Assembly: GCA_951640165.1 (NCBI GenBank)
Contig: OX621261.1
Span: 2,542,001-2,606,000 of the forward strand
DNA: 64,000 nt
Source: Pseudoips prasinana
Taxonomy: Eukaryota > Arthropoda > Insecta > Lepidoptera > Nolidae
Direction of reading: 5' to 3'
In this document: one piece after another, positions 1 through 64,000 of the stretch
Layout of the letters: every line of letters starts with the position of its first letter
Numbering within the stretch: position 1 is the first letter of the stretch
The notes under the pieces: generated by a model
Database searches by the model: none
Seen by the model: only the letters and a program-made list of their open reading frames with translations
What the model was told of the DNA's origin: nothing
Made by a program: the position numbers and the translations under genes

Positions 1-92
1 TTTCAGTTATGGTTTCTTTAGTACAAGCTTTGCTAAATTTGGGATCAGATGGCCGTGTGTAAATAATGTCCCAGGATATTATATTAAGTCAT
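1..92 (+). mobile_element. SINE2 3' tail fragment
   Basis: This stretch matches the 3' half of the SINE2 family seen whole at 15602-15875. The shared features are the segment with AGTACAAGCTTTGCT, the text GATCAGATGGCCGTGTG, and the ending AATAATGTCCCAGGATATTAT. The tRNA-like head lies outside the window or is missing. Confidence 0.65.
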
Positions 93-325
93 TGTCAAGG
101 ATCATGTGAAGGTTTTATTACAGAAATTTAAAATTTTAGCTATATTTTTACTACATATTGTCTGAATGGTTCTGTTTATAATAAAGTACGAATTAAATAT
201 CATTAATATTGCGGACCTTGTGTTTATAATGACGACCGCGCTTTAATGCTACCACGGGATCCAATGCGCTCCAACTGAGAAGACCCAGTGAAACAAACTC
301 AGCGGGTTTCGCTATTATATTCTTT
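93..325 (-). mobile_element. family A retroelement 3' region (LINE 3' UTR-like)
   Basis: This is the internal part of a repeat seen at 41036-41475 and around 52203-53095. Shared text includes CGCGCTTTAATGCTACCAC and the GATCCAATGCGC / AACTCAGCGGG segments. On the minus strand the full copies run towards an AT-rich tail ending in TTTTTATTTTATTTT, which suggests the 3' end of a non-LTR retroelement. No protein is recognisable. Confidence 0.5.
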
Positions 326-342
326 GACAGTGGTCTATGGGA

Positions 343-386
343 GTGTTTAAATTGTGAAAGTGGGACCACTTTCACAATTTAAACAC
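343..386. repeat. perfect 44-bp palindrome
   Basis: A 21-bp arm at 343-363 is followed by a 2-bp spacer (GA) and an exact inverted copy at 366-386. It sits at the edge of the family A fragment. It may be an inverted-duplication junction or a hairpin. No coding role is visible. Confidence 0.8.
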
Positions 387-517
387 GTGAACGTCCGTGC
401 CTGCGAAAAGTTTGAGAAACCCTGCCTTATAGGAAACCGGATAAGCCTACTAGCGGATAATAGCGGACATCCGGCCACTCGTAAATCTATCACGTGTCAG
501 TTCGGAAACCATAGGTA

Positions 518-652
518 CAGACGCCAGCACATCAAGCTACCCCAATCTGTCAAATTTCCCCAATTGAAAGTGAACCTTATGCTTTTGTGATACAGTTGAA
601 AATCTATAATGGAAATTTGACAGATTGGGTTAGCTGGATGTCCTGGAGTCTG
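518..652. mobile_element. 135-bp MITE, copy 1
   Basis: The terminal inverted repeats are about 40 bp, starting CAGACGCCAGCACATCAAGC and ending in the complement (GGATGTCCTGGAGTCTG). TA flanks the left end. Two further copies, also 135 bp, are at 21458-21592 and 32948-33082. The TA target suggests mobilisation by a Tc1/mariner transposase. Confidence 0.75.
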
Positions 653-772
653 AACGTTTATCTCAGTAATATATGCGTATAGAAAGCGACTTTTTAGTTT
701 GCTTTGAAGAGCGGGAAATGTTTGTTAAAATAAGTCTGTTTTAATCATAAATTTAATCGTTCGGAGGGTCTA

Positions 773-1314
773 AGGCGTCGTCCTAATTGGGAGCGATCGT
801 TTTTCATCTCACGATCAAAGTGGTCGTACGATGACTTAACAGGTGTCCTAATAGATCGCGCGATGTCTATCGTGCGATTAATTAAATCTTCTTGGAATGT
901 CATCTTGTATGAAACAGAATAGCCAAACGCTTTACACGAAGAATGAAAACACAAAATGGCGTCCAGCCGCGAGCGAGCCGAGTACCGACTGTGTGTCACT
1001 CAGTGACACAGGGGCAAGGGCCAACACCAGTGACAGTCACTGGTGTTGGCCCTTGCCCCTTTCGTCCCGCACCCCTCGCGCGTCGACGCATCGCGTATGT
1101 AACCAATTAGGACACTCAAAAGAGATCTGTTGCTTTGATTACATGGTCGCACGATCAAACGCATCGTACGATCGTTATTAAGCATTTCATGTGCTCGCAC
1201 GATTACTTGCGAGGTTCAAATAGGACACCCTGATGAAATCTGTATGTTTGAACTCATCGCACGACGAGAACGCATCGTGTCATCGTACGATCGCTGTCAA
1301 TTAGGACGACGCCT
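773..1314. mobile_element. 542-bp TIR element (MITE) with internal palindromes
   Basis: The ends are inverted: AGGCGTCGTCCTAATT at the left and its complement at 1299-1314. Both sides are flanked by TA (771-772 and 1315-1316), so a Tc1/mariner-type target is likely. Inside, TCGTACGATCG-like motifs and AATTAGGACAC segments recur, and a perfect 24-bp-arm palindrome occupies 1011-1059. There is no transposase ORF. The short ORFs here are symmetry artefacts. Confidence 0.7.
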
Positions 1315-1498
1315 TAAACCAGCATTAGACGGATGTAGGTTTTATGGAAGGAAGGGAAGGGTGTTAGCAAGGGAATCCTAAATTTGATCTGCCAGTGTGT
1401 ATCGTTTTATTTATTTATTTATTTATAAAAGACACACCAGGGCAGTTCACAATGCAACTTAAAGTTGTTTTTATGTTTAAACACAAGTTCTGTGTGAT
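1315..1498. other. non-coding spacer with ATTT microsatellite
   Basis: No gene is visible. A short run of TTTATTTATTTATTTA at about 1410-1427, followed by sequence resembling reversed LINE tails, suggests a minus-strand retroelement end. Confidence 0.35.
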
Positions 1499-3240
1499 TT
1501 GCCATTACAGGTGTATACAACATTTACAATAGGTATTATAACAAAACAAAAGCTTAAAAAACTATATTACCTAAAATTTGGTTTTAAATTAAAGAAAGAA
1601 ACTAAAACTAACAAAACAAGGTTAACATGGATAAATGCGGTCAAGAAAGCTGGATATATATTACTAAACAAAATAAGCAAAACATTTTGTACGAGAGACT
1701 CCACTACAAAAAAGTCTGTTACAGATCACATAAGCACCAATTTAAGAGATGACTACTTTCACATGGCAATAATCGAATCTGCTATGTCTGATCACAATCA
1801 GATGTACTTAGAGCTCAAAAAATCAAATCACCCCAGAAAAGGAAAGCACGATATGAAGCAATAGACTACACAAAGTTGTATAAATTTATAGAAACAAGCA
1901 ACTATACAAATCCTAATGACGAGTATGAAGTATTAGAAAATATGATAAAGCACTATACGGAAGAAAGCAAAACAAAGAAGATCAAAGTACTCAACCCTCC
2001 ACAAAAGGATTGGATTAATAAAAACATCATTGCTGAAATTAATCTAAGAAACAACATATGGACAGAGCTTAAAAATAATCCTAACAACGAAATACTAAAA
2101 GAAAAATTTATTAAACTGAGAGAATATGTAAATAAATTAATAGAAGGAACAAAGAATGCCTACTACTGTGATGAAATTACTAAATGTATTAACAAATCCA
2201 AAAAAATGTGGAGCGTAATAAACAGCCTCACTAACGATAAAATGAAACAAAGTTGTGTTCCTACAAAAATAGTAGTAAATTCTAAATGCGTTACGGACAC
2301 AAATGATATCTGTCAAATATTCAACAACTACTTTACAAAAATGGGACCCCTTCTAGCGGGAGATATACCTAAAATATTTCATGATAATTGTAATAGTGCC
2401 TTGCCAAATTCTGTTGTTAAAGATGCCAGGGAACTCTCTAATTTCGATCGATGTTCAGCTAACGAAATATATAAAATAATAACAAACCTTAATTCAAATT
2501 GTAGCACAGGCCTAGATGGTATTAGTACTAAAGTAATAAAATGCATTAAAAATCTAATTACAAATAAACTAAGTGACTGTTTAAATAAACTGCTAGCAAA
2601 TGGAAACTTCCCTGAAACACTAGAGTTAGCAAAAGTAACACCTATCTACAAATCAGGAAATGCTACAGATCCGGGAAATTACCGACTGATTTCAGTACTT
2701 CCTGTAATGTCAAAAATATTAGAAAAAGTTCTTCACGACCGTTTGGAAAAACATTTGACCGCTATTAAATTTATAACTGATCGTCAATATGGATTCAGGC
2801 CAAAAAGTAATACTACTACAGCAACTATTGATCTCATTACTAAGATAAAACACAATATAGATTGTAAAAATATTGTCCTAGGCGTCTTTATAGACCTCAA
2901 AAAGGCATTTGATACGGTTTGCCACAAGTTACTATTAAAAAAACTAGAATCCGTTAATATCACCGGAAACGCTCTAAAAATACTTAAGTCGTACCTTACT
3001 AACCGCTTACAGGTGGTCAAAATTGGTAATCACCAAAGTGACGCAATACCTATTACATGTGGCGTTCCACAGGGATCAATTCTGGGACCATTGCTCTTTT
3101 TAATATACATAAATAATATACATGAAATTAAGCTGCATGGTCACCTTACTCTGTACGCTGACGATACATGTTTATTTTACTTCGGATCTTCCATCAATCA
3201 TATTATCTCACTAGCCCAAGAGGATTTAAATTTATTATAA
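1499..3240 (+). pseudogene. LINE A: endonuclease end and reverse transcriptase (5' part)
   Basis: This is the 5' visible part of a non-LTR retrotransposon ORF2. The first frame (to about 1840) carries the end of an APE-type endonuclease with the SDHNQMYLEL motif. A frameshift near 1840 moves the sense to the frame running to 3240. The reverse transcriptase shows NYRLISVLPVMSKILEK, LKKAFDTVCHKLL, GVPQGSILGPLLFLIYINN and the catalytic YADD. The domain then stops abruptly where a reverse-strand LINE is inserted at 3241 and continues at 4090. The frameshift and two insertions make it a dead copy. It belongs to the Jockey/CR1 group; the clade was not resolved. Confidence 0.85.
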
Positions 3241-4089
3241 AAGATAAAAAAAAGATAAAAATCATTTATTCACATGAAACATGGTTTACAAATTATAGGT
3301 GTTGTAATCATTTTGAGGTTTCACATGCTTCGCCATATATATGGCATGTAAATGTTTACAAATAAGTAGACAACTAAACTAAACAATAAACTAACGATCC
3401 AATATTCAATTACAAAATTAATGGATTTCTATTATATTAAAGACATTATATAACAATATTAATTTAAATGGTTATTACAATCGTCAACTTTAGGATTACA
3501 ATTACTAGAAGGTATAAATTACATAAAAATACATTATTACATTGCTAACAGAAGTAAAGCTAAGTAGTAAGTGGATTATAAAATTAATAAATTGGAATGT
3601 CAAAAATATAATGAATAATATTATTGAATTTATAAGCTACATTTTTACGTCCCATGTGTTGTATTCTGAAATAGAATAAAAACAATGTTCTACCAGCCAT
3701 TTGCGTAATTTTACTTTAAAGTGTTTGATGGGAGTTTCTCTTATGTTCTTTGGCAGTTTGTTAAAAATTCTAATACACATATGATAAACATTGTTCTTAT
3801 TTAATGCAGTTCTACAATATGGGACAACAAGTTTAGTTGGATCTCTGCTCCTTGGAAAACCGTCTTCTCGTTTGTCCTTAAAAAAGTTAAGATGTTTCCT
3901 AATAAAAACTGATACTTCAAAAATATAAATACATATTAGGGGCATAATATTATGTTTTTTAAATAGGGGCCTGCAAGAGTCAAGCGGACCAGCGCCGTAG
4001 ATAGCTCGAACGCATTTTTTTTGTACGATGAAGGCTTTATTTATATCGGTAGAATTCCCCCATATTATTAAACCGTACCTTAGAATTGA
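3241..4089 (-). mobile_element. LINE B, 5'-truncated, inserted in LINE A
   Basis: The minus strand encodes the C-terminal end of a LINE ORF2. Recognisable words are IIWGNSTDINKAFIVQKKCV (frame-shifted, about 4000-4080) and, at 3637-3945, NNVYHMCIRIFNKLPKNIRE and LVEHCFYSISEYN. Its A-rich 3' end with an AATAAA signal lies at 3241-3275. The flanks are halves of LINE A, and TTATA-like bases occur on both sides, consistent with a short target duplication. Confidence 0.75.
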
Positions 4090-4587
4090 TTCAACATATC
4101 CACTATATTATATTCGAATGGTTTCAGTTCAATCTCTTAACAATAAATATTTCTAAAACGTGTTATGTAATATTTAAAGCAAAAAATAAAATTATACCCC
4201 CGCACGTTCCACTAACAATAAATGACGTACCTTTACAGCTAAAAACGTCTGAAAAATATCTCGGTTAAAAAATTGACAGTTCCCTTACATGGAGTGCTCA
4301 TATTGAATATATCAAACACAAGCTATCAACACTAGTCGGGACACTACGAAGTATGGCTCGGTGCATTCCACGAAAATTGCGGCACACTATCTACAACTGT
4401 CTTGTAAAGCCACATCTACTATACCTAATTGAAATTTGGGGCAGTGCTGCTAAAACGAAACTATTAGAACTCCAAATCACTCAAAACAAACTCTTAAAAA
4501 TTCTTTTCAACTATCCATATTTAACACCGACTAGTACATTTATAACAACACAAAAGTAATGAATATCAAACAATTATATATTTATAA
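4090..4587 (+). pseudogene. LINE A: ORF2 continuation
   Basis: LINE A resumes after LINE B with FEWFQFNLLTINISKTCYVI, then LKTSEKYLG and, after an in-frame stop, IDSSLTWSAHIEYIKHKLS. Next come ARCIPRKLRHTIYNCLVKPH and ITQNKLLKILFNYPYLTP. It stops at 4587, where an AT-rich DNA element is inserted. Confidence 0.75.
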
Positions 4588-6357
4588 TAACGTAAAAGCT
4601 CCTTTTAACGACCCCCTAAAAAGTGTACTCTATTAACGATCTAATTTTTAAATCACTCATATTAGACATAATATAGGGTTCCAGAATGACATACCTTAAA
4701 AATTAGTTATTTATTTTAGTTGGGCAGCAAAAAGAGTAAAGTTTATGTGTGTAAATAGCCAGTGAAAGAAATAATTTGACAATGAGTGGGACGCACCCAA
4801 AATTGACGCACGTTTCATAGTGTCGCGTCTCCGGCCACGTAAGTACACCTAAATATTACTTAAGGAAAATAACACACTAAGAATGGATTGGTCTTCTTGC
4901 TATCACCTTACAACTGTAACGTATATATTTGTTTTCTAAATTAACTCTTGATATTATACTTCTTATTGGTTATTGTGTTATAAAATTATGTTTTAATTTA
5001 AGGCGGTAATAGAACCCGAATTTCAAAACTTGATCCTAATAACGACCCATGGCGTTGTTAAATTTTGAGAACATTTAGTATTTTTGAATAATATCTATTA
5101 TAAACTACCTCAATCGATTTTACTTTTTTCTTGTTCAATTCTTAAAATTATTTTTCTTCGTTAGCTCTATTAACGACACAGCTATTTCTTAAAGTTTTTG
5201 TGTAAAACTCGATTCAACGTTAGACAATATCCCTATTATTATAACGATATTATACTGTAAATAACCATTATTATCTGAATTAAAGACTAACTGAGACTAA
5301 AAAAATAATATAGTAATGAGATCGAATTTAACAGAATTCCATAAAACGGATATTTTATCTGTTTATTATTAATTTTATTGGTCGCTAATAGAATATTGAT
5401 TCCTTCATACGTGATTCTTTTACCGACTCACAGCTATGACGATATTTTTGTTAGTATTACAGTACACAAAAACAAAATGCATATTTTTGAACAAATTGGC
5501 TTATTTCTTGCTAACGTGACGTTTTGAGAGATTTTGTCACAGGCCATATTATTAATGTAAAATAATATTTGCTATCCAGTTTCATTCATGGCTTCATGGC
5601 ATTGGCTATATTTCATATGTTTTCAAATCAAATAAAATGGCGGGACGGAATGAGGGCCATGTAACTTTTTAAATCTTCTTTCGAAGAATTAAATTCACTC
5701 TTCTCCTAGCCTTATTAATCCCAAGCATCTTGGGGTCGGCGTCTGTATTGAGCGAATTATAAATGTGTTATTATAAAATTAACCTATTATAAAGGTATAT
5801 TGTGATTGTATTACAGATAAAAATATTTTTGTTATTGATTTTTAATGTATAATTAGTATGTAGGTAATGAAAAAGTAAGCTTTTAATTATTTGAAGACTG
5901 TTTTCTGAGATTGGTTACATTTTTAATTAATTAAAATAACAAAAAGTAAGTTCTCTAAGCTTTGCAATAAATAAATATGTTCATATTATAATAATGGTGA
6001 TCTCATAACTATTGTTATTATATAATGTATACCTTAAAAACATTTTTTATTTTATTTAATAGTAGAGAAGAAGTGACATCTTCGTAGCGGTCGGTAAAAG
6101 AAGTAGAAAAATCACTAATAGAATCTTGCCGCATACTATGGGTCGGTAATAGAATCAACAACCCTTTTGGATTAAATAATTATTTAGTAATTATTGTGTT
6201 ATTGAATATTGAATTTAAGTACTGAATTGCAAAAAATACTTTGTTGAGATTAAATAAAAATTATAACATCTTTTCTAACATAACAGCTTAAAATATCTAA
6301 TTTTTTAAAGTGAATCCTAAGACCGCTAAAACTGGCGGTAATAGGAGCTTTTACGTT
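4588..6357. mobile_element. 1.77-kb AT-rich non-autonomous DNA transposon
   Basis: The ends are inverted: ACGTAAAAGCTCC at 4590 and GGAGCTTTTACGT at 6343-6355, each flanked by TA. The element splits LINE A between KQLYIYN and CIFIRKVLNN. No ORF of useful size exists inside. Short motifs related to GGTCGGTAATAGAA recur through the body (see findings). The TA target suggests a Tc1/mariner-like mobiliser, but the length and motif array are unusual for a simple MITE. Confidence 0.65.
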
Positions 6358-6745
6358 ACTTGTATTTTCATCAGAAAAGTCCTTAACAATAGTATTCATA
6401 CAAAAATAAAACTAACACAATTTAAACAAGATAGCCAACGTAGTACACGACGAGCTAGCTTACTAGTTTTACCGAAAATTAGAACTAACTATGGCAAAAA
6501 AATGCTAACTTTTGAAGGAGCACAACTTTACAATAAAATACCCTCACATATTAGAAATGTACACTCACTCAATGCATTCAAAACTCAACTTAGCCAATAT
6601 CTAGTCGCAGATCAAAAACTGTTGGAGAAATGAACGCATTGAATGGGTAACTGAAGATGTTGAACTTTATTACAACTTATTCTAATTAGTATTGTTCTCA
6701 AGTAAGTGACATGTAATGTTTTTATTGAGAATAAAAGTTCTTTAA
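6358..6745 (+). pseudogene. LINE A: C-terminal end and 3' UTR
   Basis: After the DNA element, ORF2 finishes with CIFIRKVLNNSIHTKIKL, RASLLVLPKIRTNYGKKM and AQLYNKIPSHIRNVHSLNAF, with a stop at 6631-6633. This is the usual tail of Jockey/CR1-like ORF2 proteins. The 3' UTR ends in AAATGAATGAATGA near 6760. Confidence 0.75.
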
Positions 6746-7084
6746 ACCTAAATGAATGAATGATGGAAGTTAGATCATTGTTATAATATAAAAAAAAACA
6801 TTAAGATATTAAAAATATATTTATTTATTATCGTTCGTAGCTTAAACGCAGAGCGCCTACCCCGGATTGGTAGATTGCATATTAAACGGACCTTTAGACT
6901 GCATATTAAACAGTTTTTTATGGGTGCTCAACTCCGTGAGTAGTCCCACTATAAAATTAGTACCTCACAGATGATCTTAATCAATAAGGCATTTTTTTTT
7001 CTTTTTATGTAAAAGTAATTTTTAATACAGCGTAAATGCCATTCTAGTGCCTACCTAATGCATTAGTATCTATCCCTCCAACAC
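6746..7084. other. non-coding spacer
   Basis: No gene is seen. A segment containing TTGCATATTAAACGGACC and a near-copy 27 bp later (CTGCATATTAAACAG) form a short imperfect duplication at about 6872-6912. Confidence 0.4.
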
Positions 7085-7465
7085 ATTTAATGATAGTAAA
7101 TTATAACCAGCTACGACTGATAGTAGCAGTATTCACGGGGCACTATGGCACCAACTATCACCTACACAAATTGGGACTGTCGAATAGCCCGATCTGCAGG
7201 ACTTGTGGGGATGTAAATGAAACAATGCTGCATATAATATGCAAATGCGACGCATTGGCAAGACACAGAATGGCCACCCTGGGGCTGGTATATCCAGAAC
7301 CAGGAGACTACAAGGATCTACCCCTAAGAAGCGTACTGGATTATGTGAAGACTTTATTCAGGGCTTTAGGGATAGAATAAAACCAGTGGGGGATAGTACA
7401 AAAGATCCTGAAGGGTGGAAGTGCTGTACGCAAGTCCACCCCATCAAAGATAAGAAATTATAATG
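7085..7465 (+). pseudogene. R1/I-type LINE ORF2 C-terminal fragment
   Basis: Residues TGHYGTNYHLHKLGLSNSP followed by CRTCGDVNETMLHIICKC form the Cys/His knuckle found after the RT (and RNase H) region of R1/I/LOA-type LINE ORF2 proteins. The frame ends at 7378-7380, and similar sequence continues in another frame to 7461. Only this fragment is present. A related fragment is at 62290-62660. Confidence 0.7.
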
Positions 7466-7610
7466 AACCTAAACCGTTGCTGTGTTTTTGTATATTATTA
7501 TATATATTTTATAAGTATATAACTATACGTTATTAAAATACGATTTATTATATTTAGCTGCACTTTCTATGTTCGTGTTTTAGTTTTGCAAGTAATATTC
7601 GGACGTTGAC

Positions 7611-7880
7611 GGTCACCGTAGCCTAGTTGGTAGTGATCCTGCCTACGAAGCTGGTGGTCCTGGGTTCGTATCCCGGTAAGTGCAAATATTTGTGTGATGA
7701 GCACAAATATTTGTTTCTGAGTCATGGATGTTTTCTATGTATATAAGTATTTATCTATGTATATAAGTATGTATATCGTCGCCTGGTACCCATAGTACAA
7801 GCTTTGCTTAGTTTGGGGCTAGGATGATCTGTGTGGCATTGTCCCCAGATATTATTATATGTCCCCAGATATTATTATAT
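7611..7880 (+). mobile_element. SINE1 (tRNA-derived), near full length
   Basis: The head is tRNA-like: the A-box region TAGCCTAGTTGGTAGTG and B-box GGTTCGTATCC. A body follows with AATATTTGTGTGATGAGCAC, CGTCGCCTGGTACCCATAG and CTTTGCTTAGTTTGGGGCTA. The tail ATTGTCCCCAGATATTATTA is duplicated once. Seven copies or fragments occur in the window. Confidence 0.85.
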
Positions 7881-7935
7881 TTTAGTAATGTTTTCTACCC
7901 TTTAGGCTTATTATTATTAGAAGTAAATTCTTCAT

Positions 7936-8153
7936 TTTTAGGGTTCCGTAGCCAAATGGCAAAAAACGGAACCCTTATAGATTCGTCATGTCTGTCTGTC
8001 TGTCTGTCCGTCCGTATCTTTTTACACTCTTATAGTTTTACAGCTCTTATAGTTTCGGAAAAAAGTGGCTGTGACATACTGACGGACAGACAGACAGACA
8101 TGACGAATCTATAAGGGTTCCGTTTTTGCCATTTGGCTACGGAACCCTAAAAA
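7936..8153. mobile_element. MITE with about 70-bp TIRs
   Basis: The arms at about 7936-8010 and 8080-8153 are inverted copies. They contain AGGGTTCCGTAGCCAAATGG and repeated GTCTGTCTGTCC. The central part carries GTTTCGGAAAAAAGTGGCTG, shared with the inverted-repeat element at 19775-21310. There is no ORF. Confidence 0.75.
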
Positions 8154-8417
8154 GAGATGTTCTCAAGAAAGGTTCTCTTCATACACAGCCTGTCTAGGAT
8201 ACTTTGACTTTGAAAGTGTATAAAAAAAGTGCAGTGTATGAAGAATTCTAGCAGTGCCCGCGGACTTCGTTCCGCGTTATAAATATTTTTGTCCCTGCCC
8301 GTTTGTCCCGCAACTTGGATTACATTATTCAAGTTTAAGTAAAGATGCGTTATTAATTTTGGAATTTTTCCTACCTATGACACTCCACAATAATGTGTTT
8401 ACTTATCGGTGAAATAA
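8154..8417. other. non-coding, Helitron-like traces
   Basis: The segment near 8252-8300 (GCAGTGCCCGCGGACTTCGT) resembles the reversed GC-hairpin end of the short Helitrons elsewhere in the window. Nothing else is recognised. Confidence 0.3.
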
Positions 8418-8985
8418 TTTTGAAAATCGGTTCGGAAACGAGCAAGTGGGTCACCTGATGGTAAGTGCTCACCGCCGCCCATGGGCACTCGTAACACCTG
8501 AGGAGCTGCAAGTGCGTTGCCGGTCTTTAAGAAAAGAATAGACTCGCTTCTTGAAGGTTGCTATGTCATACCGGATCGGAAATACCTCGGCAGCTAATTG
8601 ACTTCACAGAGCGGTAGTGCGCGGCAAAAAGTTTCTTGTGAAAACGCACGGTGGTAGATGACCATTCATCCAGGTGATAAGGATGAAATTTCCACTTATG
8701 GCGAGAGGGTCTGTGGCGGAATGTGGCGGCAGTTATAAGCTCGAACAATTCCTCTGAAAACTCCCCGTGATAAATGCGGTAGAGGACACATAGAGACGCC
8801 ACGTCTCTCCGCAGGGTAAAAGGATCAAGCCAAATAGTGGGATTCCCGTCGTCAACGGCCATTCGAGCTGCACGACGTTGTATACGATCAAAAGGAAGAA
8901 GGTGATACTGTGGTGCCCCGGCCCAGAGGTGGCAGCAATATTCCATGTGCGACCGTACTTGCGCTTTATATAATTGGAGATATAT
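8418..8985 (-). pseudogene. LINE ORF2 C-terminal fragment and 3' UTR (minus)
   Basis: On the minus strand 8566-8946 reads EYCCHLWAGAPQYHLLPFDR, IQRRAARMAV and LCVLYRIYHGEFSEELFEL, the characteristic C-terminal tail of Jockey/CR1-like ORF2. The 3' UTR (8418-8560) contains the conserved lepidopteran segment read on plus as GAGCAAGTGGGTCACCTGAT. Truncated at the 5' side. Confidence 0.75.
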
Positions 8986-9039
8986 GATTGAGATCCAGAG
9001 ATTACCCCTTACAGCATCACAAACTCACGAACGTTACCT

Positions 9040-9300
9040 CTTTATAATATTAGTATAGATAATGACAGTAAACGAGGCAAAAGAGGTGTGCAAAGATCGT
9101 GACAAATGGAAATCCATTGTCTCTGTCTACCTCTGAGAAACTTGACAGACGGTTTTGCGATCGCAGTCTGATGGTCACAGAAAAACGCTGCTGCTCGTTT
9201 TCTGGTAGGTGTTCTGTCGATTTCTGCGCCCCCCACGGGATGAGATGGGGTTATGATATTCTATGCCGTCACCACACGATTTATTTCTTCTTTTATAGCT
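9040..9300 (+). mobile_element. LINE 3' fragment
   Basis: The segment 9060-9150 encodes a broken version of [18 protein letters not shown]. The same text is seen at 47560-47640 (+) and 55914-56160 (-). It then runs into TCTGCGCCCCCCACGGGATG sequence also seen at 40400 and 59590. These are old retroelement 3' fragments. Confidence 0.5.
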
Positions 9301-9364
9301 CTTTACCTAATTTTTATTATGTTTTTGTTTCCCCGCACCACCATAAATCATTTAACCCCTGCGA

Positions 9365-9700
9365 AATGTTCCCAAAACGGAACTTTAGAGAGGTAGGGCA
9401 CAGCGTTCATTCCCTCCGTTCCTAGCGTTCATTTCAGCGTACCTCCACCTTACAGAAGACATTCCTTAATAATAACTTTAATAATTTAATGTTGTGTTTC
9501 CGAGTGTGAGTAAGATCGCCAGAGCTCATCGGGGTGGGCGGGAAGGGTCAGCAACACTTGTTTGCTGACTCTTAAAGGCCCGCAACGCACCCGCGACTAC
9601 TCTGGTGTTGCGAGTGTCCATGGGCGGCGGTGATCACTTACCATCAGGTGACCCACTTGCTAATTAGACGACGCGGCGTCAGAAAAAAAAATAAAAAAAA
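9365..9700 (+). mobile_element. retroposon R2 (LINE 3'-derived), plus orientation
   Basis: It contains GAGGTAGGGCACAGCGTTCA, the block around CAACACTTGTTTGCTGACTC, and CACTTACCATCAGGTGACCC. It ends in an A-rich tail at 9682-9702. The same family is at 56255-56815 and 60295-61105 (both minus), each with an internal insertion. Confidence 0.6.
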
Positions 9701-9705
9701 ACTTT

Positions 9706-9985
9706 AGATTTGTCAAGGGCACCCAGATGGAACGAAGTTATTTCTTATTATTTATTATGTACAAAAAGCTTGTATACACTCATCAAAAATAATCGTCGCG
9801 ACACCACACTGTTCAATGCGAAATAGAAATGAAAATATCTGGCTTGCTTTCTATAAGAGAGAGAGAGATAGAGAGACAGACAGAGAAACATGCGCACGCC
9901 GCACAACTGCAAAAAGTGTCGTGACAAATTTTCATAAGATTTTTTTCCGTCTAGTCCCCTTTCACAACGCGCGATAAGGATGATG
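9706..9985 (+). mobile_element. MITE-B copy (3' end truncated)
   Basis: It shares TGGAACGAAGTTATTTCTTA, GTCGCGACACCACACTGTTC, an AGAGAGAGA tract and CATGCGCACGCCGCACAACT with copies at 10510, 20655, 43925, 44350 and 49325. Full copies have inverted GGAACGAAGTT / AACTTCGTTCC sequences. Here the right end breaks off after GCGCGATAAGGA. Confidence 0.7.
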
Positions 9986-10084
9986 ATCCAATAAAGAAAA
10001 AAATAGTTTATGTTCCGAACCCGGCATCCATATTTCTCATAGAGTAAGGCGATTGTCACACTGCCCCGCATGATGCAGCGTAGT

Positions 10085-10285
10085 GCGTGAGTGCGTGTTC
10101 TTACGTTGCTTGTAAGTCCTGTACCTGACCTCTTTCCGGTCGTGTCGCTAGGCGTCCCATCGGATTATGAGAGTCCAGGAAAGTGCTCCTGTGTTTGCGC
10201 GCACACTTGAGCACTATAATATGTTCCGTGCAGATGGCTCTGTTGAGACTGGCCGCCGTGGCCGGAATTCGGCTAGGAGGACATT
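10085..10285 (+). mobile_element. SINE4 body fragment
   Basis: It has GTCCTGTACCTGACCTCTTT, CCGGTCGTGTCGCTAGGCGT and CTCCTGTGTTTGCGCGCACA, the body of the SINE whose tRNA-like head is seen at 33943. The head is absent here. Confidence 0.6.
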
Positions 10286-10509
10286 ATTAACAAATTCAAT
10301 AATTATTAACAATTTAAATGTGAACAATCTATAATTCGAATTAAGAATTACATAAGGATTTTAATGTATTACTTTAAATATTCGCACGATGTATTCTGTC
10401 GAATATAGTGAGACCTAAATATAATCCCATCAAAATCTCGCCAATAAAGAGTTCATTAATTTATTCATTCATTCAGATAGTGATGCGTAAAGTGATTTTA
10501 ACTGATTTA

Positions 10510-10790
10510 AAAAAAAACTTGAGAGGTGTCAAGGGACACCCGGATGGAACGAAGTAATTTCTTATTATTTATTATGTACAAAAAACCTGTATACACTCAA
10601 CAAAAATAATTGTCGCGACACCACACTGTTAAATGCGAAATAGAAATGAAAATATCGGGCTTGCTTTCTATAAGAGAGACAGACAGAGAAACATGCGCAC
10701 GCCGCACAGCTGCAAAAAGTGTCGTGACAACTATTCGTAAGATTTTTTCCGTCTAGCCCCGCACAACGCGCGATAAGGAACTTCGTTCCA
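10510..10790 (+). mobile_element. MITE-B copy, near complete
   Basis: It begins with CTTGAGAGGTGTCAAGGGAC, then TGGAACGAAGTAATTTC, and ends in AAGGAACTTCGTTCCA. The two ends form an imperfect inverted repeat. No ORF is meaningful. Confidence 0.75.
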
Positions 10791-10796
10791 AAAATA

Positions 10797-11372
10797 TTTT
10801 GAATTCAATTTTCCATTTTAGCGAGTTAACAATGAGAGCCTCACTAGGCAGAGCCTGTATCGAGGCTCTCAATAGACTATTTCATTTTATCATTAGGACT
10901 AGGTCACAATTCACGTCATAAAGATTTAAGTTAATATAAAAAGATAAACAAAAAATATATATATATTTTGAATTCAATTTTCCAATTTAGCGAGTTAACA
11001 ATAATAATAATAATAATATCTGGGAACAATGTCACACAGATCATCCTAGCCCCAAACTAAGCAAAGCTTGTACTATGGGTACCAGGCGACGATATACATA
11101 CTTATATAGATAGATAAATACTTAAATACATATAAAACATCCATGACTCAGAAACAAATATTCGTGCTCAACACACAAATATTTGCACTTACCGGGATTC
11201 GAACCCAGGACCACCAGCTTCGTAGGCAGGAGCACTACCAACTAGGCTACGATGAACGAGATGAGAGCAACAATGAGAGCCTCACTAGGCAGAGCCTGTA
11301 TCGAGGCTATCAGTAGACTATTTCATTTTATCATTAGGACTAGGTCACAATTCACGTCATAAAGATTTAAGT
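10797..11372. repeat. about 145-bp tandem duplication, second copy split by SINE1
   Basis: Copy 1 is 10797-10945. Copy 2 starts at 10968 with TTTTGAATTCAATTTTCCAA and resumes at 11268 with AACAATGAGAGCCTCACTAG. The first copy serves as the empty site for the SINE1 inserted in the second. The function is unknown. Confidence 0.75.
11000..11264 (-). mobile_element. SINE1, minus orientation
   Basis: On the plus strand it reads tail first (TAATAATATCTGGGAACAAT), then the reversed B box (GGATTCGAACC) and reversed A-box region (CTACCAACTAGGCTACG). It lies inside the second copy of the local 145-bp duplication. AACAA occurs on both sides. Confidence 0.8.
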
Positions 11373-11408
11373 TAAATACATACGAGTATTATATAAACCA
11401 TTTGATTA

Positions 11409-11673
11409 TCTATATATATAAAAATCAATGCCACTTTTCGTTGTAATGTTATAACTCAACAACGCCTTTACCGATTTGGCTAATTTTGGTCTTGAATTAT
11501 TCGTGGAAGTCCAGGGAAGGTTTGTACATAGAGAAAATTTAAAAAAATCTTAGAAAAGTGTGAAATCAAGTCTTTTAGCAATTTCAAATATTTTTTGTTT
11601 GAATAATTGAACTTAAAAATCATTTTTTTATTACTTTGCCTTATACGTAGCGAAGCACGTACTGGGCCGCTAG
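11409..11673 (+). mobile_element. Helitron family 3 (non-autonomous)
   Basis: The 5' end TCTATATATATAAAAATC follows an A, and the 3' end CTAG (11670-11673) precedes a T, as expected for A|T insertion. A short inverted repeat (ACGTAGCGAAGCACGT) lies close to the 3' end. No Rep/helicase ORF is present. Confidence 0.65.
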
Positions 11674-11784
11674 TTATTAATAAAATACAATTTGGTTAAT
11701 AATAATCAAATTGTTTATATAATTTGATATACCTGGCCAGTAGTAAAATTTAAATTTCAATACATAATATTAAAAACTTTAACT

Positions 11785-11990
11785 AAACATAATCTCCTTG
11801 ACAATAACTTAATACAAGCTAGCTAAATGTCACTACCATTATAAAATAAATTGTATAAATGTTTTAACATTCCGTGTACCTAATCTGTAATAAGTAACTA
11901 GAAATATTAACTGTATTACTACAAAGATGTTCTGACTATTTACAAGCGCTTTTTTAAAGTCTACGTGAATAAAAACCTTTTTTATTGAAG
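11785..11990 (+). mobile_element. family A retroelement 3' end
   Basis: It carries GACAATAACTTAATACAAGC, TGTTCTGACTATTTACAAGC and AAAGTCTACGTGAATAAAAA, the most conserved part of this repeat. It is 5'-truncated relative to 41036-41475. Confidence 0.65.
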
Positions 11991-12190
11991 TTATACTTCT
12001 TTTGGCGCGATGGAGAAAAATGATGAGAGTGAATTTTTAAAAAATTTAACAGCATGAAGTTAGTTCTAGGTGGTATGAGAGTGAATTTTTACGATGCGCG
12101 CGCACGATGCGCATGAAGTTGGTTCTAGGTGGTATGAAAATTGATAACTATGTTCAAGTTGTATATTAAGAAGTATAACTTCTAACGCGT
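11985..12190. mobile_element. short TIR element, GAAGTTATACTTCTT ends
   Basis: GAAGTTATACTTCTT at 11988 is inverted as AAGAAGTATAACTTC at 12168. Between them, AGTTAGTTCTAGGTGGTATG is duplicated (12057 and 12117). A related reversed copy is at about 20125-20305. Confidence 0.6.
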
Positions 12191-12214
12191 GTAAGTACAC
12201 ACAAGTTTTTTTTT

Positions 12215-12425
12215 TATTTTATTTTATTGTTAATATAATAAAAGAATAACGAAACCAGGAGGGCTTATCACTTGAGCTGCAATAGGTGAGGGAAATCCAA
12301 AGCCGGCGGCACTGGAGCACCTACCTGCGATTCCGACATATCCACCCGTAGACATTTTTTGCGGGTGGCATGCGTAGGCATTCCCGCAGCCTTAACAAAG
12401 AACAGGACTTACCTGATCAGCTTCA
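12215..12425. repeat. duplicated segment next to exon copy (repeat R1, copy 1)
   Basis: It starts with TAATATAATAAAAGAATAAC and includes GACATATCCACCCGTAGACA and TTGCGGGTGGCATGCGTAGG. A second copy is at 12752-12986. It is directly followed by GGACTTACCTGATCAGCTTC, the donor-side end of the hypothetical exon found whole at 14171. Confidence 0.65.
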
Positions 12426-12632
12426 AAGTGTGACAGCAGCAAAGTGTGACATTTACGTATATCATGTTTTTAATTGTAATTTTTTTGTAAAATAAAACAT
12501 TGTAACATTAATAATTGCATGCTCTAACCGGCTGGACATAGCGACCTCAACATCACTAACACCATTGAATGTGAAATGTACCTACCTATGTTCGCAATAA
12601 CGAATATTTGATTTGATTTGATTTGAGGTTTA
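12425..12632 (+). mobile_element. LINE 3' end inserted in exon copy
   Basis: It ends with TTTGATTTGATTTGATTTG and contains TGCATGCTCTAACCGGCTGG, shared with 59430-59460. The sequence CAGCTTCA occurs on both sides (12418 and 12640), which fits an 8-bp target duplication. Confidence 0.6.
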
Positions 12633-12740
12633 CCCAGCTTCACAAGATACGGGATAGGCATAGGCCCGAATATACCAGGCATTATTGCTGGTGCGATTAT
12701 CACTTTGACCGGTTGATGGCAAGATTTCTCACTATCACCA
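12633..12740 (-). pseudogene. partial duplicate of the Cys-rich exon
   Basis: It is about 110 bp and nearly identical to 14190-14305, including AGCTTCACAAGATACGGGAT and CACTTTGACCGGTTGATGGC. It stops at ACCACAC, before the codons of the Cys cluster. Together with the donor piece at 12405-12424 it is a second copy of the exon end, split by a LINE. It is not functional. Confidence 0.7.
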
Positions 12741-12751
12741 CACCACCAGAG

Positions 12752-12986
12752 CTAATATAATAAAAGAATAACGAAACCAGGGGGGTTATCACTTGAGCCG
12801 CAATAGGGGAGGGCAATCCAGAGCCGGGGGGGACTGGAGCACATACCCGCATCCCCAGGGCTCCCCCCATCAGGTGCCAAGAGAAGTCCACTGCAGTTTA
12901 GTCGATGCGAGTCCGACATATCCACCCGTAGACACTTTTTGCGGGTAGCATGCGTAGTCATTCCCACAGCCTTAACAAAAAAAGCC
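12752..12986. repeat. repeat R1, copy 2
   Basis: It matches 12237-12400 but carries an extra block (CATCAGGTGCCAAGAGAAGT). It joins directly to the reverse-transcriptase fragment at 12988. R1 may be 5' sequence carried with that LINE, or part of the segmental duplication. Confidence 0.5.
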
Positions 12987-12987
12987 T

Positions 12988-14162
12988 TAACTAACGCCTT
13001 ACCCAGGAAATGGTTTTGTTTGCTGACGATAGTACAGCCATTTTTACTGATAAAAATACTAGCACATTTGAACTTGACATAAATAATTCAATCAAGAATA
13101 AAATTGACTGGTTAAACCTAAATAATTTAAAGGTAAATTTGGACAAAACTAATCTAATGACATTCTACAATAGAAGTAACAAATCTAAAAATAATCTAAT
13201 AATAAAATATCAGGATAAGCAAATATACGAAGTTACTGAAACCAAATTTTTGGGCATACACTCACAACTAAACTGGAAAACACAAGTAGATCACATTTCG
13301 AAAAAATTAACTGATTCCCTTACGCCCTTTACATGCTTAGAAAGGTAGTCAACGAAAGTGTTCTTTTAACTGCATATCATGCTTATGTGGGATCATGTTT
13401 AAAATATGGAATCCTTTTTTGGGGTAACTCGACCAACATAGAATTAGCCTTCAGGGCACAAAAAAAGTGTGTTCGGAGTATGTATGGACTGAAACAGACA
13501 GATTTATGTGAACCTTTTTTTAGAAAATTCAAAATTCTAACTTTACCTTCTTTATATATTTACGAAGTGGCATTAATGATAAAAAGAAACATACGAGATT
13601 ATGAATGTCAAAAAAATCCGAGACACAAAAATATACTGTGTAATAAAAAATGTAGAACAACGCTGTTTCAAAAAAGTGTATTTGTGATTGGGGTCAAAAT
13701 ATATAACCAACTGCCAAATCATCTTAAAAAAATTAACAAAATATATGAATATAAAAATAAACTAAAAGAATTTTTAATTTGTAAGGCATATTATTCAGTG
13801 AAGGGTTACATCAATGACAAACATATGTGTAAAACTGTACCTTTTTATATAACATTGTGTGTTTAACTTAAGCCCAACGCGTTTTTAATTATTATTATAT
13901 TACTTGACAATTGCTAGATCTCTATGACATTGATGCTTATAATATTGACATTTAATAATATATATAATTTTTCTTTATTCTTGTAATTAGTTAATTGATA
14001 ATATAGGTATGTGTTTATCAGGAGCTAGGAGATAATCCTATTTGAACTTTAGTTTTAGAAAATATTGTACACCCTATGGGTATGTTACAGCGGACTTATA
14101 ACGCATGATAACAACTATAAAATTATAAATAACCTGTAACAAGCAATAAAGGAAATTTGAAT
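12988..14162 (+). pseudogene. LINE C: RT palm to 3' end
   Basis: 13010-13348 begins at the catalytic FADDSTAIF motif and continues NNLKVNLDKTNLMTFYNRSN and FLGIHSQLNWKTQVDHISKK. A frameshift near 13340 leads to 13333-13866: YHAYVGSCLKYGILFWGNST, FRAQKKCVRSMYGLKQTDLC, GVKIYNQLPNHLKK. The 3' UTR ends AATAAAGGAAATTTGAATTTG. The 5' half is missing. It is closely related to the LINE C-termini at 57000-58830. Confidence 0.8.
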
Positions 14163-14170
14163 TTGAAAAA

Positions 14171-14682
14171 GGACTTACCTGATCAGCTTTCCCCGCCTTC
14201 ACAAGATACGGGATCCCAGGCATAGGGCCGAATATACCAGGCATCATTGCTGGTGCGATTATCACTTTGACCGGTTGATGGCAAGATTTCTCACTATCAC
14301 CACAGTTACAGCAGCAACGACAGCTTTTATTATTCTGAGCTTTCACCACAGTTTCCTCAACGGTGTTTATACAGTCGTTTTGGGTTATATTCATATCACT
14401 CTCATTTTTATTTTCGTCCTGATATAGTTTGGGTTTCTTACTCTCGCCGGGCAGTTCGAGTAATGGCACTTTTCGTTTTAAATCTTTAGGTGTTTCTAGT
14501 AAATAATTTTTAGGTTTTTCAATTGTTTCTGAGTGGTTATTTTGCGTATTTTCCGGTGTAAATGGATAGACGAGGAGGGTCTTTGTGGTTTTTTGTTTGT
14601 TTGAGGCCCCTGGTAGGGCCTCAAAAGGTCTTTTTGAATCCAATTTGATGGCTTTCCAAAGCCTTTTATAAAAATGTTGCAC
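14171..14682 (-). CDS. hypothetical exon, Lys/Pro-rich with Cys cluster
   Basis: I do not recognise the family. The minus-strand open frame has no ATG; it most likely begins as an internal exon near 14680, where a weak AG precedes TGCAACATTT. It reads through KPKNYLLETPKDLKRKVPLL and DENKNESDMNITQNDC to a dense cluster CRCCCNCGDSEKSC. The hydrophobic stretch VKVIIAPAMMPGIFGPMPGI follows, then GKADQ. A canonical donor GTAAGT sits immediately after CTGATCAG at 14171, so the exon ends in phase 0; the frame beyond it is intron. In the first 180 bp a second frame (KKKSDEQCNIFIKGFGKPSN) is also open, so the start is uncertain. The exon end is duplicated at 12405-12740. No downstream partner exon was found. 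Confidence 0.45.
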
Positions 14683-14769
14683 TGTTCATCAGATTTCTTT
14701 TTCACTTTTTTTTAATTATTTTATTTTATTTGCCTGAAATATATGACGATTTAACACATTATATATTAA

Positions 14770-14860
14770 CTGGTCTGTTGGCCGAGTGGTTAGAAGTTAG
14801 TAGTTAGGCTGAGCGCCAAAAGATGTAGGTTCGATCCCTACCCAGGGCAAAAAAACGAGA
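14770..14860 (+). mobile_element. tRNA-like SINE head
   Basis: It has GGCCGAGTGGTTAGAAG (A-box-like) and GGTTCGATCCCTACCC (B box). The acceptor arms do not pair, so this is a SINE head or tRNA relic and not a tRNA gene. The region to about 15180 ends in an ATT-rich tail. Confidence 0.5.
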
Positions 14861-15214
14861 ATACTCTTGACTCCACCCTAAAATTATGGTATTAAAACTT
14901 GCCTGTAAAAGTCACTTTTGGCGTGTCGTAACAAAAGTATTAAAAAAATCTTCTGTTAAAGTATGTACTGTAATACATCTATTCTCTTCACATCTATTTA
15001 TTCTAAATGGCTTAAATAAATGTACAATACTCGAGGGGTTGGGCGCTGATAGCCGAAATACAGGCTCTGCCTAGTTCGGCTACAGATGACTATACCAGTT
15101 AATCTGACCTAAATTAGCCTGTTAAAATATTTTGTAACTTAGGCTTAAGTTTTTTGAACAAAAAACATTATTATTATTATTATTTATATATTAGAATAGA
15201 ATGAAAAAACCGGC

Positions 15215-15276
15215 CAAGTGCGAGTCGGACCCGCGCACGAAGGGTTCCGTACCATTATCTATAAAACGAGCAAAAA
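15215..15276 (+). mobile_element. GCCAAGTGCGAGTCGG-family fragment
   Basis: It contains CGGCCAAGTGCGAGTCGGAC and GAAGGGTTCCGTACCATTAT. This widespread segment also appears at 19795, 40262, 45370 and (reversed) 59940-60055. It is directly followed by a Helitron. Confidence 0.5.
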
Positions 15277-15584
15277 AATATATAATAAAATCGTAGGAAA
15301 GTCAAAACTGTACATTGAATATTTTTTAAAGGATACTTGGGGCGTAATCTACAATCAATATCGAAGCCAAACATATAGTTTTTAGAATTTTTGTCTGTTT
15401 GTCTGTATGTATGTCCGGGCTAAACTCAAAAAGTACTGCATGGATTTACTTCAAATTTTGCATGAATATTAATAAGAGGTCGGGTTAACATATAGGCTAC
15501 ATATAATCACGCTATCAGCTACGGGGGAGGAGCTATGATAATTTATAAAGTTTAACGCGGGCAAAACCGCGGGGCACAGCTAGT
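15277..15584 (+). mobile_element. Helitron family 1, 5' end diverged
   Basis: It shares AATCGTAGGAAAGTCAAAAC, GGTCGGGTTAACATATAGGC and the 3' hairpin AACGCGGGCAAAACCGCGGG followed by GCACAGCTAG|T. The first bases differ from complete copies. Confidence 0.65.
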
Positions 15585-15601
15585 ATTTAATATTTGTTTA
15601 T

Positions 15602-15875
15602 TTATGGGCCTGTTGGCTTGGTTGAAAAATGCTTGCTTTTCACGCCGGAGTCGTGGGTTCTCATCCAGGACAAATATTTGTGTGCATGAACATTCATGTT
15701 CGTCCTGAGTCAGGGTGTAATTACCTATATAAGTATGTATTTAAAAGAAAAGTAGTATATATAGTATATAAGTTATCTGGTTTCCATAGTACAAGCTCTG
15801 CTTAGTTTGGGATCAGATGGCCGTGTGTAAATAATGTCCCAGGATATTATTATTATTATTATTTAACGGCGATAG
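15602..15875 (+). mobile_element. SINE2 (tRNA-derived), near full length
   Basis: The head is GTTGGCTTGGTTGAAAAATG with a B-box-like GTGGGTTCTCATCC. The body carries GTTCGTCCTGAGTCAGGGTG and CATAGTACAAGCTCTGCTTA. The tail is AATGTCCCAGGATATTATTA. It serves as the reference copy for other SINE2 fragments in the window. Confidence 0.75.
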
Positions 15876-15959
15876 AGTCGAGATCGAGTTAATGACTAAG
15901 AGATAGGTACATATATACATATGCAGTAAAAATATACCTAAAATATAAAATTTCGAAAG

Positions 15960-16190
15960 TTAAACACACCCATGATCTTTGACAATAATTTAATAAAAGC
16001 TAGCTAAATATCACTACTATTATAAAATAAATCCTATTGTAAATTTTTTCATACAATCCGTGTACCTAAATATCTATATGTACTTAGAAATAATTATAAA
16101 TTAATTAATTAATTATATGTTACTACAAATATGTTCTGACTTTACAATTGCTTTTTTAAAGTCTACGTGAATAAAAACCTTTTCTTATTT
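15960..16190 (+). mobile_element. family A retroelement 3' end
   Basis: It has GACAATAATTTAATAAAAGC, ATGTTCTGACTTTACAATTG and AAAGTCTACGTGAATAAAAA. It is truncated at the 5' side. Confidence 0.6.
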
Positions 16191-16307
16191 ATTGATTTTT
16201 ATTTATAGAACATGTAAAAGTTCTAAGAATGTAGGAAATAAAACTATTTTAATTACATTTTTTTTAAACATCGCCCGCATTAGTGATTCTAATCCCGGGC
16301 TACCTTA

Positions 16308-16629
16308 TCTATACATATAATAAAATCGTAGGATAGCCAAAACTGTACATTAAATATTTTTTCAAACGAATAGTTGCGGCGTGATCTACAATAGATATCG
16401 AAGCCAAAAATATAGATTTTAGAATTTTTGTCTGTTTATCTGTTTGTCTGTATGTATTTCCGGACTAAACTCAAAAAGTACTGCATGGATTTGTTTCAAA
16501 TTTTGCATGAATGTTACGAAGAGGTTGGGGCAACATATAGGGTACATATTATCACGCTATCACTTACGGGGGAGGAGCTGTGATAATTTATAAAAGTTTA
16601 ACGCGGGTAAAACCGCGGGGCACAGCTAG
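16308..16629 (+). mobile_element. Helitron family 1, complete (322 bp)
   Basis: It starts TCTATACATATAATAAAATC after an A (16307), has the hairpin ACGCGGGTAAAACCGCGGGG, and ends GCACAGCTAG before a T (16630). These are the Helitron hallmarks: 5' TC, 3' hairpin and CTRR, insertion between A and T. It is non-autonomous. Confidence 0.8.
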
Positions 16630-16712
16630 TAATCATATAAAGGAAACAAATTACTTCCAAATACAAATTTCAATAACATGTTTTCATATTCTGCAGAATT
16701 GCGATAAAATAT

Positions 16713-17000
16713 TGGAACGAAGTTACTTATCGCGCGTTGTGAAAGGGGGCTAGACGGAAAAAAATCTCACGAAAAGTTGTCACGACACTTTTTACTATTA
16801 CCTTTTTGATATGTTACCACAAGCCAATTATTAAAAAAATTGAGCCTACTGATTAAGTTTATATTACATTATATTATGAATAATAAAAAGAATATTATTA
16901 TAACTTAAAAAAAAAAAAATTACAATTCCTTCACTAATTAATCGAAAGGAACTTCGTTACATGCGGGTGTCCCTTGACACCTCTCAAGTTTTTTTCTTGT
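16713..17000 (-). mobile_element. MITE-B, internally replaced copy
   Basis: The left end (GGAACGAAGTTACTTATCGC) and right end (GGTGTCCCTTGACACCTCTC) match MITE-B in minus orientation. The centre (about 16795-16935) is unrelated AT-rich sequence. Confidence 0.6.
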
Positions 17001-17992
17001 ATATTTTTTATTTATTTAACGTATTTTCTACGTAATTTATCATCTGTACCTTATTATCTGTCAAAAAGTCGTTATTTAATTTATTTTTACTTAGCCAGTT
17101 TAATTGATTTAAGTACAAATAATCATTAAATTTCATTTATAATATCACATATATGTTTAATAGTAAAATAAAATTAAAATTTTATTTTATTGTAATCCTA
17201 AGATTTTTAAATTAAATTGCTGATTTTTTTATTTTAATTGTTAGCATTAATTTTATTTGTTTATGTACCTACGCGTATTGTTTGAATTATTTTCACACAC
17301 AAAAATTGTATTCGAATCTAGAATTGAATTAAGAATCACCGTTATTCACAACATCCACTAATTAATTATATTCAAATTATCCACTAAAAGATGTTCAGTT
17401 TCACTAAAAATCTTTCCAGCACATTGTTTTGTTTACCACGGGTCAATGAACTTCTAACCTTGAAAAACACGTGTTCCTTGTTGGTAAACAAACAGCGATA
17501 AACAAAAAAACAAACACGCAAGACATTCGAAATTCAAAAATTGCTTTCGTTTTCAATTGAATTGAGAACTTTTAAAAGTTTTAATTAAAATTGTTTTTGT
17601 ATTTTAGGGAAAGTAATTGAATTATGTATTCGATTTAAGATAAAATCTCGGTTACGTCTGGTCTTCGCGGCGTTACGGAACTGACTGTGGCCGATAGGAG
17701 GTAATATGGGGGGCGGGGCGTATTTCTGGGCGTGTTTTAAGCCACGCCTTGAACTCTAAATTCTAAATAATGTTTAAGTCTAGACTGAACAAAATGGCGA
17801 CCTTCATTTATAATATTGTGCAAGACGTTTGCATGGATTCGAATGTGATGGGTTGCAAGGTGTAACAAAAATCATTGTACGACCAAACGCCAACAGAAAT
17901 TACGCCGCAAGTACAACGATAGGTAAGACTTTAATACGTCAGCCAGTCTTAATGGTTTGTAAATTAAGACATATAATAGCGTACACGTGTTT
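17001..17992. other. no recognised gene; possible single-copy DNA
   Basis: This is the longest stretch in the first half without obvious repeats. 17640-17930 is less AT-rich and contains ACAAAATGGCGACCTTC, followed by a short open frame and ATAGGTAAGACT (donor-like) on plus at 17920. This could be a first exon or promoter-proximal DNA, but no protein is recognised. A poly-T run at 17990-18017 marks the next retroelement. Confidence 0.3.
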
Positions 17993-18205
17993 TTTTTTTT
18001 TTTTTTTTTTTTTTTTTATTCATGTAGTCTTTAAAAAAGCGCTTGTAAATAGTCAGAACATGTTTGTAGTAATATAGTTGTATACATTAGATATTATTTC
18101 TAGTAACATAGATATTTAGGTAGGTACATCTTGTATGAAAACATTTATAAAATTTATTTTATTACAGAAATGATATTTAGCTAGCTCGTATCAAGTTATT
18201 GTCAA
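17993..18205 (-). mobile_element. family A retroelement 3' end (minus)
   Basis: A poly-T run is followed by AAAAAAGCGCTTGTAAATAG and TATTTAGCTAGCTCGTATCA, so this is the family A 3' end reversed. The long T run represents its A tail. Confidence 0.7.
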
Positions 18206-18214
18206 GAGTGTTCG

Positions 18215-18475
18215 CAAACACTGGGGTACTTTCTATTCTATCAGTCTCATGATCCGATGAGACACTTAGCGACACGACCGGAAAGAGGTCAGGTACAGGA
18301 CCGACGGCTTGACGTGCTCTCTGAGGCACATAGATGTTTACCCTAATGATACTCTCAAAATTCTCTTTACGGAAATATCGCAAAATTACTTTTAAGCCTG
18401 ACCCGGGATTTAAACCTAGAATCTATTGATCTGCAGTTGAATAAGCTGCAGCCGAGGCAGTCGAGAGTAAAAATT
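18215..18475 (-). mobile_element. SINE4, minus
   Basis: It contains CTTAGCGACACGACCGGAAA and GTGCTCTCTGAGGCACATAG, then TGACCCGGGATTTAAACCTA (reversed B-box region) and GCAGCCGAGGCAGTCGAGAG. It has a tRNA-like end at the higher coordinate. Confidence 0.65.
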
Positions 18476-18477
18476 AA

Positions 18478-18905
18478 TAATAATAATATCCTGGGACATT
18501 ATTTACACACGGCTATCTGATCCCAAACTAAGCAGAGCTTGTACTGTGGAAACCAGATAACTGATATATTACATGTACTACTTCTCTTATGTAAATACAT
18601 ACTTATATAGATACTAACAGTGCCCGCGTCAAAATTTATAAATTATATACTATGTTTTAATCCTGGGTGGCAGCTAACTCCATACCAAATTTTATTAAAA
18701 TCGCTCCAGCCGTTTAGAAGTAACAAACATACACACTCACTCACTCACAAACTTTCGCCTTTATAATATTAGTGTGATTACACCCAGACTCAGGACAGAC
18801 AGACATGTTCATGCACACAAATACATATAATCTGTCCTGCGTGGGAATCGAACCCACGACCTGCGGCGGGGAAAGCAAGCACTGGCCCACCACGCTAACA
18901 TGCAT
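18478..18905 (-). mobile_element. SINE2 (minus) interrupted by a Helitron-like insert
   Basis: The tail-to-middle part is 18478-18612 and the head part is 18778-18905 (GGGAATCGAACCCACGACCT as reversed B box). The insert at 18613-18777 (AACAGTGCCCGCG ... CACAAACTTTCGCCTTTATA) resembles the reversed Helitron at 46424-46605, which also sits in a SINE2. Confidence 0.65.
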
Positions 18906-18925
18906 CTCAATAAAAATATACAAAA

Positions 18926-19237
18926 TCTATACATATAATAAATCATAAAAAAATCAAAACTGTACAGCGAATATTTTTTTGAACGGATACTTGGGGCGTA
19001 ATCTACAGTCGATATCGAAGCCAAAAATAAAGTTTTTAGAATTTTTGTCTGTTTGTCTGTATGTATGTCCAGTCTAAACTCAAAAAGTACTGCATGGATT
19101 TACTTCAAATTTTGCATGAATATTACTAAGAGGTCGGGTCAACATATAGACTACATATTATCACGCTATCACCTTCGGGGGAAGAGCTGTGATAATTTAT
19201 AAAGTTTAACGCGGGTAAAACCGCGGGGCGCAGCTAG
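18926..19237 (+). mobile_element. Helitron family 1 (312 bp)
   Basis: It starts TCTATACATATAATAAATCA after an A, has the hairpin ACGCGGGTAAAACCGCGGGG and ends GCGCAGCTAG before a T. Confidence 0.75.
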
Positions 19238-19259
19238 TACTGTAATATTGGATTTTATT

Positions 19260-19640
19260 AATATTACTAGCTATGCCCCGCAGTTTCATCCGCTTTAAAG
19301 TAGTTTTGACGTAAAAGAGTAATAAACATACAGTCATACATACATCTATACTCACAAACTGTAGCATTTATAATATTAGTAGGATGTGTACCTCTAGCGG
19401 TTTTGGCAGTGCACGTCGGAATAGTTCACAGATGGTAGATTTTTTCCTACTTACTTGACACTTATCGTCATATTTTGGCCAATTCAAACAATATCTTTAA
19501 AAATTGTAGCCTATGTGTTATTCTAATGCATAAGCTATATTATCGTAAAGTTTCATTAAAGTCCATTCTGTAGTTTTTACGCGAAAGAGTAACAAACATC
19601 CATCCATACTTACAAACATTCGCGTTCATAATTTTAGTAG
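19260..19640 (-). mobile_element. Helitron-like fragments
   Basis: It starts with CTAGCTATGCCCCGCAGTTT (a reversed 3' end), then GTAAAAGAGTAATAAACATAC and TATAATATTAGTAGGATGTG. A related block with CCTCTAGCGGTTTTGGCAGT follows. The same pair of blocks recurs at 37240-37720 (same orientation) and 62880-63250 (opposite). Confidence 0.55.
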
Positions 19641-20124
19641 GATGTGAACTATTTAACATTCCCTGTGCGTTCCGCTAAATCAACGCAGAGAAAAATTAGC
19701 TTTGATTTTGTGAAGTCCGTGCTTTTAAGGAAAAATATTTGGAATAAGAGGAGGAAGAATTCTTACTTATTAGGGTTCCGTAGCCAAATGACAAATAAAC
19801 CGGCCAAGTGCGGGTCGGACTCGCCCATAAAGGGTTCCGTAGCAGTAAGTAGATAATTCAATTGATTAAATGAAAGGTAAATTGCGATTTACGATTTATG
19901 ACGTACTTACTGAATCTCGTTCAAACCAATTTTCGGTGGAAGATTGCATGGTAATGTACATCATATATATTTTTTAGTTTTATCATTCTCTTATTTTAGA
20001 AGTTACAGAAGGAGGTGTACACTCATTTTATTTCTCGCGCAAACTATTCCGTTTAGAAAAAATATATATTAGAAACCTCTATACCATTTTTGAAGACCTA
20101 TTCATAAATAACCCACTTGTATGG

Positions 20125-20305
20125 GTGCGATGAAAAAAAAAAATACTTGTGTAAAAATGCATGGTAAAAATTCACTCTCATACATTTTCATACCACCTAG
20201 AACTAACTTCACGCTGTTAAATTTTTTGGTGTCGGTGTGCGCGCGCATCGAAAAAATTCACTCTCATAATTTTTCTCCATCGCGCGAAAAGAAGTATAAC
20301 TTCAA
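20125..20305. mobile_element. short TIR element nested in the left arm
   Basis: It shares ACCACCTAGAACTAACTTCA and AGAAGTATAACTTC with the element at 11985-12190, reversed. Confidence 0.5.
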
Positions 20306-20654
20306 AAAATTTTAGTTTCAGTTCTATGTGTGGGGAACCCCCAAAATTATTGTTCTTTTTCTATTTTTGTGTGAAAATCTTAATGCGGTTCACAGAATAC
20401 ATCTACTTACCAAGTTTCAACAGTACATCTCTTATAGTTTCGGAAAAAGTGGCTGTGACATACGGACGGACAGACATGACCATTCTAAAAGGATTCCGTT
20501 TTTTGCCATTTGGGTACGGCACCCTACAAACGGAACCCTTGTAGATTAGTTATCTCAGTCTGTCTGTCTGTCCGTCCGTATGTCACAGCCACTTTTTTCC
20601 GTAACTATAAGAGCTGTATCTACTGTTGAAACCTGGTAAGTAGAGTAGCATTCT

Positions 20655-20951
20655 GTGAACCACACACAAAAAAAAACTTGAGAGGTGTCAAGGGACACCC
20701 GGATGGAACGAAGTTATTTCTTATTATTTATTATGTACAAACAACCTGTATACACTCAACAAAAATAATCGTCGCGACACCACACTGTTCAAGGCGAAAT
20801 AGAAATGAAAATATCTGGCTTGCTTTCTATAAGAGAGAGAGAGAGAGAAACATGCGCACGCCGCACACCTGCAAAAAGTGTCGTGACACTTTTCGTAAGA
20901 ATTTTTTCCGTCTAGCCCCCTTTAACAACGCGCGATAAGGAACTTCGTTCC
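20655..20951 (+). mobile_element. MITE-B nested in the right arm
   Basis: This is a near-complete copy from CTTGAGAGGTGTCAAGGGAC to AAGGAACTTCGTTCCAA. It interrupts the right arm between AACCACACACAAAA and ATAAAACCAATAAATTTTGG. Confidence 0.75.
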
Positions 20952-21329
20952 AATATAATAAAACCAATAAATTTTGGGGGTTCCCCTTACATCGAACTGA
21001 AACTCAATTTCCTTTTCATCTAACCCATTCGTCTTGGGTAGGTATCTATTTGTTAGGTCTTCAAAAATTATATTGATGTTTATAATATATTTTTTTCTAA
21101 ACTGAATACTTTACGCGAGAGACACTTCCAAAGTGGTAAAATTAGTGTGTCCCCCCCCCCTGTAAATTCTAAAATAAGAGAATGATAAAAATAAAAAAAA
21201 TATATGATTTAAATTACCATGCAAACTTCCACCGAAAATTGGTTTTGAAAGAGATCAATCAAGTAGTTTTTTTAATACTTCATAATTCGTAAACCGCAAT
21301 TTATAATATATACTTACTTGCGGTAGTAC

Positions 21330-21457
21330 TTAGTGGTAATAGTAGGTAGTGCTCCTGCCTACGAAGTTGGTGGTCCTGGCTTCGAATCCCGGTAAGTGCA
21401 AATATTTGTGTGATGAGCACAAATATTTTTTTCTGAGTCATATATGTTTTCTATGTA
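21330..21457 (+). mobile_element. SINE1 5' part, cut by a MITE
   Basis: It carries GCCTACGAAGTTGGTGGTCC and the B box CTTCGAATCCCGGTAAG, and breaks at TTTTCTATGTA, where a 135-bp MITE begins. Confidence 0.75.
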
Positions 21458-21592
21458 CAGACGCCAGCACATCAAGCTAGCCCAATCTGTCAAATTTCCC
21501 CAATTGAAAGTGAACCTTATTCTTATGCGATAAAGTTGAAAATCTACAAAATAAATTTGACAGATTGGAGTAGCTTGATCTGCTGGAGTCTG
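21458..21592. mobile_element. 135-bp MITE, copy 2
   Basis: It has the same length and ends as the copies at 518 and 32948. TA flanks both sides (21456-21457 and 21593-21594). It is inserted in SINE1 and is therefore younger. Confidence 0.8.
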
Positions 21593-21594
21593 TA

Positions 21595-22210
21595 CAGTCA
21601 GCACCAAAAGTCGATGAACAGAATAAACTTATCAAAACAACTGTTCATAATAAAATGCCATAAGTTATAGTCTCAACTAGGAAACAAAATAGCCTGTACA
21701 CCAGAAATTTACAAAAATCGTTAAGGGGCCTTTTACAGTCCACTAGCGCCGCCAATCGAAAAAATGTCATAACTCGTAAATAGAATCCAAAATACAAAAT
21801 GTGGTCTATTATTACTGTAGAAAAGGCAATAACGTAATTTTATAACACATTGTCAACCCTTGAAATATAGCTGTTTAGCTAAATTGTGCATTTGTAACAA
21901 AAACGGCCGTTTATGTTTTGAATGCACGATTTAGCTAAACAGCTATATTGCAAGTGTTGATAAGGTGTCATACAAATACGTTATTGCCTTTTCTACAGTA
22001 ATAATAGACCACATTTTGTATTTTGGATTCTATTTACGAGTTATGACATTTTTTCGATTGGCGGCGCTAGTGGACTGTAATAGGCCTCTTAAACACGAGT
22101 ATTTCAAAAGTATATGTGCACTAGTATTCCTAAAGTCGCTGTACATCAATCCAAATGTCGCTGAACATCAAAAGTCACTAAACAGCAGTAAAGACAAAAT
22201 TAGGTTAACG
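21595..22210 (+). mobile_element. LINE F 3' remnant split by a TTAA MITE
   Basis: It starts with GTCAGCACCAAAAGTCGATG and resumes at 22088 with CACGAGTATTTCAAAAGTAT. The same text occurs reversed at 31440-31797 and 32140-32230. Confidence 0.6.
21723..22088. mobile_element. long-TIR MITE with TTAA target (piggyBac-type)
   Basis: The arms exceed 110 bp and are almost perfectly inverted (GGGGCCTTTTACAGTCCACT against AGTGGACTGTAATAGGCCTC; GAATCCAAAATACAAAATGT against ACATTTTGTATTTTGGATTC). Inner segments with TTTAGCTAAACAGCTATAT also pair. TTAA flanks both ends. The empty site survives at about 32160-32190. Short ORFs inside come from the palindrome. Confidence 0.8.
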
Positions 22211-22216
22211 GAGTAT

Positions 22217-22372
22217 ATTAAAATAAAATAAAAAAGGTTTTTATTCACGTAGACTTTAAAAATGCGCTTGTAAATAGTCAGAACATGTTTGTAGTAATAT
22301 AGTTGTATACATTAGATATTATTTCTAGTAACATAGATATTTAGGTACATCTTGTATGAAAACAATCCTAAT
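22217..22372 (-). mobile_element. family A retroelement 3' end (minus)
   Basis: It reads AAAAAAGGTTTTTATTCACG, AATGCGCTTGTAAATAGTCA and ATAGATATTTAGGTACATCT. It is truncated just before the minisatellite. Confidence 0.7.
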
Positions 22373-22390
22373 AATATTTTTAATGTTGCC

Positions 22391-23170
22391 GTGTGTTATT
22401 ATACTTTTGTCGCTTATGTTGTTCAGCTTCTTTTGGGACAGTTCTTGCTTAACCTTAATAATGTATGTTAACCCGTTAGTATCTATTTCAATACTTATTT
22501 ACAAAACAATTATATTTTGTTATAACACACGGGTGTTATTATACTTTTGTCGCTTATGTTGTTCAGCTTCTTTTGGGACAGTTCTTGCTTAACCTTAATA
22601 ATGTATGTTAACCCGTTAGTATCTATTTCAATACTTATTTACAAAACAATTATATTTTGTTATAACACACGGGTGTTATTATACTTTTGTCGCTTATGTT
22701 GTTCAGCTTCTTTTGGGACAGTTCTTGCTTAACCTTAATAATGTATGTTAACCTGTTAGTATCTATTTCAATACTTATTTACAAAACAATTATATTTTGT
22801 TATAACACACGGGTGTTATTATACTTTTGTCGCTTATGTTGTTCAGCTTCTTTTGGGACAGTTCTTGCTTAACCTTAATAATGTATGTTAACCCGTTAGT
22901 ATCTATTTCAATACTTATTTACAAAACAATTATATTTTGTTATAACACACGGGTGTTATTATACTTTTGTCGCTTATGTTGTTCAGCTTCTTTTGGGACA
23001 GTTCTTGCTTAACCTTAATAATGTATGTTAACCCGTTAGTATCTATTTCAATACTTATTTACAAAACAATTATATTTTGTTATAACACACGGGTGTTATT
23101 ATACTTTTGTCGCTTATGTTGTTCAGCTTCTTTTGGGACAGTTCTTGCTTAACCTTAATAATGTATGTAA
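22391..23170. repeat. 140-bp minisatellite, about 5.5 units
   Basis: Units start with GTGTTATTATACTTTTGTCG and include CAGCTTCTTTTGGGACAGTT and TTAACCCGTTAGTATCTATT. The copies at 22391, 22531, 22671, 22811, 22951 and 23091 differ by very few bases. The sixth unit is cut at about 23170 and its remainder lies at 27806-27855, on the far side of the LINE. The 61-codon ORFs repeated every 140 bp are a by-product. Confidence 0.9.
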
Positions 23171-23548
23171 TACCAATATGTAACGTAGGTACAGTCCGTA
23201 TTTAGTGTCACTCTGCTTTATAAATTCATAAATAGGTTCAAAGTTTGATTTTCGTAGTGAAAATTAGCTTAAATTAAAGATAATTTGTGTATTAATCGCA
23301 TTAAGTGTTTACTAATAAGTGTTATAAACATTAACATTTAAAAATTAACTTATTACTTAATTTACAACAATTTTTAAGTGTGTGATTGTGAGTGTTTGAG
23401 GAGAACGCGTAAGCGCCCCGTTTTGCACGGCGCCTGCGCCCTTTTGGACGCGACTGTGCGCAGTTGACTGTTTGGTGACGCTTCGTTGTGTATGATTTGC
23501 TTTTGATTTACCTACTATCAAGAAATATAAGCGTTGCGACTTAAAACG

Positions 23549-24637
23549 ATGGCACCTACGGCAAATTGTATGGGTTGTCGTAATGCTATTACAAAGAAGA
23601 ATGAATACCTACTCTGCTCTGTATGTAAATCAAAATTTGACCTAGAGTGCGCTGGCGTTAGTTCTCAACGCTTCACAACAATGAGTGCGCAGCACAAAAA
23701 CTGCTGGAAATGTCCTGAATGTCGCTGCAAACAACCAAAGGTGGACAACACAAATACTCCAGTACGAGCGGGGCCCAGTATGCAGGAGGATGTTGCAGTA
23801 AGTCCTGAGCATTCCAATATAACTCATCGGTCTAAACAGTCTGCGTTGAATACCTCACCGGACGGGCATTGCTGTGTGTCTGAAGAGAAACTTCAAAGCA
23901 TTATAACACAGGGGGTGTCATCTATCTTAAAAAATACTATAAAAGAACAGGTAACGAGTGAGTTAAAAAACATAAGAGAGCAAATATGTAGTTTTCAGGA
24001 ATCGATGGCATTTTTTAACAAGCAGTTCGAAGAAATACGTACAGCTTTGTCCGAGAAGGATAGCTTGGTTACTGAATTGAAGGCTGAAAACGAGAGGCTT
24101 AAATCTACAACATCTGACCTTACTCAACGTTTAAACATAGTTGAATTGCACTTGAGGGAGAACAATATAGAAATAAACGGCATTCCTGAGCACAAATCTG
24201 AGAACTTGGTAGATACTATCGTACAGCTCAGCAAGGTTGTGGACAATCCCTTGGCCAAACAAGACATATTGAAAGTAACAAGAGTTGCCAAACTGTCTAA
24301 CGACAACAGCAGGCCGAGAGCGGTTATAGCCAAATTATGTAGCCTTAGAGTGCGAGATGCAGTTTTGGCATCTGTCACAAAATTTAACAAAGCAAATGCC
24401 CAAGATAAGTTGTCTTCTAGTCATCTTGGTATTGGAGGATCTAAGGTACCGATTTATGTGGCGGAACACTTGACTCCTGGAAACAAGATATTGCATGCAG
24501 CTACTCGCAAAAAGGCCAAGGAGTTTTCATATAAATTTGTTTGGATTCGTAATGGTCGAATTTATGCTCGCAAAGACGAAAATAGCCAGGCTTTATTAAT
24601 TAAATCGACAGAAAGTCTTAAATTTATCAGTAATTGA
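23549..24637 (+). CDS. LINE ORF1: zinc finger, coiled coil, Baculo_FP-like domain
   Basis: This is the nucleic-acid-binding protein of the retrotransposon, likely packaging the RNA for reverse transcription. From the ATG at 23549 it has 362 residues. Residues about 8-60 hold a PHD/zinc-ribbon-like Cys array: CMGC, CSVCKSKFDLEC, and CWKCPECRC. The usual His of the PHD C4HC3 pattern seems replaced by Asp in FDLEC. Residues about 110-200 are a probable coiled coil (TELKAENERLKSTTSDLTQR). The C-terminal third, including YVAEHLTPGNKILHAA and KFVWIRNGRIYARKDENS, resembles the Baculo_FP-type domain found in many CR1-like ORF1 proteins. ORF2 follows after 52 bp. The frame is intact. Confidence 0.85.
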   Translation: MAPTANCMGCRNAITKKNEYLLCSVCKSKFDLECAGVSSQRFTTMSAQHKNCWKCPECRCKQPKVDNTNTPVRAGPSMQEDVAVSPEHSNITHRSKQSALNTSPDGHCCVSEEKLQSIITQGVSSILKNTIKEQVTSELKNIREQICSFQESMAFFNKQFEEIRTALSEKDSLVTELKAENERLKSTTSDLTQRLNIVELHLRENNIEINGIPEHKSENLVDTIVQLSKVVDNPLAKQDILKVTRVAKLSNDNSRPRAVIAKLCSLRVRDAVLASVTKFNKANAQDKLSSSHLGIGGSKVPIYVAEHLTPGNKILHAATRKKAKEFSYKFVWIRNGRIYARKDENSQALLIKSTESLKFISN

Positions 24638-24689
24638 GTTATGTTAGAGCCGCAAAGTCAATGTTATTTTGTGCTTTTTTGTATTACAA

Positions 24690-27575
24690 ATGTTTGAGGT
24701 TTATTACCAAAATGTTCAAGGTCTAAGAACGAAAACTAATGAAGTTTATAAAAACATATCTAATTCTGATTATAAAGTAATAGCTTTCACTGAAACTTGG
24801 CTAAACTCAAACATTTCAAATAACGAACTATTTAACAGTAATAAATACAATGTGTATCGTAGGGATCGACTCTGTTCCAAAATGTCAAAACAAGATGGAG
24901 GTGGGGTTCTACTAGCAATTTCGACGGATATACCATCTGTTCGGTTATTAAACTGGGAATCGGATATTGAATGTATTTGGGTAAATTTACAAGTAGAAGT
25001 GAACAATAGATCAAAGAAGCTCTTAGTTTGTGTTGTGTACTTACCCCCTCCGGTCAGAGCAAATACTCTATCGCGCTTCTTAGATATTTTGGAAAATGCC
25101 ATGTCTCAAGCCGATGATGTGTTGATTCTTGGAGATTTTAATCTTGGGTGCATAGAATGGACCAAGACGGATGGTCATAGCTCCATGACACCAGACAAAT
25201 ACAGCTCAACACTAGGTTACATGTTTGTCGATTTCTTATTTACTAATGATTTATATCAAATTAATAGTATTGCAAACGATCATAATCGGTTTTTGGATTT
25301 GATATTGTGTAACTTACAGAGTGCCTATGTAACTAAACCACTTGAACTATTAACAAAGAGTTCATCGCATCACCCAAATCTATTGGTGACTATTCCCTAT
25401 ACTAACATACATAATTTAAAGCCTAAAAGTAATATAATATACAATTTTTATAAAGCTGATTATTGTAAAATTAACTGTAAGTTAAAACATGTAGATTGGC
25501 AAGAGAAATTTTCTACTTGCGGTAACGTTAATGAAATGGTGTCTGAATTTTATGAAATAATAACTTCGTTAAGGAATGAATTTGTGCCAAAGCGCCTTGT
25601 GGCTAAGTCAACTCGTCCTGTGTGGTTTTCTAAGAATCTAGTTAAATTGTTATCCGAAAAAGATAAGAGCCGAATTAAATTTCGTAAATATAAAAACCCT
25701 AGAGATGAATTAGAATTTAAGTTACTTCGAAGTAGATGCCACAAACTTTTCGATAAATGTTATAACGATTATAAACATAAAATAGAAAATAATATAGTTC
25801 ATAATCCAAAAGCATTTTGGTCATTTATCAAAAGCAAACGTGATACCAAATCATGTACACCTGGGATAATGAACTTGGATAACACGGTGGTGGAAACTGG
25901 TCCCGACATAGTTAACCTATTTGCGCGACATTTTTCCTCAGTTTATTCTAATAACAATGATGATATCCCGATGGAGAATCCAGCTGATATTAAAAACCCT
26001 GGAAATCGCGTGGTCTCTAAATTAATATACACAGAAAGAGAAGTTTTAAATAAAATAAGAGGACTTGATGTATCTAAAGGGGCAGGACCCGATTCTTTTC
26101 CACCGCTTTTTGTTAAACGGTGCATGCATGCTCTAGCCTTACCTCTAACCTTGATTTATAATCGATCTCTCATAGATGGAATTTTTCCTGAAGTATGGAA
26201 AAAGGGTCGCATAGTTCCCATTTTTAAAAAAGGAGATTCAGCTTCTGTAAAAAACTATCGACCAGTATCAATACTTTCATGTTTTGCAAAGTTGTTCGAG
26301 TCCCTAATATGCCCAGCAGTTTCCGGGGTCATTCATGACCGTATATCTGACTGTCAGCATGGATTTATACCCGGTCGCTCAGTTCAAACCAACCTGATTG
26401 CGTTTGTGTCAGATATATCTCAACAAGTTGATAAAAGGCTACAGGTAGACGCAGTTTATACCGATTTTAGTAGCGCCTTCGATAAGGTAAATCACTTATT
26501 ATTACTAAGAAAACTAAACGCTTACGGCATCAAAAATCCACTCCTACAGTGGTTTCAATCTTATCTACAGAGAAGACCCCAGGAAGTAGTTATTAATGGC
26601 TATAAATCTGCATGCTTTTATGCCACCTCCGGAGTTCCACAAGGTTCCCACTTGGGACCGATACTTTTTTTGGCTTTCATCAATGATATATCCTCTCATA
26701 TAAATAACTGCAAGTTTTCAATGTTTGCAGACGATTTAAAGATATATAGGTCTGTCAAATCAGGCAATGACAGCAAGTTGCTTCAAAATGATCTGGATAA
26801 TATATATAAATGGTGTCAGTCAAATTGCATGACTCTCAATATTAATAAGTGCTACCATATTAAATATAGTAGATTAAAAAAACCACTTGTTACTAAGTAC
26901 GAGATTGGCGGCGCGGCCCTAGTTGAGGTAGATGAAATACGCGATCTAGGAGTTATTATTGACAAGGCTCTTTCATTCAAGTCACATATCAATACAATAG
27001 TATCCAAAGCTGCAAAAATGTTAGGTTTTTTAAAACGAACAACTAAAGGCTTCCATAATATTACAACAAAAATTTTATTGTATAACACGTTGGTACGCAG
27101 CCATCTCGAGTTTGCCTCTAGTGCCTGGAACCCGTATTATTCGGTACATTCGCAGAGGGTGGAGGGTATCCAACGATCATTTACAAGGCATCTTGCTTTC
27201 AACACTCACGGGTTCTCACATAGACAACCATACAACCAAAGACTATCATATTTTAAAATGATAAGTCTTCATAATAGAAGAGTGATGTTGAGCATGGTTT
27301 TCTTGCATAAATTAATTAATGGGAGTTTGAATTGTAGTGACTTAACATCAAGCGTGTCGTTGTCAGTGCCTTATAAATACCCTAGAAATCGCATACAGAG
27401 ACTATTCTTCGTTCCGACGGCCAAGACTAATCTCGGCTCACAATCTCCTTTGGCACGAATTTATTCCGACTATAACTTTTTGTCTCAAAGAATTCCTGAT
27501 CTCGATATCTTCGATGATGGCATATCAGAGTTCATTAGTAGAATAACTGATTACTTTAATAATAATATTATGTAA
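24690..27575 (+). CDS. LINE ORF2: AP endonuclease and reverse transcriptase
   Basis: From the ATG at 24690 it encodes 961 residues without interruption. The N-terminal third is an APE-type endonuclease that would nick the target: YYQNVQGLRTKTNE, IAFTETWLNS, VLILGDFNLGC and the end motif SSSHHPNLL (the usual SDH is altered). The reverse transcriptase shows VKNYRPVSILSCFAKLFESL, YTDFSSAFDKVNHLLLLRKL, SGVPQGSHLGPILFLAFIND and the catalytic MFADDLKIYR. The C-terminal part has LGVIIDKALSFKSHINTIVS and HLEFASSAWNPYYSVHSQRV. The length is typical for CR1/Jockey ORF2. It acts in target-primed reverse transcription of its own RNA. The precise clade was not resolved. Confidence 0.92.
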   Translation: MFEVYYQNVQGLRTKTNEVYKNISNSDYKVIAFTETWLNSNISNNELFNSNKYNVYRRDRLCSKMSKQDGGGVLLAISTDIPSVRLLNWESDIECIWVNLQVEVNNRSKKLLVCVVYLPPPVRANTLSRFLDILENAMSQADDVLILGDFNLGCIEWTKTDGHSSMTPDKYSSTLGYMFVDFLFTNDLYQINSIANDHNRFLDLILCNLQSAYVTKPLELLTKSSSHHPNLLVTIPYTNIHNLKPKSNIIYNFYKADYCKINCKLKHVDWQEKFSTCGNVNEMVSEFYEIITSLRNEFVPKRLVAKSTRPVWFSKNLVKLLSEKDKSRIKFRKYKNPRDELEFKLLRSRCHKLFDKCYNDYKHKIENNIVHNPKAFWSFIKSKRDTKSCTPGIMNLDNTVVETGPDIVNLFARHFSSVYSNNNDDIPMENPADIKNPGNRVVSKLIYTEREVLNKIRGLDVSKGAGPDSFPPLFVKRCMHALALPLTLIYNRSLIDGIFPEVWKKGRIVPIFKKGDSASVKNYRPVSILSCFAKLFESLICPAVSGVIHDRISDCQHGFIPGRSVQTNLIAFVSDISQQVDKRLQVDAVYTDFSSAFDKVNHLLLLRKLNAYGIKNPLLQWFQSYLQRRPQEVVINGYKSACFYATSGVPQGSHLGPILFLAFINDISSHINNCKFSMFADDLKIYRSVKSGNDSKLLQNDLDNIYKWCQSNCMTLNINKCYHIKYSRLKKPLVTKYEIGGAALVEVDEIRDLGVIIDKALSFKSHINTIVSKAAKMLGFLKRTTKGFHNITTKILLYNTLVRSHLEFASSAWNPYYSVHSQRVEGIQRSFTRHLAFNTHGFSHRQPYNQRLSYFKMISLHNRRVMLSMVFLHKLINGSLNCSDLTSSVSLSVPYKYPRNRIQRLFFVPTAKTNLGSQSPLARIYSDYNFLSQRIPDLDIFDDGISEFISRITDYFNNNIM

Positions 27576-27876
27576 TATATATACCGGTCACGTTACTATT
27601 GATTTATATTTGTTTGTTTAGCTCCTAATTCATTTAGTTTAATTTAGATTTACGTATAAATTGTCGTTACTTACAAAATTAGTGCAAATGCTATGTACGC
27701 CGTTATTGTGATGCATATCAGACAATGTATTATAGATGTTATTTAACTGTGTACTTATAATATGTGTCATGTGGCAGTACTTTAATAAATAAATAAAAAA
27801 AAATAACCCGTTAGTATCTATTTCAATACTTATTTACAAAACAATTATATTTTATTGTCAGTAATCATACTAATCT

Positions 27877-28167
27877 TCTATACAAATAAATAAAATTGGA
27901 GTGTCTGTTTGTAATATTGAAATAACCGGTTTTTACAACATAAATATTTTTTTTTACAATTTTTGTCTGTCTGTCTGTCTGTTTGTTCCGGCTAATCTCT
28001 GAAATGGCTGGACCGATTTTGACGGGACTTTTATTGGCAGGTAGCTAATGTAATAAGGAGTAACTTAGGCTACTTTTATTTTAGAAAATGTTTTTTATTT
28101 TACTAAAAACGAAAAAAAAAACGAAATAAACTAAATAACACGCGGACGAAGTCGCGGGCACAGCTAG
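27877..28167 (+). mobile_element. Helitron family 2
   Basis: It starts TCTATACAAATAAATAAAAT, includes GACCGATTTTGACGGGACTT and AAGGAGTAACTTAGGCTAC, and ends with the hairpin GCGGACGAAGTCGC, then GGGCACAGCTAG before a T. Non-autonomous. Confidence 0.75.
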
Positions 28168-28281
28168 TCTATAATATGAAAAACAACATAAACATAACTC
28201 TAATGATGTACGAAGCGATTATAGTTACGGTACTTGTAATTTACTTTGCGCGAATCTTATAAATTTTTAATTTATTATTTA

Positions 28282-28597
28282 CTAGCTGTGCCCACGACTT
28301 CGTCCGCGTGTTAATTAGTTTATTTCGTTTTTTTTGTAAAATAAAAGACTTTTTCTAAAATAAAAGTAGCCTAAGTTACTCCTTATTACATCAGCTACCT
28401 GCCAATAAAAGTCCCGTCAAAATCGGTCCGGCCGTTTCAGAGATTAGCCGGAACAAACAGACAGACAGACAGACAAAAATTGTAAAAAATGTTATTTTGG
28501 TGTATGTACCGTATATATATTAATAGTTATGTAGTAAAAACCGGTTATTTCAATATTACAAACAGACACTCCAATTTTATTTATTTGTATACCTAGA
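28282..28597 (-). mobile_element. Helitron family 2, inverted neighbour
   Basis: It begins on plus as CTAGCTGTGCCCACGACTTC after an A and ends near TTTATTTGTATACCTAGA. It lies tail-to-tail with the plus copy, 114 bp apart. Confidence 0.75.
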
Positions 28598-28964
28598 TGT
28601 TCGTAATGACTTGTGATAATTTTAGTCTAGCGTATTATTGTCGTAGTCTGAAGTAAATGAAACGTTGTGTATGTGCATAATTGTTTATTTATATTATAGA
28701 GATACATCAATCGAGAAATATTACAATAATGCCGTATAATGTGAATATTACGGAGCATGAACGTCACATTATTGTTCTCTTGAAAGCACAAGGATACAAT
28801 GTATCAGAAATTGCTGCAGAAATAGGAGTTTCGGTAAGTAATAAAATGTATAGTATTTTATAATATTTGCATTCATGTTTTACAATAATTTTAAGTAGGT
28901 ATTAAGATTGCTGTAATTAATAAAAACAAATAAACAGTTTTAATTTTAAATCAATAATAAATAA

Positions 28965-29195
28965 CATTTATTTATTTGATATTTTTACATGAAATCGATC
29001 AAAAAGTCTAGGAATCTAGTCTAGCTAAATGGTACTACCATTATAAAATTAATAGTATAAATGTTTTAACATGTGTACCTAAATATCTGTAATAAGTAAC
29101 TAGAAATAATAACTGTATTACTACAAACATGTTCCGACTATTTACAAGCGCTTTTTTAAAGTCTACGTGAATAAAAACCTTTTTTATTTTATTTT
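28965..29195 (+). mobile_element. family A 3' end inside the transposase intron
   Basis: It has CTAGCTAAATGGTACTACCA, TGTTCCGACTATTTACAAGC and GTCTACGTGAATAAAAACCT. It lies between the transposase donor (28831) and acceptor (29313). Confidence 0.65.
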
Positions 29196-29584
29196 TAAAA
29201 ATCGATCGCCAGGACGGGTCAGTGTTATATTTTTATTATTAAATCAAACATTTGTCAATATTCAAGCACATATTGATAAGTATGGGTGTTATTACTTACC
29301 CGGTAAGCACTCAGTAAACATTGTTTCAGCGCACTACCGTATATCTTTGGCGTTGGGATGACAATGGTCACATAAGGGAGCTGAAAAAACGGGAAGACCT
29401 AGAAAAACATCTCGCGAACAAGACCAAACTATTATTAACGCTTTTAGAAAATTAAATAACAGTTTCACTCGTACTGATGAAATAGCCATCAATATTAACT
29501 TGTCCCATACAGTAAGGCTCCGACTGCACGAAGCAGGTATTCCTCACCGAGTACAGGCCTGCGGCAGGCTATGTCGCTCTCGCA

Positions 29585-30085
29585 TCGGTTTGTTTAGGTT
29601 TTAAAACCAGTCTAATGGGGAAAAGTTTGCTTTGTATTGCTCCAAAGATTTATAATAAAATACCAGAATTTATGAAGACTCGTACTACAAGTTTTCTTAA
29701 AACAAATATGAAAAAGATTTTGATTTGTAAAAGTTATTACAGTATTAATGAATTTCTAAACGATAATAATTTATTTTAACTAATTTGGACATTTAATTAT
29801 ATAAATTTAGTACCTAATTATTGACATTTTATTGTTAGTGTTTTAACTAGTGACAAAATCTTAGAGATTATTTATTTAAATGGATGATATGATAATAATG
29901 AATAATGAATCATGATGATATGATAATGATGATGATAATAATGAATTTGTTTGTATGTACGCAATAATAAAAATGTATTTATGTAATTTTCATATGTCTT
30001 GTTAGGCAGATTTTGGTGGAGCTTTAATTGTTTTTTGTTATCATGTATTACCCAAAATGAAATGAAATAAATGATTTGATTTGAT
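29585..30085 (+). pseudogene. LINE 3' fragment inserted in the transposase relic
   Basis: It encodes LCIAPKIYNKIPEFMKTRTT and LICKSYYSINEFLNDNN, the end of a Jockey/CR1-like ORF2, then a 3' UTR ending AATGAAATAAATGATTTGATTTG. It has a close match in style to LINE C at 12988-14162. Confidence 0.7.
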
Positions 30086-30829
30086 AGCCACCAAAAGAAA
30101 TGTCTCTCAGACAATGCGCCGTAAATCGTCTGTAACAGACGCAAAGGCTATATATACCAGCCAAAAGACTCATGTTGACAGCAAGACACAAGTTGCAAAG
30201 ACTCGAATTTGCGCAAAGGTTTTTGAATTATGATTTTACAAATGTTATATTTTCGGATGAAAAAACATTTAATTCTACCGAAAATGGTCGTATTTCGCTC
30301 TGGCGCATAAATAATACCCGATATGCAGAACGTAATATAATCGATAACCGTGGAAGTGGCCGAATATCTGTTGAGTTTTGGGCTTGGATGCGCTCTGGTG
30401 AACTAATCGAGATAGGAGGTCGATTAAATAGCGCGGGCTACATAGATATATTGAACGATGTTTTGTTGCCGATGATACAAGTCATGTTGCCAGAAGAGAG
30501 GCCAATAAACTTCGTTCACGATAACTGTCCAATTCATAAAGCATGTGTATGCCGAGTATGGTTTAATGAAAACACAGAGCAAATTTTGGAGATTCCGTTC
30601 CCGCCGAAGAGCCCAGACCTCAACCCCATAGAAAATTTGGGGGCTCTTATGGTGCAAGCATGAGATCCAGATACACCACGCACCCGACAAAATATAATAG
30701 CTCATGCAACAGAAACTTGGGAGAGATTTAGGGGCCAAAATATTTGTCAAAATATGGTAGGTAATATGCGCGAACATCTCCAGGTAGTAATAGACGCGAA
30801 TGGAGGCCATACCCGCTATTATTTTATTT

Positions 30830-31135
30830 TATTTATTTATCTCCTTAACACCTATCATTACAGGTCTTGACCTAATGCGATAGTGTTGGTATTAAAATTA
30901 TAAACAACTTATTGAACTAAATTTTTTAACTAATTATTCATGCAACCTTTAATAGGATCCTTACGAATTCACTCAAATTACATGAGAATATATCCACTTT
31001 TTCGTGTACTTCATTAGTTAACCTAATTGCTCGGGTGAGTGAGGTTTTTGCCAGTAGATTGGTCCTAGCCACCGGTACGGCAAGCAGCTGTGGACGCCGC
31101 CTTTTCCACACAGTTATTATTTATAAATAAATTTT
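30830..31135 (-). pseudogene. LINE ORF2 C-terminal fragment (minus)
   Basis: The minus strand between about 31120 and 30970 reads RRRPQLLAVPVARTNLLAKT and LTNEVHEKVDIFSCNLSEF, a typical LINE ORF2 end. Its 3' tail (reversed TTTATTTATTTATC) abuts the end of the transposase relic. Confidence 0.65.
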
Positions 31136-31199
31136 TTGATTTTGCTTTACGATTTATATTATACTATCTAAAATATTTTCATTTGAATTTTTGATTGTG

Positions 31200-31600
31200 C
31201 TATTAATAAATAAATAATAATAATAATAATTTATTTCAGAATAAATTCCATATATGTTAGTTACATGACAACTTATAAACTAGTGTTAGTAAAAAAAATA
31301 AAATAAAAAATAAATGAATTTGTAGCTGCGTGAGCATCGTGGTAGAGCCCGCCGACACTGGGAAATGTCTACTTGACTGCGTGCAGTCGTATCCACCTTC
31401 CCAAGATCGGAGAGTCCCACCTATCGACCAAAGTTTTAAGAATGCTGTTGTTAAGTTGATTCTGTTCATCGACTTTTGGTGCTGACTTTGAGGTTGTTCC
31501 ACAGCTTAGCCTCCCGACGCCTTGTAGTCCCATGAAAAAAGGGAGATGGAGGGATAAGTTCATGGAAGTCTTGAGCGTAATCAATCATTCATAAATGATT
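31200..31600 (-). pseudogene. chimeric LINE tail fragments (minus)
   Basis: 31369-31584 reads MITLKTSMNLSLHLPFFMGL at its start (LINE F tail) and changes after PKVDEQNQLNN to SILKTLVDRWDSPILGRWIR. The second part matches the end of a different LINE (LINE E, 43387-43600: [16 protein letters not shown]). The join at about 31445 marks an insertion. Confidence 0.55.
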
Positions 31601-32238
31601 ACGTTTGTAATTTTACTTTTATTCAGTACCAAACACTTTGTTCTATAATAACAATATCAACAGTTTCCATATTTAGTAGTAGTTAGTTTAGTCAGGTGAA
31701 ATTAGCTGTTTAGTGACTTTGTTACAATGATGTTCAGCGACATTTGGGTTGATGGTGTACAGCAACTTTAGGAATACTAGTGCACAGATACTTATTATTT
31801 CACAGTTGCGACCTTGATATTTTCGCTAGTAAATTATATTTATTTAAGAAAAAAATATTTAATAATAATGTATAATAGCATTATTTAGTTAACAAAGTTC
31901 CAAATTTGTTCCGAAACAAAACAAACATATTTTTTTTTTTTACAGTTTGTTATCTTGGATGATAAATCTTAAAACACCTACTTGGTTTTAATGATGTACT
32001 TTCGTAAACTTAAGAATGCCGTGCTTTCCTTTAATTTAGATGCATGCAAGATTTAAAATTGTATCAAAGATTGTTGTTTAATGTTGTGTATGTATTAAGT
32101 TGGTAAGCCTTTAAAAAATAAATAAATAAATAAATACTTATGACGATATTACGAAATACTCGTGTTTAACGACTTTTGTAAATTTCTGGTGTACAGGCTA
32201 TTTTGTTTCCTAGTTGCAACTATAAATTATAGCATTTA
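31601..32238 (-). mobile_element. LINE F 3' UTR, split by a small LINE tail
   Basis: 31690-31797 and 32140-32230 match the reverse of 21595-22210. Between them, 31800-32139 is a plus-strand retroelement tail ending in AAATAAATAAATAAATA, flanked on both sides by ATACTTAT. No gene is present. Confidence 0.6.
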
Positions 32239-32495
32239 CGGTCACCGTAGCCTAGTTGGTAGTGCTCCTGCCTACGAAGCTGGTGGTCCTGGGTTCGAAT
32301 CCCGGTAAGTGCAACTATTTATGTGATGAGCACGAATATTTGTTTCTGAGTCATGGATGTTTTCTATGTATATAAGTATTTATCTATCTATTTAAGTATG
32401 TATATCGTCGCCTGGTACCCATAGTACAAGCTTTGCTTAGTTTGGGACTAGGATGATCTGTGTGACATTGTCCCTAGATATTATTATTATTTTAT
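32239..32495 (+). mobile_element. SINE1, near full length
   Basis: It has GTAGCCTAGTTGGTAGTGCT, GGTTCGAATCCCGGTAAGTG and a tail ATTGTCCCTAGATATTATTA. The A and B boxes are well preserved. Confidence 0.85.
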
Positions 32496-32502
32496 TGTAA
32501 AC

Positions 32503-32740
32503 AGGTGTTTTGTTAAGTTGATTCTGTTCATCGACTTTTGGTGCTGACTTTGAATTTGTTCCACAGCTTAGCCGTGCGTATGATGAAAGAGGAAGCAAAA
32601 CGCTTCGTACGGCATAATGGGATGTCAACAACAAAGCGGTGGAGAGCCTCTCGACGCCTTGTAGTCCCATGAAAAAAGGGAGATGGAGGGATAAGTTCAT
32701 GGAAGTCTTGAGCGTAATCAATCATTCATTGAATCGGCTT
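32503..32740 (-). pseudogene. LINE F C-terminal fragment (minus)
   Basis: The minus strand encodes MIDYAQDFHELIPPSPFFHG and, in the same frame, SSFIIRTAKLWNKFKVSTKS, followed by a stop. It is the tail of a Jockey-like LINE ORF2 with its 3' UTR removed. Confidence 0.65.
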
Positions 32741-32890
32741 CAACGTTGACAATCGATTCCGGACCATTTATGACGTCACATGTGGTCATAGAAGCCGATT
32801 TAACGATTGATTTAGTCATTTTAAACATTTAAAAATTTAAAAAATTTAAGAAATAGATGTTCGGCGACTTAGCCGGTAGATGCCTGGGGC
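32741..32890. mobile_element. fold-back element arm
   Basis: It contains TTTAACGATTGATTTAGTCA, CATTTATGACGTCACATGTG and GATGTTCGGCGACTTAGCCG. The whole symmetric element is at 61270-61517. Confidence 0.55.
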
Positions 32891-32947
32891 TGGCATATCT
32901 AGAACCCTAAAAAAGATCCTGAAGGTTCAAAGTCTTGTACGCTAGTA

Positions 32948-33082
32948 CAGACAGCAGCACATCCAGCTACCCCAATCTGTCAAATTTCCCCAGTTGAAAG
33001 TGAACCTTATGCTTAAGTGATAAAGTTGAAAATCTATAAACGAAATTTGACAGATTGGGGTAGTTGGATGTGCTGGCGTCTG
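32948..33082. mobile_element. 135-bp MITE, copy 3
   Basis: The left TIR reads CAGACAGCAGCACATCCAGC and the right TIR TGGATGTGCTGGCGTCTG. TA flanks both ends (32946-32947 and 33083-33084). Confidence 0.8.
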
Positions 33083-33104
33083 TAAATCCCAACCAAGACA
33101 AGGT

Positions 33105-33650
33105 AAGTATATCAGTTCCATAGTACAAGCTGCTTAATTTGGGATCAGATGACCGGGTGTGAATAATGTCGTAAGATATATTATATGTCCTAAGATATAT
33201 TATATGTCCTACGATATATTATATGTCCTACGATATATTATATGTCCTAATATATATTATATGTCCTAAGATATATTATATGTCCTAAGATATATTATAT
33301 GTCCTAAGATATATTATATGTCCTACGATATATTATATGTCCTAAGATATATTATATGTCCTAAGATATATTATATGTCGTAAGATATATTATATGTCCT
33401 ACGATATATTATATGTCCTAAGATATATTATATGTCCTACGATATATTATGTGTCCTAAGATATATTATATGTCCTAAGATATATTATCCCCCTACAAGA
33501 TGGACCGATGATCTTGTGCGGGTCGCTGGAAACAGCTGGATGCGAATAGCGCGAGACCGGCAATTGTGGAGATCTTTGGGGGAGGCCTTTGTCCAGCAGT
33601 GGACGTCTTTCGGCTGATATGATAAGATATATTATATGTCCTAAGATATT
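33105..33650 (+). repeat. expanded SINE2 tail: 19-bp minisatellite
   Basis: The SINE2 end (CAGTTCCATAGTACAAGC at 33114, GGGATCAGATGACCGGGTGT) runs into about 17 copies of a 19-bp unit (ATGTCCTAAGATATATTAT with C/A variants) at 33163-33487. One or two more units follow at 33620-33650, after an RTE fragment. Confidence 0.85.
33488..33622 (+). mobile_element. RTE-type LINE 3' end inserted in the minisatellite
   Basis: It encodes [20 protein letters not shown] and [16 protein letters not shown], then a stop, the usual C-terminus of lepidopteran RTE-like ORFs. Related pieces are at 40150-40200, 48750-49065 (-) and 62690-62875. Confidence 0.75.
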
Positions 33651-33942
33651 ATTATCAATATTTTGGTATTTGGCCCTTCCAATATAGGGTACCACTAGAC
33701 CCCTCTTAGGTCCCCCCTCATGGTCACGTCACGGGGTGCAGTCCAATCTACCCTTATTTAAGCCCGTATCTTCACGCCTCACCAAATTAAGGGTTAAAAT
33801 TACCCAAATGAGTGACCGTCGAAACTAATCTAACTAAATCGTTTGAACTAACCCTTCAAGATAGGATAGGGTCAAATAGCCCCATAAAATTACATTTTAT
33901 AGTTATCAAATTCAACTCTCAGATAGATAGCGTCGACCTAGA
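33651..33942. other. no recognised feature
   Basis: The stretch includes AGGTCCCCCCTCATGGTCAC and two near-repeats of TAATCTAACTAAATCGTTTG-like text. No open frame or known repeat was identified. Confidence 0.3.
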
Positions 33943-34228
33943 CCTCGTTAGTTTAGTGGTAGCGTGTTCAAACTCCGATAATGAGGGGTTCAAATCCCGG
34001 GTCAAGCCAAAACTTTATTTTGGGATATTTCCATAAAAACAATTCCCATTATCAGCCCCAAGTCGGGGAGTTCGCGGTATTACACCTCAGTGCTTCGGAG
34101 AGCACGTAAAGCCGTCGGTCCTGTACCTGAACTCTTTCCGGTCGTGTCGCTAGGCGTCCCATCGGATCATGAGAGTGATGGAATAGAAAGTGCCCCTGTG
34201 TTTGCGCACACACTTGTGCACTATATTG
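33943..34228 (+). mobile_element. SINE4 (tRNA-derived), full length
   Basis: The head has TTAGTTTAGTGGTAGCGTG (A box) and GGGGTTCAAATCCCGGGTC (B box). The body reads GCTTCGGAGAGCACGTAAAG, CTTTCCGGTCGTGTCGCTAG and CACTTGTGCACTATATTGTC. This is the best copy of the family here. Confidence 0.8.
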
Positions 34229-34231
34229 TCC

Positions 34232-34316
34232 TGCGCAGTTTGCACTTACCGGGATTCGAACCCAGGACCACCAGCTTCGTAGGCAGCAGCACTACCAACT
34301 AGGCCACGGTGATCGT
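34232..34316 (-). mobile_element. SINE1 head fragment (minus)
   Basis: It carries CTTACCGGGATTCGAACCCA and ACTACCAACTAGGCCACGG, the reversed B and A boxes only. It abuts a (TA)n run at 34319-34341. Confidence 0.75.
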
Positions 34317-34340
34317 AATATATATATATATATATATATA

Positions 34341-35149
34341 GGAATATATTTAGGAATTAAAAGGATTTTATTATAAAAAAGAGGTTTATTCACACTTCAG
34401 AATAAATAATTTAGAAATCAAAAGACAAATCACTTATAGCGAGAAACTGTAACCACTGCACTCAAGATTAATCGATACGCAAACCTCTGGCCCTTTCGCC
34501 CTCGTCAACGTCTGGCCCCAAAAGAGAGAGAGCCAGCTTTTTTTTTCGTTTTTTTTTTAACTTGACGCGCGCAGTTAGACTCCCGGCTTTTACTGCTTCA
34601 CCGGACAGTAAGGGTGAGCGTAGGCTCTAACCGCCTAACAAAAATTCAACTACAAACTAAGTACCCGCGCCGGAGGGCACCCCCTGTGGGGTTCGAACCT
34701 CGGCTCTGGGCGGATACTGGCGGGGAGATGCAGGAGGGCGTATCGTTTTAGGGATGTTTTGTGCAACTGTCGCTCTACGTTTACGCGACGCGGGCCGCTC
34801 TTCCGGGTTAGGTCCGGAGCGGGCATTTCATCGGATCGAATGCAAACTAAGGGTCATGGAGGACGCTGGTGGTCGCGACGCGTTCGCGGTCGTACTCTTG
34901 TTCGGCGAGTACGAAGACTTGATTTGATTTAAATTGAAAACAGTGATCTCGTCGTCCGGGTCGTCTAAGACGTGCCTGGGACGACGGTGCTTAATTGAGA
35001 GTCGGAGAGGGGTGTAATTGACGGCCTGTACCACCAAAGGACTTGGATGGTGAGTGGCAGAGTCAAAGTACCGTTTGGACTTCGGTAGACTGGGCCTTAT
35101 ATAGGCAACCTCCCACGTGGCTCATCGCCCATCTTGAAAATTCCTCACA
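34341..35149 (-). mobile_element. candidate solo LTR
   Basis: This is an 809-bp, GC-richer island between a (TA)n run and ATATATA. On the minus strand it begins TGTGAGGAATTTTCAAGATG, has a TATA-like CCTATATAAGGCC (about 35095-35107), and ends near GTGAATAAACC with a poly(A) signal and a T/A-rich end. ATATA occurs on both sides. No gag or pol is present. The terminal dinucleotides are TG...CC, not the usual TG...CA, so confidence is moderate. Confidence 0.45.
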
Positions 35150-35156
35150 ATATATA

Positions 35157-36747
35157 CACACATCAACAAAGTCTAGGGATACGTTATTTTGAAATCAAAC
35201 ATGGCTTTATTGTTTAAAACCTATTTAGTTTCCTTAAAAAGTTTATTTACAGATTTAAACCTTGTCTATTCTTTATTCAAAATTTAAAAATTAAAATGAG
35301 AAACAAATGAAAACACGCAAAGCACAGCGCAATCTTGAGTTGTATCTAATTTCAAGAAGTTGCATTAAAATTTTTTTTGCGTGTTAATTGAAGAAAACCT
35401 GATAAATTGTTTTATTTTCTTTTCTCAATTGGTTGTGTAAGCTTTTTAGCGTCATGCCACGCCATCATTTGAGTCGAGATGAAATGTTACGGGCAGTTGG
35501 CATGTTACAAAACGGTGCTATTCAACGCGTCGTTGCTGAGTCTCTGGGCACAAGCCAAAATGTGGTATCCAGGCTGTGGTCACGTTATCGCGCTACTGGA
35601 GATGTGGCAGAACGGCACACAGGTAGATATCGTGTTACCACTCAGAGACAGGATCGATTTCTCCAAATGACCGCCAGAAGACTACCCAATATCACAGCGA
35701 TGCAACTAGTGCAAAGGCTCCAGGAGGGTCAGCAGCTGCTGGTGAGCGACCAAACCGTGCGAAGGAGGCTGCATGAAGTTGGTCTTCATGCTCGCAGACC
35801 GCTACGAGTCCCAGCGCTGCGACGTGGCAATCGCGGTAGGCGACTTTTATGGGCTCAAGAACATTTGACATGGAGTGATCAACAATGGTCATTGGTGCTG
35901 TTCACTGATGAGTCCCGCTATGGATTTCATCCAGATTCGAGACGAACACGCGTTTGGAGAACTCCAGGCAGGGTCAGCCGTCTCCGACATCCACAGGAGG
36001 TCCACTCTTACCAAGGCGGGACAATTATGGTGTGGGCAGGAATACGAATCGGCGGACGAACCCAACTCATTTGGATTCAGGGCAGCATGACTGCCCATAG
36101 ATACCGTGAGGAGGTAGTAGAACGTGTCATTGTCCCGCTCAGGGCCCTAACGGGGCAAGAATTTCAGCTCATGCATGACAATGCACCTTCCCATACAGCG
36201 CGGCTGGTGAGGGCCGCCCTTCGAGAACACGATGTTCAGGTATTAGATTGGCCTCCACAGTCGCCAGACTTAAACCCAATTGAACACGCCTGGGACATGT
36301 TACAGCGAAGAGCATTGAGGGATTTTCCGCCCAACTTGACAACAGAAGAACAACTTTTCGAACATTTAAAAAGAACTTGGGACTGCATACCCCAGCAAGA
36401 CATTGACACCTTAATTTTAAGTATGGAAAATCGTTGCCGCTGTGTGATTAATGTTAGAGGAGGAAATACCGATTACTGATTATCAGATTTGGTAAGATTT
36501 TTATTCATTTAATTCGATTGAATAATTTTATAAGAATAAAATGTTTTTGTTCACTCAGTAATTTTCTATGGCTTAATTAATTTAAGACTTTTATTAATTA
36601 GAAAAACAAAATCGCATCGTGTTGTTAATGTTTAAATATCGGCCATGAAATTATCTTTAATTCTTCCATTTACAGTCATAACAAAATGTTTATAGTTTTC
36701 TAGATAATCAATGAAATGTTCAATATCCCTAGATTGTGTTGATGTGA
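35157..36747 (+). mobile_element. Tc1-like DNA transposon, apparently intact
   Basis: The short TIRs are CACATCAACAAAGTCTAGGG at 35159 and the complement of CACATCAACACAATCTAGGG ending at about 36746. TA-rich sequence lies on both sides. One open transposase fills the centre (35454-36479). The left UTR is about 300 bp and the right about 270 bp. Confidence 0.8.
35454..36479 (+). CDS. Tc1-like transposase (DD34E)
   Basis: This is a cut-and-paste transposase of the IS630-Tc1-mariner superfamily with 341 residues, the usual length. I chose the ATG at 35454 (MPRHHLSRDEMLRAVGML). Residues 1-120 form a paired-like double HTH (VVAESLGTSQNVVSRLWSRY, QTVRRRLHEVGLHARRP). The catalytic triad is D152 (LVLFTDESRYGF), D242 (MHDNAPSHTARL) and E277 (SPDLNPIEHAWDML), with 34 residues between the last two. 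A basic patch RRGNRGRR lies near 123-130. No stop or frameshift was found, so it may still be functional. Confidence 0.92.
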   Translation: MPRHHLSRDEMLRAVGMLQNGAIQRVVAESLGTSQNVVSRLWSRYRATGDVAERHTGRYRVTTQRQDRFLQMTARRLPNITAMQLVQRLQEGQQLLVSDQTVRRRLHEVGLHARRPLRVPALRRGNRGRRLLWAQEHLTWSDQQWSLVLFTDESRYGFHPDSRRTRVWRTPGRVSRLRHPQEVHSYQGGTIMVWAGIRIGGRTQLIWIQGSMTAHRYREEVVERVIVPLRALTGQEFQLMHDNAPSHTARLVRAALREHDVQVLDWPPQSPDLNPIEHAWDMLQRRALRDFPPNLTTEEQLFEHLKRTWDCIPQQDIDTLILSMENRCRCVINVRGGNTDY

Positions 36748-36754
36748 TATATAA

Positions 36755-37100
36755 AAGGAGAAGCTGACTGACTGATCGACATATCTAAACTATAGGGGTT
36801 AGAAACATGAAATTTTGCCCAAGGGTTCCTTTTATAACGTAGGGGAGAATTAAGAAAGGATTTTTGGAAATTCATCCCCTAAAGGGTTAAAATAAAGGAT
36901 AAAAATTTGTTTGAAAATCCGTCACTTTTGAAGTTAAAGTCATGAAAATTGGTATTTGAACATTCAGTTAAAAAGAAATATATGCATTTTAGGATTTTTG
37001 GATATTCCACCCCTAAGGGCGTAAAATAGGGGATGTAAGTTAGTATGAAATGTCATTTTTTAAGTAAGATTAACGCGGGTGAAGCCGCGTGGTGCAGCTG
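36755..37100 (+). mobile_element. Helitron-like element
   Basis: It runs from ATATAAAAGGAGAAGCTGAC, through GAAATTTTGCCCAAGGGTTC and AATTCATCCCCTAAAGGGTT, to the hairpin TAACGCGGGTGAAGCCGCGT and TGCAGCTGGTT. A piece of the same family lies at 45660-45760. The 3' end is diverged from CTAG. Confidence 0.5.
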
Positions 37101-37109
37101 GTTATCTAT

Positions 37110-37720
37110 ATAAGTATGCCTTTATAAAAAAAATGTTTATGTAGTATATATGTTATCTGGTGTCCACATTACAAGCTCTGAGCTTGTGATCGTTTGTGAA
37201 TAAAGTCCTAGGATATGATCATTACTGTTTTATAATTAGCAAGCTATGCCCCGCATTTCACCCGCATTAAAGTAGTTTTGGCGTGAAAAAGTAACAAACA
37301 TACATCCATCCATCCATACTTAGAAATTTTCACGTTTATAATATTATACAAGCTACGCCCCACGTTAAAGTAATTTTGGCGTAAAAGAGTAACAAACATA
37401 CATACATACATCTATACTCACAAACTTTTACATCTATAATATTAGTAGGATGTGTACCTCTAGCGGTTTTGGCAGTGCACGCCGGAATAGCTCGCAGATG
37501 GTAGATTTTTTCCTACTACTTACTACACTTCTCGTCATAGTTTTGACAATTCACACAATATCTTTATAAATACCCTATGTGTTATTCTGATGTATATATA
37601 CTACATTGTTGTAAAGTTTCATTAAAAGTTATTCAGCAGTTTTCACTGAAAGAGTAACAAACATCCATCCATACTTACACAAATATTCGGATTGATGGAC
37701 GTCATTTATAATATTAGTAG
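37110..37720 (-). mobile_element. SINE2 tail and Helitron-like fragments
   Basis: 37110-37215 is a decayed SINE2 tail (plus orientation, TATCTGGTGTCCACATTACA). 37240-37720 holds two reversed Helitron-like blocks (CTATGCCCCGCATTTCACCC; CCTCTAGCGGTTTTGGCAGT) in the same arrangement as 19260-19640. Confidence 0.5.
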
Positions 37721-37903
37721 GATAAATGAAAAACATGAATTGAATTTTTTAAATGCTTGTATATTAAAACTAAATGACGAAGATTTCGCCGCAAAATCTT
37801 TAAAATCCATTAGAACATTGCAAAAATCATCATGAAACTACATCATGTTATAACTTAAACCTTAGTGTTAATTCAGAAATGCTTTGAATACATCGTAACG
37901 TGG

Positions 37904-39513
37904 TTATTTAGACACCTCGTACACTTCTTCACTAGATGACTGGGACTGTGACTGGGAACTCGCGGATTTTGACTGCGATAATGTTGACCCATTACTGTTT
38001 TCTATTCTGGTGGTCTCATTTCTTCGTTCACTTTGTTCAGAACCAGACTCTGATGCCCTTCGTGATGCTGTACGGCCGTCTCTATCAGTTACAGTTGTAT
38101 CCGAATTTTCTTCGTACTGAGAAGCTGCACCGTCCTTTGTCAGCTTGCGATATTTTCTGTTTTTTCCACCACCAGCATTGCCTTTACCTGCATTACCGGA
38201 TGAATTGGCTCCATTGGATGAACTGTTTGCACTGGATGAACTGCTTGCATCGGATGCACTGTTTTTACTGGATGAACCGTTTGCACTGGATGAACTGCTT
38301 GCACCGGATGCACTGCCTTCACTGAATGAATTGTTTGCACTGGATGAACTGCTTGCATCGGATGCATTGCCTCCACCGGATGTATTGCTTCCACTGGTTG
38401 AACTATTTGCATTGGATGAACTGCTTACATTGGATGCATTGCCTCCACCGGATGTATTGCTTCCACTGCTTGAACTATTTGCACTGGTTGCACTGTTTGC
38501 ACTGGATGAACTGGTTCCACTGAATGAATTACTGTTTCCACTGGATGAACTCTTTCCACTGGATGAACTTCTTGCCGTGGATGAACTACTGCCATTTGAT
38601 GATCCACTTTCACTGGATGAAGTTGATCCCGTTCCAGTATTTGAATTGTTTCTATTAGCTCCTCTATTTGAATTAGATGCTCTTCTTGCACTAGCTACAC
38701 TACTTTCATTAGTTGAACGGGCTTCATTAGCTGATTTGGATCGACTAGTTGATCTGGATCCACTAGTTGAACCGGTTTTGCTAGTTGAATTGGATTCACT
38801 AGTTGAACTGGATCCAGTGAAACGGGACGAATTTTGTTGCGATTGTGTATTTTCACTGCTGCCTCTATTCTGGTTTGAGCTTATATTATTATCATTTGAG
38901 CTACGTCGGTTTGAAATACCATTATTATTGCTACTACCCCTACTATCTCCGTCTGCAGTTTGATTATTTTCGTTCCTGCGCCGACTTCGTTCTTTTTCTT
39001 GGTTTTTGTTCGAATTACTACTTCTATAATTATAAGAACTTGAATTTCCGTTTTGCTGCTCAACGTTGTTTCGTTTGCTGTTGCTGTTGCGGGAAACATT
39101 ACTGTTCTGATTTTCGAATGTACCGCTTTCAGTTGAACTTTGTCCCTCTCTATATTGGGAGTTGGTTGATCCCTGTCCAAAAGTTTTGTCGCCACTTTGA
39201 TTACTTCTTCTCCTATTTTGATTATTCCTTGTTTTTCTATCATTTCTATTTTGGGATTTAACTCTGGTTTCGCTATTTGTGTAATCGTCATAATTATCAT
39301 AATTATAGTCTTGATAACCGTTGTTGTTACTACGATATGACTCGCCTCGGCCATTATTGTTGGTTCTTCCGTTGATATTTCCGTTACTGTTCCAACCGTT
39401 TTGTTTGGCAATATTATAATCGGTATCCGTAGCTGGGTTTACGGCACGATTAAAGTTGTCGCCGTTGCCTCTTGGGATGATATCATTCATATCTCTCTCT
39501 AACGATTGCAAAT
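37904..39513 (-). CDS. terminal giant exon (Ser/Asn-rich repeats, stop)
   Basis: The acceptor is TATTTTTCACAG at 39514; the exon enters in phase 1 and encodes 535 whole codons and TAA. It opens with [20 protein letters not shown], then an Asn/Arg/Gln-rich stretch ([20 protein letters not shown]). It continues with Ser-rich repeats whose basic DNA unit is 15 bp (GSSSS/ANSS-type pentapeptides). A higher-order block of roughly 24-30 residues holds [17 protein letters not shown] variants. The C-terminus is acidic and hydroxylated ([15 protein letters not shown]). Opposite-strand ORFs here are shadows of the repeat. Confidence 0.85.
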
Positions 39514-42500
39514 CTGTGAAAAATATTTTTTTTATTAATCATTAACATCCTATCAGCCAATAACTGTAATTTGTGTCCGTCTATTATATGTGTGTAAAGT
39601 ACCTCGCGACATAGGGATATAAGACTTCAAAGTGCGGCCGTTTTCTTAAAAAAAAAAACTAAACTTCCAGACTCCAGATTTCTAATCAGCCTTTTATAGC
39701 CAGAAATATTCAAGTAAAAGTGACTGGATAGTCTAATATAATTTTGAAATATGATTGGTAAGGTTAAGCAACTAGGCTCGCGTTCAGTCCAGAGATGGGT
39801 GACCGCTAAAGTGGTTTAATTTATGAGCATCCGTGGCTCGGAGGGCACGTTAAGCTGTCGGCCCCGGTTGTCGCCATTACGCAACAGTCGTGAGGCCATT
39901 TCAGAGGCCTAATGGGCGGCTTGAACAACTCCGACACTAGGGCAACCACTGCCCATAAGATACGTGTTGTACTAGTATCATGTCATAAATAAGTTTAAAA
40001 ATAAGGTTAATATAAGCTTACCGATTTCATCTTGGTTGACAATTGAACCGATTTGTCTTAAGCAATCTGAAAAAAGAAAAATAAATTAAAAGATGATGGA
40101 GTGAAGGCAGCTTTTCTAATCGCTTTAAACATTCATCGTTATAATTACTTTATGTCCACTGCTGGACAAAAGTCTCCCCCAAAAATGGGGGTATATATGC
40201 TATAATCGCCACAAAGGCAAAACGAAGAGGCGATAGCAGCTTGATGGTCATGGTTCACAAAAAAAACCGGCAAAGTTCGAGTCGGACTCTCGCTCGAAGC
40301 GTACCATACCAATATCTATAAAAACGAGCAAAAATTCACGTTTGTTGTATGGGAGCCCCCTTAAATATTTATTTTATTTAGTATTCCCTCGGGTCGAGTT
40401 CTACGCCCCCCACGGGATGAGATGGCGTGATGATATTCTGATATTCGCTGCCGTCACCACACAGAAAGAAATTAGTAGGCAAACGAATATTTCAAAGATA
40501 TGTACGTAATGCTGATGCTGACAAATTTATATAATGTACTAGGTTTCGGGGGGGCCTGGAGTGCCAAAATACAGGCCTTGGCTTAGTTTGGACTCCAGAT
40601 CTCCCACATGTTGCAACTTCATACATTTTGTCAACTTTATTTCTTTTATGTTAATATCAAAAAAAAAAAAAAAAAAAAAGATTAAATGTCTACGGCGGCC
40701 AATCTCAATGAAGACTAGCCATTTACACTGGACATATTAAAGTGCACAAGTGTGTGCGCAAACACAGGAGCACTTTCTATTCCATCACTCTCAATATCCG
40801 ATGGGACGCCTAGCGATACGACCGGAAAGAGTTCAAGCACAGAATCAACGGCTGTAATACGTGCTCTCCGAGGCACGGGGGTATCGTAACGCCAACTCCC
40901 AGACTAAGATTTTTTACTTTCAACAGAAATATCCCAAAATTACTTTTGGCCCAACCCGAGGTTTGAACCCAGGACCTAGTTTCTGCGGTAGAACACGCTA
41001 ACGCTAGACCAACGAGGCAGTCCCATAAAATAAAATAAAAAAGGTTTTTATTCACGTAGACTTTCAAAAAGCGCTTGTAAATAGTCAGAACATGTTTGTA
41101 GTAATATAGTTGTATACATTATTATTTCTAGTTACATAGATATTTAGGTACATATTGTATGAAAACATTTATAAAGTTTATTTTATTATAGCATTGATAT
41201 TTAGCTAGCTCGTATCAAGTTATTGTCAAGAGATTATGTTTAATTATCTAGTTTAAGTCTAATATTTTTACTACACACTGTCAATGGTTCTGTCGATATT
41301 AAAGGTATTATTATTATGACGGACCTTGTGTTAATAACGACGGTCGCGCTTTAATGACACCGGATCCAATGCGCCCCAACTGATAAGACCCAGCGAAACA
41401 AACTCAGTGGGTTCATCTACTACCGGTTTCAACACGACCCAGTTGAGACGGTCCGGCGAAACATACTCAAGCGGGCATGAACACGGGATTTGGTCCAATT
41501 AGAGTAATTATTTAGTAGGCAAACACAATATATGCTCGATCGATTGTCTGATATCTATACAAATAAATAAAATTGGAGTGTCTGTTTGTTACATTGCAAT
41601 AACCGTTGTTTACTACATGTATATGAATATATATACGGTCCATACACCAAAATATTTTTTATTAATAATTTTTGTACGTCGTTCTGTTTATTCTGGCTAA
41701 TCTCTGAAGTGGCTGGGCCGATTTTGACGGGACTTTTAGGTGCAGGTATCCAATGTAATAAGGAGTAACTTAGGCTAACCACTTAAGTTGGGAACATAGA
41801 CATGCAGAGTGGTTGATGAGTTTTACTTACACGAAACAACTAAGTCTCCGAGGGCTGGATGGACACTATTCGCGATGGTAACGGTAATAACCAGACCTGT
41901 AAAAAACAACATAAATTAAAATTATTCTTTTATTCTTTTTATCGGGACTAGTCCCTCCCTTTTACCCACCACTGCAACTCCTGTAAGCCAGGATCAACAG
42001 CGGCACACAATGAAATGATACTGAGCGGTGAGGCTCAGGCATGTCCCGGGGAATCGCGACCAATGACTTGGATCCCGCAATGAATTTGATCAGAAAGAAA
42101 AAAGGAGGAGTTAGGAAATGAATAGCTCCAATCCCCTGAGCAAAGCGGGAGACAGAATGATGTAAAGAGTCTATTGCCTCATAATTATAATTGATATAGA
42201 CAGAGAACGTAGGTCGCTGGCTGTTCGCTATAACATGCTGGTCCGCAGGTTTGCACGATGTACAAACTCAGTCAAAATAACGCTATTTAAAGCATACTGC
42301 CAGTCATTCTACACGTGTAGCCTGTGGACCAAATATAGTCAGAGGGCATACAGCGACCTGCGTGTCCAATATAACAACGCGCTTAGGGTATTGCTGGGGA
42401 GGCCGTGGCGGTGCAGTGCGTCAGGGATGTTCGCCGAGACGTGTATTGACGGGTTCGCAGCTATCTATTTATTTATTTATTCAGGACACATACAGTCGTT

Positions 42501-45500
42501 AACAAACAATCTATACAAATAAATAAAATTGGAGTGTCTGTTTGTAATATTGAAATAACCGGTTTTTACTACATAAATATGAATATATATACGATACATA
42601 CAGCAAAATAACTTTTTTTACAATTTTTGTCTGTCTGTCTGTCTGTTTGTTCCGGCTAATCTCTGAAACGGCTGGACCGATTTTGACGGGACTTTTATTG
42701 GCAGGTAGCTGATGTAATAAGGAGTAACTTAGGCTACTATTATTTTAGAAAAAGTCATATATTTTACTAAAAAAAAAAAAAAAAAAACTAATTAACACGC
42801 GGACGAAGTGGCGGGCACAGCTAGTACAATATAAGACCAAATTACAATAAGACCAAAAAGTTCCATTAATTAGTAACGAATAGAAGAACTAAGACACAAA
42901 AGGCGAATACCTACTTAATACAATATAAACAGAAGAAATGAAAATCAATGTCTACACAAATACAAAAACAGAAATAAAAGGCTAACCATTGTTATAGAGG
43001 AAATGTCTGTTGTATCTGTATTTAACCAATACAATACACATTACTTCTACAATATATCTGGTATTATGAATACAAAACAAAACCGTGATTTAGGTACTTA
43101 AAAATCTAGAAGAAACCTTGTAAATTATGTCACCCACTTTCTTCTTCAAACTATCCAGAGACAAAGCAAATATGTCCACATCTTCCAGTAGTTCTATGTA
43201 TTTTCTACATGAACGTCTAATAAATGTGTTTCTAGCGTAATTCGTTCTACATGGTAATATCCGAAAAGTGGTTTTAGAACGGGAGGAGATTCGAGGTACA
43301 TTAATATGATTTTTTTCCAGCAAAGATGCTGAGTCAATTTTATTACTTAATATTTTATCTAACATGCGAAAAAGGTGCGCTTCCTTGATGGCACGTATCC
43401 GTGGCAGCACCAACACTAGCCTAAGCGTGTTTGCAGATAGGTGGGAGTCCCCTATGATGAGGAGATGGATGTAGCTACATGTTTATGTTTAATGTGAGCT
43501 AGTTATTTATGTTTACTAACAATATTTATTTAAGAAATTGTTTACTAACACACTATGGACTTTGTCTGAAATAAATATATTATTATTATTCCAATTTATT
43601 TATTTATAGTTCTTATTTTTAACATATTTATATCTATAAAATTGACACAAAGAATAAAACAATAATACCTATATAAAAAATATGAAAAAATAGAGGTCCT
43701 CCAGCGGCGAGGTTTGACGCCCTAGGCCGCCGGTGGTCAGGGCGACAGAGTAAGGAACCTCCTTACAATGCGTGCCGTTCCCATTATTGCCACTATTTTA
43801 TTTATTATTATTATTATTATTATAAAACGAGAGAATTGCTAAAAGTGTACACTTACCACGAAGGTACACGGTGTAAAGATCGTTCCGACACCATGCGTCA
43901 GGAGAACCTGCCAAGAAAAATTATAAATAAAAACTTGAGAGGTGTCAAGGGACACCCGGAGGGAACGAAGTTATTTCTTATTATTTATTATGTCCAAAAA
44001 ATCTGTATACACTCAACAAAAATAATTGTCGCGATACCCCACTGTTCAATGCGAAATAGAAATGAAAATATCTGGCTTGCTATAAGAGAGAGAGAGACAG
44101 ACAGAGAAACATGCGCACGCCGCACAGCTGCAAAAAGTGTCGTGACAACTTTTCGTAAGAACTTTTTTTTTGAAATAAGATACTATTACAAAGTGTCATC
44201 AAAATCCATTATATGTATTGATTACACCCAGGCTCAGGACAGACAGACATGTCCATGCACACAAATATCTGTCCTGGGTGGGAATCCTCCAGCGTTGATA
44301 GCAAGCCTTTGCCAAATACTCCAACAGGGACGTCAAAAGGAACATCCATTTATTTTTGGAACGAAGTTCCTTGTCGGGCGTTGCGAAAGGGGGACAGACG
44401 GTAAAAATTAAGACGACAGTTGTAACGACACTTTTTGCTATTGTAAGCCGTGCGGCGTGCATGTTTCTCTGTCTGTCTCCCTCTCTCTCTCTTTCTTACA
44501 GAAAGCAAGCCCGATATTTTCGTTTCGTCTTACTATTTCGCATTGAACAGTGTGGTGTTGCGACGATTATTTTGTTGAGTGTATACAGGTTTTTTGTACA
44601 TAATCTATACATATAATAAAATCGTAGTAAAGTCAAAACTGTACATTGAATATTTTTTTAAAATGATACTTGGGGCGTGATCTACAATCGATATCGAAGC
44701 CAAAAATATAGTTTTTAGAATTTTTGTCTGTGTGTCTGTTTGTCTGTATGTATGTCCGGGCTAAACTCAAAAATTACTGCATGGATTTACTTAAAATTTT
44801 GCATGAATATTGCCAGGAGCTCCGGTCAACATATAGGCTACATATTATCACGCTATCACCTACGGGGGAGCAGCTGTGATGATTTATAAAGTTTAACGCG
44901 GGTAAAACCGCGGGGCACAGCTAGTTTATGGTAAAAAGTAACTTCTTTGACAACGCTCAAGTTTTATTATTTATATAGATAAGGATTACTTACGTGCAAA
45001 CAGTTGTGATATTGCGTTAATCTGTTCGATAACAACCTGTTTCGATCCTGGAAAAAGAAAAAAAAAACTTAAATCTTTTTTAAATTTAGAGCCTAAAGAG
45101 CCGGCTTCCTCCCAATCCATATCGGTACCGTAACCACTGTCACATATATCTAAAACAAATAAATAATAATATAAATTTAAACAACTTAAATCTTTTTTAA
45201 ATTTAGAGCCTAAAGAGCTTTTTAGTTAGAGCCTTTAGAACCTTACCACGTTTTTTAAACGCGCCGTCACCGCGCGTTTCTAAAAACCTACAGAGCAGTT
45301 TGCAAGGTACAGGCTGCGTCTCACTTGCGTGCGTATCGCGTCTGTATCGCTACAAACGCGCGTTTAAATAAAAACCGGCCAAGTGCGAGTCGGACACACA
45401 CATGAAGGGTTCCGTAGCAGCAAGTATTTCAGTTGATTAAATGAAAGCAAATTGCGGTTTATGACGTATTAAAAAAAACTACTTGCTAGATCTCGTTCAA

Positions 45501-48500
45501 ACCAATTTTCGTTGTTAGTTTCCATGGTAATGTACATCATATATTTTTTTAGTTTTATCATTCTCTTATTTTAGAAGTTACAGGCGGAGTGCACTTATTT
45601 TACCACTTTGGAAGTGTCTCTCGCAAAAACTATTCAGTTTTGAAAAATATTGTTTAAAAATATTGCCCAGGGGTTCCTTTCACAGCGTAGGGGAGTACTA
45701 AGAAAGAATTTTTGGAAATTCATCCCCTAAGGGGGTAAATTAAAGGATAAAAATTTATTTGCCCTACATGACATACTATTTGAGCATTTCCACCACGTAA
45801 ACAAATAATAAAGGGATCACTGTGAAGCTACAATGTGTTGCTTACCAGAATAGTCATCGCCTAAATAGTTTTTGATTCTTGAGTTATCTTTTACGTTGTA
45901 GAAATCGATAACGTCATCAACAGAGTTCAAATCGCCGGCTTCCTCCCAATCCATATCGGTACCGTAACCACTGTCGCATATATCTAAAACAAATAAATAA
46001 TAATATAAATATCAAGAGACATCATTATTAACAACATGCTTTACTATAAAAGTGCATATATTACAGCTATCCGTGTGTACAATCACCTACCTACAGTTAT
46101 AAAAGCATTAAACGGGAATGAATTTAAAACAAAGCTTAAAAAATGGTTGATAGATAAAGTTTTTTATGATCTACATGAATATTTTGGGAAAAAATATATT
46201 TAGTTTTAGCTATTTTAAGTTTTTAAGCCGCGTTGTTGCGCCTTGTATTGCATATCCGATTTGGGTAGACTGTGAATCTTAATCTAGAAATAAGACCTAA
46301 CATGTACACAGTTTTGCAATAAAGAAATCTTTATCTTTATCTGATCATCATTCACACACGGCCATCTGAATTTAAACTAAGCCGAGCTTGTATTATGAAA
46401 ATCCGATAACTGATATATTAGAAACTAGCTGTGCGCCGCGGTTTTACCCGCGTTAAACTTTCTTAATTATAGCCTATGTGTTAATACAAGGTGACATCAA
46501 ACTCCATGCCAAATTTTATTTAAATCGCTACAGCCGTTTAGACGTGAAGAAGTAACAAACATACACACTCACAAACTTTCACCTTTATAACACATTATTA
46601 CAACCAGACTCAGGACAAACAGACATGTTCATGCACACAAATATCTGTCTTGTAAGGGAATCGAACCCACAACTTGCGGCGTGAAAAGGAAGTATCTACC
46701 AACCACGCCAACAATAAATATTAACAAGAGCCTCATTCAATAACTGCTGTATAAAAAATCCGACCGAACTCCCGTCTATAAAGACGGCAAAAACAGTATG
46801 GGAGGCCCCCGTAATTTTTTTTAATAATAATATCTAGGGACAATGTCACACAGATCATCCTAGCCCCAAACTAAGCAAAGCTTGTACTATGGGTACCAGG
46901 CGACGATATACATACTTATATACATAGATAAATACTTATATACATAGAAAACATCCATGACTCAGAAACAAATATTCGTGCTCATCACACAAATATTTGC
47001 ACTTACAGGGATTCGAACCCAGGACCACCAGCTTCGTTAACTACTACTAATTTAATTTTAATTATTTATTATTAATGTTCTGTGAATTTTTCAAAAGTCT
47101 ACATGTTACTGTCATCTATATTGAACAAAAGTTGTTGGTTATGGTGTTAGCTATCTCGTCCTGCGAGGTTGTTGGTGTTTTACACGTAACCCTAACAACA
47201 CATGAAAGGTTGAACAAGAAAAGTTGTTGGTTATGGTGTTAGGTATCTCGTCCTGCGAGGTTGTTGGTATTTTACACGTAACCCTAACAGTATATGAAAG
47301 GTTGTACAGCAAAAGTTGTTGGTTATGGTGTTAGTCATCTCGTCCTGCGAGGTTTTTGGTGTTTTACAAGTAACCTACAGGTGTATAATGTTATTAGAAA
47401 TGAAGGTTTTACCATTTCCACTCCGGTCTCCCTTAATACAGGCTATGATCTTGAATGCAGCCAAGGTCACTGAAATATTAAAATATATTAGTATAAACAC
47501 TCTAAGAAGAAATCGTTCTCAAGAAAGGTCAGGTCAGAAGTACCCTAACTTAAAATGGATGAAGAGTATAATGAAAGTAAAAGTGGTATGCAAGGATCGC
47601 GACAAATGTGAATCCGTTGTCTCTGCCTACCCCTCTGGGTAAAAAAAATTAAAACTACATTAAAAAGCAAACTGTGTAGTAAGGCATATAGCTAAGTTTA
47701 CTAACAGTTGCCTGAGATCATCGGGAAGTTTGTCGTAGAAGCGTATTTGAGTGGGCTACTAATTTTAATGAAAGAGTTACTATTATTAATGCAAGAGTTA
47801 CTAATTTTAATGAAAGAGTAGAGTAGAGTAGTCTAGTAGTAAAATTGTGAGTGCCCTTAATTTTAAATTAATCAATATAGAAATTACACATAGATACTTA
47901 CTATCCGAATAATAAGATCCCACTGAAAATAATAAAATAATAATTAATAAAGCATTATATTTATTTTTGAATATTTATTAAATCATAGTTTCATTTTTTA
48001 ACTATGATTTCATTAATTGATTTTAGCATTTTAAAAACCAATTTTTCAGATATTTTCAAAATGAATTGTTTAAATTTAATTGCGGGTGGGAATCGAACCC
48101 ACAACCATGGGGTATCAGCCCCCATGTTCGTTAACCGCTCCGCCAAAATAATGACAAAAGTAGCAAAATAATGTTTTAAGTAGTAAAATAATGACAAAAG
48201 TAGTAAAATAATGTTTGAAGTAATAAAATAATGACAAAGGTAGCAAAATAATGTTTGAAGTAGTAAAATAATGACAAAAGTAGAAAAAATATTTTTTAAA
48301 TAGTAAAATAATGTCAATTAATTAAGCATAATTAAAAAAGATAATATTAATAATAATAATTAAGACATTTCGATCGATGAAACAATACTCACAATCGTTG
48401 AGCCATTGGTTCAAAATGCCGCTGCTTGCCTTGGAACCTAAAAACAAAATTTAAATTTAAACAATAGAATAGAATATCTTTATTTGCTTTGAATATAATA

Positions 48501-51500
48501 AATTTAAGTTTCATTTACTGTGTGGTGTGCGCATAGAATTAAAATTATTTATAAATATCAGATTATAAATGATGTATTGTTATAAACTTACTTGTAACAA
48601 ACCAGTCCATCAAATCGTATTCAGTTTGGAATTTACCTGGAATTAAATAATAATAAATTAAAAAAATAATTAAGCTTACAATATCAATTGTTCTTCATGC
48701 AAATCGATTTTATTAACAAATGTTTATCCATTTTTTCCGTGGGTCGTGGGGTACTTTCATCATCAAATCAGCCGCAAGACGTCCACTGCTGGACAAAGGC
48801 CTCCCCCAAAGATCTCCACAGTTGCCGGTCTAACTGCTATCCGCATCCAGCGACTTCCAGCGCCCTCACAAGATCATCGGTCCATCTAGTACTAGGGGGC
48901 CTGCCCACGCTGCGTCTTCCGGTTCGTGGTCGCCATTCGAGTACCTTTCTGCTCCTGTGGCCGTCGGTTCTAATGAGCTATGTGCCACTTGGGTATTCAA
49001 ACCCGGGACATGAAGTGGCGATTCGACTGTCTTAGCCGCTGCACCACACGAGCTGTCAATCTATACATTTTTTTTTTATTTTTTTTTTTTCCGTGACAAA
49101 ATTGAAATTACTGTATTAATTAAGAATCATACAACCCACTTCTATCATTAAATAATTACTCGAATCAAATCATATTTACGTCCTTTGGCCATGGAGGCAT
49201 ATGACCAATCGACGTAAATATGATATATGTCCATTGGGCATACATTGAGTTGCAATTAATATCTACTTTGTTATTTTAAGTACAAGTCCAGGATACCTAA
49301 GTATAGTGACGCGCGGAGGGAAACGAATTTTTAGAACGAAGTTCCTTATCGCGCATTGTGAAAGGGGAAAAATTCTTACGAAAAGTTGTCACGACACTTT
49401 TTGCAGCTGTGCGGCGTGCGCATGTTTCTCTGTCTGTCTCTCTCTCTCTTATAGAAAGAAAGCCAGATATTTACATTTCTATTTAGCATTGAACAGTGTG
49501 GTGTATAACGATTATTTTTGTTGAGTGTACATAATAAATTTGTTTTTGTACATAATAAATAATTTCGTTTCATCCGGATGTCCCTTGACACCTGTCAAGT
49601 GTTTACTTATCAAGCGAAGGAAGAAATGCATAATTACCCATTCTTGAAACGGCGCGACAATATTTCGCAGATCTGTCAACGTCTGCAAAAAGAAATATAT
49701 ATATATATATATAGATAATTTTTTAAGAAAGCGCCCGCACTAGGGAATTTAATCCCTATGTCGCGGGGTACTTTACAAACATATAATAGACGGACACAAA
49801 TTACATCCAGACTCAGAACAACTATTTGTGGGTCACACAAATAGTTGTCCGGCGCGGGACTCGAACCCGCGACACGAAGCGGCGAGGCGACCGTCTTAGC
49901 CGCTGCGCCACAACTGACATAAATAGCACGGATAAAAATATGACTGCACGTAGTTTTTAACTAGCTGCGCCCCGCGGTATACCCACGTTAAATTTTATAA
50001 ATTATCACAGCTCCACCCCCGTAGGTGCTAGCGTGATAATATGTAGCCTATATGTTGACCCGATCTCTTAGTAATATTCATGCAAAATTTTAAGTAAATC
50101 CAAGTAGTACTTTTGAGTTTAGCCCGGACATACATACAGACAAACAGATAAACAGACATAAATTCTAAAAACTATATTTTTGGCTTCGATATCGATTATA
50201 TATCACGCCCCAAGTATCCTTATAAAAAAATATTCAATGTACAGTTTTGTTTTTCCTACGATTTTATTATATGTATAGATAGTCTATGTGTAAATCCAGG
50301 GTGTCAGCTAACTCCATACCAAATTTTATTAAAATCGCTCCAGCCGTTTAGACGTGAAGAAGTAACAAACATGCACACTCACAAATTTTTGCCTTTATAA
50401 TATTAGTGTGAGTGTGATAGTTTTACTAGCTGTGCCCGCGAGTTCTTCCGCATTTTGTAACGACTCTTGTGATTGTTACATCAGAATATCTCTAATATTT
50501 TGTCTCTAGTCGCAAACTTGTATAACATTCACATAAACCATACATATTTCCATACAAATTTTCATCCCCAATTGTTATTTCACACCCTTGAGGGCAAATA
50601 TTTTACAAACTTTTAATTACATATTTATTTAATCAACAGCCTAAAAAATAACTTTCAAAAACAACGATACTTCCATACAACTTTTCATCCCCCATTTCAA
50701 CCCCTTACAACCCTTTAATTGCATTAAAGTGTAGTCTATGTCCTTTCTCAGGCTTTAGACTATTTGTGTAACTATGTGTGTTTTAGCGTGAAAGAACGAC
50801 AGACTGACAGACGGAGTTACTTTCGCATTAATAATATTAGTAAGGATTGGTGTATGTGTAACTATCTCATCATCATCTTTTTATGAAAATCGCGGGGACT
50901 TCTTTATTATTCATATAAATAAAAATGTTTGTCTGTATGTCTTTTATAGAATCGTAAACTATGCATTTGATCATGTGAGGATCTTGAGCAAAGTGTGGTA
51001 CATAAACCCAGAAAGGTTTATGAGTTGATACGACCAATCTTTGAAAGATTAACGCGGGTGAAACCGCGGGGCACTGCAAGTTACAAATAAAAATAGAAAT
51101 AAATACTTACTGATGTTATCAGCTACGAAAGCTGAAAAACAAAACAATAATTAAATACTTGACATGGTTAAAGGTGTAGAGATCTGATTTAAATTTATAA
51201 ATTTTAATTATATCATAAATTTAAATCAAATTTCATAAATTTTAATTTAATTGCAAAAAATTTAAATCAATTTTATAAATTTTAATTTTAATTCAAAAAT
51301 TTAAATTAGATTTTATAAATATAAATCAGATTTATTACATTTAAATTAGATTTCATAATTTAATTCAATTAGGTAGGTTATTTTCGCACTTTCCCTCTCG
51401 TCTATTGGGCTTATATTTATGCTAGTGGTTTTTTAAATATATTTACATAAAATATGCTAATATAATTTATATAATAATAGCATAAAAAAAACATCAAAAT

Positions 51501-54500
51501 GATTTAAACCTGTGCTATAATGTTTTCTGCAAATCATAATTCTGATATACTGGAAACTAGGAAGGCACTAAAAACGAAACACATTAGCGGACCAATTTAC
51601 GAGTTCCTTTGCTAGCAATGCAAAATGATAAAATTAAACGAGCTCACGACGAGTAGTACTCCCTTGAGAATGGTCCTTGGAGGGGCGAAACATGTGTTGG
51701 GTGCCATACTGGCGTATTTAAGTTACTGTCCATATTTCTTCGTTACAGAAATAATAAAAAAAATCTAATTGGATAAAAACTTAAATATTTACCAAAAACT
51801 CCGAAAGGTCTTCGACTTTGAGGCTGGAAATAGAAAAGACAACATTAAAACCTACTTAGGCCCTCATAGCCAGATGCTTTCACTGGTCTGTAAGTGATTG
51901 GCGAAGTTAAGCAACTAGGCTCGCGGTCAGTCCATAGATGGGTGACAGCCAAAGTGGTTTAATTTCTGAGCGTCTCAGTGCTTCGGAGGGCACGTTCAAC
52001 TGTCGGTCCCGGTTGTATTCATTAGACAGCAGTCGTTAAGCCATGTCAGAGGCCTACTGGGCGGCTTGAACAACTCTGACACTAGGATAACGACAACTAA
52101 GTAAGAACCTATATACATATAGCTCTATAAATGTATAGACTACATAATGACAATATGATATTATGTATTTAGAAATATATAAGTATGTGTATCAGTTGAC
52201 TAAAATAAAATAAAAAATAATAAAGGTTATTATTCACGTAGACTTTAAAAAAGCGCTTGTAAATAGTCAGAACATGTTTGTAGTATTATAGTTGTATACA
52301 TTATTATTTCTAGTAACATAGATATTTAGGTACACATTGTATTGATAGTATTAAAACATTAATAAAATTTATTTTATAACAGCAATGATATTTAGCTAGC
52401 TCGTATCAAGTTATTGTCAAGAGATTATGTTTAAGTTTAATTATTTAGTTTAAGTCTAATTATCTGGTTTAAGTCTAATTATCTAGTTTAAGTCTAATTA
52501 TCTAGTTTAAGTTTAATATTTGTAATACATATTGGCAATGGTTCTTTTTTTTATATTTTTTTTTTATAGGGACAAGTCTCTCCCTCTTACCCACCACTGC
52601 AACTCCTGTAAGCCAGGATCAACAGTGGCACACAGTGAAATGACACTGAGCGGTGAGGCTCAGGCATGTCCCGGGGAATGGCTTTAACTGTCTTGGGTCC
52701 CGCAACGAATTTAATCAGAAAGAAAAAAAGGAGGAGTTAGAAATGAATAGTTCCACTTTCCTCCAGAGCAAAGCGGGAGACAGAATGATATAAAGAGGCT
52801 ATAGCCTCATTAAACGAGGGAATTGCAACTAGAGAAGCCAGCTGCAAGAGCACCAAGGATTAATTTAAGGGTCCTAAGTGAGCTGTTATATTTGATTCCA
52901 ATAGTAGGTATGGCAAAAGCGCTTAAACGCACGGAAGTTGTTCCTTGTTGCTACAAGATCCGTATAATAAACTACTACTACTGGCAATGGTTCTGTCTAT
53001 ATTAAGGTGATATTATTATGACGGACCTTATGTTAATAACGACGGTCGCGCTTTAATGCTACCACCGGATCCAATGCGCCCCAACTGACTTGACTTGACT
53101 GACTTGTTGCCATAGCACAGCCTCTGACTAGTTTGGGATCAGATGGCCGTTACATATAATGGTATAATAGTAATATCCTGAGACATTATTCACACACAAA
53201 AAAAAAAAAAAACATTAGACTTAAACTAGATAATTAAACATAATTTCTTGACAATAACTTGATACGAGCTAGCTAAATATCATTGCTATAATAAAATAAA
53301 TTTTATAAATGTTTTCATACAATATGCACCTAAATATCTGTGTTACTAGAAATAATAATGTATACAACTATATTTCTACAAACATGTTCTGACTATTTAC
53401 AAGCGCTTTTTTAAAGTCTACGTGAATAAAACCTTTTTTATTTTATTTTATTTTATTTATTTAACACACGGCCATCTGTTCCTAAACAAAGCAGAGTTTG
53501 TACTATGCGAATCAGACAACTGATATTTTATAACTATAGTAATGTCTTCCCGACCGAATTACGGCCACGGCGGCAAAGTCTCTATAGAGACGAGCCAATT
53601 ACGCAGGACATATTGTAGTGCACAAGTGTGTGCGCAAATATAGGGGCACTTTCTATTCCATCACTCTTATGATCCGATGGGACGACTAGCGACACGACCG
53701 GCAAGCCGTCGGTCCTGTACCGTCAGTTCATGTGCTCTCCGAGGCACGGGGGTATAATACTGGCAACTCGGAGACTTCGGGCTGATACTGAGAAATTTAT
53801 TTTTAGGGAAAAATCCCTAAATCACTTTTTGCTCCAACCCGGGAATTGAACCTAGGACCTCATTATTTGCGGTTGAACACGCTACCGCTAGACCAACGAA
53901 GCAGTCAAATCAACATATCCGATATAATACAATATACTTACAAAATAAGTAAAACATGTTATTACTTTTCTTGTATATACATACTTATATAGATAATTAC
54001 ACCCACACTCAGGACAAACAGGCATAATCGTGGACACATATATCTATCCTGGGTGGGAATCGAACCCACGACATGCGAAGTGAAAGGCAAACATTTACCA
54101 ACACGCCAACGGCCATCCAGCAGAAAATAGTAAGTATAGAAAAGTTTATGAATATGTACATACCTGTCCTCTTCCACCAGGTCCTCTTCTACCAGGTCCT
54201 CTTCCACCAGGTCCTCCTCTACCAGGTTGTCTTCTACCTGGTCCTCCCCAACCAGGTCCTCCTCTACCCGGTCCTCGTCTACCAGGTCCTCTTTGCCCAT
54301 AAGAATTTTCATCTCCATAGTAATCGTCATCGTAATATGCATTGTCCCTATCATAGTCATAATAACTATCGTCGTCACCATTTGAATTTCCTCTATTTCC
54401 ATAATTTGATGAGCTAGAAGCATCAGAACGTGCACTGGATTGGGTTTGACCAGTTTGGCTGCTTGAAGAAGCTTTGCTACTGCTCGAACTGCTTGCTTGA

Positions 54501-57500
54501 TTGGAGCTGGATTGGTCATTACGGCCTCTAGTTGATTGGTTATTCCAGTTTCCATTTGATCCGTCATCATCATTATCTCCATAATTGCCTCTGTCCCTAT
54601 TTGATTGCGATTTTTCTCCTGAATTTGTTCGGGAATTTCTGTTTGTATTTGATTGGGAAGCACTGTTTGACCTTGATTGGGAATCTCCTTCTATATATGA
54701 TCGGGAATCACTGTTTGCATTTGATTGGGAATTACTGTTTTCATTTGATTGGGAATTACTGTTTTCATTTGATTGGGAATTACTGTTTGCATTTGATCGG
54801 GAATTACTGTTTGCATTTGATCGGGAACCTCTGTTTGTATTTGATTGGGAATCACTGTTTGAACTTGATTGGGAATCTCCTTCTGTATTTGATCGGGAAT
54901 TACTGTTTGCATTTGATCGGGAACCTCTGTTTGTATTTGATTGGGAATCACTGTTTGAACTTGATTGGGAATCTCCTTCTGTATTTGATCGGGAATTACT
55001 GTTTGCATTTGATCGGGAATTACTGTTTGCATTTGATTGAGAACTACTTTGTGAACTTGATTGGGTAGTACCGCCTCTGCTACTGCTTTGACTACTACTT
55101 TGACTACTACTATCTGTTTCACTATCTCTGTATGTGTCATCAGCCTTATAATATTTATTGTAATCATCATCAGTACCCCTTCGCAGGACGCCGCCAAAAT
55201 CATAAAAAATAGAGGATTTGCATTCCTTCTTGATTTGTTCCGTTCTGGAGGCGAGGTCTGCAAATAGAATGAAATATATCACACCGTAGCCTAGTTGGTA
55301 GTGCTCCTGCCTACGAAGCTGGTGGTCCTGGGTTCGAATCCCGGTAAGTGCAAATATTTGTGTGATGAGCACGAATATTTGTTTTTGATGGATATTTTCT
55401 ATGTATTTAAGTATTTATCTATCTATATAAGTATATCGTCGTCTGGTACCCATAGTACAAGCTTTGCTTAGTTTGGGGCTAGGATGATCTGTGTGACATT
55501 GTCCCTTGGCATTATTATTATATGTCATTAAAATTCTAAATCACGTCATAAGTATAGTAGAAAATAAATTATAAGGTCCCTGAATCTGAACAGAACCGAT
55601 GTACCCCAGATATATGTAAAAAATAGAAAGAAAGAAAGAGAAAGATATCTATAAATCTATACATATAATAAAATCGTAAGAAAGCCAAAACTGTACATTG
55701 AATATTTTTTTTAAAGGGTACTTGGGTCGTGATCTACAATCGATATTGATGCCAATAATATAGTTTTTAGAATTTTTGTCTGTTTGTCTGTATGTATGTC
55801 CGGGCTAAACTCAAAAAGTATATAATACTCAATACTTACTGAATCCGTATTTTGAGAAGGCCTTAGAGTGATTTTCACAATCTGCAAATTAAAACAGTTA
55901 TTAAGCATAACACTTAGGCATCCATAAGTATATCAATCATACATACATAGGCCTGTTTCCCAGAGGGGTAGGCAGAGACAACGGACTTCCATTTGTCACG
56001 ATCCTTGCATAACTCATTCGCTTCGTTTACTGACATTATATTCTTCACACATGCTCGCCGGTTTAGGGTACTTCTGACCTGACCGCTCTTAAGTACGTCT
56101 CCGATTTGATCAGAGAATGTTCTACGAGGTCTTCCCCTTCCGATTGTACCATTCACACAGGCCAGGTATACTTTTTTGTCAATCTTCTTTCATTCATCCT
56201 TTCTCAATGGCCAAACCATCTCAGCATGCCTTTTTATTAAAAATCTTCTTTTTTTATATAAGAGGTCGCCAAACTAGCAAGTGGGTCACCTGATGGTACG
56301 TGATCACCGCCATGTACACTCGCAACCCCAGAGGACTCGCGAGTACGTTTCCGGCCTTTAAGAGTCAGCAAACAAGTGTTGCTGACCTTCCCCTCCACCA
56401 CAATGAGATCTAGCGACCTCACGCACACGCAGAAACACCAAATTAAAATTATTAATGTTATTATTAAGGAATAATACCTTTCATACAGACAGAACCATTG
56501 ACAATATGTAGTAAAAATATTAGACTTAAACTAGATAATTAAACATAATCTCTTGACAATAACTTGATACGAGCTAGCTAAATATCATTGCTGTAATAAA
56601 ATAAATTTTATAAATGTTTTCATACAATATGTACCTAAATATCTATGTTACTAGAAATAATATCTAATGTATACAACTATATTACTACAAACATATTCTG
56701 ACTATTTACAAGCGCTTTTTTAAAGTCTAAATGAAAAAAAAAATGTCTTCTGTAAGGGGGTACTTCTCAGTCGGGCTGCCCTTTTAATGAACGCTATGCC
56801 CTACCTCTCTTCTGGTTTTGAACTGAAATACTATGTATAAAACAACTTACCACGGAGGATCTGGTTCCCTAGCTTCTGGTGATAACCCTTGCCAATTAAG
56901 TAGAAGATGCCGACAGCTGTAAATGAAAAAAATGGTGAGTGAAGATTCCTGTGCAAGCTTCAGAATCAGAATCAGAATTATTTATTTGCTAAAACATGGT
57001 AATATTGGTGTTACATAAATGACGTGCAAATTTTAATACATGCTTAATAATTTAAATATAATTATTAATTGGAATTAAATTAACTACCTATGTCAACTTG
57101 TCTTCTAGGTAATCTTTTAATTTGTAATAATTTTTAATACGTAACATGTCAGTCAATTGTTTTTTAAATTTTGGTAATGGCAATTCTTTTAAACATTTAG
57201 GCAGGTGATTGTATAATAGGTCTTTACCTATGAAATTGCCGTTTTGTATGAAAAAATTTAAACGAATTGTTTTCATGAATTTTTTTATTTGTATTAATCG
57301 AAGTAATCACCCATGCAATCAATGCATCTTTGCCATCGCAGTGGCAGTTTATTGATGCCCTTCTTAAAGAAATCAGCTGGACGGGAGGCAACAAATTCTT
57401 CAAAGGCATTTTGTACTGCCTCTCGGGTATTGAATTTTTTTCCCGCCAAGAAGTTATCCAAATTCTGGAAAAAGTAGTAGTCTGTAGGCGCAAGGTCTGG

Positions 57501-60500
57501 TGAGTAGGGCGGATGACGGAGAGCTTCCAACCCCAGTTCTTGCAACTTGGAGACCGTCTGCTGTGCAGTATGAGGTCGCACGTTGTCGTGCAGGAGCAGC
57601 GGAGACGAGCGATTGACCAATGCTGGTTGGAGATGCGCCAGCTTCTCCATCATTGTGCTCAGTTCTTCACAGTACACATCTGCAGTAATGCTCACCCCGT
57701 TTGGTAAGAAGCTGTGATGAATCACACCGGCGCTAGACCACCAAACAGTGACCATCACTTTTCTAGGGGTAAGTTTTCGTTTAGGGCATTGTTTAGGTGC
57801 TGAACCAGGATCCAACCAACTTGCTGAGCGCTTGCGGTTATCAAACAGAATCCATTTTTCATCGCAGGTAACAATGCGGTTCAAAATTCCTTCATTTGTG
57901 TGTCTGTTGAGCAGTGCAAGGCACGTCTCGACGCGTACTTCGCGCTGGCGATCATTGAGTTCGTGGGGCACCCATTTGTCAAGCTTTTTTACCTTGCCAA
58001 TTTGACGCAAATGGACCAATATTGTTTTGACGCTAACGTCGAAAGCTGCTGCTAATTCAGCCGTAGATTGTGTATCATCAGCTTCCACAACCGCCTTTAA
58101 TTCGTCATTGTCGACCAAAGTCTTCGGACGACCGCGAGGTTCATTTTTCAGGTCGAAATTTCCAGAACGGAAGCGAGCAAACCAATAACAGGTGGTGCGT
58201 TGGTTTGTAGTGTTAGCTCCGTAAACGTCGTTGATGTTGCGTGCCGCTTGTGCCGCGTTGCTGCCACGACGGTACTCATATTCCATAATTACTCGAATTT
58301 TTAACGTATCCATGATGACGAAAAAGATTGAAATGCGATGAAAATGTAACACTAATCAATAAAGAAATGACTACTTTTGGAAAAAAGAATCCATGTTTTT
58401 AAAATAAAATTAATTTGAAATTAGAATTCTTAGCCAAACAAAAATTATTTTGATTTGAAATGGCCAGTACTGCAGAACGGCAATTTCATAGGTAAAGACC
58501 TAATATTATTATAGACATGCAGTAGACATTTCTTTTAAAAAGTTCCAACCGTATTTGCGGTAAGCGCCATCTGTCTCTGTGTCTTGTACGACTACCTTCC
58601 ATATCACCCATGGTCTCAAATAATTTTGAGTGCTTTTTCACAAAGAGGCATATTTCTAAAATATATATACAGGGTAATGTTAGTATTTTAAGGTCTTGAA
58701 AGAGTGGCTTACAACTTTCAAGAAAATCTGCTCCTGTTATTGCTCGGATGCATTTTTTTTTAGCTTTAAACACCTGGTCAACATCGACTGAGTTGCCCCA
58801 TATAATAATTCCATATCGCAGTATGGACGAGCTTGCCCACTTGGTGTACCAATTACAACAGATACTGGGTTCAAATCATGGGTCGACAAAAAAATTGATT
58901 TTAATTTTTAACACGCTTTTATTAGCTTCACTTCTATGTAAAGAAAATCTTGGAATCTTAATTTGACCCACTTCCTGGTCTCCGATTAGGATGAAATTTT
59001 GCACACACGAGACAGTTCTGATGACAATACATGACTAGCTAAGAAACGTCATTACAAATCCAATATGGCGGCCTCCCCAAGATGGCGGACTGGCTGTTTG
59101 AAATCCACCCAACAGGCAGAACATGGATGTACGTTATTTTATTATCAATATCACCTGTATTCATAACCTATGTTCACAAAATAAATTTGATTTGATTTGA
59201 CATTATTTCGTAATGTAACTTACAAAATTCAAAAACGATCTGATACAGTTTATGGCATTATATATTTTATGCCTAATTAATTAATTTTATTTATTTTTAT
59301 ATTATTTGACCTGTGTAATTTTATTTTATTAATTGAATTTATTAATGACTTTTATATCTTTAGGTTTAGAATTGTGACATTTTATATTCATGCAGTAAAG
59401 TCACGTGACATATTTGTTAAATCCAGTTGCATGCCCTAACCGGCTGGACATATCGATACAAACATTTCACTAACATCTTGATATATGTATTATTTATATT
59501 CGTTCGCAATTAATAAATTGAATTGTATAGTTCTCAGAAAAACGCTGTTGCCCGTTCACTGGTAGGTATTCCATCGGACGATTTCTACGCCCCCCACAGG
59601 ATGAGATGGGGTGATGATATACTTTGCCGTCACTACATAGATTAGGACAGTTCACGGGATGAAAAATACTCACAATCGCAGTAGATCGAGTTGAAGTCTT
59701 CGTTGGACCAAGTCTTTCCAGCATTTCCTGCAGAAAATAAAAATGTGATTATTGAAATGAGAGAATCTTTAGCGGCGTTGTGCACTTTTTTGGGATAGGT
59801 AAAAAATGTTAAACTCGCGTCAGGACTCGTGACCTGATCGAAAATGCGTAAGACGGAGGGTCTTTTTTGACATTTTCACAGATGATGTATTTCTGTTGCC
59901 GCTATAACAACAAATACTAAAAAACAAAATAAAATAAATATTTAAGAGGGCTCCCATACAACAAACGTGAATTTTTTGCTCGTTTTTATAGATGAATGGT
60001 AATGGAACCCTTCGTGCGCCCGACTCGCACTTGGCCGTTTTTATTTTTCTTATACATCATGACCAATAATCACCGCATAAAATATGAATTTATTAATATT
60101 TTAAAATATTACTTACTTTCAACCAGCTGACTGATCCTGTATATGTATCGGGCCAAAAACTGTTTGTTCTCTGGAAAATTAATAAATATATGAGTTATTT
60201 TATCTGTATTGCGGAGGTTAGATTGAGGGTAAAAACGGATCCATACTGTTCTAGATGCTACTGAATATCATAATACCTATCAAGTTAACACATAAAAAAA
60301 ATAAAAATAAAAAAAATCTAGGTAACTTTTTTTTAATTTATTTTTTTACGTCAGAGGTAAACGAGCAAGTGGGTCACCTGATGGTAAGTGATCACCGCCG
60401 CCCATGGACACTCGCGACACCAGAGGAGTCGCGGGTGCGTTGCCGGCCTTTAAAGGTCTCTGCACACAGCGGGCGGGGCGTGGCGGGGCGCGGCGTGACC

Positions 60501-63500
60501 GGGCGGCGACGCTGCGCTGGCGCGGCGGCAGCCTTCACACTGCGGGCGCGATCACGTCCCGTCCCGCCGCACCCATTCACGTCGACCGTATTTTAAGAAC
60601 AGTGTTTCTATACTGCCTATGGCCCAAATCGTACAAACATACGTGAGCACGAACACATTCGACTAATTTTTCGACATCCATTTTTGTAAAACGATACAAA
60701 ATCACATTCGCGCTCCGTACCGTCCGACGCGGCGCCCGTCCCCGCCGCTTCTGACTTGTATTCCCGCTCGGCGCGGCGGCGGCGTCGCTCGACGGTTACC
60801 GTCGCGCCGAGCGGGACGGCTCTGTGTGGCGTCGTCCGTATTATCTAGTACATTACAACTCCTCAGTGTCGCGTCGCCGTCCCGTCCCGCCGCGCCCCGC
60901 CCGCTGTGTGCAGAGACCTTAAGAGTCAGCAAACAAGTGTTGCTGACCCTTCCCCCCCACCCCGATGAGCTCTGGCGACCTTACTCACACTCAGAAACAC
61001 AACATTAAATTATCAATGTTATTATTAAGTAATGTCTTCTGTAAGGTGGAGGTACTTCCCCAGTCGGGCTGCTCTTCGAACGAATGAATGCTGTGCCCTA
61101 CCTCTCTTAAAACTAAGAAAATTCATGAAAATCTTGGGTCGTCGGCGTCATGTTGAGATGTTACTCATCACTACTTATTTGCTCCTCCTCTGTTTGTCCC
61201 GCCAAAGGAAAAATTACCTCCGGGACATAATTTGCCATGGCCAACCTGGAGGACTCTTAATAGACTATCTGCCCAGGGGCACTACCGGCTAAGTCGCCGA
61301 ACCTCGTTTTTGTAAATGGCGTTCAAATAAATAAATGTTAAACATGACTTCATCAATCGTTAAATCGGCTTCCATGATCACATGTGACGTCATAAACGGT
61401 CCGGAATCGATTGTCAATGTTGAATCCGATTTAACGATTGATTAAGTCATTTTTAACCTTTATTTATTTGAACGCTATTCACGAAATCGATGTTCGGCGA
61501 CTTAGCCGATAGAGCCCCAGATTAGTAGATCCAAAGAAAACATGTGCTAATGGGGTTACATTCCCAGATCATAAAACATCTACGAGTGCGGCGTGTCAAC
61601 CCAAAGTATGGCATATTTAACTGATTGTCCCTCTTGTCCAGTCTCTTGTTCCCTTCAGGACTTGTATGACGCTTCAGCCAAAGCGATCAGCGTTGCACAA
61701 TTTTGGGAAGATAAATCTAATTCTTGCCATCGACACGATAAGAACTCAAAGTCAAAGTCAAAATCATTTATTCCATAAAATTTAACATTTATGTGGAATC
61801 GTCATATTTTTTTACCCTACCGTGCAGTGCATGACGTGGCAGCCACTGAGAAACACTACCAGAAAACTCAGTAGGAATCCTTTTTTAAAATAAAATATAC
61901 TTAAGATTAATTACAATCATATGTGTTGACTCAGAACAACTCAATCCCAAGCACTTTATCACTTAAATAATCAGAAATTTTGTAATATGCCCTGCTACAC
62001 ACACAATATGGCTTTAATAATTCTTTTAAACTTATTCGTAGATAATTCTCTAATATCATTGGGAAGTTTGTTATAGAATCTTATAAGAAGAAGAAGAAGA
62101 TCACTACTCACCATCGAGACTATTGACATCGCCCTTGAACAAGGCCTTGAACTTCTGTGTCGCAGTACCAAACTGGTAAAAGGAAGAGATGTCCGCTGCC
62201 GTCTCGAGTTTACCTCCGTAGCGTGGCCAGCCGTAGTTGCTTCCATAGTCAGCATTGCAAAGGTCTGAAAACATAAATAATTATATCTATATCCTACTAG
62301 AAATTCGACCGAGGAAATTCTACCATCCCTGAACAAACGCCTATCTCGCAGTCTACTACAGGTGATAGGCACAATCACCGGACACTGCACACTAAACAAA
62401 CACCTCTTCAAGATTGGCGTCACAGACAGCCCCTTGTGCAAAGATGCATTGAATTTGAAGAAACACCGGCACACGTACTGCTACACTGCAATAGCGTGGC
62501 CAGCCAACGGGCAAAGTTCCTAAACGATCCGAAGACACTGCAGGAAGTACTCAAGCCAAGCTTTCGAGGCCTCTTGGACTTCTGGATGGAATTAAAATGG
62601 TTTAAGTAGCCAAATAAGTTCACGTACAATGGCCCAATTAGGAGGCTAAGTGCGGAAACCAATCGCTCAACTAACTAAACTAACTATCCTACTAGAAGGT
62701 TCTCGAGTGGCGACCACGAACCGGAAGACGCAGCGTGGGCCCCCTACAAGATGGACCGATGATCTTGCGAGGGTTGTTGGAAGTCTCTAGATCGAAAGGC
62801 TGGCAATTGTGGAGATTTTTGGGGGAGGCCTTTGTCCAGCAGTGGACGTCTTTTGGCTGATATGATGATGATTATGATATACTACTAATATTATAAACGC
62901 GAAAGTTTGTAAGTATGGATGGATGTTTGTTACTCTTTCACGTAAAAACTACTGCATGGATTTTATTGTAACTTTACAATAATATAGCTTATACATCAGA
63001 ATAACCCATAGGCTACAATTTATAAGATATTGTGTGAATTGTCCAAAATATGACGAGAAGTGTCAAATAAGTAGGAAAAAATCTACCATCTGCGTGCTAT
63101 TCCGGCGTGCACTGCCAAAACCGCTAGAGGTACACATCCAACTAATATTATAAATGCGAAAGTTTGTCAGTATAGATGTATGGATGTATGTTTGTTACTC
63201 TTTTACGCCAAAACTACTTTAACGCGGGTGTAACCGCGGGGCATTACTGGTACATAATAATAAAATCGTAGGAAAGTCAAAACTGTGCATTGTATATTTT
63301 TTTTTAAAGATACTTGGGGCGTGATTTTAAATCGATATCGAAGCCAAAAATATAGTTCTTAGAATTTTTCGCTGTTTGTCTGTATGTATGTCCGGGCTGA
63401 ACTCAAAAAGTACTGTATGGGTTTACTTCAAATTTTGCATGAATATTACTAAGAGGTCGGTTCAACATATAGGTGATAATATAAACATATTATCACGCTA

Positions 63501-64000
63501 TCACCTAACGAATTACAGATTACGAGACAATTATAATTATTTATTTATTGCTTTATTTATTTATTAATTATATACTTTTACACACTTTTACACTCGTTTC
63601 TTTATTTTTATTTTTTTCTAAGACAACACCCGCACTAGGGAATCTATTCGCTGTGTCGCGGGTTACTTTACAAACATATAAGGGACGGACATAAATTACA
63701 TCCAGACTGAGAACAACTATTTGTGGGTCACACAAATAGTTGTCCAGCGCGGGACTCGAACCCGCGACACGAAGCGGAAAGGCGACTGTTTTAGCCGCTG
63801 CACCATCTTCATATTATTATATCTTTATATTATTATATTCAATTTTAAGCTGTGTTATTTCTGTGTAATTATTGATTGTAGGTCGTTACTGTGCGTTTTG
63901 AATAAAAAATTAAAATACAATAAATAAAATACCTTCTCCAGAGGATAAAACCATGTACTGATCATTTCCATTGACGCAATTGTTGAGAGACGCGGCGCGG
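37904..64000 (-). CDS. large Ser/Asn-rich secreted-type (sericin-like) protein, 19 exons, 5' end outside
   Basis: Nineteen minus-strand exons chain through GT/AG sites into one frame of 1233 residues plus a stop. From 5' to 3': 64000-63933, 62264-62112, 60170-60117, 59727-59674, 56916-56851, 55881-55840, 55257-54164, 51823-51793, 51131-51111, 49682-49638, 48636-48592, 48437-48393, 47922-47902, 45983-45846, 45047-44994, 43907-43857, 41896-41831, 40066-40022, 39513-37904. Every visible junction is phase 1 except one (55257-54164 to 51823-51793, phase 0). The lengths sum to a consistent frame with no stop. Five small exons plus one giant repeat exon occur twice, which indicates internal duplication. 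Abundant Ser, Asn, Gln and Arg, homogenised repeats and many tiny exons recall lepidopteran sericins or silk adhesive proteins. This is inference, and I do not recognise the exact gene. The signal peptide would lie upstream. No clear AATAAA was found after the stop. Confidence 0.8.
39750..39970 (+). mobile_element. 5S rRNA-derived SINE, copy 1
   Basis: It includes TAAGGTTAAGCAACTAGGCT, then CCAGAGATGGGTGACCGCTA, clearly the 3' half of 5S rRNA containing its internal control region. A unique body follows (CGGAGGGCACGTTAAGCTGT, AATGGGCGGCTTGAACAACT). It lies in the last intron of the large gene. A second copy is at 51858. Confidence 0.8.
40022..40066 (-). CDS. exon 18 of the large gene (module copy 2, segment 5)
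   Basis: The 45-bp exon encodes [14 protein letters not shown] with split codons at each end. The acceptor is TTTTTTCAG and the donor GTAAGC. It corresponds to exon 6 (55840-55881) in module copy 1, which also starts with Cys. Confidence 0.75.
40067..40689. other. intron with small repeat fragments
   Basis: 40150-40200 is a scrap of RTE end (GTCCACTGCTGGACAAAAGT). 40262-40385 is a GCCAAGTGCGAGTCGG-type fragment. 40395-40445 matches LINE 3' text also at 9225 and 59590. A 20-base A run is at 40660-40679. No other exon was found. Confidence 0.45.
40690..41025 (-). mobile_element. SINE4, minus, near full length
   Basis: It contains CACAAGTGTGTGCGCAAACA, CCTAGCGATACGACCGGAAA and the reversed B box GGTTTGAACCCAGGACCTAG. 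It ends with GCTAGACCAACGAGGCAGTC at the head. Confidence 0.75.
41036..41475 (-). mobile_element. family A retroelement 3' region, long copy
   Basis: It starts with the reversed tail (AAAATAAAATAAAAAAGGTT), then AAAAAGCGCTTGTAAATAGT, TAGCTCGTATCAAGTTATTG and CGCGCTTTAATGACACCGGA. It ends at TTGAGACGGTCCGGCGAAAC. This is the longest uninterrupted copy of the family here. Confidence 0.7.
41554..41781 (+). mobile_element. Helitron family 2, 3'-truncated
   Basis: It starts TCTATACAAATAAATAAAAT and breaks after GAGTAACTTAGGCTAACC, about 50 bp before exon 17. The 3' hairpin is missing. Confidence 0.7.
41831..41896 (-). CDS. exon 17 of the large gene (module copy 2, segment 4)
   Basis: The 66-bp exon encodes 21 whole codons beginning [11 protein letters not shown] and ending [10 protein letters not shown]. 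The acceptor is TTTTTTACAG and the donor GTAAGT. It pairs with exon 5 (66 bp), sharing an H-x-x-L-G pattern at the same position. Confidence 0.75.
41925..42192 (-). mobile_element. retroposon T, partial copy (minus)
   Basis: It shares TACCCACCACTGCAACTCCT, GAGGCTCAGGCATGTCCCGG and AGCAAAGCGGGAGACAGAAT with 52546-52981. The reversed A tail lies at the low-coordinate end. Confidence 0.65.
42195..42463 (+). pseudogene. LINE E ORF2 fragment, 5' piece
   Basis: It encodes [20 protein letters not shown] and [20 protein letters not shown], the C-terminal part of a LINE ORF2. It stops at GFAAI, where LINE D is inserted in reverse, and resumes at 43387. Confidence 0.65.
42463..43386 (-). pseudogene. 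LINE D (minus), inserted in LINE E
   Basis: The minus frame 43090-43416 reads [20 protein letters not shown] and [20 protein letters not shown], ending KVSSRFLST, the end of a Jockey-like ORF2. The 3' UTR runs down to TTTATTTATTTATTCAGGAC at 42466-42485 (reversed A-rich tail). A Helitron is inserted in the UTR. Confidence 0.7.
42510..42824 (+). mobile_element. Helitron family 2, complete (315 bp), in the LINE D UTR
   Basis: It starts TCTATACAAATAAATAAAAT after an A (42509). The hairpin GCGGACGAAGTGGC precedes GGGCACAGCTAG, which is followed by a T (42825). A 24-base poly(A) run lies before the hairpin. Confidence 0.8.
43387..43600 (+). pseudogene. LINE E ORF2 end and 3' UTR
   Basis: It reads [20 protein letters not shown] then PMMRRWM and a stop, completing LINE E after the LINE D insertion. 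The 3' end is AATAAATATATTATTATTAT. Confidence 0.65.
43857..43907 (-). CDS. exon 16 of the large gene (module copy 2, segment 3)
   Basis: The 51-bp exon encodes [16 protein letters not shown]. The acceptor is CTTGGCAG and the donor GTAAGT. With the split codon it reads [10 protein letters not shown] and aligns with exon 4 ([11 protein letters not shown]), sharing Arg, Trp, Asp and Tyr positions. Confidence 0.8.
43925..44165 (+). mobile_element. MITE-B, right-truncated
   Basis: It runs from AACTTGAGAGGTGTCAAGGG to GTGTCGTGACAACTTTTCGT. The right terminal sequence is replaced by other DNA. Confidence 0.7.
44190..44290 (-). mobile_element. SINE2 head fragment (minus)
   Basis: It contains CCCAGGCTCAGGACAGACAG and ATATCTGTCCTGGGTGGGAA, the reversed SINE2 middle and head, cut before the A box. 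Confidence 0.6.
44350..44970 (-). mobile_element. MITE-B (minus), split by a Helitron
   Basis: The left part (44358-44603) starts GGAACGAAGTTCCTTGTCGG and the right part (44925-44970) ends near ACGCTCAAGTTTT. Helitron 44604-44924 lies between, at the ACATAA|TTATG junction. Confidence 0.75.
44604..44924 (+). mobile_element. Helitron family 1, complete, inserted in MITE-B
   Basis: It runs from TCTATACATATAATAAAATC to GGGCACAGCTAG, with A at 44603 and T at 44925. The hairpin is ACGCGGGTAAAACCGCGGGG. The host MITE gives an independent check on both ends. Confidence 0.85.
44994..45047 (-). CDS. exon 15 of the large gene (module copy 2, segment 2)
   Basis: The 54-bp exon encodes [17 protein letters not shown]. 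The acceptor is CTTTTTCCAG and the donor GTAAGT. It pairs with exon 3 (also 54 bp), sharing KQ near the start and ISQL near the end. Confidence 0.8.
45066..45218 (-). pseudogene. partial duplicate of exon 14 inside an intron
   Basis: 45101-45149 repeats the first 49 bp of exon 14 (one difference seen: CACATATAT for CGCATATAT), plus its acceptor and about 30 bp of the upstream intron. The piece is bracketed by two copies of TTAAATCTTTTTTAAATTTA plus AGAGCCTAAAGAG. It lacks the rest of the exon and a donor, so it is unlikely to be used. Confidence 0.8.
45370..45760 (+). mobile_element. inverted-repeat element arm and Helitron-like scrap
   Basis: 45370-45660 is one arm of the element at 19775-21310 (CGGCCAAGTGCGAGTCGGAC, TTTAGTTTTATCATTCTCTT). 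45660-45760 matches the Helitron-like element at 36755 (AATTCATCCCCTAAGGGGGT). Confidence 0.6.
45846..45983 (-). CDS. exon 14 of the large gene (module copy 2, segment 1)
   Basis: The 138-bp exon has 45 whole codons from [20 protein letters not shown] to [12 protein letters not shown]. The acceptor is TTGTTTTAG and the donor GTAAGC. It is acidic, with one Cys near the start. It pairs with exon 2 ([12 protein letters not shown]...), both preceded by an acidic or Asn split codon. A fragment of this exon is duplicated at 45101-45149. Confidence 0.85.
46016..46345 (+). pseudogene. LINE ORF2 tail fragment
   Basis: It reads [20 protein letters not shown] and [20 protein letters not shown], then a stop. 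The 3' UTR ends AATAAAGAAATCTTTATCTT. It is the last segment of a Jockey/CR1-like ORF2. Confidence 0.7.
46350..46712 (-). mobile_element. SINE2 (minus) with a Helitron-like insert
   Basis: The tail half is 46353-46423, the head half 46606-46712 (GGGAATCGAACCCACAACTT). The insert 46424-46605 starts CTAGCTGTGCGCCGCGGTTT (reversed Helitron end). The same composite is at 18478-18905. Confidence 0.65.
46820..47035 (-). mobile_element. SINE1 (minus), head truncated
   Basis: It runs from AATAATATCTAGGGACAATG to AGGACCACCAGCTTCG, ending before the reversed A box. Confidence 0.8.
47128..47382. repeat. about 105-bp tandem repeat, 2.4 copies
   Basis: AAAAGTTGTTGGTTATGGTG recurs at 47113, 47219 and 47311, with CATCTCGTCCTGCGAGG and TTTTACACGTAACCCTAACA in each unit. 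The third copy is partial. It lies in the intron between exons 13 and 14. Confidence 0.8.
47395..47645 (+). mobile_element. LINE 3' fragment
   Basis: It encodes [11 protein letters not shown] and [11 protein letters not shown] (frame-shifted) with CAAGGATCGCGACAAATGTG. This is a typical lepidopteran retroelement tail, also found at 9040 and 55914. Confidence 0.5.
47902..47922 (-). CDS. exon 13 of the large gene (micro-exon)
   Basis: The 21-bp exon encodes GSYYSD plus split codons. The acceptor is TATTTTCAG and the donor GTAAGT. It is accepted because it keeps phase 1 between exon 12 and exon 14 and forms LGSYYSDNICDSG across the joins. Confidence 0.65.
48075..48150 (-). mobile_element. tRNA-like SINE head
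   Basis: Reversed it reads GGCGGAGCGGTTAACGAAC, then GGGCTGATACCCC and GGTTCGATTCCCACCCGC. The B box is perfect, but the acceptor arms do not pair, so this is a SINE head and not a tRNA gene. Confidence 0.5.
48150..48320. repeat. about 41-bp dimeric tandem repeat, 4 copies
   Basis: Alternating half units AAAATAATGACAAAAGTAG and AAAATAATGTTTGAAGTAG repeat across the interval. It begins directly at the end of the tRNA-like head and may be an expanded SINE tail. Confidence 0.8.
48393..48437 (-). CDS. exon 12 of the large gene
   Basis: The 45-bp exon encodes [14 protein letters not shown]. The acceptor is GTTTTTAG and the donor GTGAGT. Phase 1 on both sides. Confidence 0.7.
48592..48636 (-). 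CDS. exon 11 of the large gene
   Basis: The 45-bp exon encodes [14 protein letters not shown]. The acceptor is AATTCCAG and the donor GTAAGT. It looks like an amphipathic segment with acidic and aromatic residues. Confidence 0.7.
48750..49065 (-). mobile_element. RTE-type LINE 3' end with SINE-like segment (minus)
   Basis: It contains CCACTGCTGGACAAAGGCCT and CCCAAAGATCTCCACAGTTG, the reverse of the RTE C-terminus at 33488. GTGGTCGCCATTCGAGTACC and a tRNA-like end (CGGGACATGAAGTGGCGATT) follow. Confidence 0.6.
49325..49605 (-). mobile_element. MITE-B (minus), near complete
   Basis: It runs from GAACGAAGTTCCTTATCGCG to GGATGTCCCTTGACACCTGT. AATAAATTTGTTTTTGTACA near 49535 is a small internal duplication. 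It lies 30 bp from exon 10. Confidence 0.75.
49638..49682 (-). CDS. exon 10 of the large gene
   Basis: The 45-bp exon encodes [14 protein letters not shown]. The acceptor is CTTTTTGCAG; the donor GTAATT is weaker than its neighbours. Phase 1 on both sides. Confidence 0.65.
49735..49925 (-). mobile_element. SINE3 (tRNA-derived), minus
   Basis: It contains CGCCCGCACTAGGGAATTTA and CAACTATTTGTGGGTCACAC. The reversed B box GGGACTCGAACCCGCGACAC and reversed A-box region CGTCTTAGCCGCTGCGCCAC follow. A sister copy is at 63600-63810. Confidence 0.75.
49961..50279 (-). mobile_element. Helitron family 1, complete (minus)
   Basis: It begins on plus with CTAGCTGCGCCCCGCGGTAT after an A and ends GATTTTATTATATGTATAGA before a T, so both Helitron rules hold in reverse. 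Confidence 0.8.
50281..50860 (-). mobile_element. two further Helitron-like fragments (minus)
   Basis: 50281-50415 matches the insert found inside SINE2 copies (CTCCAGCCGTTTAGACGTGA). 50435-50850 starts CTAGCTGTGCCCGCGAGTTC and ends ATTAATAATATTAGTAAGGA. Confidence 0.5.
50905..51080 (+). mobile_element. Helitron-like fragment
   Basis: It runs from TCATATAAATAAAAATGTTT to TTAACGCGGGTGAAACCGCG and GGGCACTGCAAGT, with a typical hairpin but a decayed CTAG. Confidence 0.5.
51111..51131 (-). CDS. exon 9 of the large gene (micro-exon)
   Basis: The 21-bp exon encodes FVADNI plus split codons. The acceptor is GTTTTTCAG and the donor GTAAGT. Confidence 0.6.
51185..51370. repeat. AT-rich degenerate tandem repeat
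   Basis: Variants of ATTTAAATCAAATTTCATAA recur with a period near 20-25 bp. Intronic; no function is apparent. Confidence 0.6.
51793..51823 (-). CDS. exon 8 of the large gene (phase shifter)
   Basis: The 31-bp exon encodes [10 protein letters not shown] plus one base. It enters in phase 0 after the giant exon 7 and leaves in phase 1. It is the only exon in the window whose length is not compatible with phase 1 on both sides. The acceptor is CTATTTCCAG and the donor GTAAAT. Confidence 0.65.
51858..52085 (+). mobile_element. 5S rRNA-derived SINE, copy 2
   Basis: It starts with CCTCATAGCCAGATGCTTTC, then GCGAAGTTAAGCAACTAGGC and AGATGGGTGACAGCCAAAGT, a 5S-like internal promoter region, then the same body as copy 1 at 39750. 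It is longer at the 5' side than copy 1. Confidence 0.8.
52203..53095 (-). mobile_element. family A retroelement 3' region, split by retroposon T
   Basis: The left part (52203-52545) carries the reversed tail, AAAGCGCTTGTAAATAGTCA, and a locally repeated TCTAATTATCTRGTTTAAG (about four copies). The right part (52982-53095) has CGGACCTTATGTTAATAACG. The insert is 52546-52981. Confidence 0.7.
52546..52981 (-). mobile_element. retroposon T with 13-bp target duplication
   Basis: The 13-bp TGGCAATGGTTCT is present at 52533-52545 and 52982-52994. The insert starts with a T-rich run (reversed A tail) and contains TACCCACCACTGCAACTCCT and GTTCCTTGTTGCTACAAGAT. It ends at AATAAACTACTACTAC. It is a clean retroposition event. 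Confidence 0.85.
53205..53455 (+). mobile_element. family A retroelement 3' end (plus)
   Basis: It has CTTGACAATAACTTGATACG, ATGTTCTGACTATTTACAAG and AAAACCTTTTTTATTTTATT. It faces the minus copy to its left, so the two could form a large hairpin. Confidence 0.7.
53545..53905 (-). mobile_element. SINE4 (minus), near full length
   Basis: It contains GTGCACAAGTGTGTGCGCAA, GACTAGCGACACGACCGGCA and the reversed B box CGGGAATTGAACCTAGGACC, ending CTAGACCAACGAAGCAGTCA. Confidence 0.75.
53990..54115 (-). mobile_element. SINE2 head fragment (minus)
   Basis: It contains ACACCCACACTCAGGACAAA and the reversed B box GGGAATCGAACCCACGACAT. It ends about 50 bp before the donor of exon 7. Confidence 0.65.
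54164..55257 (-). CDS. exon 7 of the large gene (giant repeat exon 1)
   Basis: The 1094-bp exon has acceptor CTATTTGCAG and donor GTATGT, entering in phase 1 and leaving in phase 0 (364 whole codons). It begins [20 protein letters not shown] and a Tyr/Asp segment. Octapeptide-based repeats follow (24-bp unit, SNANSNSR and variants), grouped in a 96-bp higher-order unit repeated nearly exactly. Next come [20 protein letters not shown] and an acidic Tyr-rich patch ([20 protein letters not shown]). The exon ends in Gly-Pro-Arg repeats ([20 protein letters not shown]). Opposite-strand ORFs are shadows. Confidence 0.85.
55281..55525 (+). mobile_element. SINE1 next to the exon 7 acceptor
   Basis: It starts CACCGTAGCCTAGTTGGTAG and carries the B box GGGTTCGAATCCCGG. 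The tail is GACATTGTCCCTTGGCATTA. Only about 23 bp separate it from the splice acceptor of exon 7. Confidence 0.85.
55656..55821 (+). mobile_element. Helitron family 1, 5' fragment
   Basis: It starts TCTATACATATAATAAAATC and stops at ACTCAAAAAGTA, 18 bp before the donor side of exon 6. Confidence 0.7.
55840..55881 (-). CDS. exon 6 of the large gene (module copy 1, segment 5)
   Basis: The 42-bp exon encodes [13 protein letters not shown]. The acceptor is AATTTGCAG and the donor GTAAGT. It pairs with exon 18 (45 bp). Confidence 0.75.
55914..56160 (-). mobile_element. LINE 3' fragment (minus)
   Basis: The minus strand reads [20 protein letters not shown] and [20 protein letters not shown], a common lepidopteran LINE tail. 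It lies directly upstream of exon 6. Confidence 0.6.
56255..56815 (-). mobile_element. retroposon R2 (minus), split by family A
   Basis: The left part (56255-56455) has AAGTGGGTCACCTGATGGTA and AACAAGTGTTGCTGACCTTC. The right part (56757-56815) has TCGGGCTGCCCTTTTAATGA. A family A copy (56500-56755, plus) sits between. The empty join is preserved at about 61028. Confidence 0.65.
56500..56755 (+). mobile_element. family A copy inside R2
   Basis: It has CAATATGTAGTAAAAATATTAG-type text, CTTGACAATAACTTGATACG, and TTTTTTAAAGTCTAAATGAA. It ends in an A run. Confidence 0.65.
56851..56916 (-). CDS. exon 5 of the large gene (module copy 1, segment 4)
   Basis: The 66-bp exon has 21 codons starting [11 protein letters not shown] and ending [10 protein letters not shown]. 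The acceptor is CATTTACAG and the donor GTAAGT. Its length is identical to exon 17. Confidence 0.75.
56964..57213 (-). pseudogene. LINE G 3' part (minus), left of the mariner
   Basis: The minus strand reads [20 protein letters not shown] and [17 protein letters not shown], then a stop. Its 3' tail is an unusual TTCTGA repeat (on plus AGAATCAGAATCAGAAT at 56963). It continues beyond the mariner at 58506. Confidence 0.75.
57216..58503 (-). mobile_element. mariner element, 1288 bp, apparently intact
   Basis: The TIRs of about 28 bp are ATAGGTCTTTACCTATGAAA at 57216 and the inverted TTTCATAGGTAAAGACCTAA ending at 58503. TA lies at 57214-57215 and 58504-58505. The element interrupts a LINE ORF, so its ends are certain. 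The length is typical of mariner. Confidence 0.92.
57294..58313 (-). CDS. mariner transposase (DD34D)
   Basis: This cut-and-paste transposase has 339 residues, close to the usual 345. I chose the ATG at 58313 ([20 protein letters not shown]); the longer frame upstream lacks family similarity. Residues 1-115 form the double HTH DNA-binding region ([36 protein letters not shown]). The mariner signature WVPHEL is at about 114-119. The catalytic residues are D151 ([14 protein letters not shown]), D243 ([12 protein letters not shown]) and D278 in [13 protein letters not shown], with 34 residues between the last two. No internal stop was seen. It lies in the intron between exons 4 and 5 of the large gene. 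It may be functional or very recently so. Confidence 0.93.
   Translation of the reverse strand: MDTLKIRVIMEYEYRRGSNAAQAARNINDVYGANTTNQRTTCYWFARFRSGNFDLKNEPRGRPKTLVDNDELKAVVEADDTQSTAELAAAFDVSVKTILVHLRQIGKVKKLDKWVPHELNDRQREVRVETCLALLNRHTNEGILNRIVTCDEKWILFDNRKRSASWLDPGSAPKQCPKRKLTPRKVMVTVWWSSAGVIHHSFLPNGVSITADVYCEELSTMMEKLAHLQPALVNRSSPLLLHDNVRPHTAQQTVSKLQELGLEALRHPPYSPDLAPTDYYFFQNLDNFLAGKKFNTREAVQNAFEEFVASRPADFFKKGINKLPLRWQRCIDCMGDYFD
58506..58835 (-). pseudogene. LINE G 5' part (minus), right of the mariner
   Basis: The minus strand reads [20 protein letters not shown] and [20 protein letters not shown], then RNVYCMSII at the mariner junction. It is the C-terminal region of a Jockey/CR1-like ORF2, similar to LINE C. 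Confidence 0.75.
58836..59160. other. intronic, no recognised gene
   Basis: It contains GGGTTCAAATCATGGGTCGA (B-box-like) and GCCTCCCCAAGATGGCGGAC. It is possibly an old SINE or DNA element; nothing was assigned. Confidence 0.3.
59160..59640 (+). mobile_element. LINE 3' ends
   Basis: One tail ends at 59200 (AATTTGATTTGATTTGACAT). Another segment (59425-59520) has TGCATGCCCTAACCGGCTGG, shared with 12516. 59550-59640 has TACGCCCCCCACAGGATGAG, shared with 9220 and 40410. Confidence 0.5.
59674..59727 (-). CDS. exon 4 of the large gene (module copy 1, segment 3)
   Basis: The 54-bp exon encodes [17 protein letters not shown]. The acceptor is TTTCTGCAG and the donor GTGAGT. It pairs with exon 16 (51 bp). 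Confidence 0.8.
59940..60055 (-). mobile_element. GCCAAGTGCGAGTCGG-family fragment (minus)
   Basis: It reads CTCCCATACAACAAACGTGA, then GAACCCTTCGTGCGCCCGAC and TCGCACTTGGCCGTTTTTAT, the reverse of the fragments at 15215 and 40262. Confidence 0.55.
60117..60170 (-). CDS. exon 3 of the large gene (module copy 1, segment 2)
   Basis: The 54-bp exon encodes [17 protein letters not shown]. The acceptor is TTTTCCAG and the donor GTAAGT. It pairs with exon 15 (54 bp). Confidence 0.8.
60295..61105 (-). mobile_element. retroposon R2 (minus), split by a GC-rich MITE
   Basis: The left part (60295-60453) has a T-rich run and AAGTGGGTCACCTGATGGTA. The right part (60920-61105) has AACAAGTGTTGCTGACCCTT and ATGTCTTCTGTAAGGTGGAG. 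The MITE lies between, at the CCTTTAAGAG site. Confidence 0.7.
60454..60919. mobile_element. GC-rich MITE, 466 bp, TAA target (PIF/Harbinger-type)
   Basis: The TIRs are AGGTCTCTGCACACAGCGGG and its complement at the right end. TAA is at 60451-60453 and again at 60920-60922. The body is strikingly GC-rich at both ends and around an internal inverted repeat (CCCGCTCGGCGCGG / CGCGCCGAGCGGG at about 60762-60820). No ORF is meaningful. Confidence 0.8.
61270..61517. mobile_element. fold-back element, about 110-bp arms
   Basis: The left arm includes CGGCTAAGTCGCCGAACCTC, GCGTTCAAATAAATAAATG and CATCAATCGTTAAATCGGCT. The right arm is their complement in reverse order. The centre holds CATGTGACGTCATAAACGGT. 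One arm also appears at 32741-32890, attached to the same R1/I-type LINE tail. Confidence 0.7.
61750..62095 (-). pseudogene. LINE ORF2 tail (minus)
   Basis: The minus strand reads [20 protein letters not shown] and RIIKAILCV, then a stop. The 3' UTR is reversed at 61760-61980. A GAA-repeat (AGAAGAAGAAGAAGA) at 62087 separates it from exon 2. Confidence 0.7.
62112..62264 (-). CDS. exon 2 of the large gene (module copy 1, segment 1)
   Basis: The 153-bp exon has 50 codons from [20 protein letters not shown] through [20 protein letters not shown] to VNSLD. The acceptor is TGTTTTCAG and the donor GTGAGT. It pairs with exon 14, sharing the Cys/Gly-Tyr-Gly start and a helical second half. Confidence 0.85.
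62290..62660 (+). pseudogene. R1/I-type LINE ORF2 C-terminal fragment
   Basis: Across frames it reads [38 protein letters not shown] and [19 protein letters not shown], then a stop. It is a degenerate Cys/His knuckle region, akin to 7085-7465. Confidence 0.65.
62690..62875 (+). mobile_element. RTE-type LINE 3' end
   Basis: It encodes [22 protein letters not shown] broken sequence, and its DNA has ACAAGATGGACCGATGATCT and GGAGGCCTTTGTCCAGCAGT. This is the same tail as 33488-33622. Confidence 0.65.
62880..63250 (+). mobile_element. Helitron-like pair
   Basis: It has ATATTATAAACGCGAAAGTT, CCACCGCTAGAGG-type text (ACCGCTAGAGGTACACATCC) and the end TTTAACGCGGGTGTAACCGC. It is the plus-strand version of 19260-19640 and 37240-37720. 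Confidence 0.55.
63255..63490 (+). mobile_element. Helitron family 1, truncated at both ends
   Basis: It has AATCGTAGGAAAGTCAAAAC and GGTCGGTTCAACATATAGGT, with no terminal hairpin. Confidence 0.6.
63600..63810 (-). mobile_element. SINE3 (tRNA-derived), minus
   Basis: It has ACACCCGCACTAGGGAATCT, CAACTATTTGTGGGTCACAC, the reversed B box GGGACTCGAACCCGCGACAC and GTTTTAGCCGCTGCACCATC. It is the sister of 49735-49925. Confidence 0.75.
63933..64000 (-). CDS. first visible exon of the large gene (5' end outside)
   Basis: 68 bp are visible, ending in phase 1 at a GTATTT donor. They encode [20 protein letters not shown] and GE, with one Cys. The exon continues beyond the window. It precedes module copy 1 in the same place that exons 12-13 precede module copy 2, though similarity is weak. 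Confidence 0.65.

Follow-up and report, generated by a model that had tools for sequence, protein, structure and literature searches.

Exon anatomy of the locus

The window, a stretch of 64,000 nucleotides, covers positions 2542001-2606000 of the chromosomal sequence C27, and its coordinates are used throughout and counted on beyond 64000. Two giant exons, A (39513-37904) and B (55257-54164), are seen as long open frames on the minus strand in the ORF reading, as an earlier note on this DNA had reported, and a splice-site scan found small exons between and upstream of them on the same strand. As the candidate gene overruns the right end of the window, flanking chromosome was added (228 kb in all), and window and flanks were scanned for acceptor-to-donor segments open in one phase, using splice-site weights set by hand from general knowledge of insect introns. 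The final exons were picked from the scan candidates by eye, partly guided by the symmetry of two exon cassettes, named D1 and D2.

The resulting model contains 29 exons and 4,542 nt, which correspond to 1,513 codons and a stop, and runs from ATG to TAA with no internal stop. Nineteen exons lie wholly within the window (3,707 bp, by arithmetic 1,234 sense codons) and ten more are found at its right end: nine entirely beyond 64000 and one (64004-63933) straddling it. The earlier note had described a gene of 19 exons, with micro-exons of 21-153 bp and one stop-free frame of 1,233 codons. Our model recovered the same number of exons inside the window, the same size range and a single open frame, although 19 does not hold as the total of the gene, which rises to 29 with the flanking chromosome.

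All exons are on the minus strand, and their order shows a signal peptide, a Gly-rich block, D1, a Ser/Asn and GPGR block, D2 and a Ser/Asn block. The first exon, e1 (76082-76047, phase 0), contains the ATG, encodes MVSAKILVLSAL and is the sole TATA-flagged entry among the 16 first-exon candidates listed between 73.3 and 90 kb; the motif TATATAA is located at 76170, 88 bp above the ATG. The Gly-rich exon e2 (73262-73010) begins in phase 0 with LSYAASLPHHG, and a signal-peptide-like start, MVSAKILVLSAL|LSYAASLPHHG, judged by eye, is thus split over e1 and e2. The product had been proposed to be secreted, with a signal peptide to be sought past 64000, and e1 provides a good candidate for it. A second Gly-rich exon, e3 (72349-72078), is followed by the adapter e4 (69085-69064).

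Cassette D1 is composed of the micro-exons m1a (68518-68495, 24 bp), m1b (67424-67380, 45 bp), m1c (66166-66122, 45 bp), m1d (65295-65251, 45 bp), m1e (65147-65127, 21 bp), m1f (64004-63933, 72 bp), m1g (62112-62264, 153 bp), m1h (60117-60170, 54 bp), m1i (59674-59727, 54 bp), m1j (56851-56916, 66 bp) and m1k (55840-55881, 42 bp); the sixth of them, m1f, is the exon that crosses the end of the window. Giant exon B encodes the end of D1, Ser/Asn/Gln repeats, a Tyr/Asp-rich stretch and GPGR repeats, and is followed by the adapter e5 (51793-51823, 31 bp). Cassette D2 is composed of m2a (51111-51131, 21 bp), m2b (49638-49682, 45 bp), m2c (48592-48636, 45 bp), m2d (48393-48437, 45 bp), m2e (47902-47922, 21 bp), m2f (46704-46775, 72 bp), m2g (45846-45983, 138 bp), m2h (44994-45047, 54 bp), m2i (43857-43907, 51 bp), m2j (41831-41896, 66 bp) and m2k (40022-40066, 45 bp). 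Giant terminal exon A encodes the end of D2, an Asn/Arg-rich and Ser/Asn-repeat block and the stop codon TAA (37904-37906). Neither AATAAA nor ATTAAA is present within 904 bases past the stop; the variant AATATA is found 139 bases downstream. Tandem repeats are present in both giant exons, in agreement with the two homogenised low-complexity blocks of the earlier note, which had overlooked the third, Gly-rich block.

Directly upstream of m2h, a 77-bp duplicate of the start of m2g, including its acceptor, is found at 45176-45100 with 98.7% identity, and the segment 45149-44994 is open and could be an alternative exon.

Controls of the exon chain

A chance origin of the chain had been considered very unlikely, and frame, random-segment and chain controls agree with this. 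Taken together, the 22 cassette exons and the two adapters (24 small exons, 1,277 bp) show no stop in the chosen frame and 12 and 22 stops in the other frames, while random intron segments of the same lengths were open in a mean of 9.8 and a maximum of 17 of 24 cases (2,000 draws). Their GC content is 44.9%, against 36.5% in the introns. The best exon-chain scores were 31.1 in the D1 region and 32.6 in the D2 region; dinucleotide shuffles (40 per region) reached maxima of 12.6 and 9.0, and the opposite strands 11.7 and 3.4, respectively. When the flanks were divided into 30 strand-bins of 12.5 kb, 28 had chain scores of 15.9 or less and the other two scored 26.7 and 27.5: the first contains lipase-like exons and the other is the minus strand at 127-139.5 kb. 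The chain-score output consists of a score and an exon number (9 and 10), without the identity of the exons chained.

Splice sites of the 28 introns score at least 3 at 27 acceptors and 20 donors, and random sites reach that score at 4.2% of 332 AG and 1.5% of 269 GT, a comparison which is descriptive only since the splice sites had been selected. Since sites resembling splice signals are frequent and the choice of exons was made by eye, the micro-exon chain might have been assembled by chance around the two low-complexity frames; this is contradicted by the frame and chain tests and by the duplication test described below, which makes it extremely improbable. The openness of the small exons exceeds chance, and the exon chain is real and larger than first reported.

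Duplication of the D1/D2 cassette

The 22 cassette exons are all phase 1-1 in the model, and seven of the 11 D1/D2 exon pairs are equal in length (permutation p 7e-5). The summed difference in exon length gives a permutation p of 5e-6; both values are somewhat too good, because some exons were chosen with the help of cassette symmetry, notably by omission of 47469-47413. Comparison of the sequences is less affected by this choice. The exon-wise alignment of D1 and D2 scores 106, with best scores of -43 for within-exon shuffles and -57 for whole-domain shuffles, and the free local alignment scores 124, with a best shuffle of 62 (n=2,000 in each test). Identity in the alignment is 23%. The pair m1f/m2f matches poorly (score -19) and has weak donors in both copies, making it the least certain exon of the cassette, and the pair m1k/m2k also has a negative score (-12). 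D1 and D2 look like the outcome of an old duplication of the whole 11-micro-exon cassette, and this similarity is the strongest evidence for the model.

Pfam gave no match for D1 or D2 up to E 5, nor for giant exons A and B up to E 1. NCBIfam gave one chance-level match for D1 (MerC, E 0.08) and none for D2; the PDB gave none for D1 at E 10 and one chance-level match for a D1/D2 profile (eS17, E 0.29). A 4-kb piece compared with phage records had no match, which is uninformative. The statement of the earlier note that the compact parts match nothing nameable stands for Pfam and the PDB; what it overlooked is that one domain cassette occurs twice in these parts. When 161 residues of D1 were searched against the own genome (1.126 Gb) at E 0.001, the three matches were all to exons of the present gene, and since this query missed D2 there may be distant paralogues as well.

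The junction between block B and D2

Exon B ends in phase 0 with a strong donor and m2a requires phase 1; left unspliced, exon B would run into an in-frame stop at 54146. The only phase 0-to-1 adapter candidate scoring at least 4 in the interval between B and m2a is e5, with a score of 7.0 that is reached by 18 of 124 control 3-kb bins. From the layout at D2 (low-complexity exon, adapter, cassette), the same was expected before D1, and Gly-rich exons that end in phase 0 were found there, together with e4. The predicted e4 scores 13.6, the best of three adapter candidates between the Gly-rich exons and m1a, and none of the 124 control bins reaches this value (maximum 10.9). Acceptance of e5 is based on this analogy and on the presence of only three weak first-exon candidates in the interval. 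Homology of the adapters was not borne out, as e5 shows no significant similarity to the combined e4 and m1a (p 0.20), and the junction through e5 is the weakest link of the model.

Two tandem paralogous genes for secreted proteins, each with its own signal peptide, one domain and a terminal low-complexity exon, were our first reading of the locus. Gene 1 would stop at 54146 in exon B, and gene 2 would start between 54 and 51 kb and end with exon A. The in-frame stop only a few codons past the exon B donor, the resemblance by eye of residues in m1a (VLA) and m2a (FVA) to signal-peptide ends and the unexceptional rank of e5 among the control bins fit such an arrangement. It was dropped in view of the strong phase-0 donor of exon B, the exact phase 0-to-1 step given by e5 and the score of e4 above all controls: a very strong adapter at the homologous place before m1a makes it unlikely that m1a is a signal-peptide exon, and the three first-exon candidates between 54150 and 51131 are all weak. 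We consider two genes unlikely, and less likely than one, and the single gene is used below.

Partial copies and genomic neighbourhood

A partial inverted copy of the gene is found on the plus strand at about 107.3-124 kb (107319-124000), where fragments of e1, B, e5 and A follow one another as in the gene. This copy no longer has the TATA box or the e1 donor, and the frame of its exon A is broken; the micro-exons of D1 and D2 were not found in it. Alignment with the main exon A shows one synonymous and 11 non-synonymous changes in 82 aligned codons, and since the inverted copy bears no sign of constraint, it gives no support for the main gene from selection. On these sequence features, it is taken for a decaying duplicate. 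The main copy might itself be a decaying gene, given its transposon-filled introns and the decayed partial copy nearby. However, its 29 exons are all open in one frame and it retains splice sites, TATA box and start codon, whereas the inverted copy has lost the TATA box, the first donor and the exon A frame, which makes decay of the main copy very unlikely.

Another copy of the Gly-rich exon e2 and its flanks, about 83% identical, is located on the plus strand at 149302-149787. Among the mobile elements, a full-length-looking mariner/Mos1-type transposase frame of 353 residues (PF01359, PF17906) lies in the intron between m1i and m1j (57297-58355, minus strand), and a Tc1-like transposase frame of 357 residues (PF13358, PF01498) is found just downstream of the gene (35406-36476, plus strand). 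Further away, a LINE encodes endonuclease and reverse transcriptase domains in a frame of 975 residues (24648-27572, plus strand), and a tandem array at 22393-23168 contains 5.5 copies of a 140-bp unit with 99% matches. The nearest other recognised host gene is lipase-like, with exons in the left flank at -35783 to -25441 on the plus strand (PF00151, E 3.3e-5, slightly below the curated cut-off).

Predicted product and its possible function

Residues 1-187 of the product contain the signal peptide and the Gly block (44% Gly, no Cys), residues 188-421 e4 and D1 (234 residues, 7 Cys), residues 422-766 block B (27% Ser, 15% Asn, no Cys), residues 767-990 e5 and D2 (224 residues, 5 Cys) and residues 991-1513 block A (523 residues, 29% Ser, 17% Asn, no Cys). 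Ser accounts for 21% of the whole, and Cys is confined to the ranges that hold D1 and D2. Blocks B and A are hydrophilic (GRAVY -1.91 and -1.60) and the Gly-rich head has a GRAVY of 0.35. Against 400 shuffles, the hydrophobic moment at 100 degrees is raised in both domains (z 3.6 for D1, 2.5 for D2), which points to amphipathic helices; at 170 degrees neither domain shows an excess.

The locus probably harbours one minus-strand gene of 29 exons and about 38 kb. Its product would be a modular, secreted, silk- or glue-like protein, 1,513 residues long, with the duplicated domains D1 and D2 of about 220-230 residues each. We infer that these exons are transcribed into a single transcript. The signal peptide would direct the chain into a gland lumen, where the protein may be secreted as a viscous coat or glue. 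The long hydrophilic Ser/Asn blocks would keep the chain soluble and hydrated, the acidic Tyr/Asp and basic GPGR stretches could pair, and the Gly-rich head would contribute a more hydrophobic segment. The helix-rich, Cys-containing D1 and D2 are the sole possible sites of disulphides, which would make them natural assembly nodes, and they may act as folded assembly or cross-linking nodes. The outcome would be an adhesive chain that stays soluble and forms gels, as has been suggested for moth silk mucins and adhesive sericins.

More tentatively, D1/D2 could represent a folded domain of moth silk or glue proteins that is fast-evolving and so far undescribed. It would have spread through duplication of a cassette of 11 micro-exons, all phase 1, and the protein would be a natural block copolymer in which the two nodes alternate with a Gly block, a Ser/Asn/GPGR block and a Ser/Asn block. 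We regard this as a possibility short of an even chance. A duplicated domain of this length, free of repeats and with exon boundaries that correspond between the copies, could be aligned, searched for and dated. If this reading of the domain is true, it offers a handle for tracing the ancestry of silk-coat genes, which are hard to relate across species because, according to PMC9684489, sericin and mucin repeats are not reliably alignable between species. Should D1 and D2 serve as cross-linking nodes, the gene would also offer a natural blueprint for a block copolymer that forms gels.

Gly-rich and Ser/Asn-rich blocks are found in many secreted insect materials. The gene could be real and encode another extracellular structural protein, such as an egg glue, a salivary mucin, or a cuticle or eggshell protein, as its composition and layout do not point to one particular gland. 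However, moth silk-coat genes are described in PMC5124675 and PMC9684489 as combining very many small exons with giant exons of low complexity and a signal peptide split over the first two exons, and D1, D2 and the giant exons are without a Pfam match, so that no chitin-binding or cuticle family is seen. A non-silk product is considered unlikely.

Comparison with known silk proteins

The fibroin light chain (PF05849) is a silk protein with cysteines and a length similar to one D domain, and D1/D2 gave a weak lead to it in profile comparison (probability 1.8%, E 0.027). This candidate was rejected: depending on domain and parameters, 43-257 of 1,000 shuffles reach the D1/D2 scores; PF05849 searched against the own genome (E 10) matched 18 times, always on the sequence C15 and never on C27, where the present gene is located; and the fibroin light chain exons of this genome are phase 1 to 0 and 0 to 0, whereas D1/D2 exons are all 1 to 1. 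The 18 matches, 13 of them over the cut-off, form about five groups along 90 kb on both strands (C15:12632174-12722411), an apparent tandem gene array with shared exon phases. The presence of these light chains indicates that the genome is probably that of a moth, or else of a caddisfly.

Zonadhesin-like silk proteins have TIL/EGF domains and 12-15% Cys, whereas the present product contains 12 Cys in total, and neither its two domains nor the giant exons A and B match a Pfam family. Searches of the open-licence literature found no sericin with microexons in Lepidoptera and no novel Gly- and Ser-rich moth silk gene, and among papers on short exons and exon-intron structure of silk genes, no title or opening part of an abstract describes such a gene.

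The product had been called sericin-like, and its layout and composition fit: blocks B and A show the hydrophilic, repetitive, Ser-rich character of sericins and silk-coat proteins in the broad sense. The C-terminal cysteine motifs do not. PMC9684489 and PMC9745057 describe a CXCX-type motif close to the C-terminus of Ser1-like proteins, and a three-cysteine motif in mucin-1-like proteins (PMC9684489), near the C-terminus (PMC9745057). Both are absent here, with zero Cys in the last 523 residues, which are block A.

Bombyx Ser4 is located on chromosome 11. An ortholog of Bombyx sericin 4 or sericin 2, diverged past easy recognition, is a possible though tentative identity for the gene, and overlaps our best explanation. 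The earlier note saw here its best candidate for an undescribed gene or system; it is chiefly this possible orthology that keeps us from using the word undescribed without reserve. Gene prediction broke the 34 exons of Ser4 up into three models (PMC8228281). The 13 exons of Ser2 range from 28 to 2,574 bp, and its signal peptide is encoded by exons 1-2 (PMC5124675). Ser2, Ser4 and Ser5 are found chiefly in non-cocoon, adhesive silk (PMC12108825). According to one database paper, Bombyx sericins have no orthologs among the further species that it compared (PMC7918157). Like Bombyx sericin 4, a gene of this kind is likely to be fragmented by automatic annotation.

Compared by description only, Ser4 likewise has very many exons (34, against 29 here) and is an adhesive non-cocoon sericin, and Ser2 likewise shows small exons beside a giant one and a signal peptide on the first two exons, with fewer exons (13) than the present gene. 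YC-Muc1 of Yponomeuta cagnagella, according to PMC9684489, has 32 exons, 22% Ser and a tendency to duplicate whole exons. Its figures are close to the 29 exons and 21% Ser found here, and both genes appear to have grown by exon duplication; however, YC-Muc1 duplicates whole exons, whereas the present gene would have duplicated a whole 11-exon cassette, once. By layout, the gene would belong with Ser4, Ser2 and Muc1.
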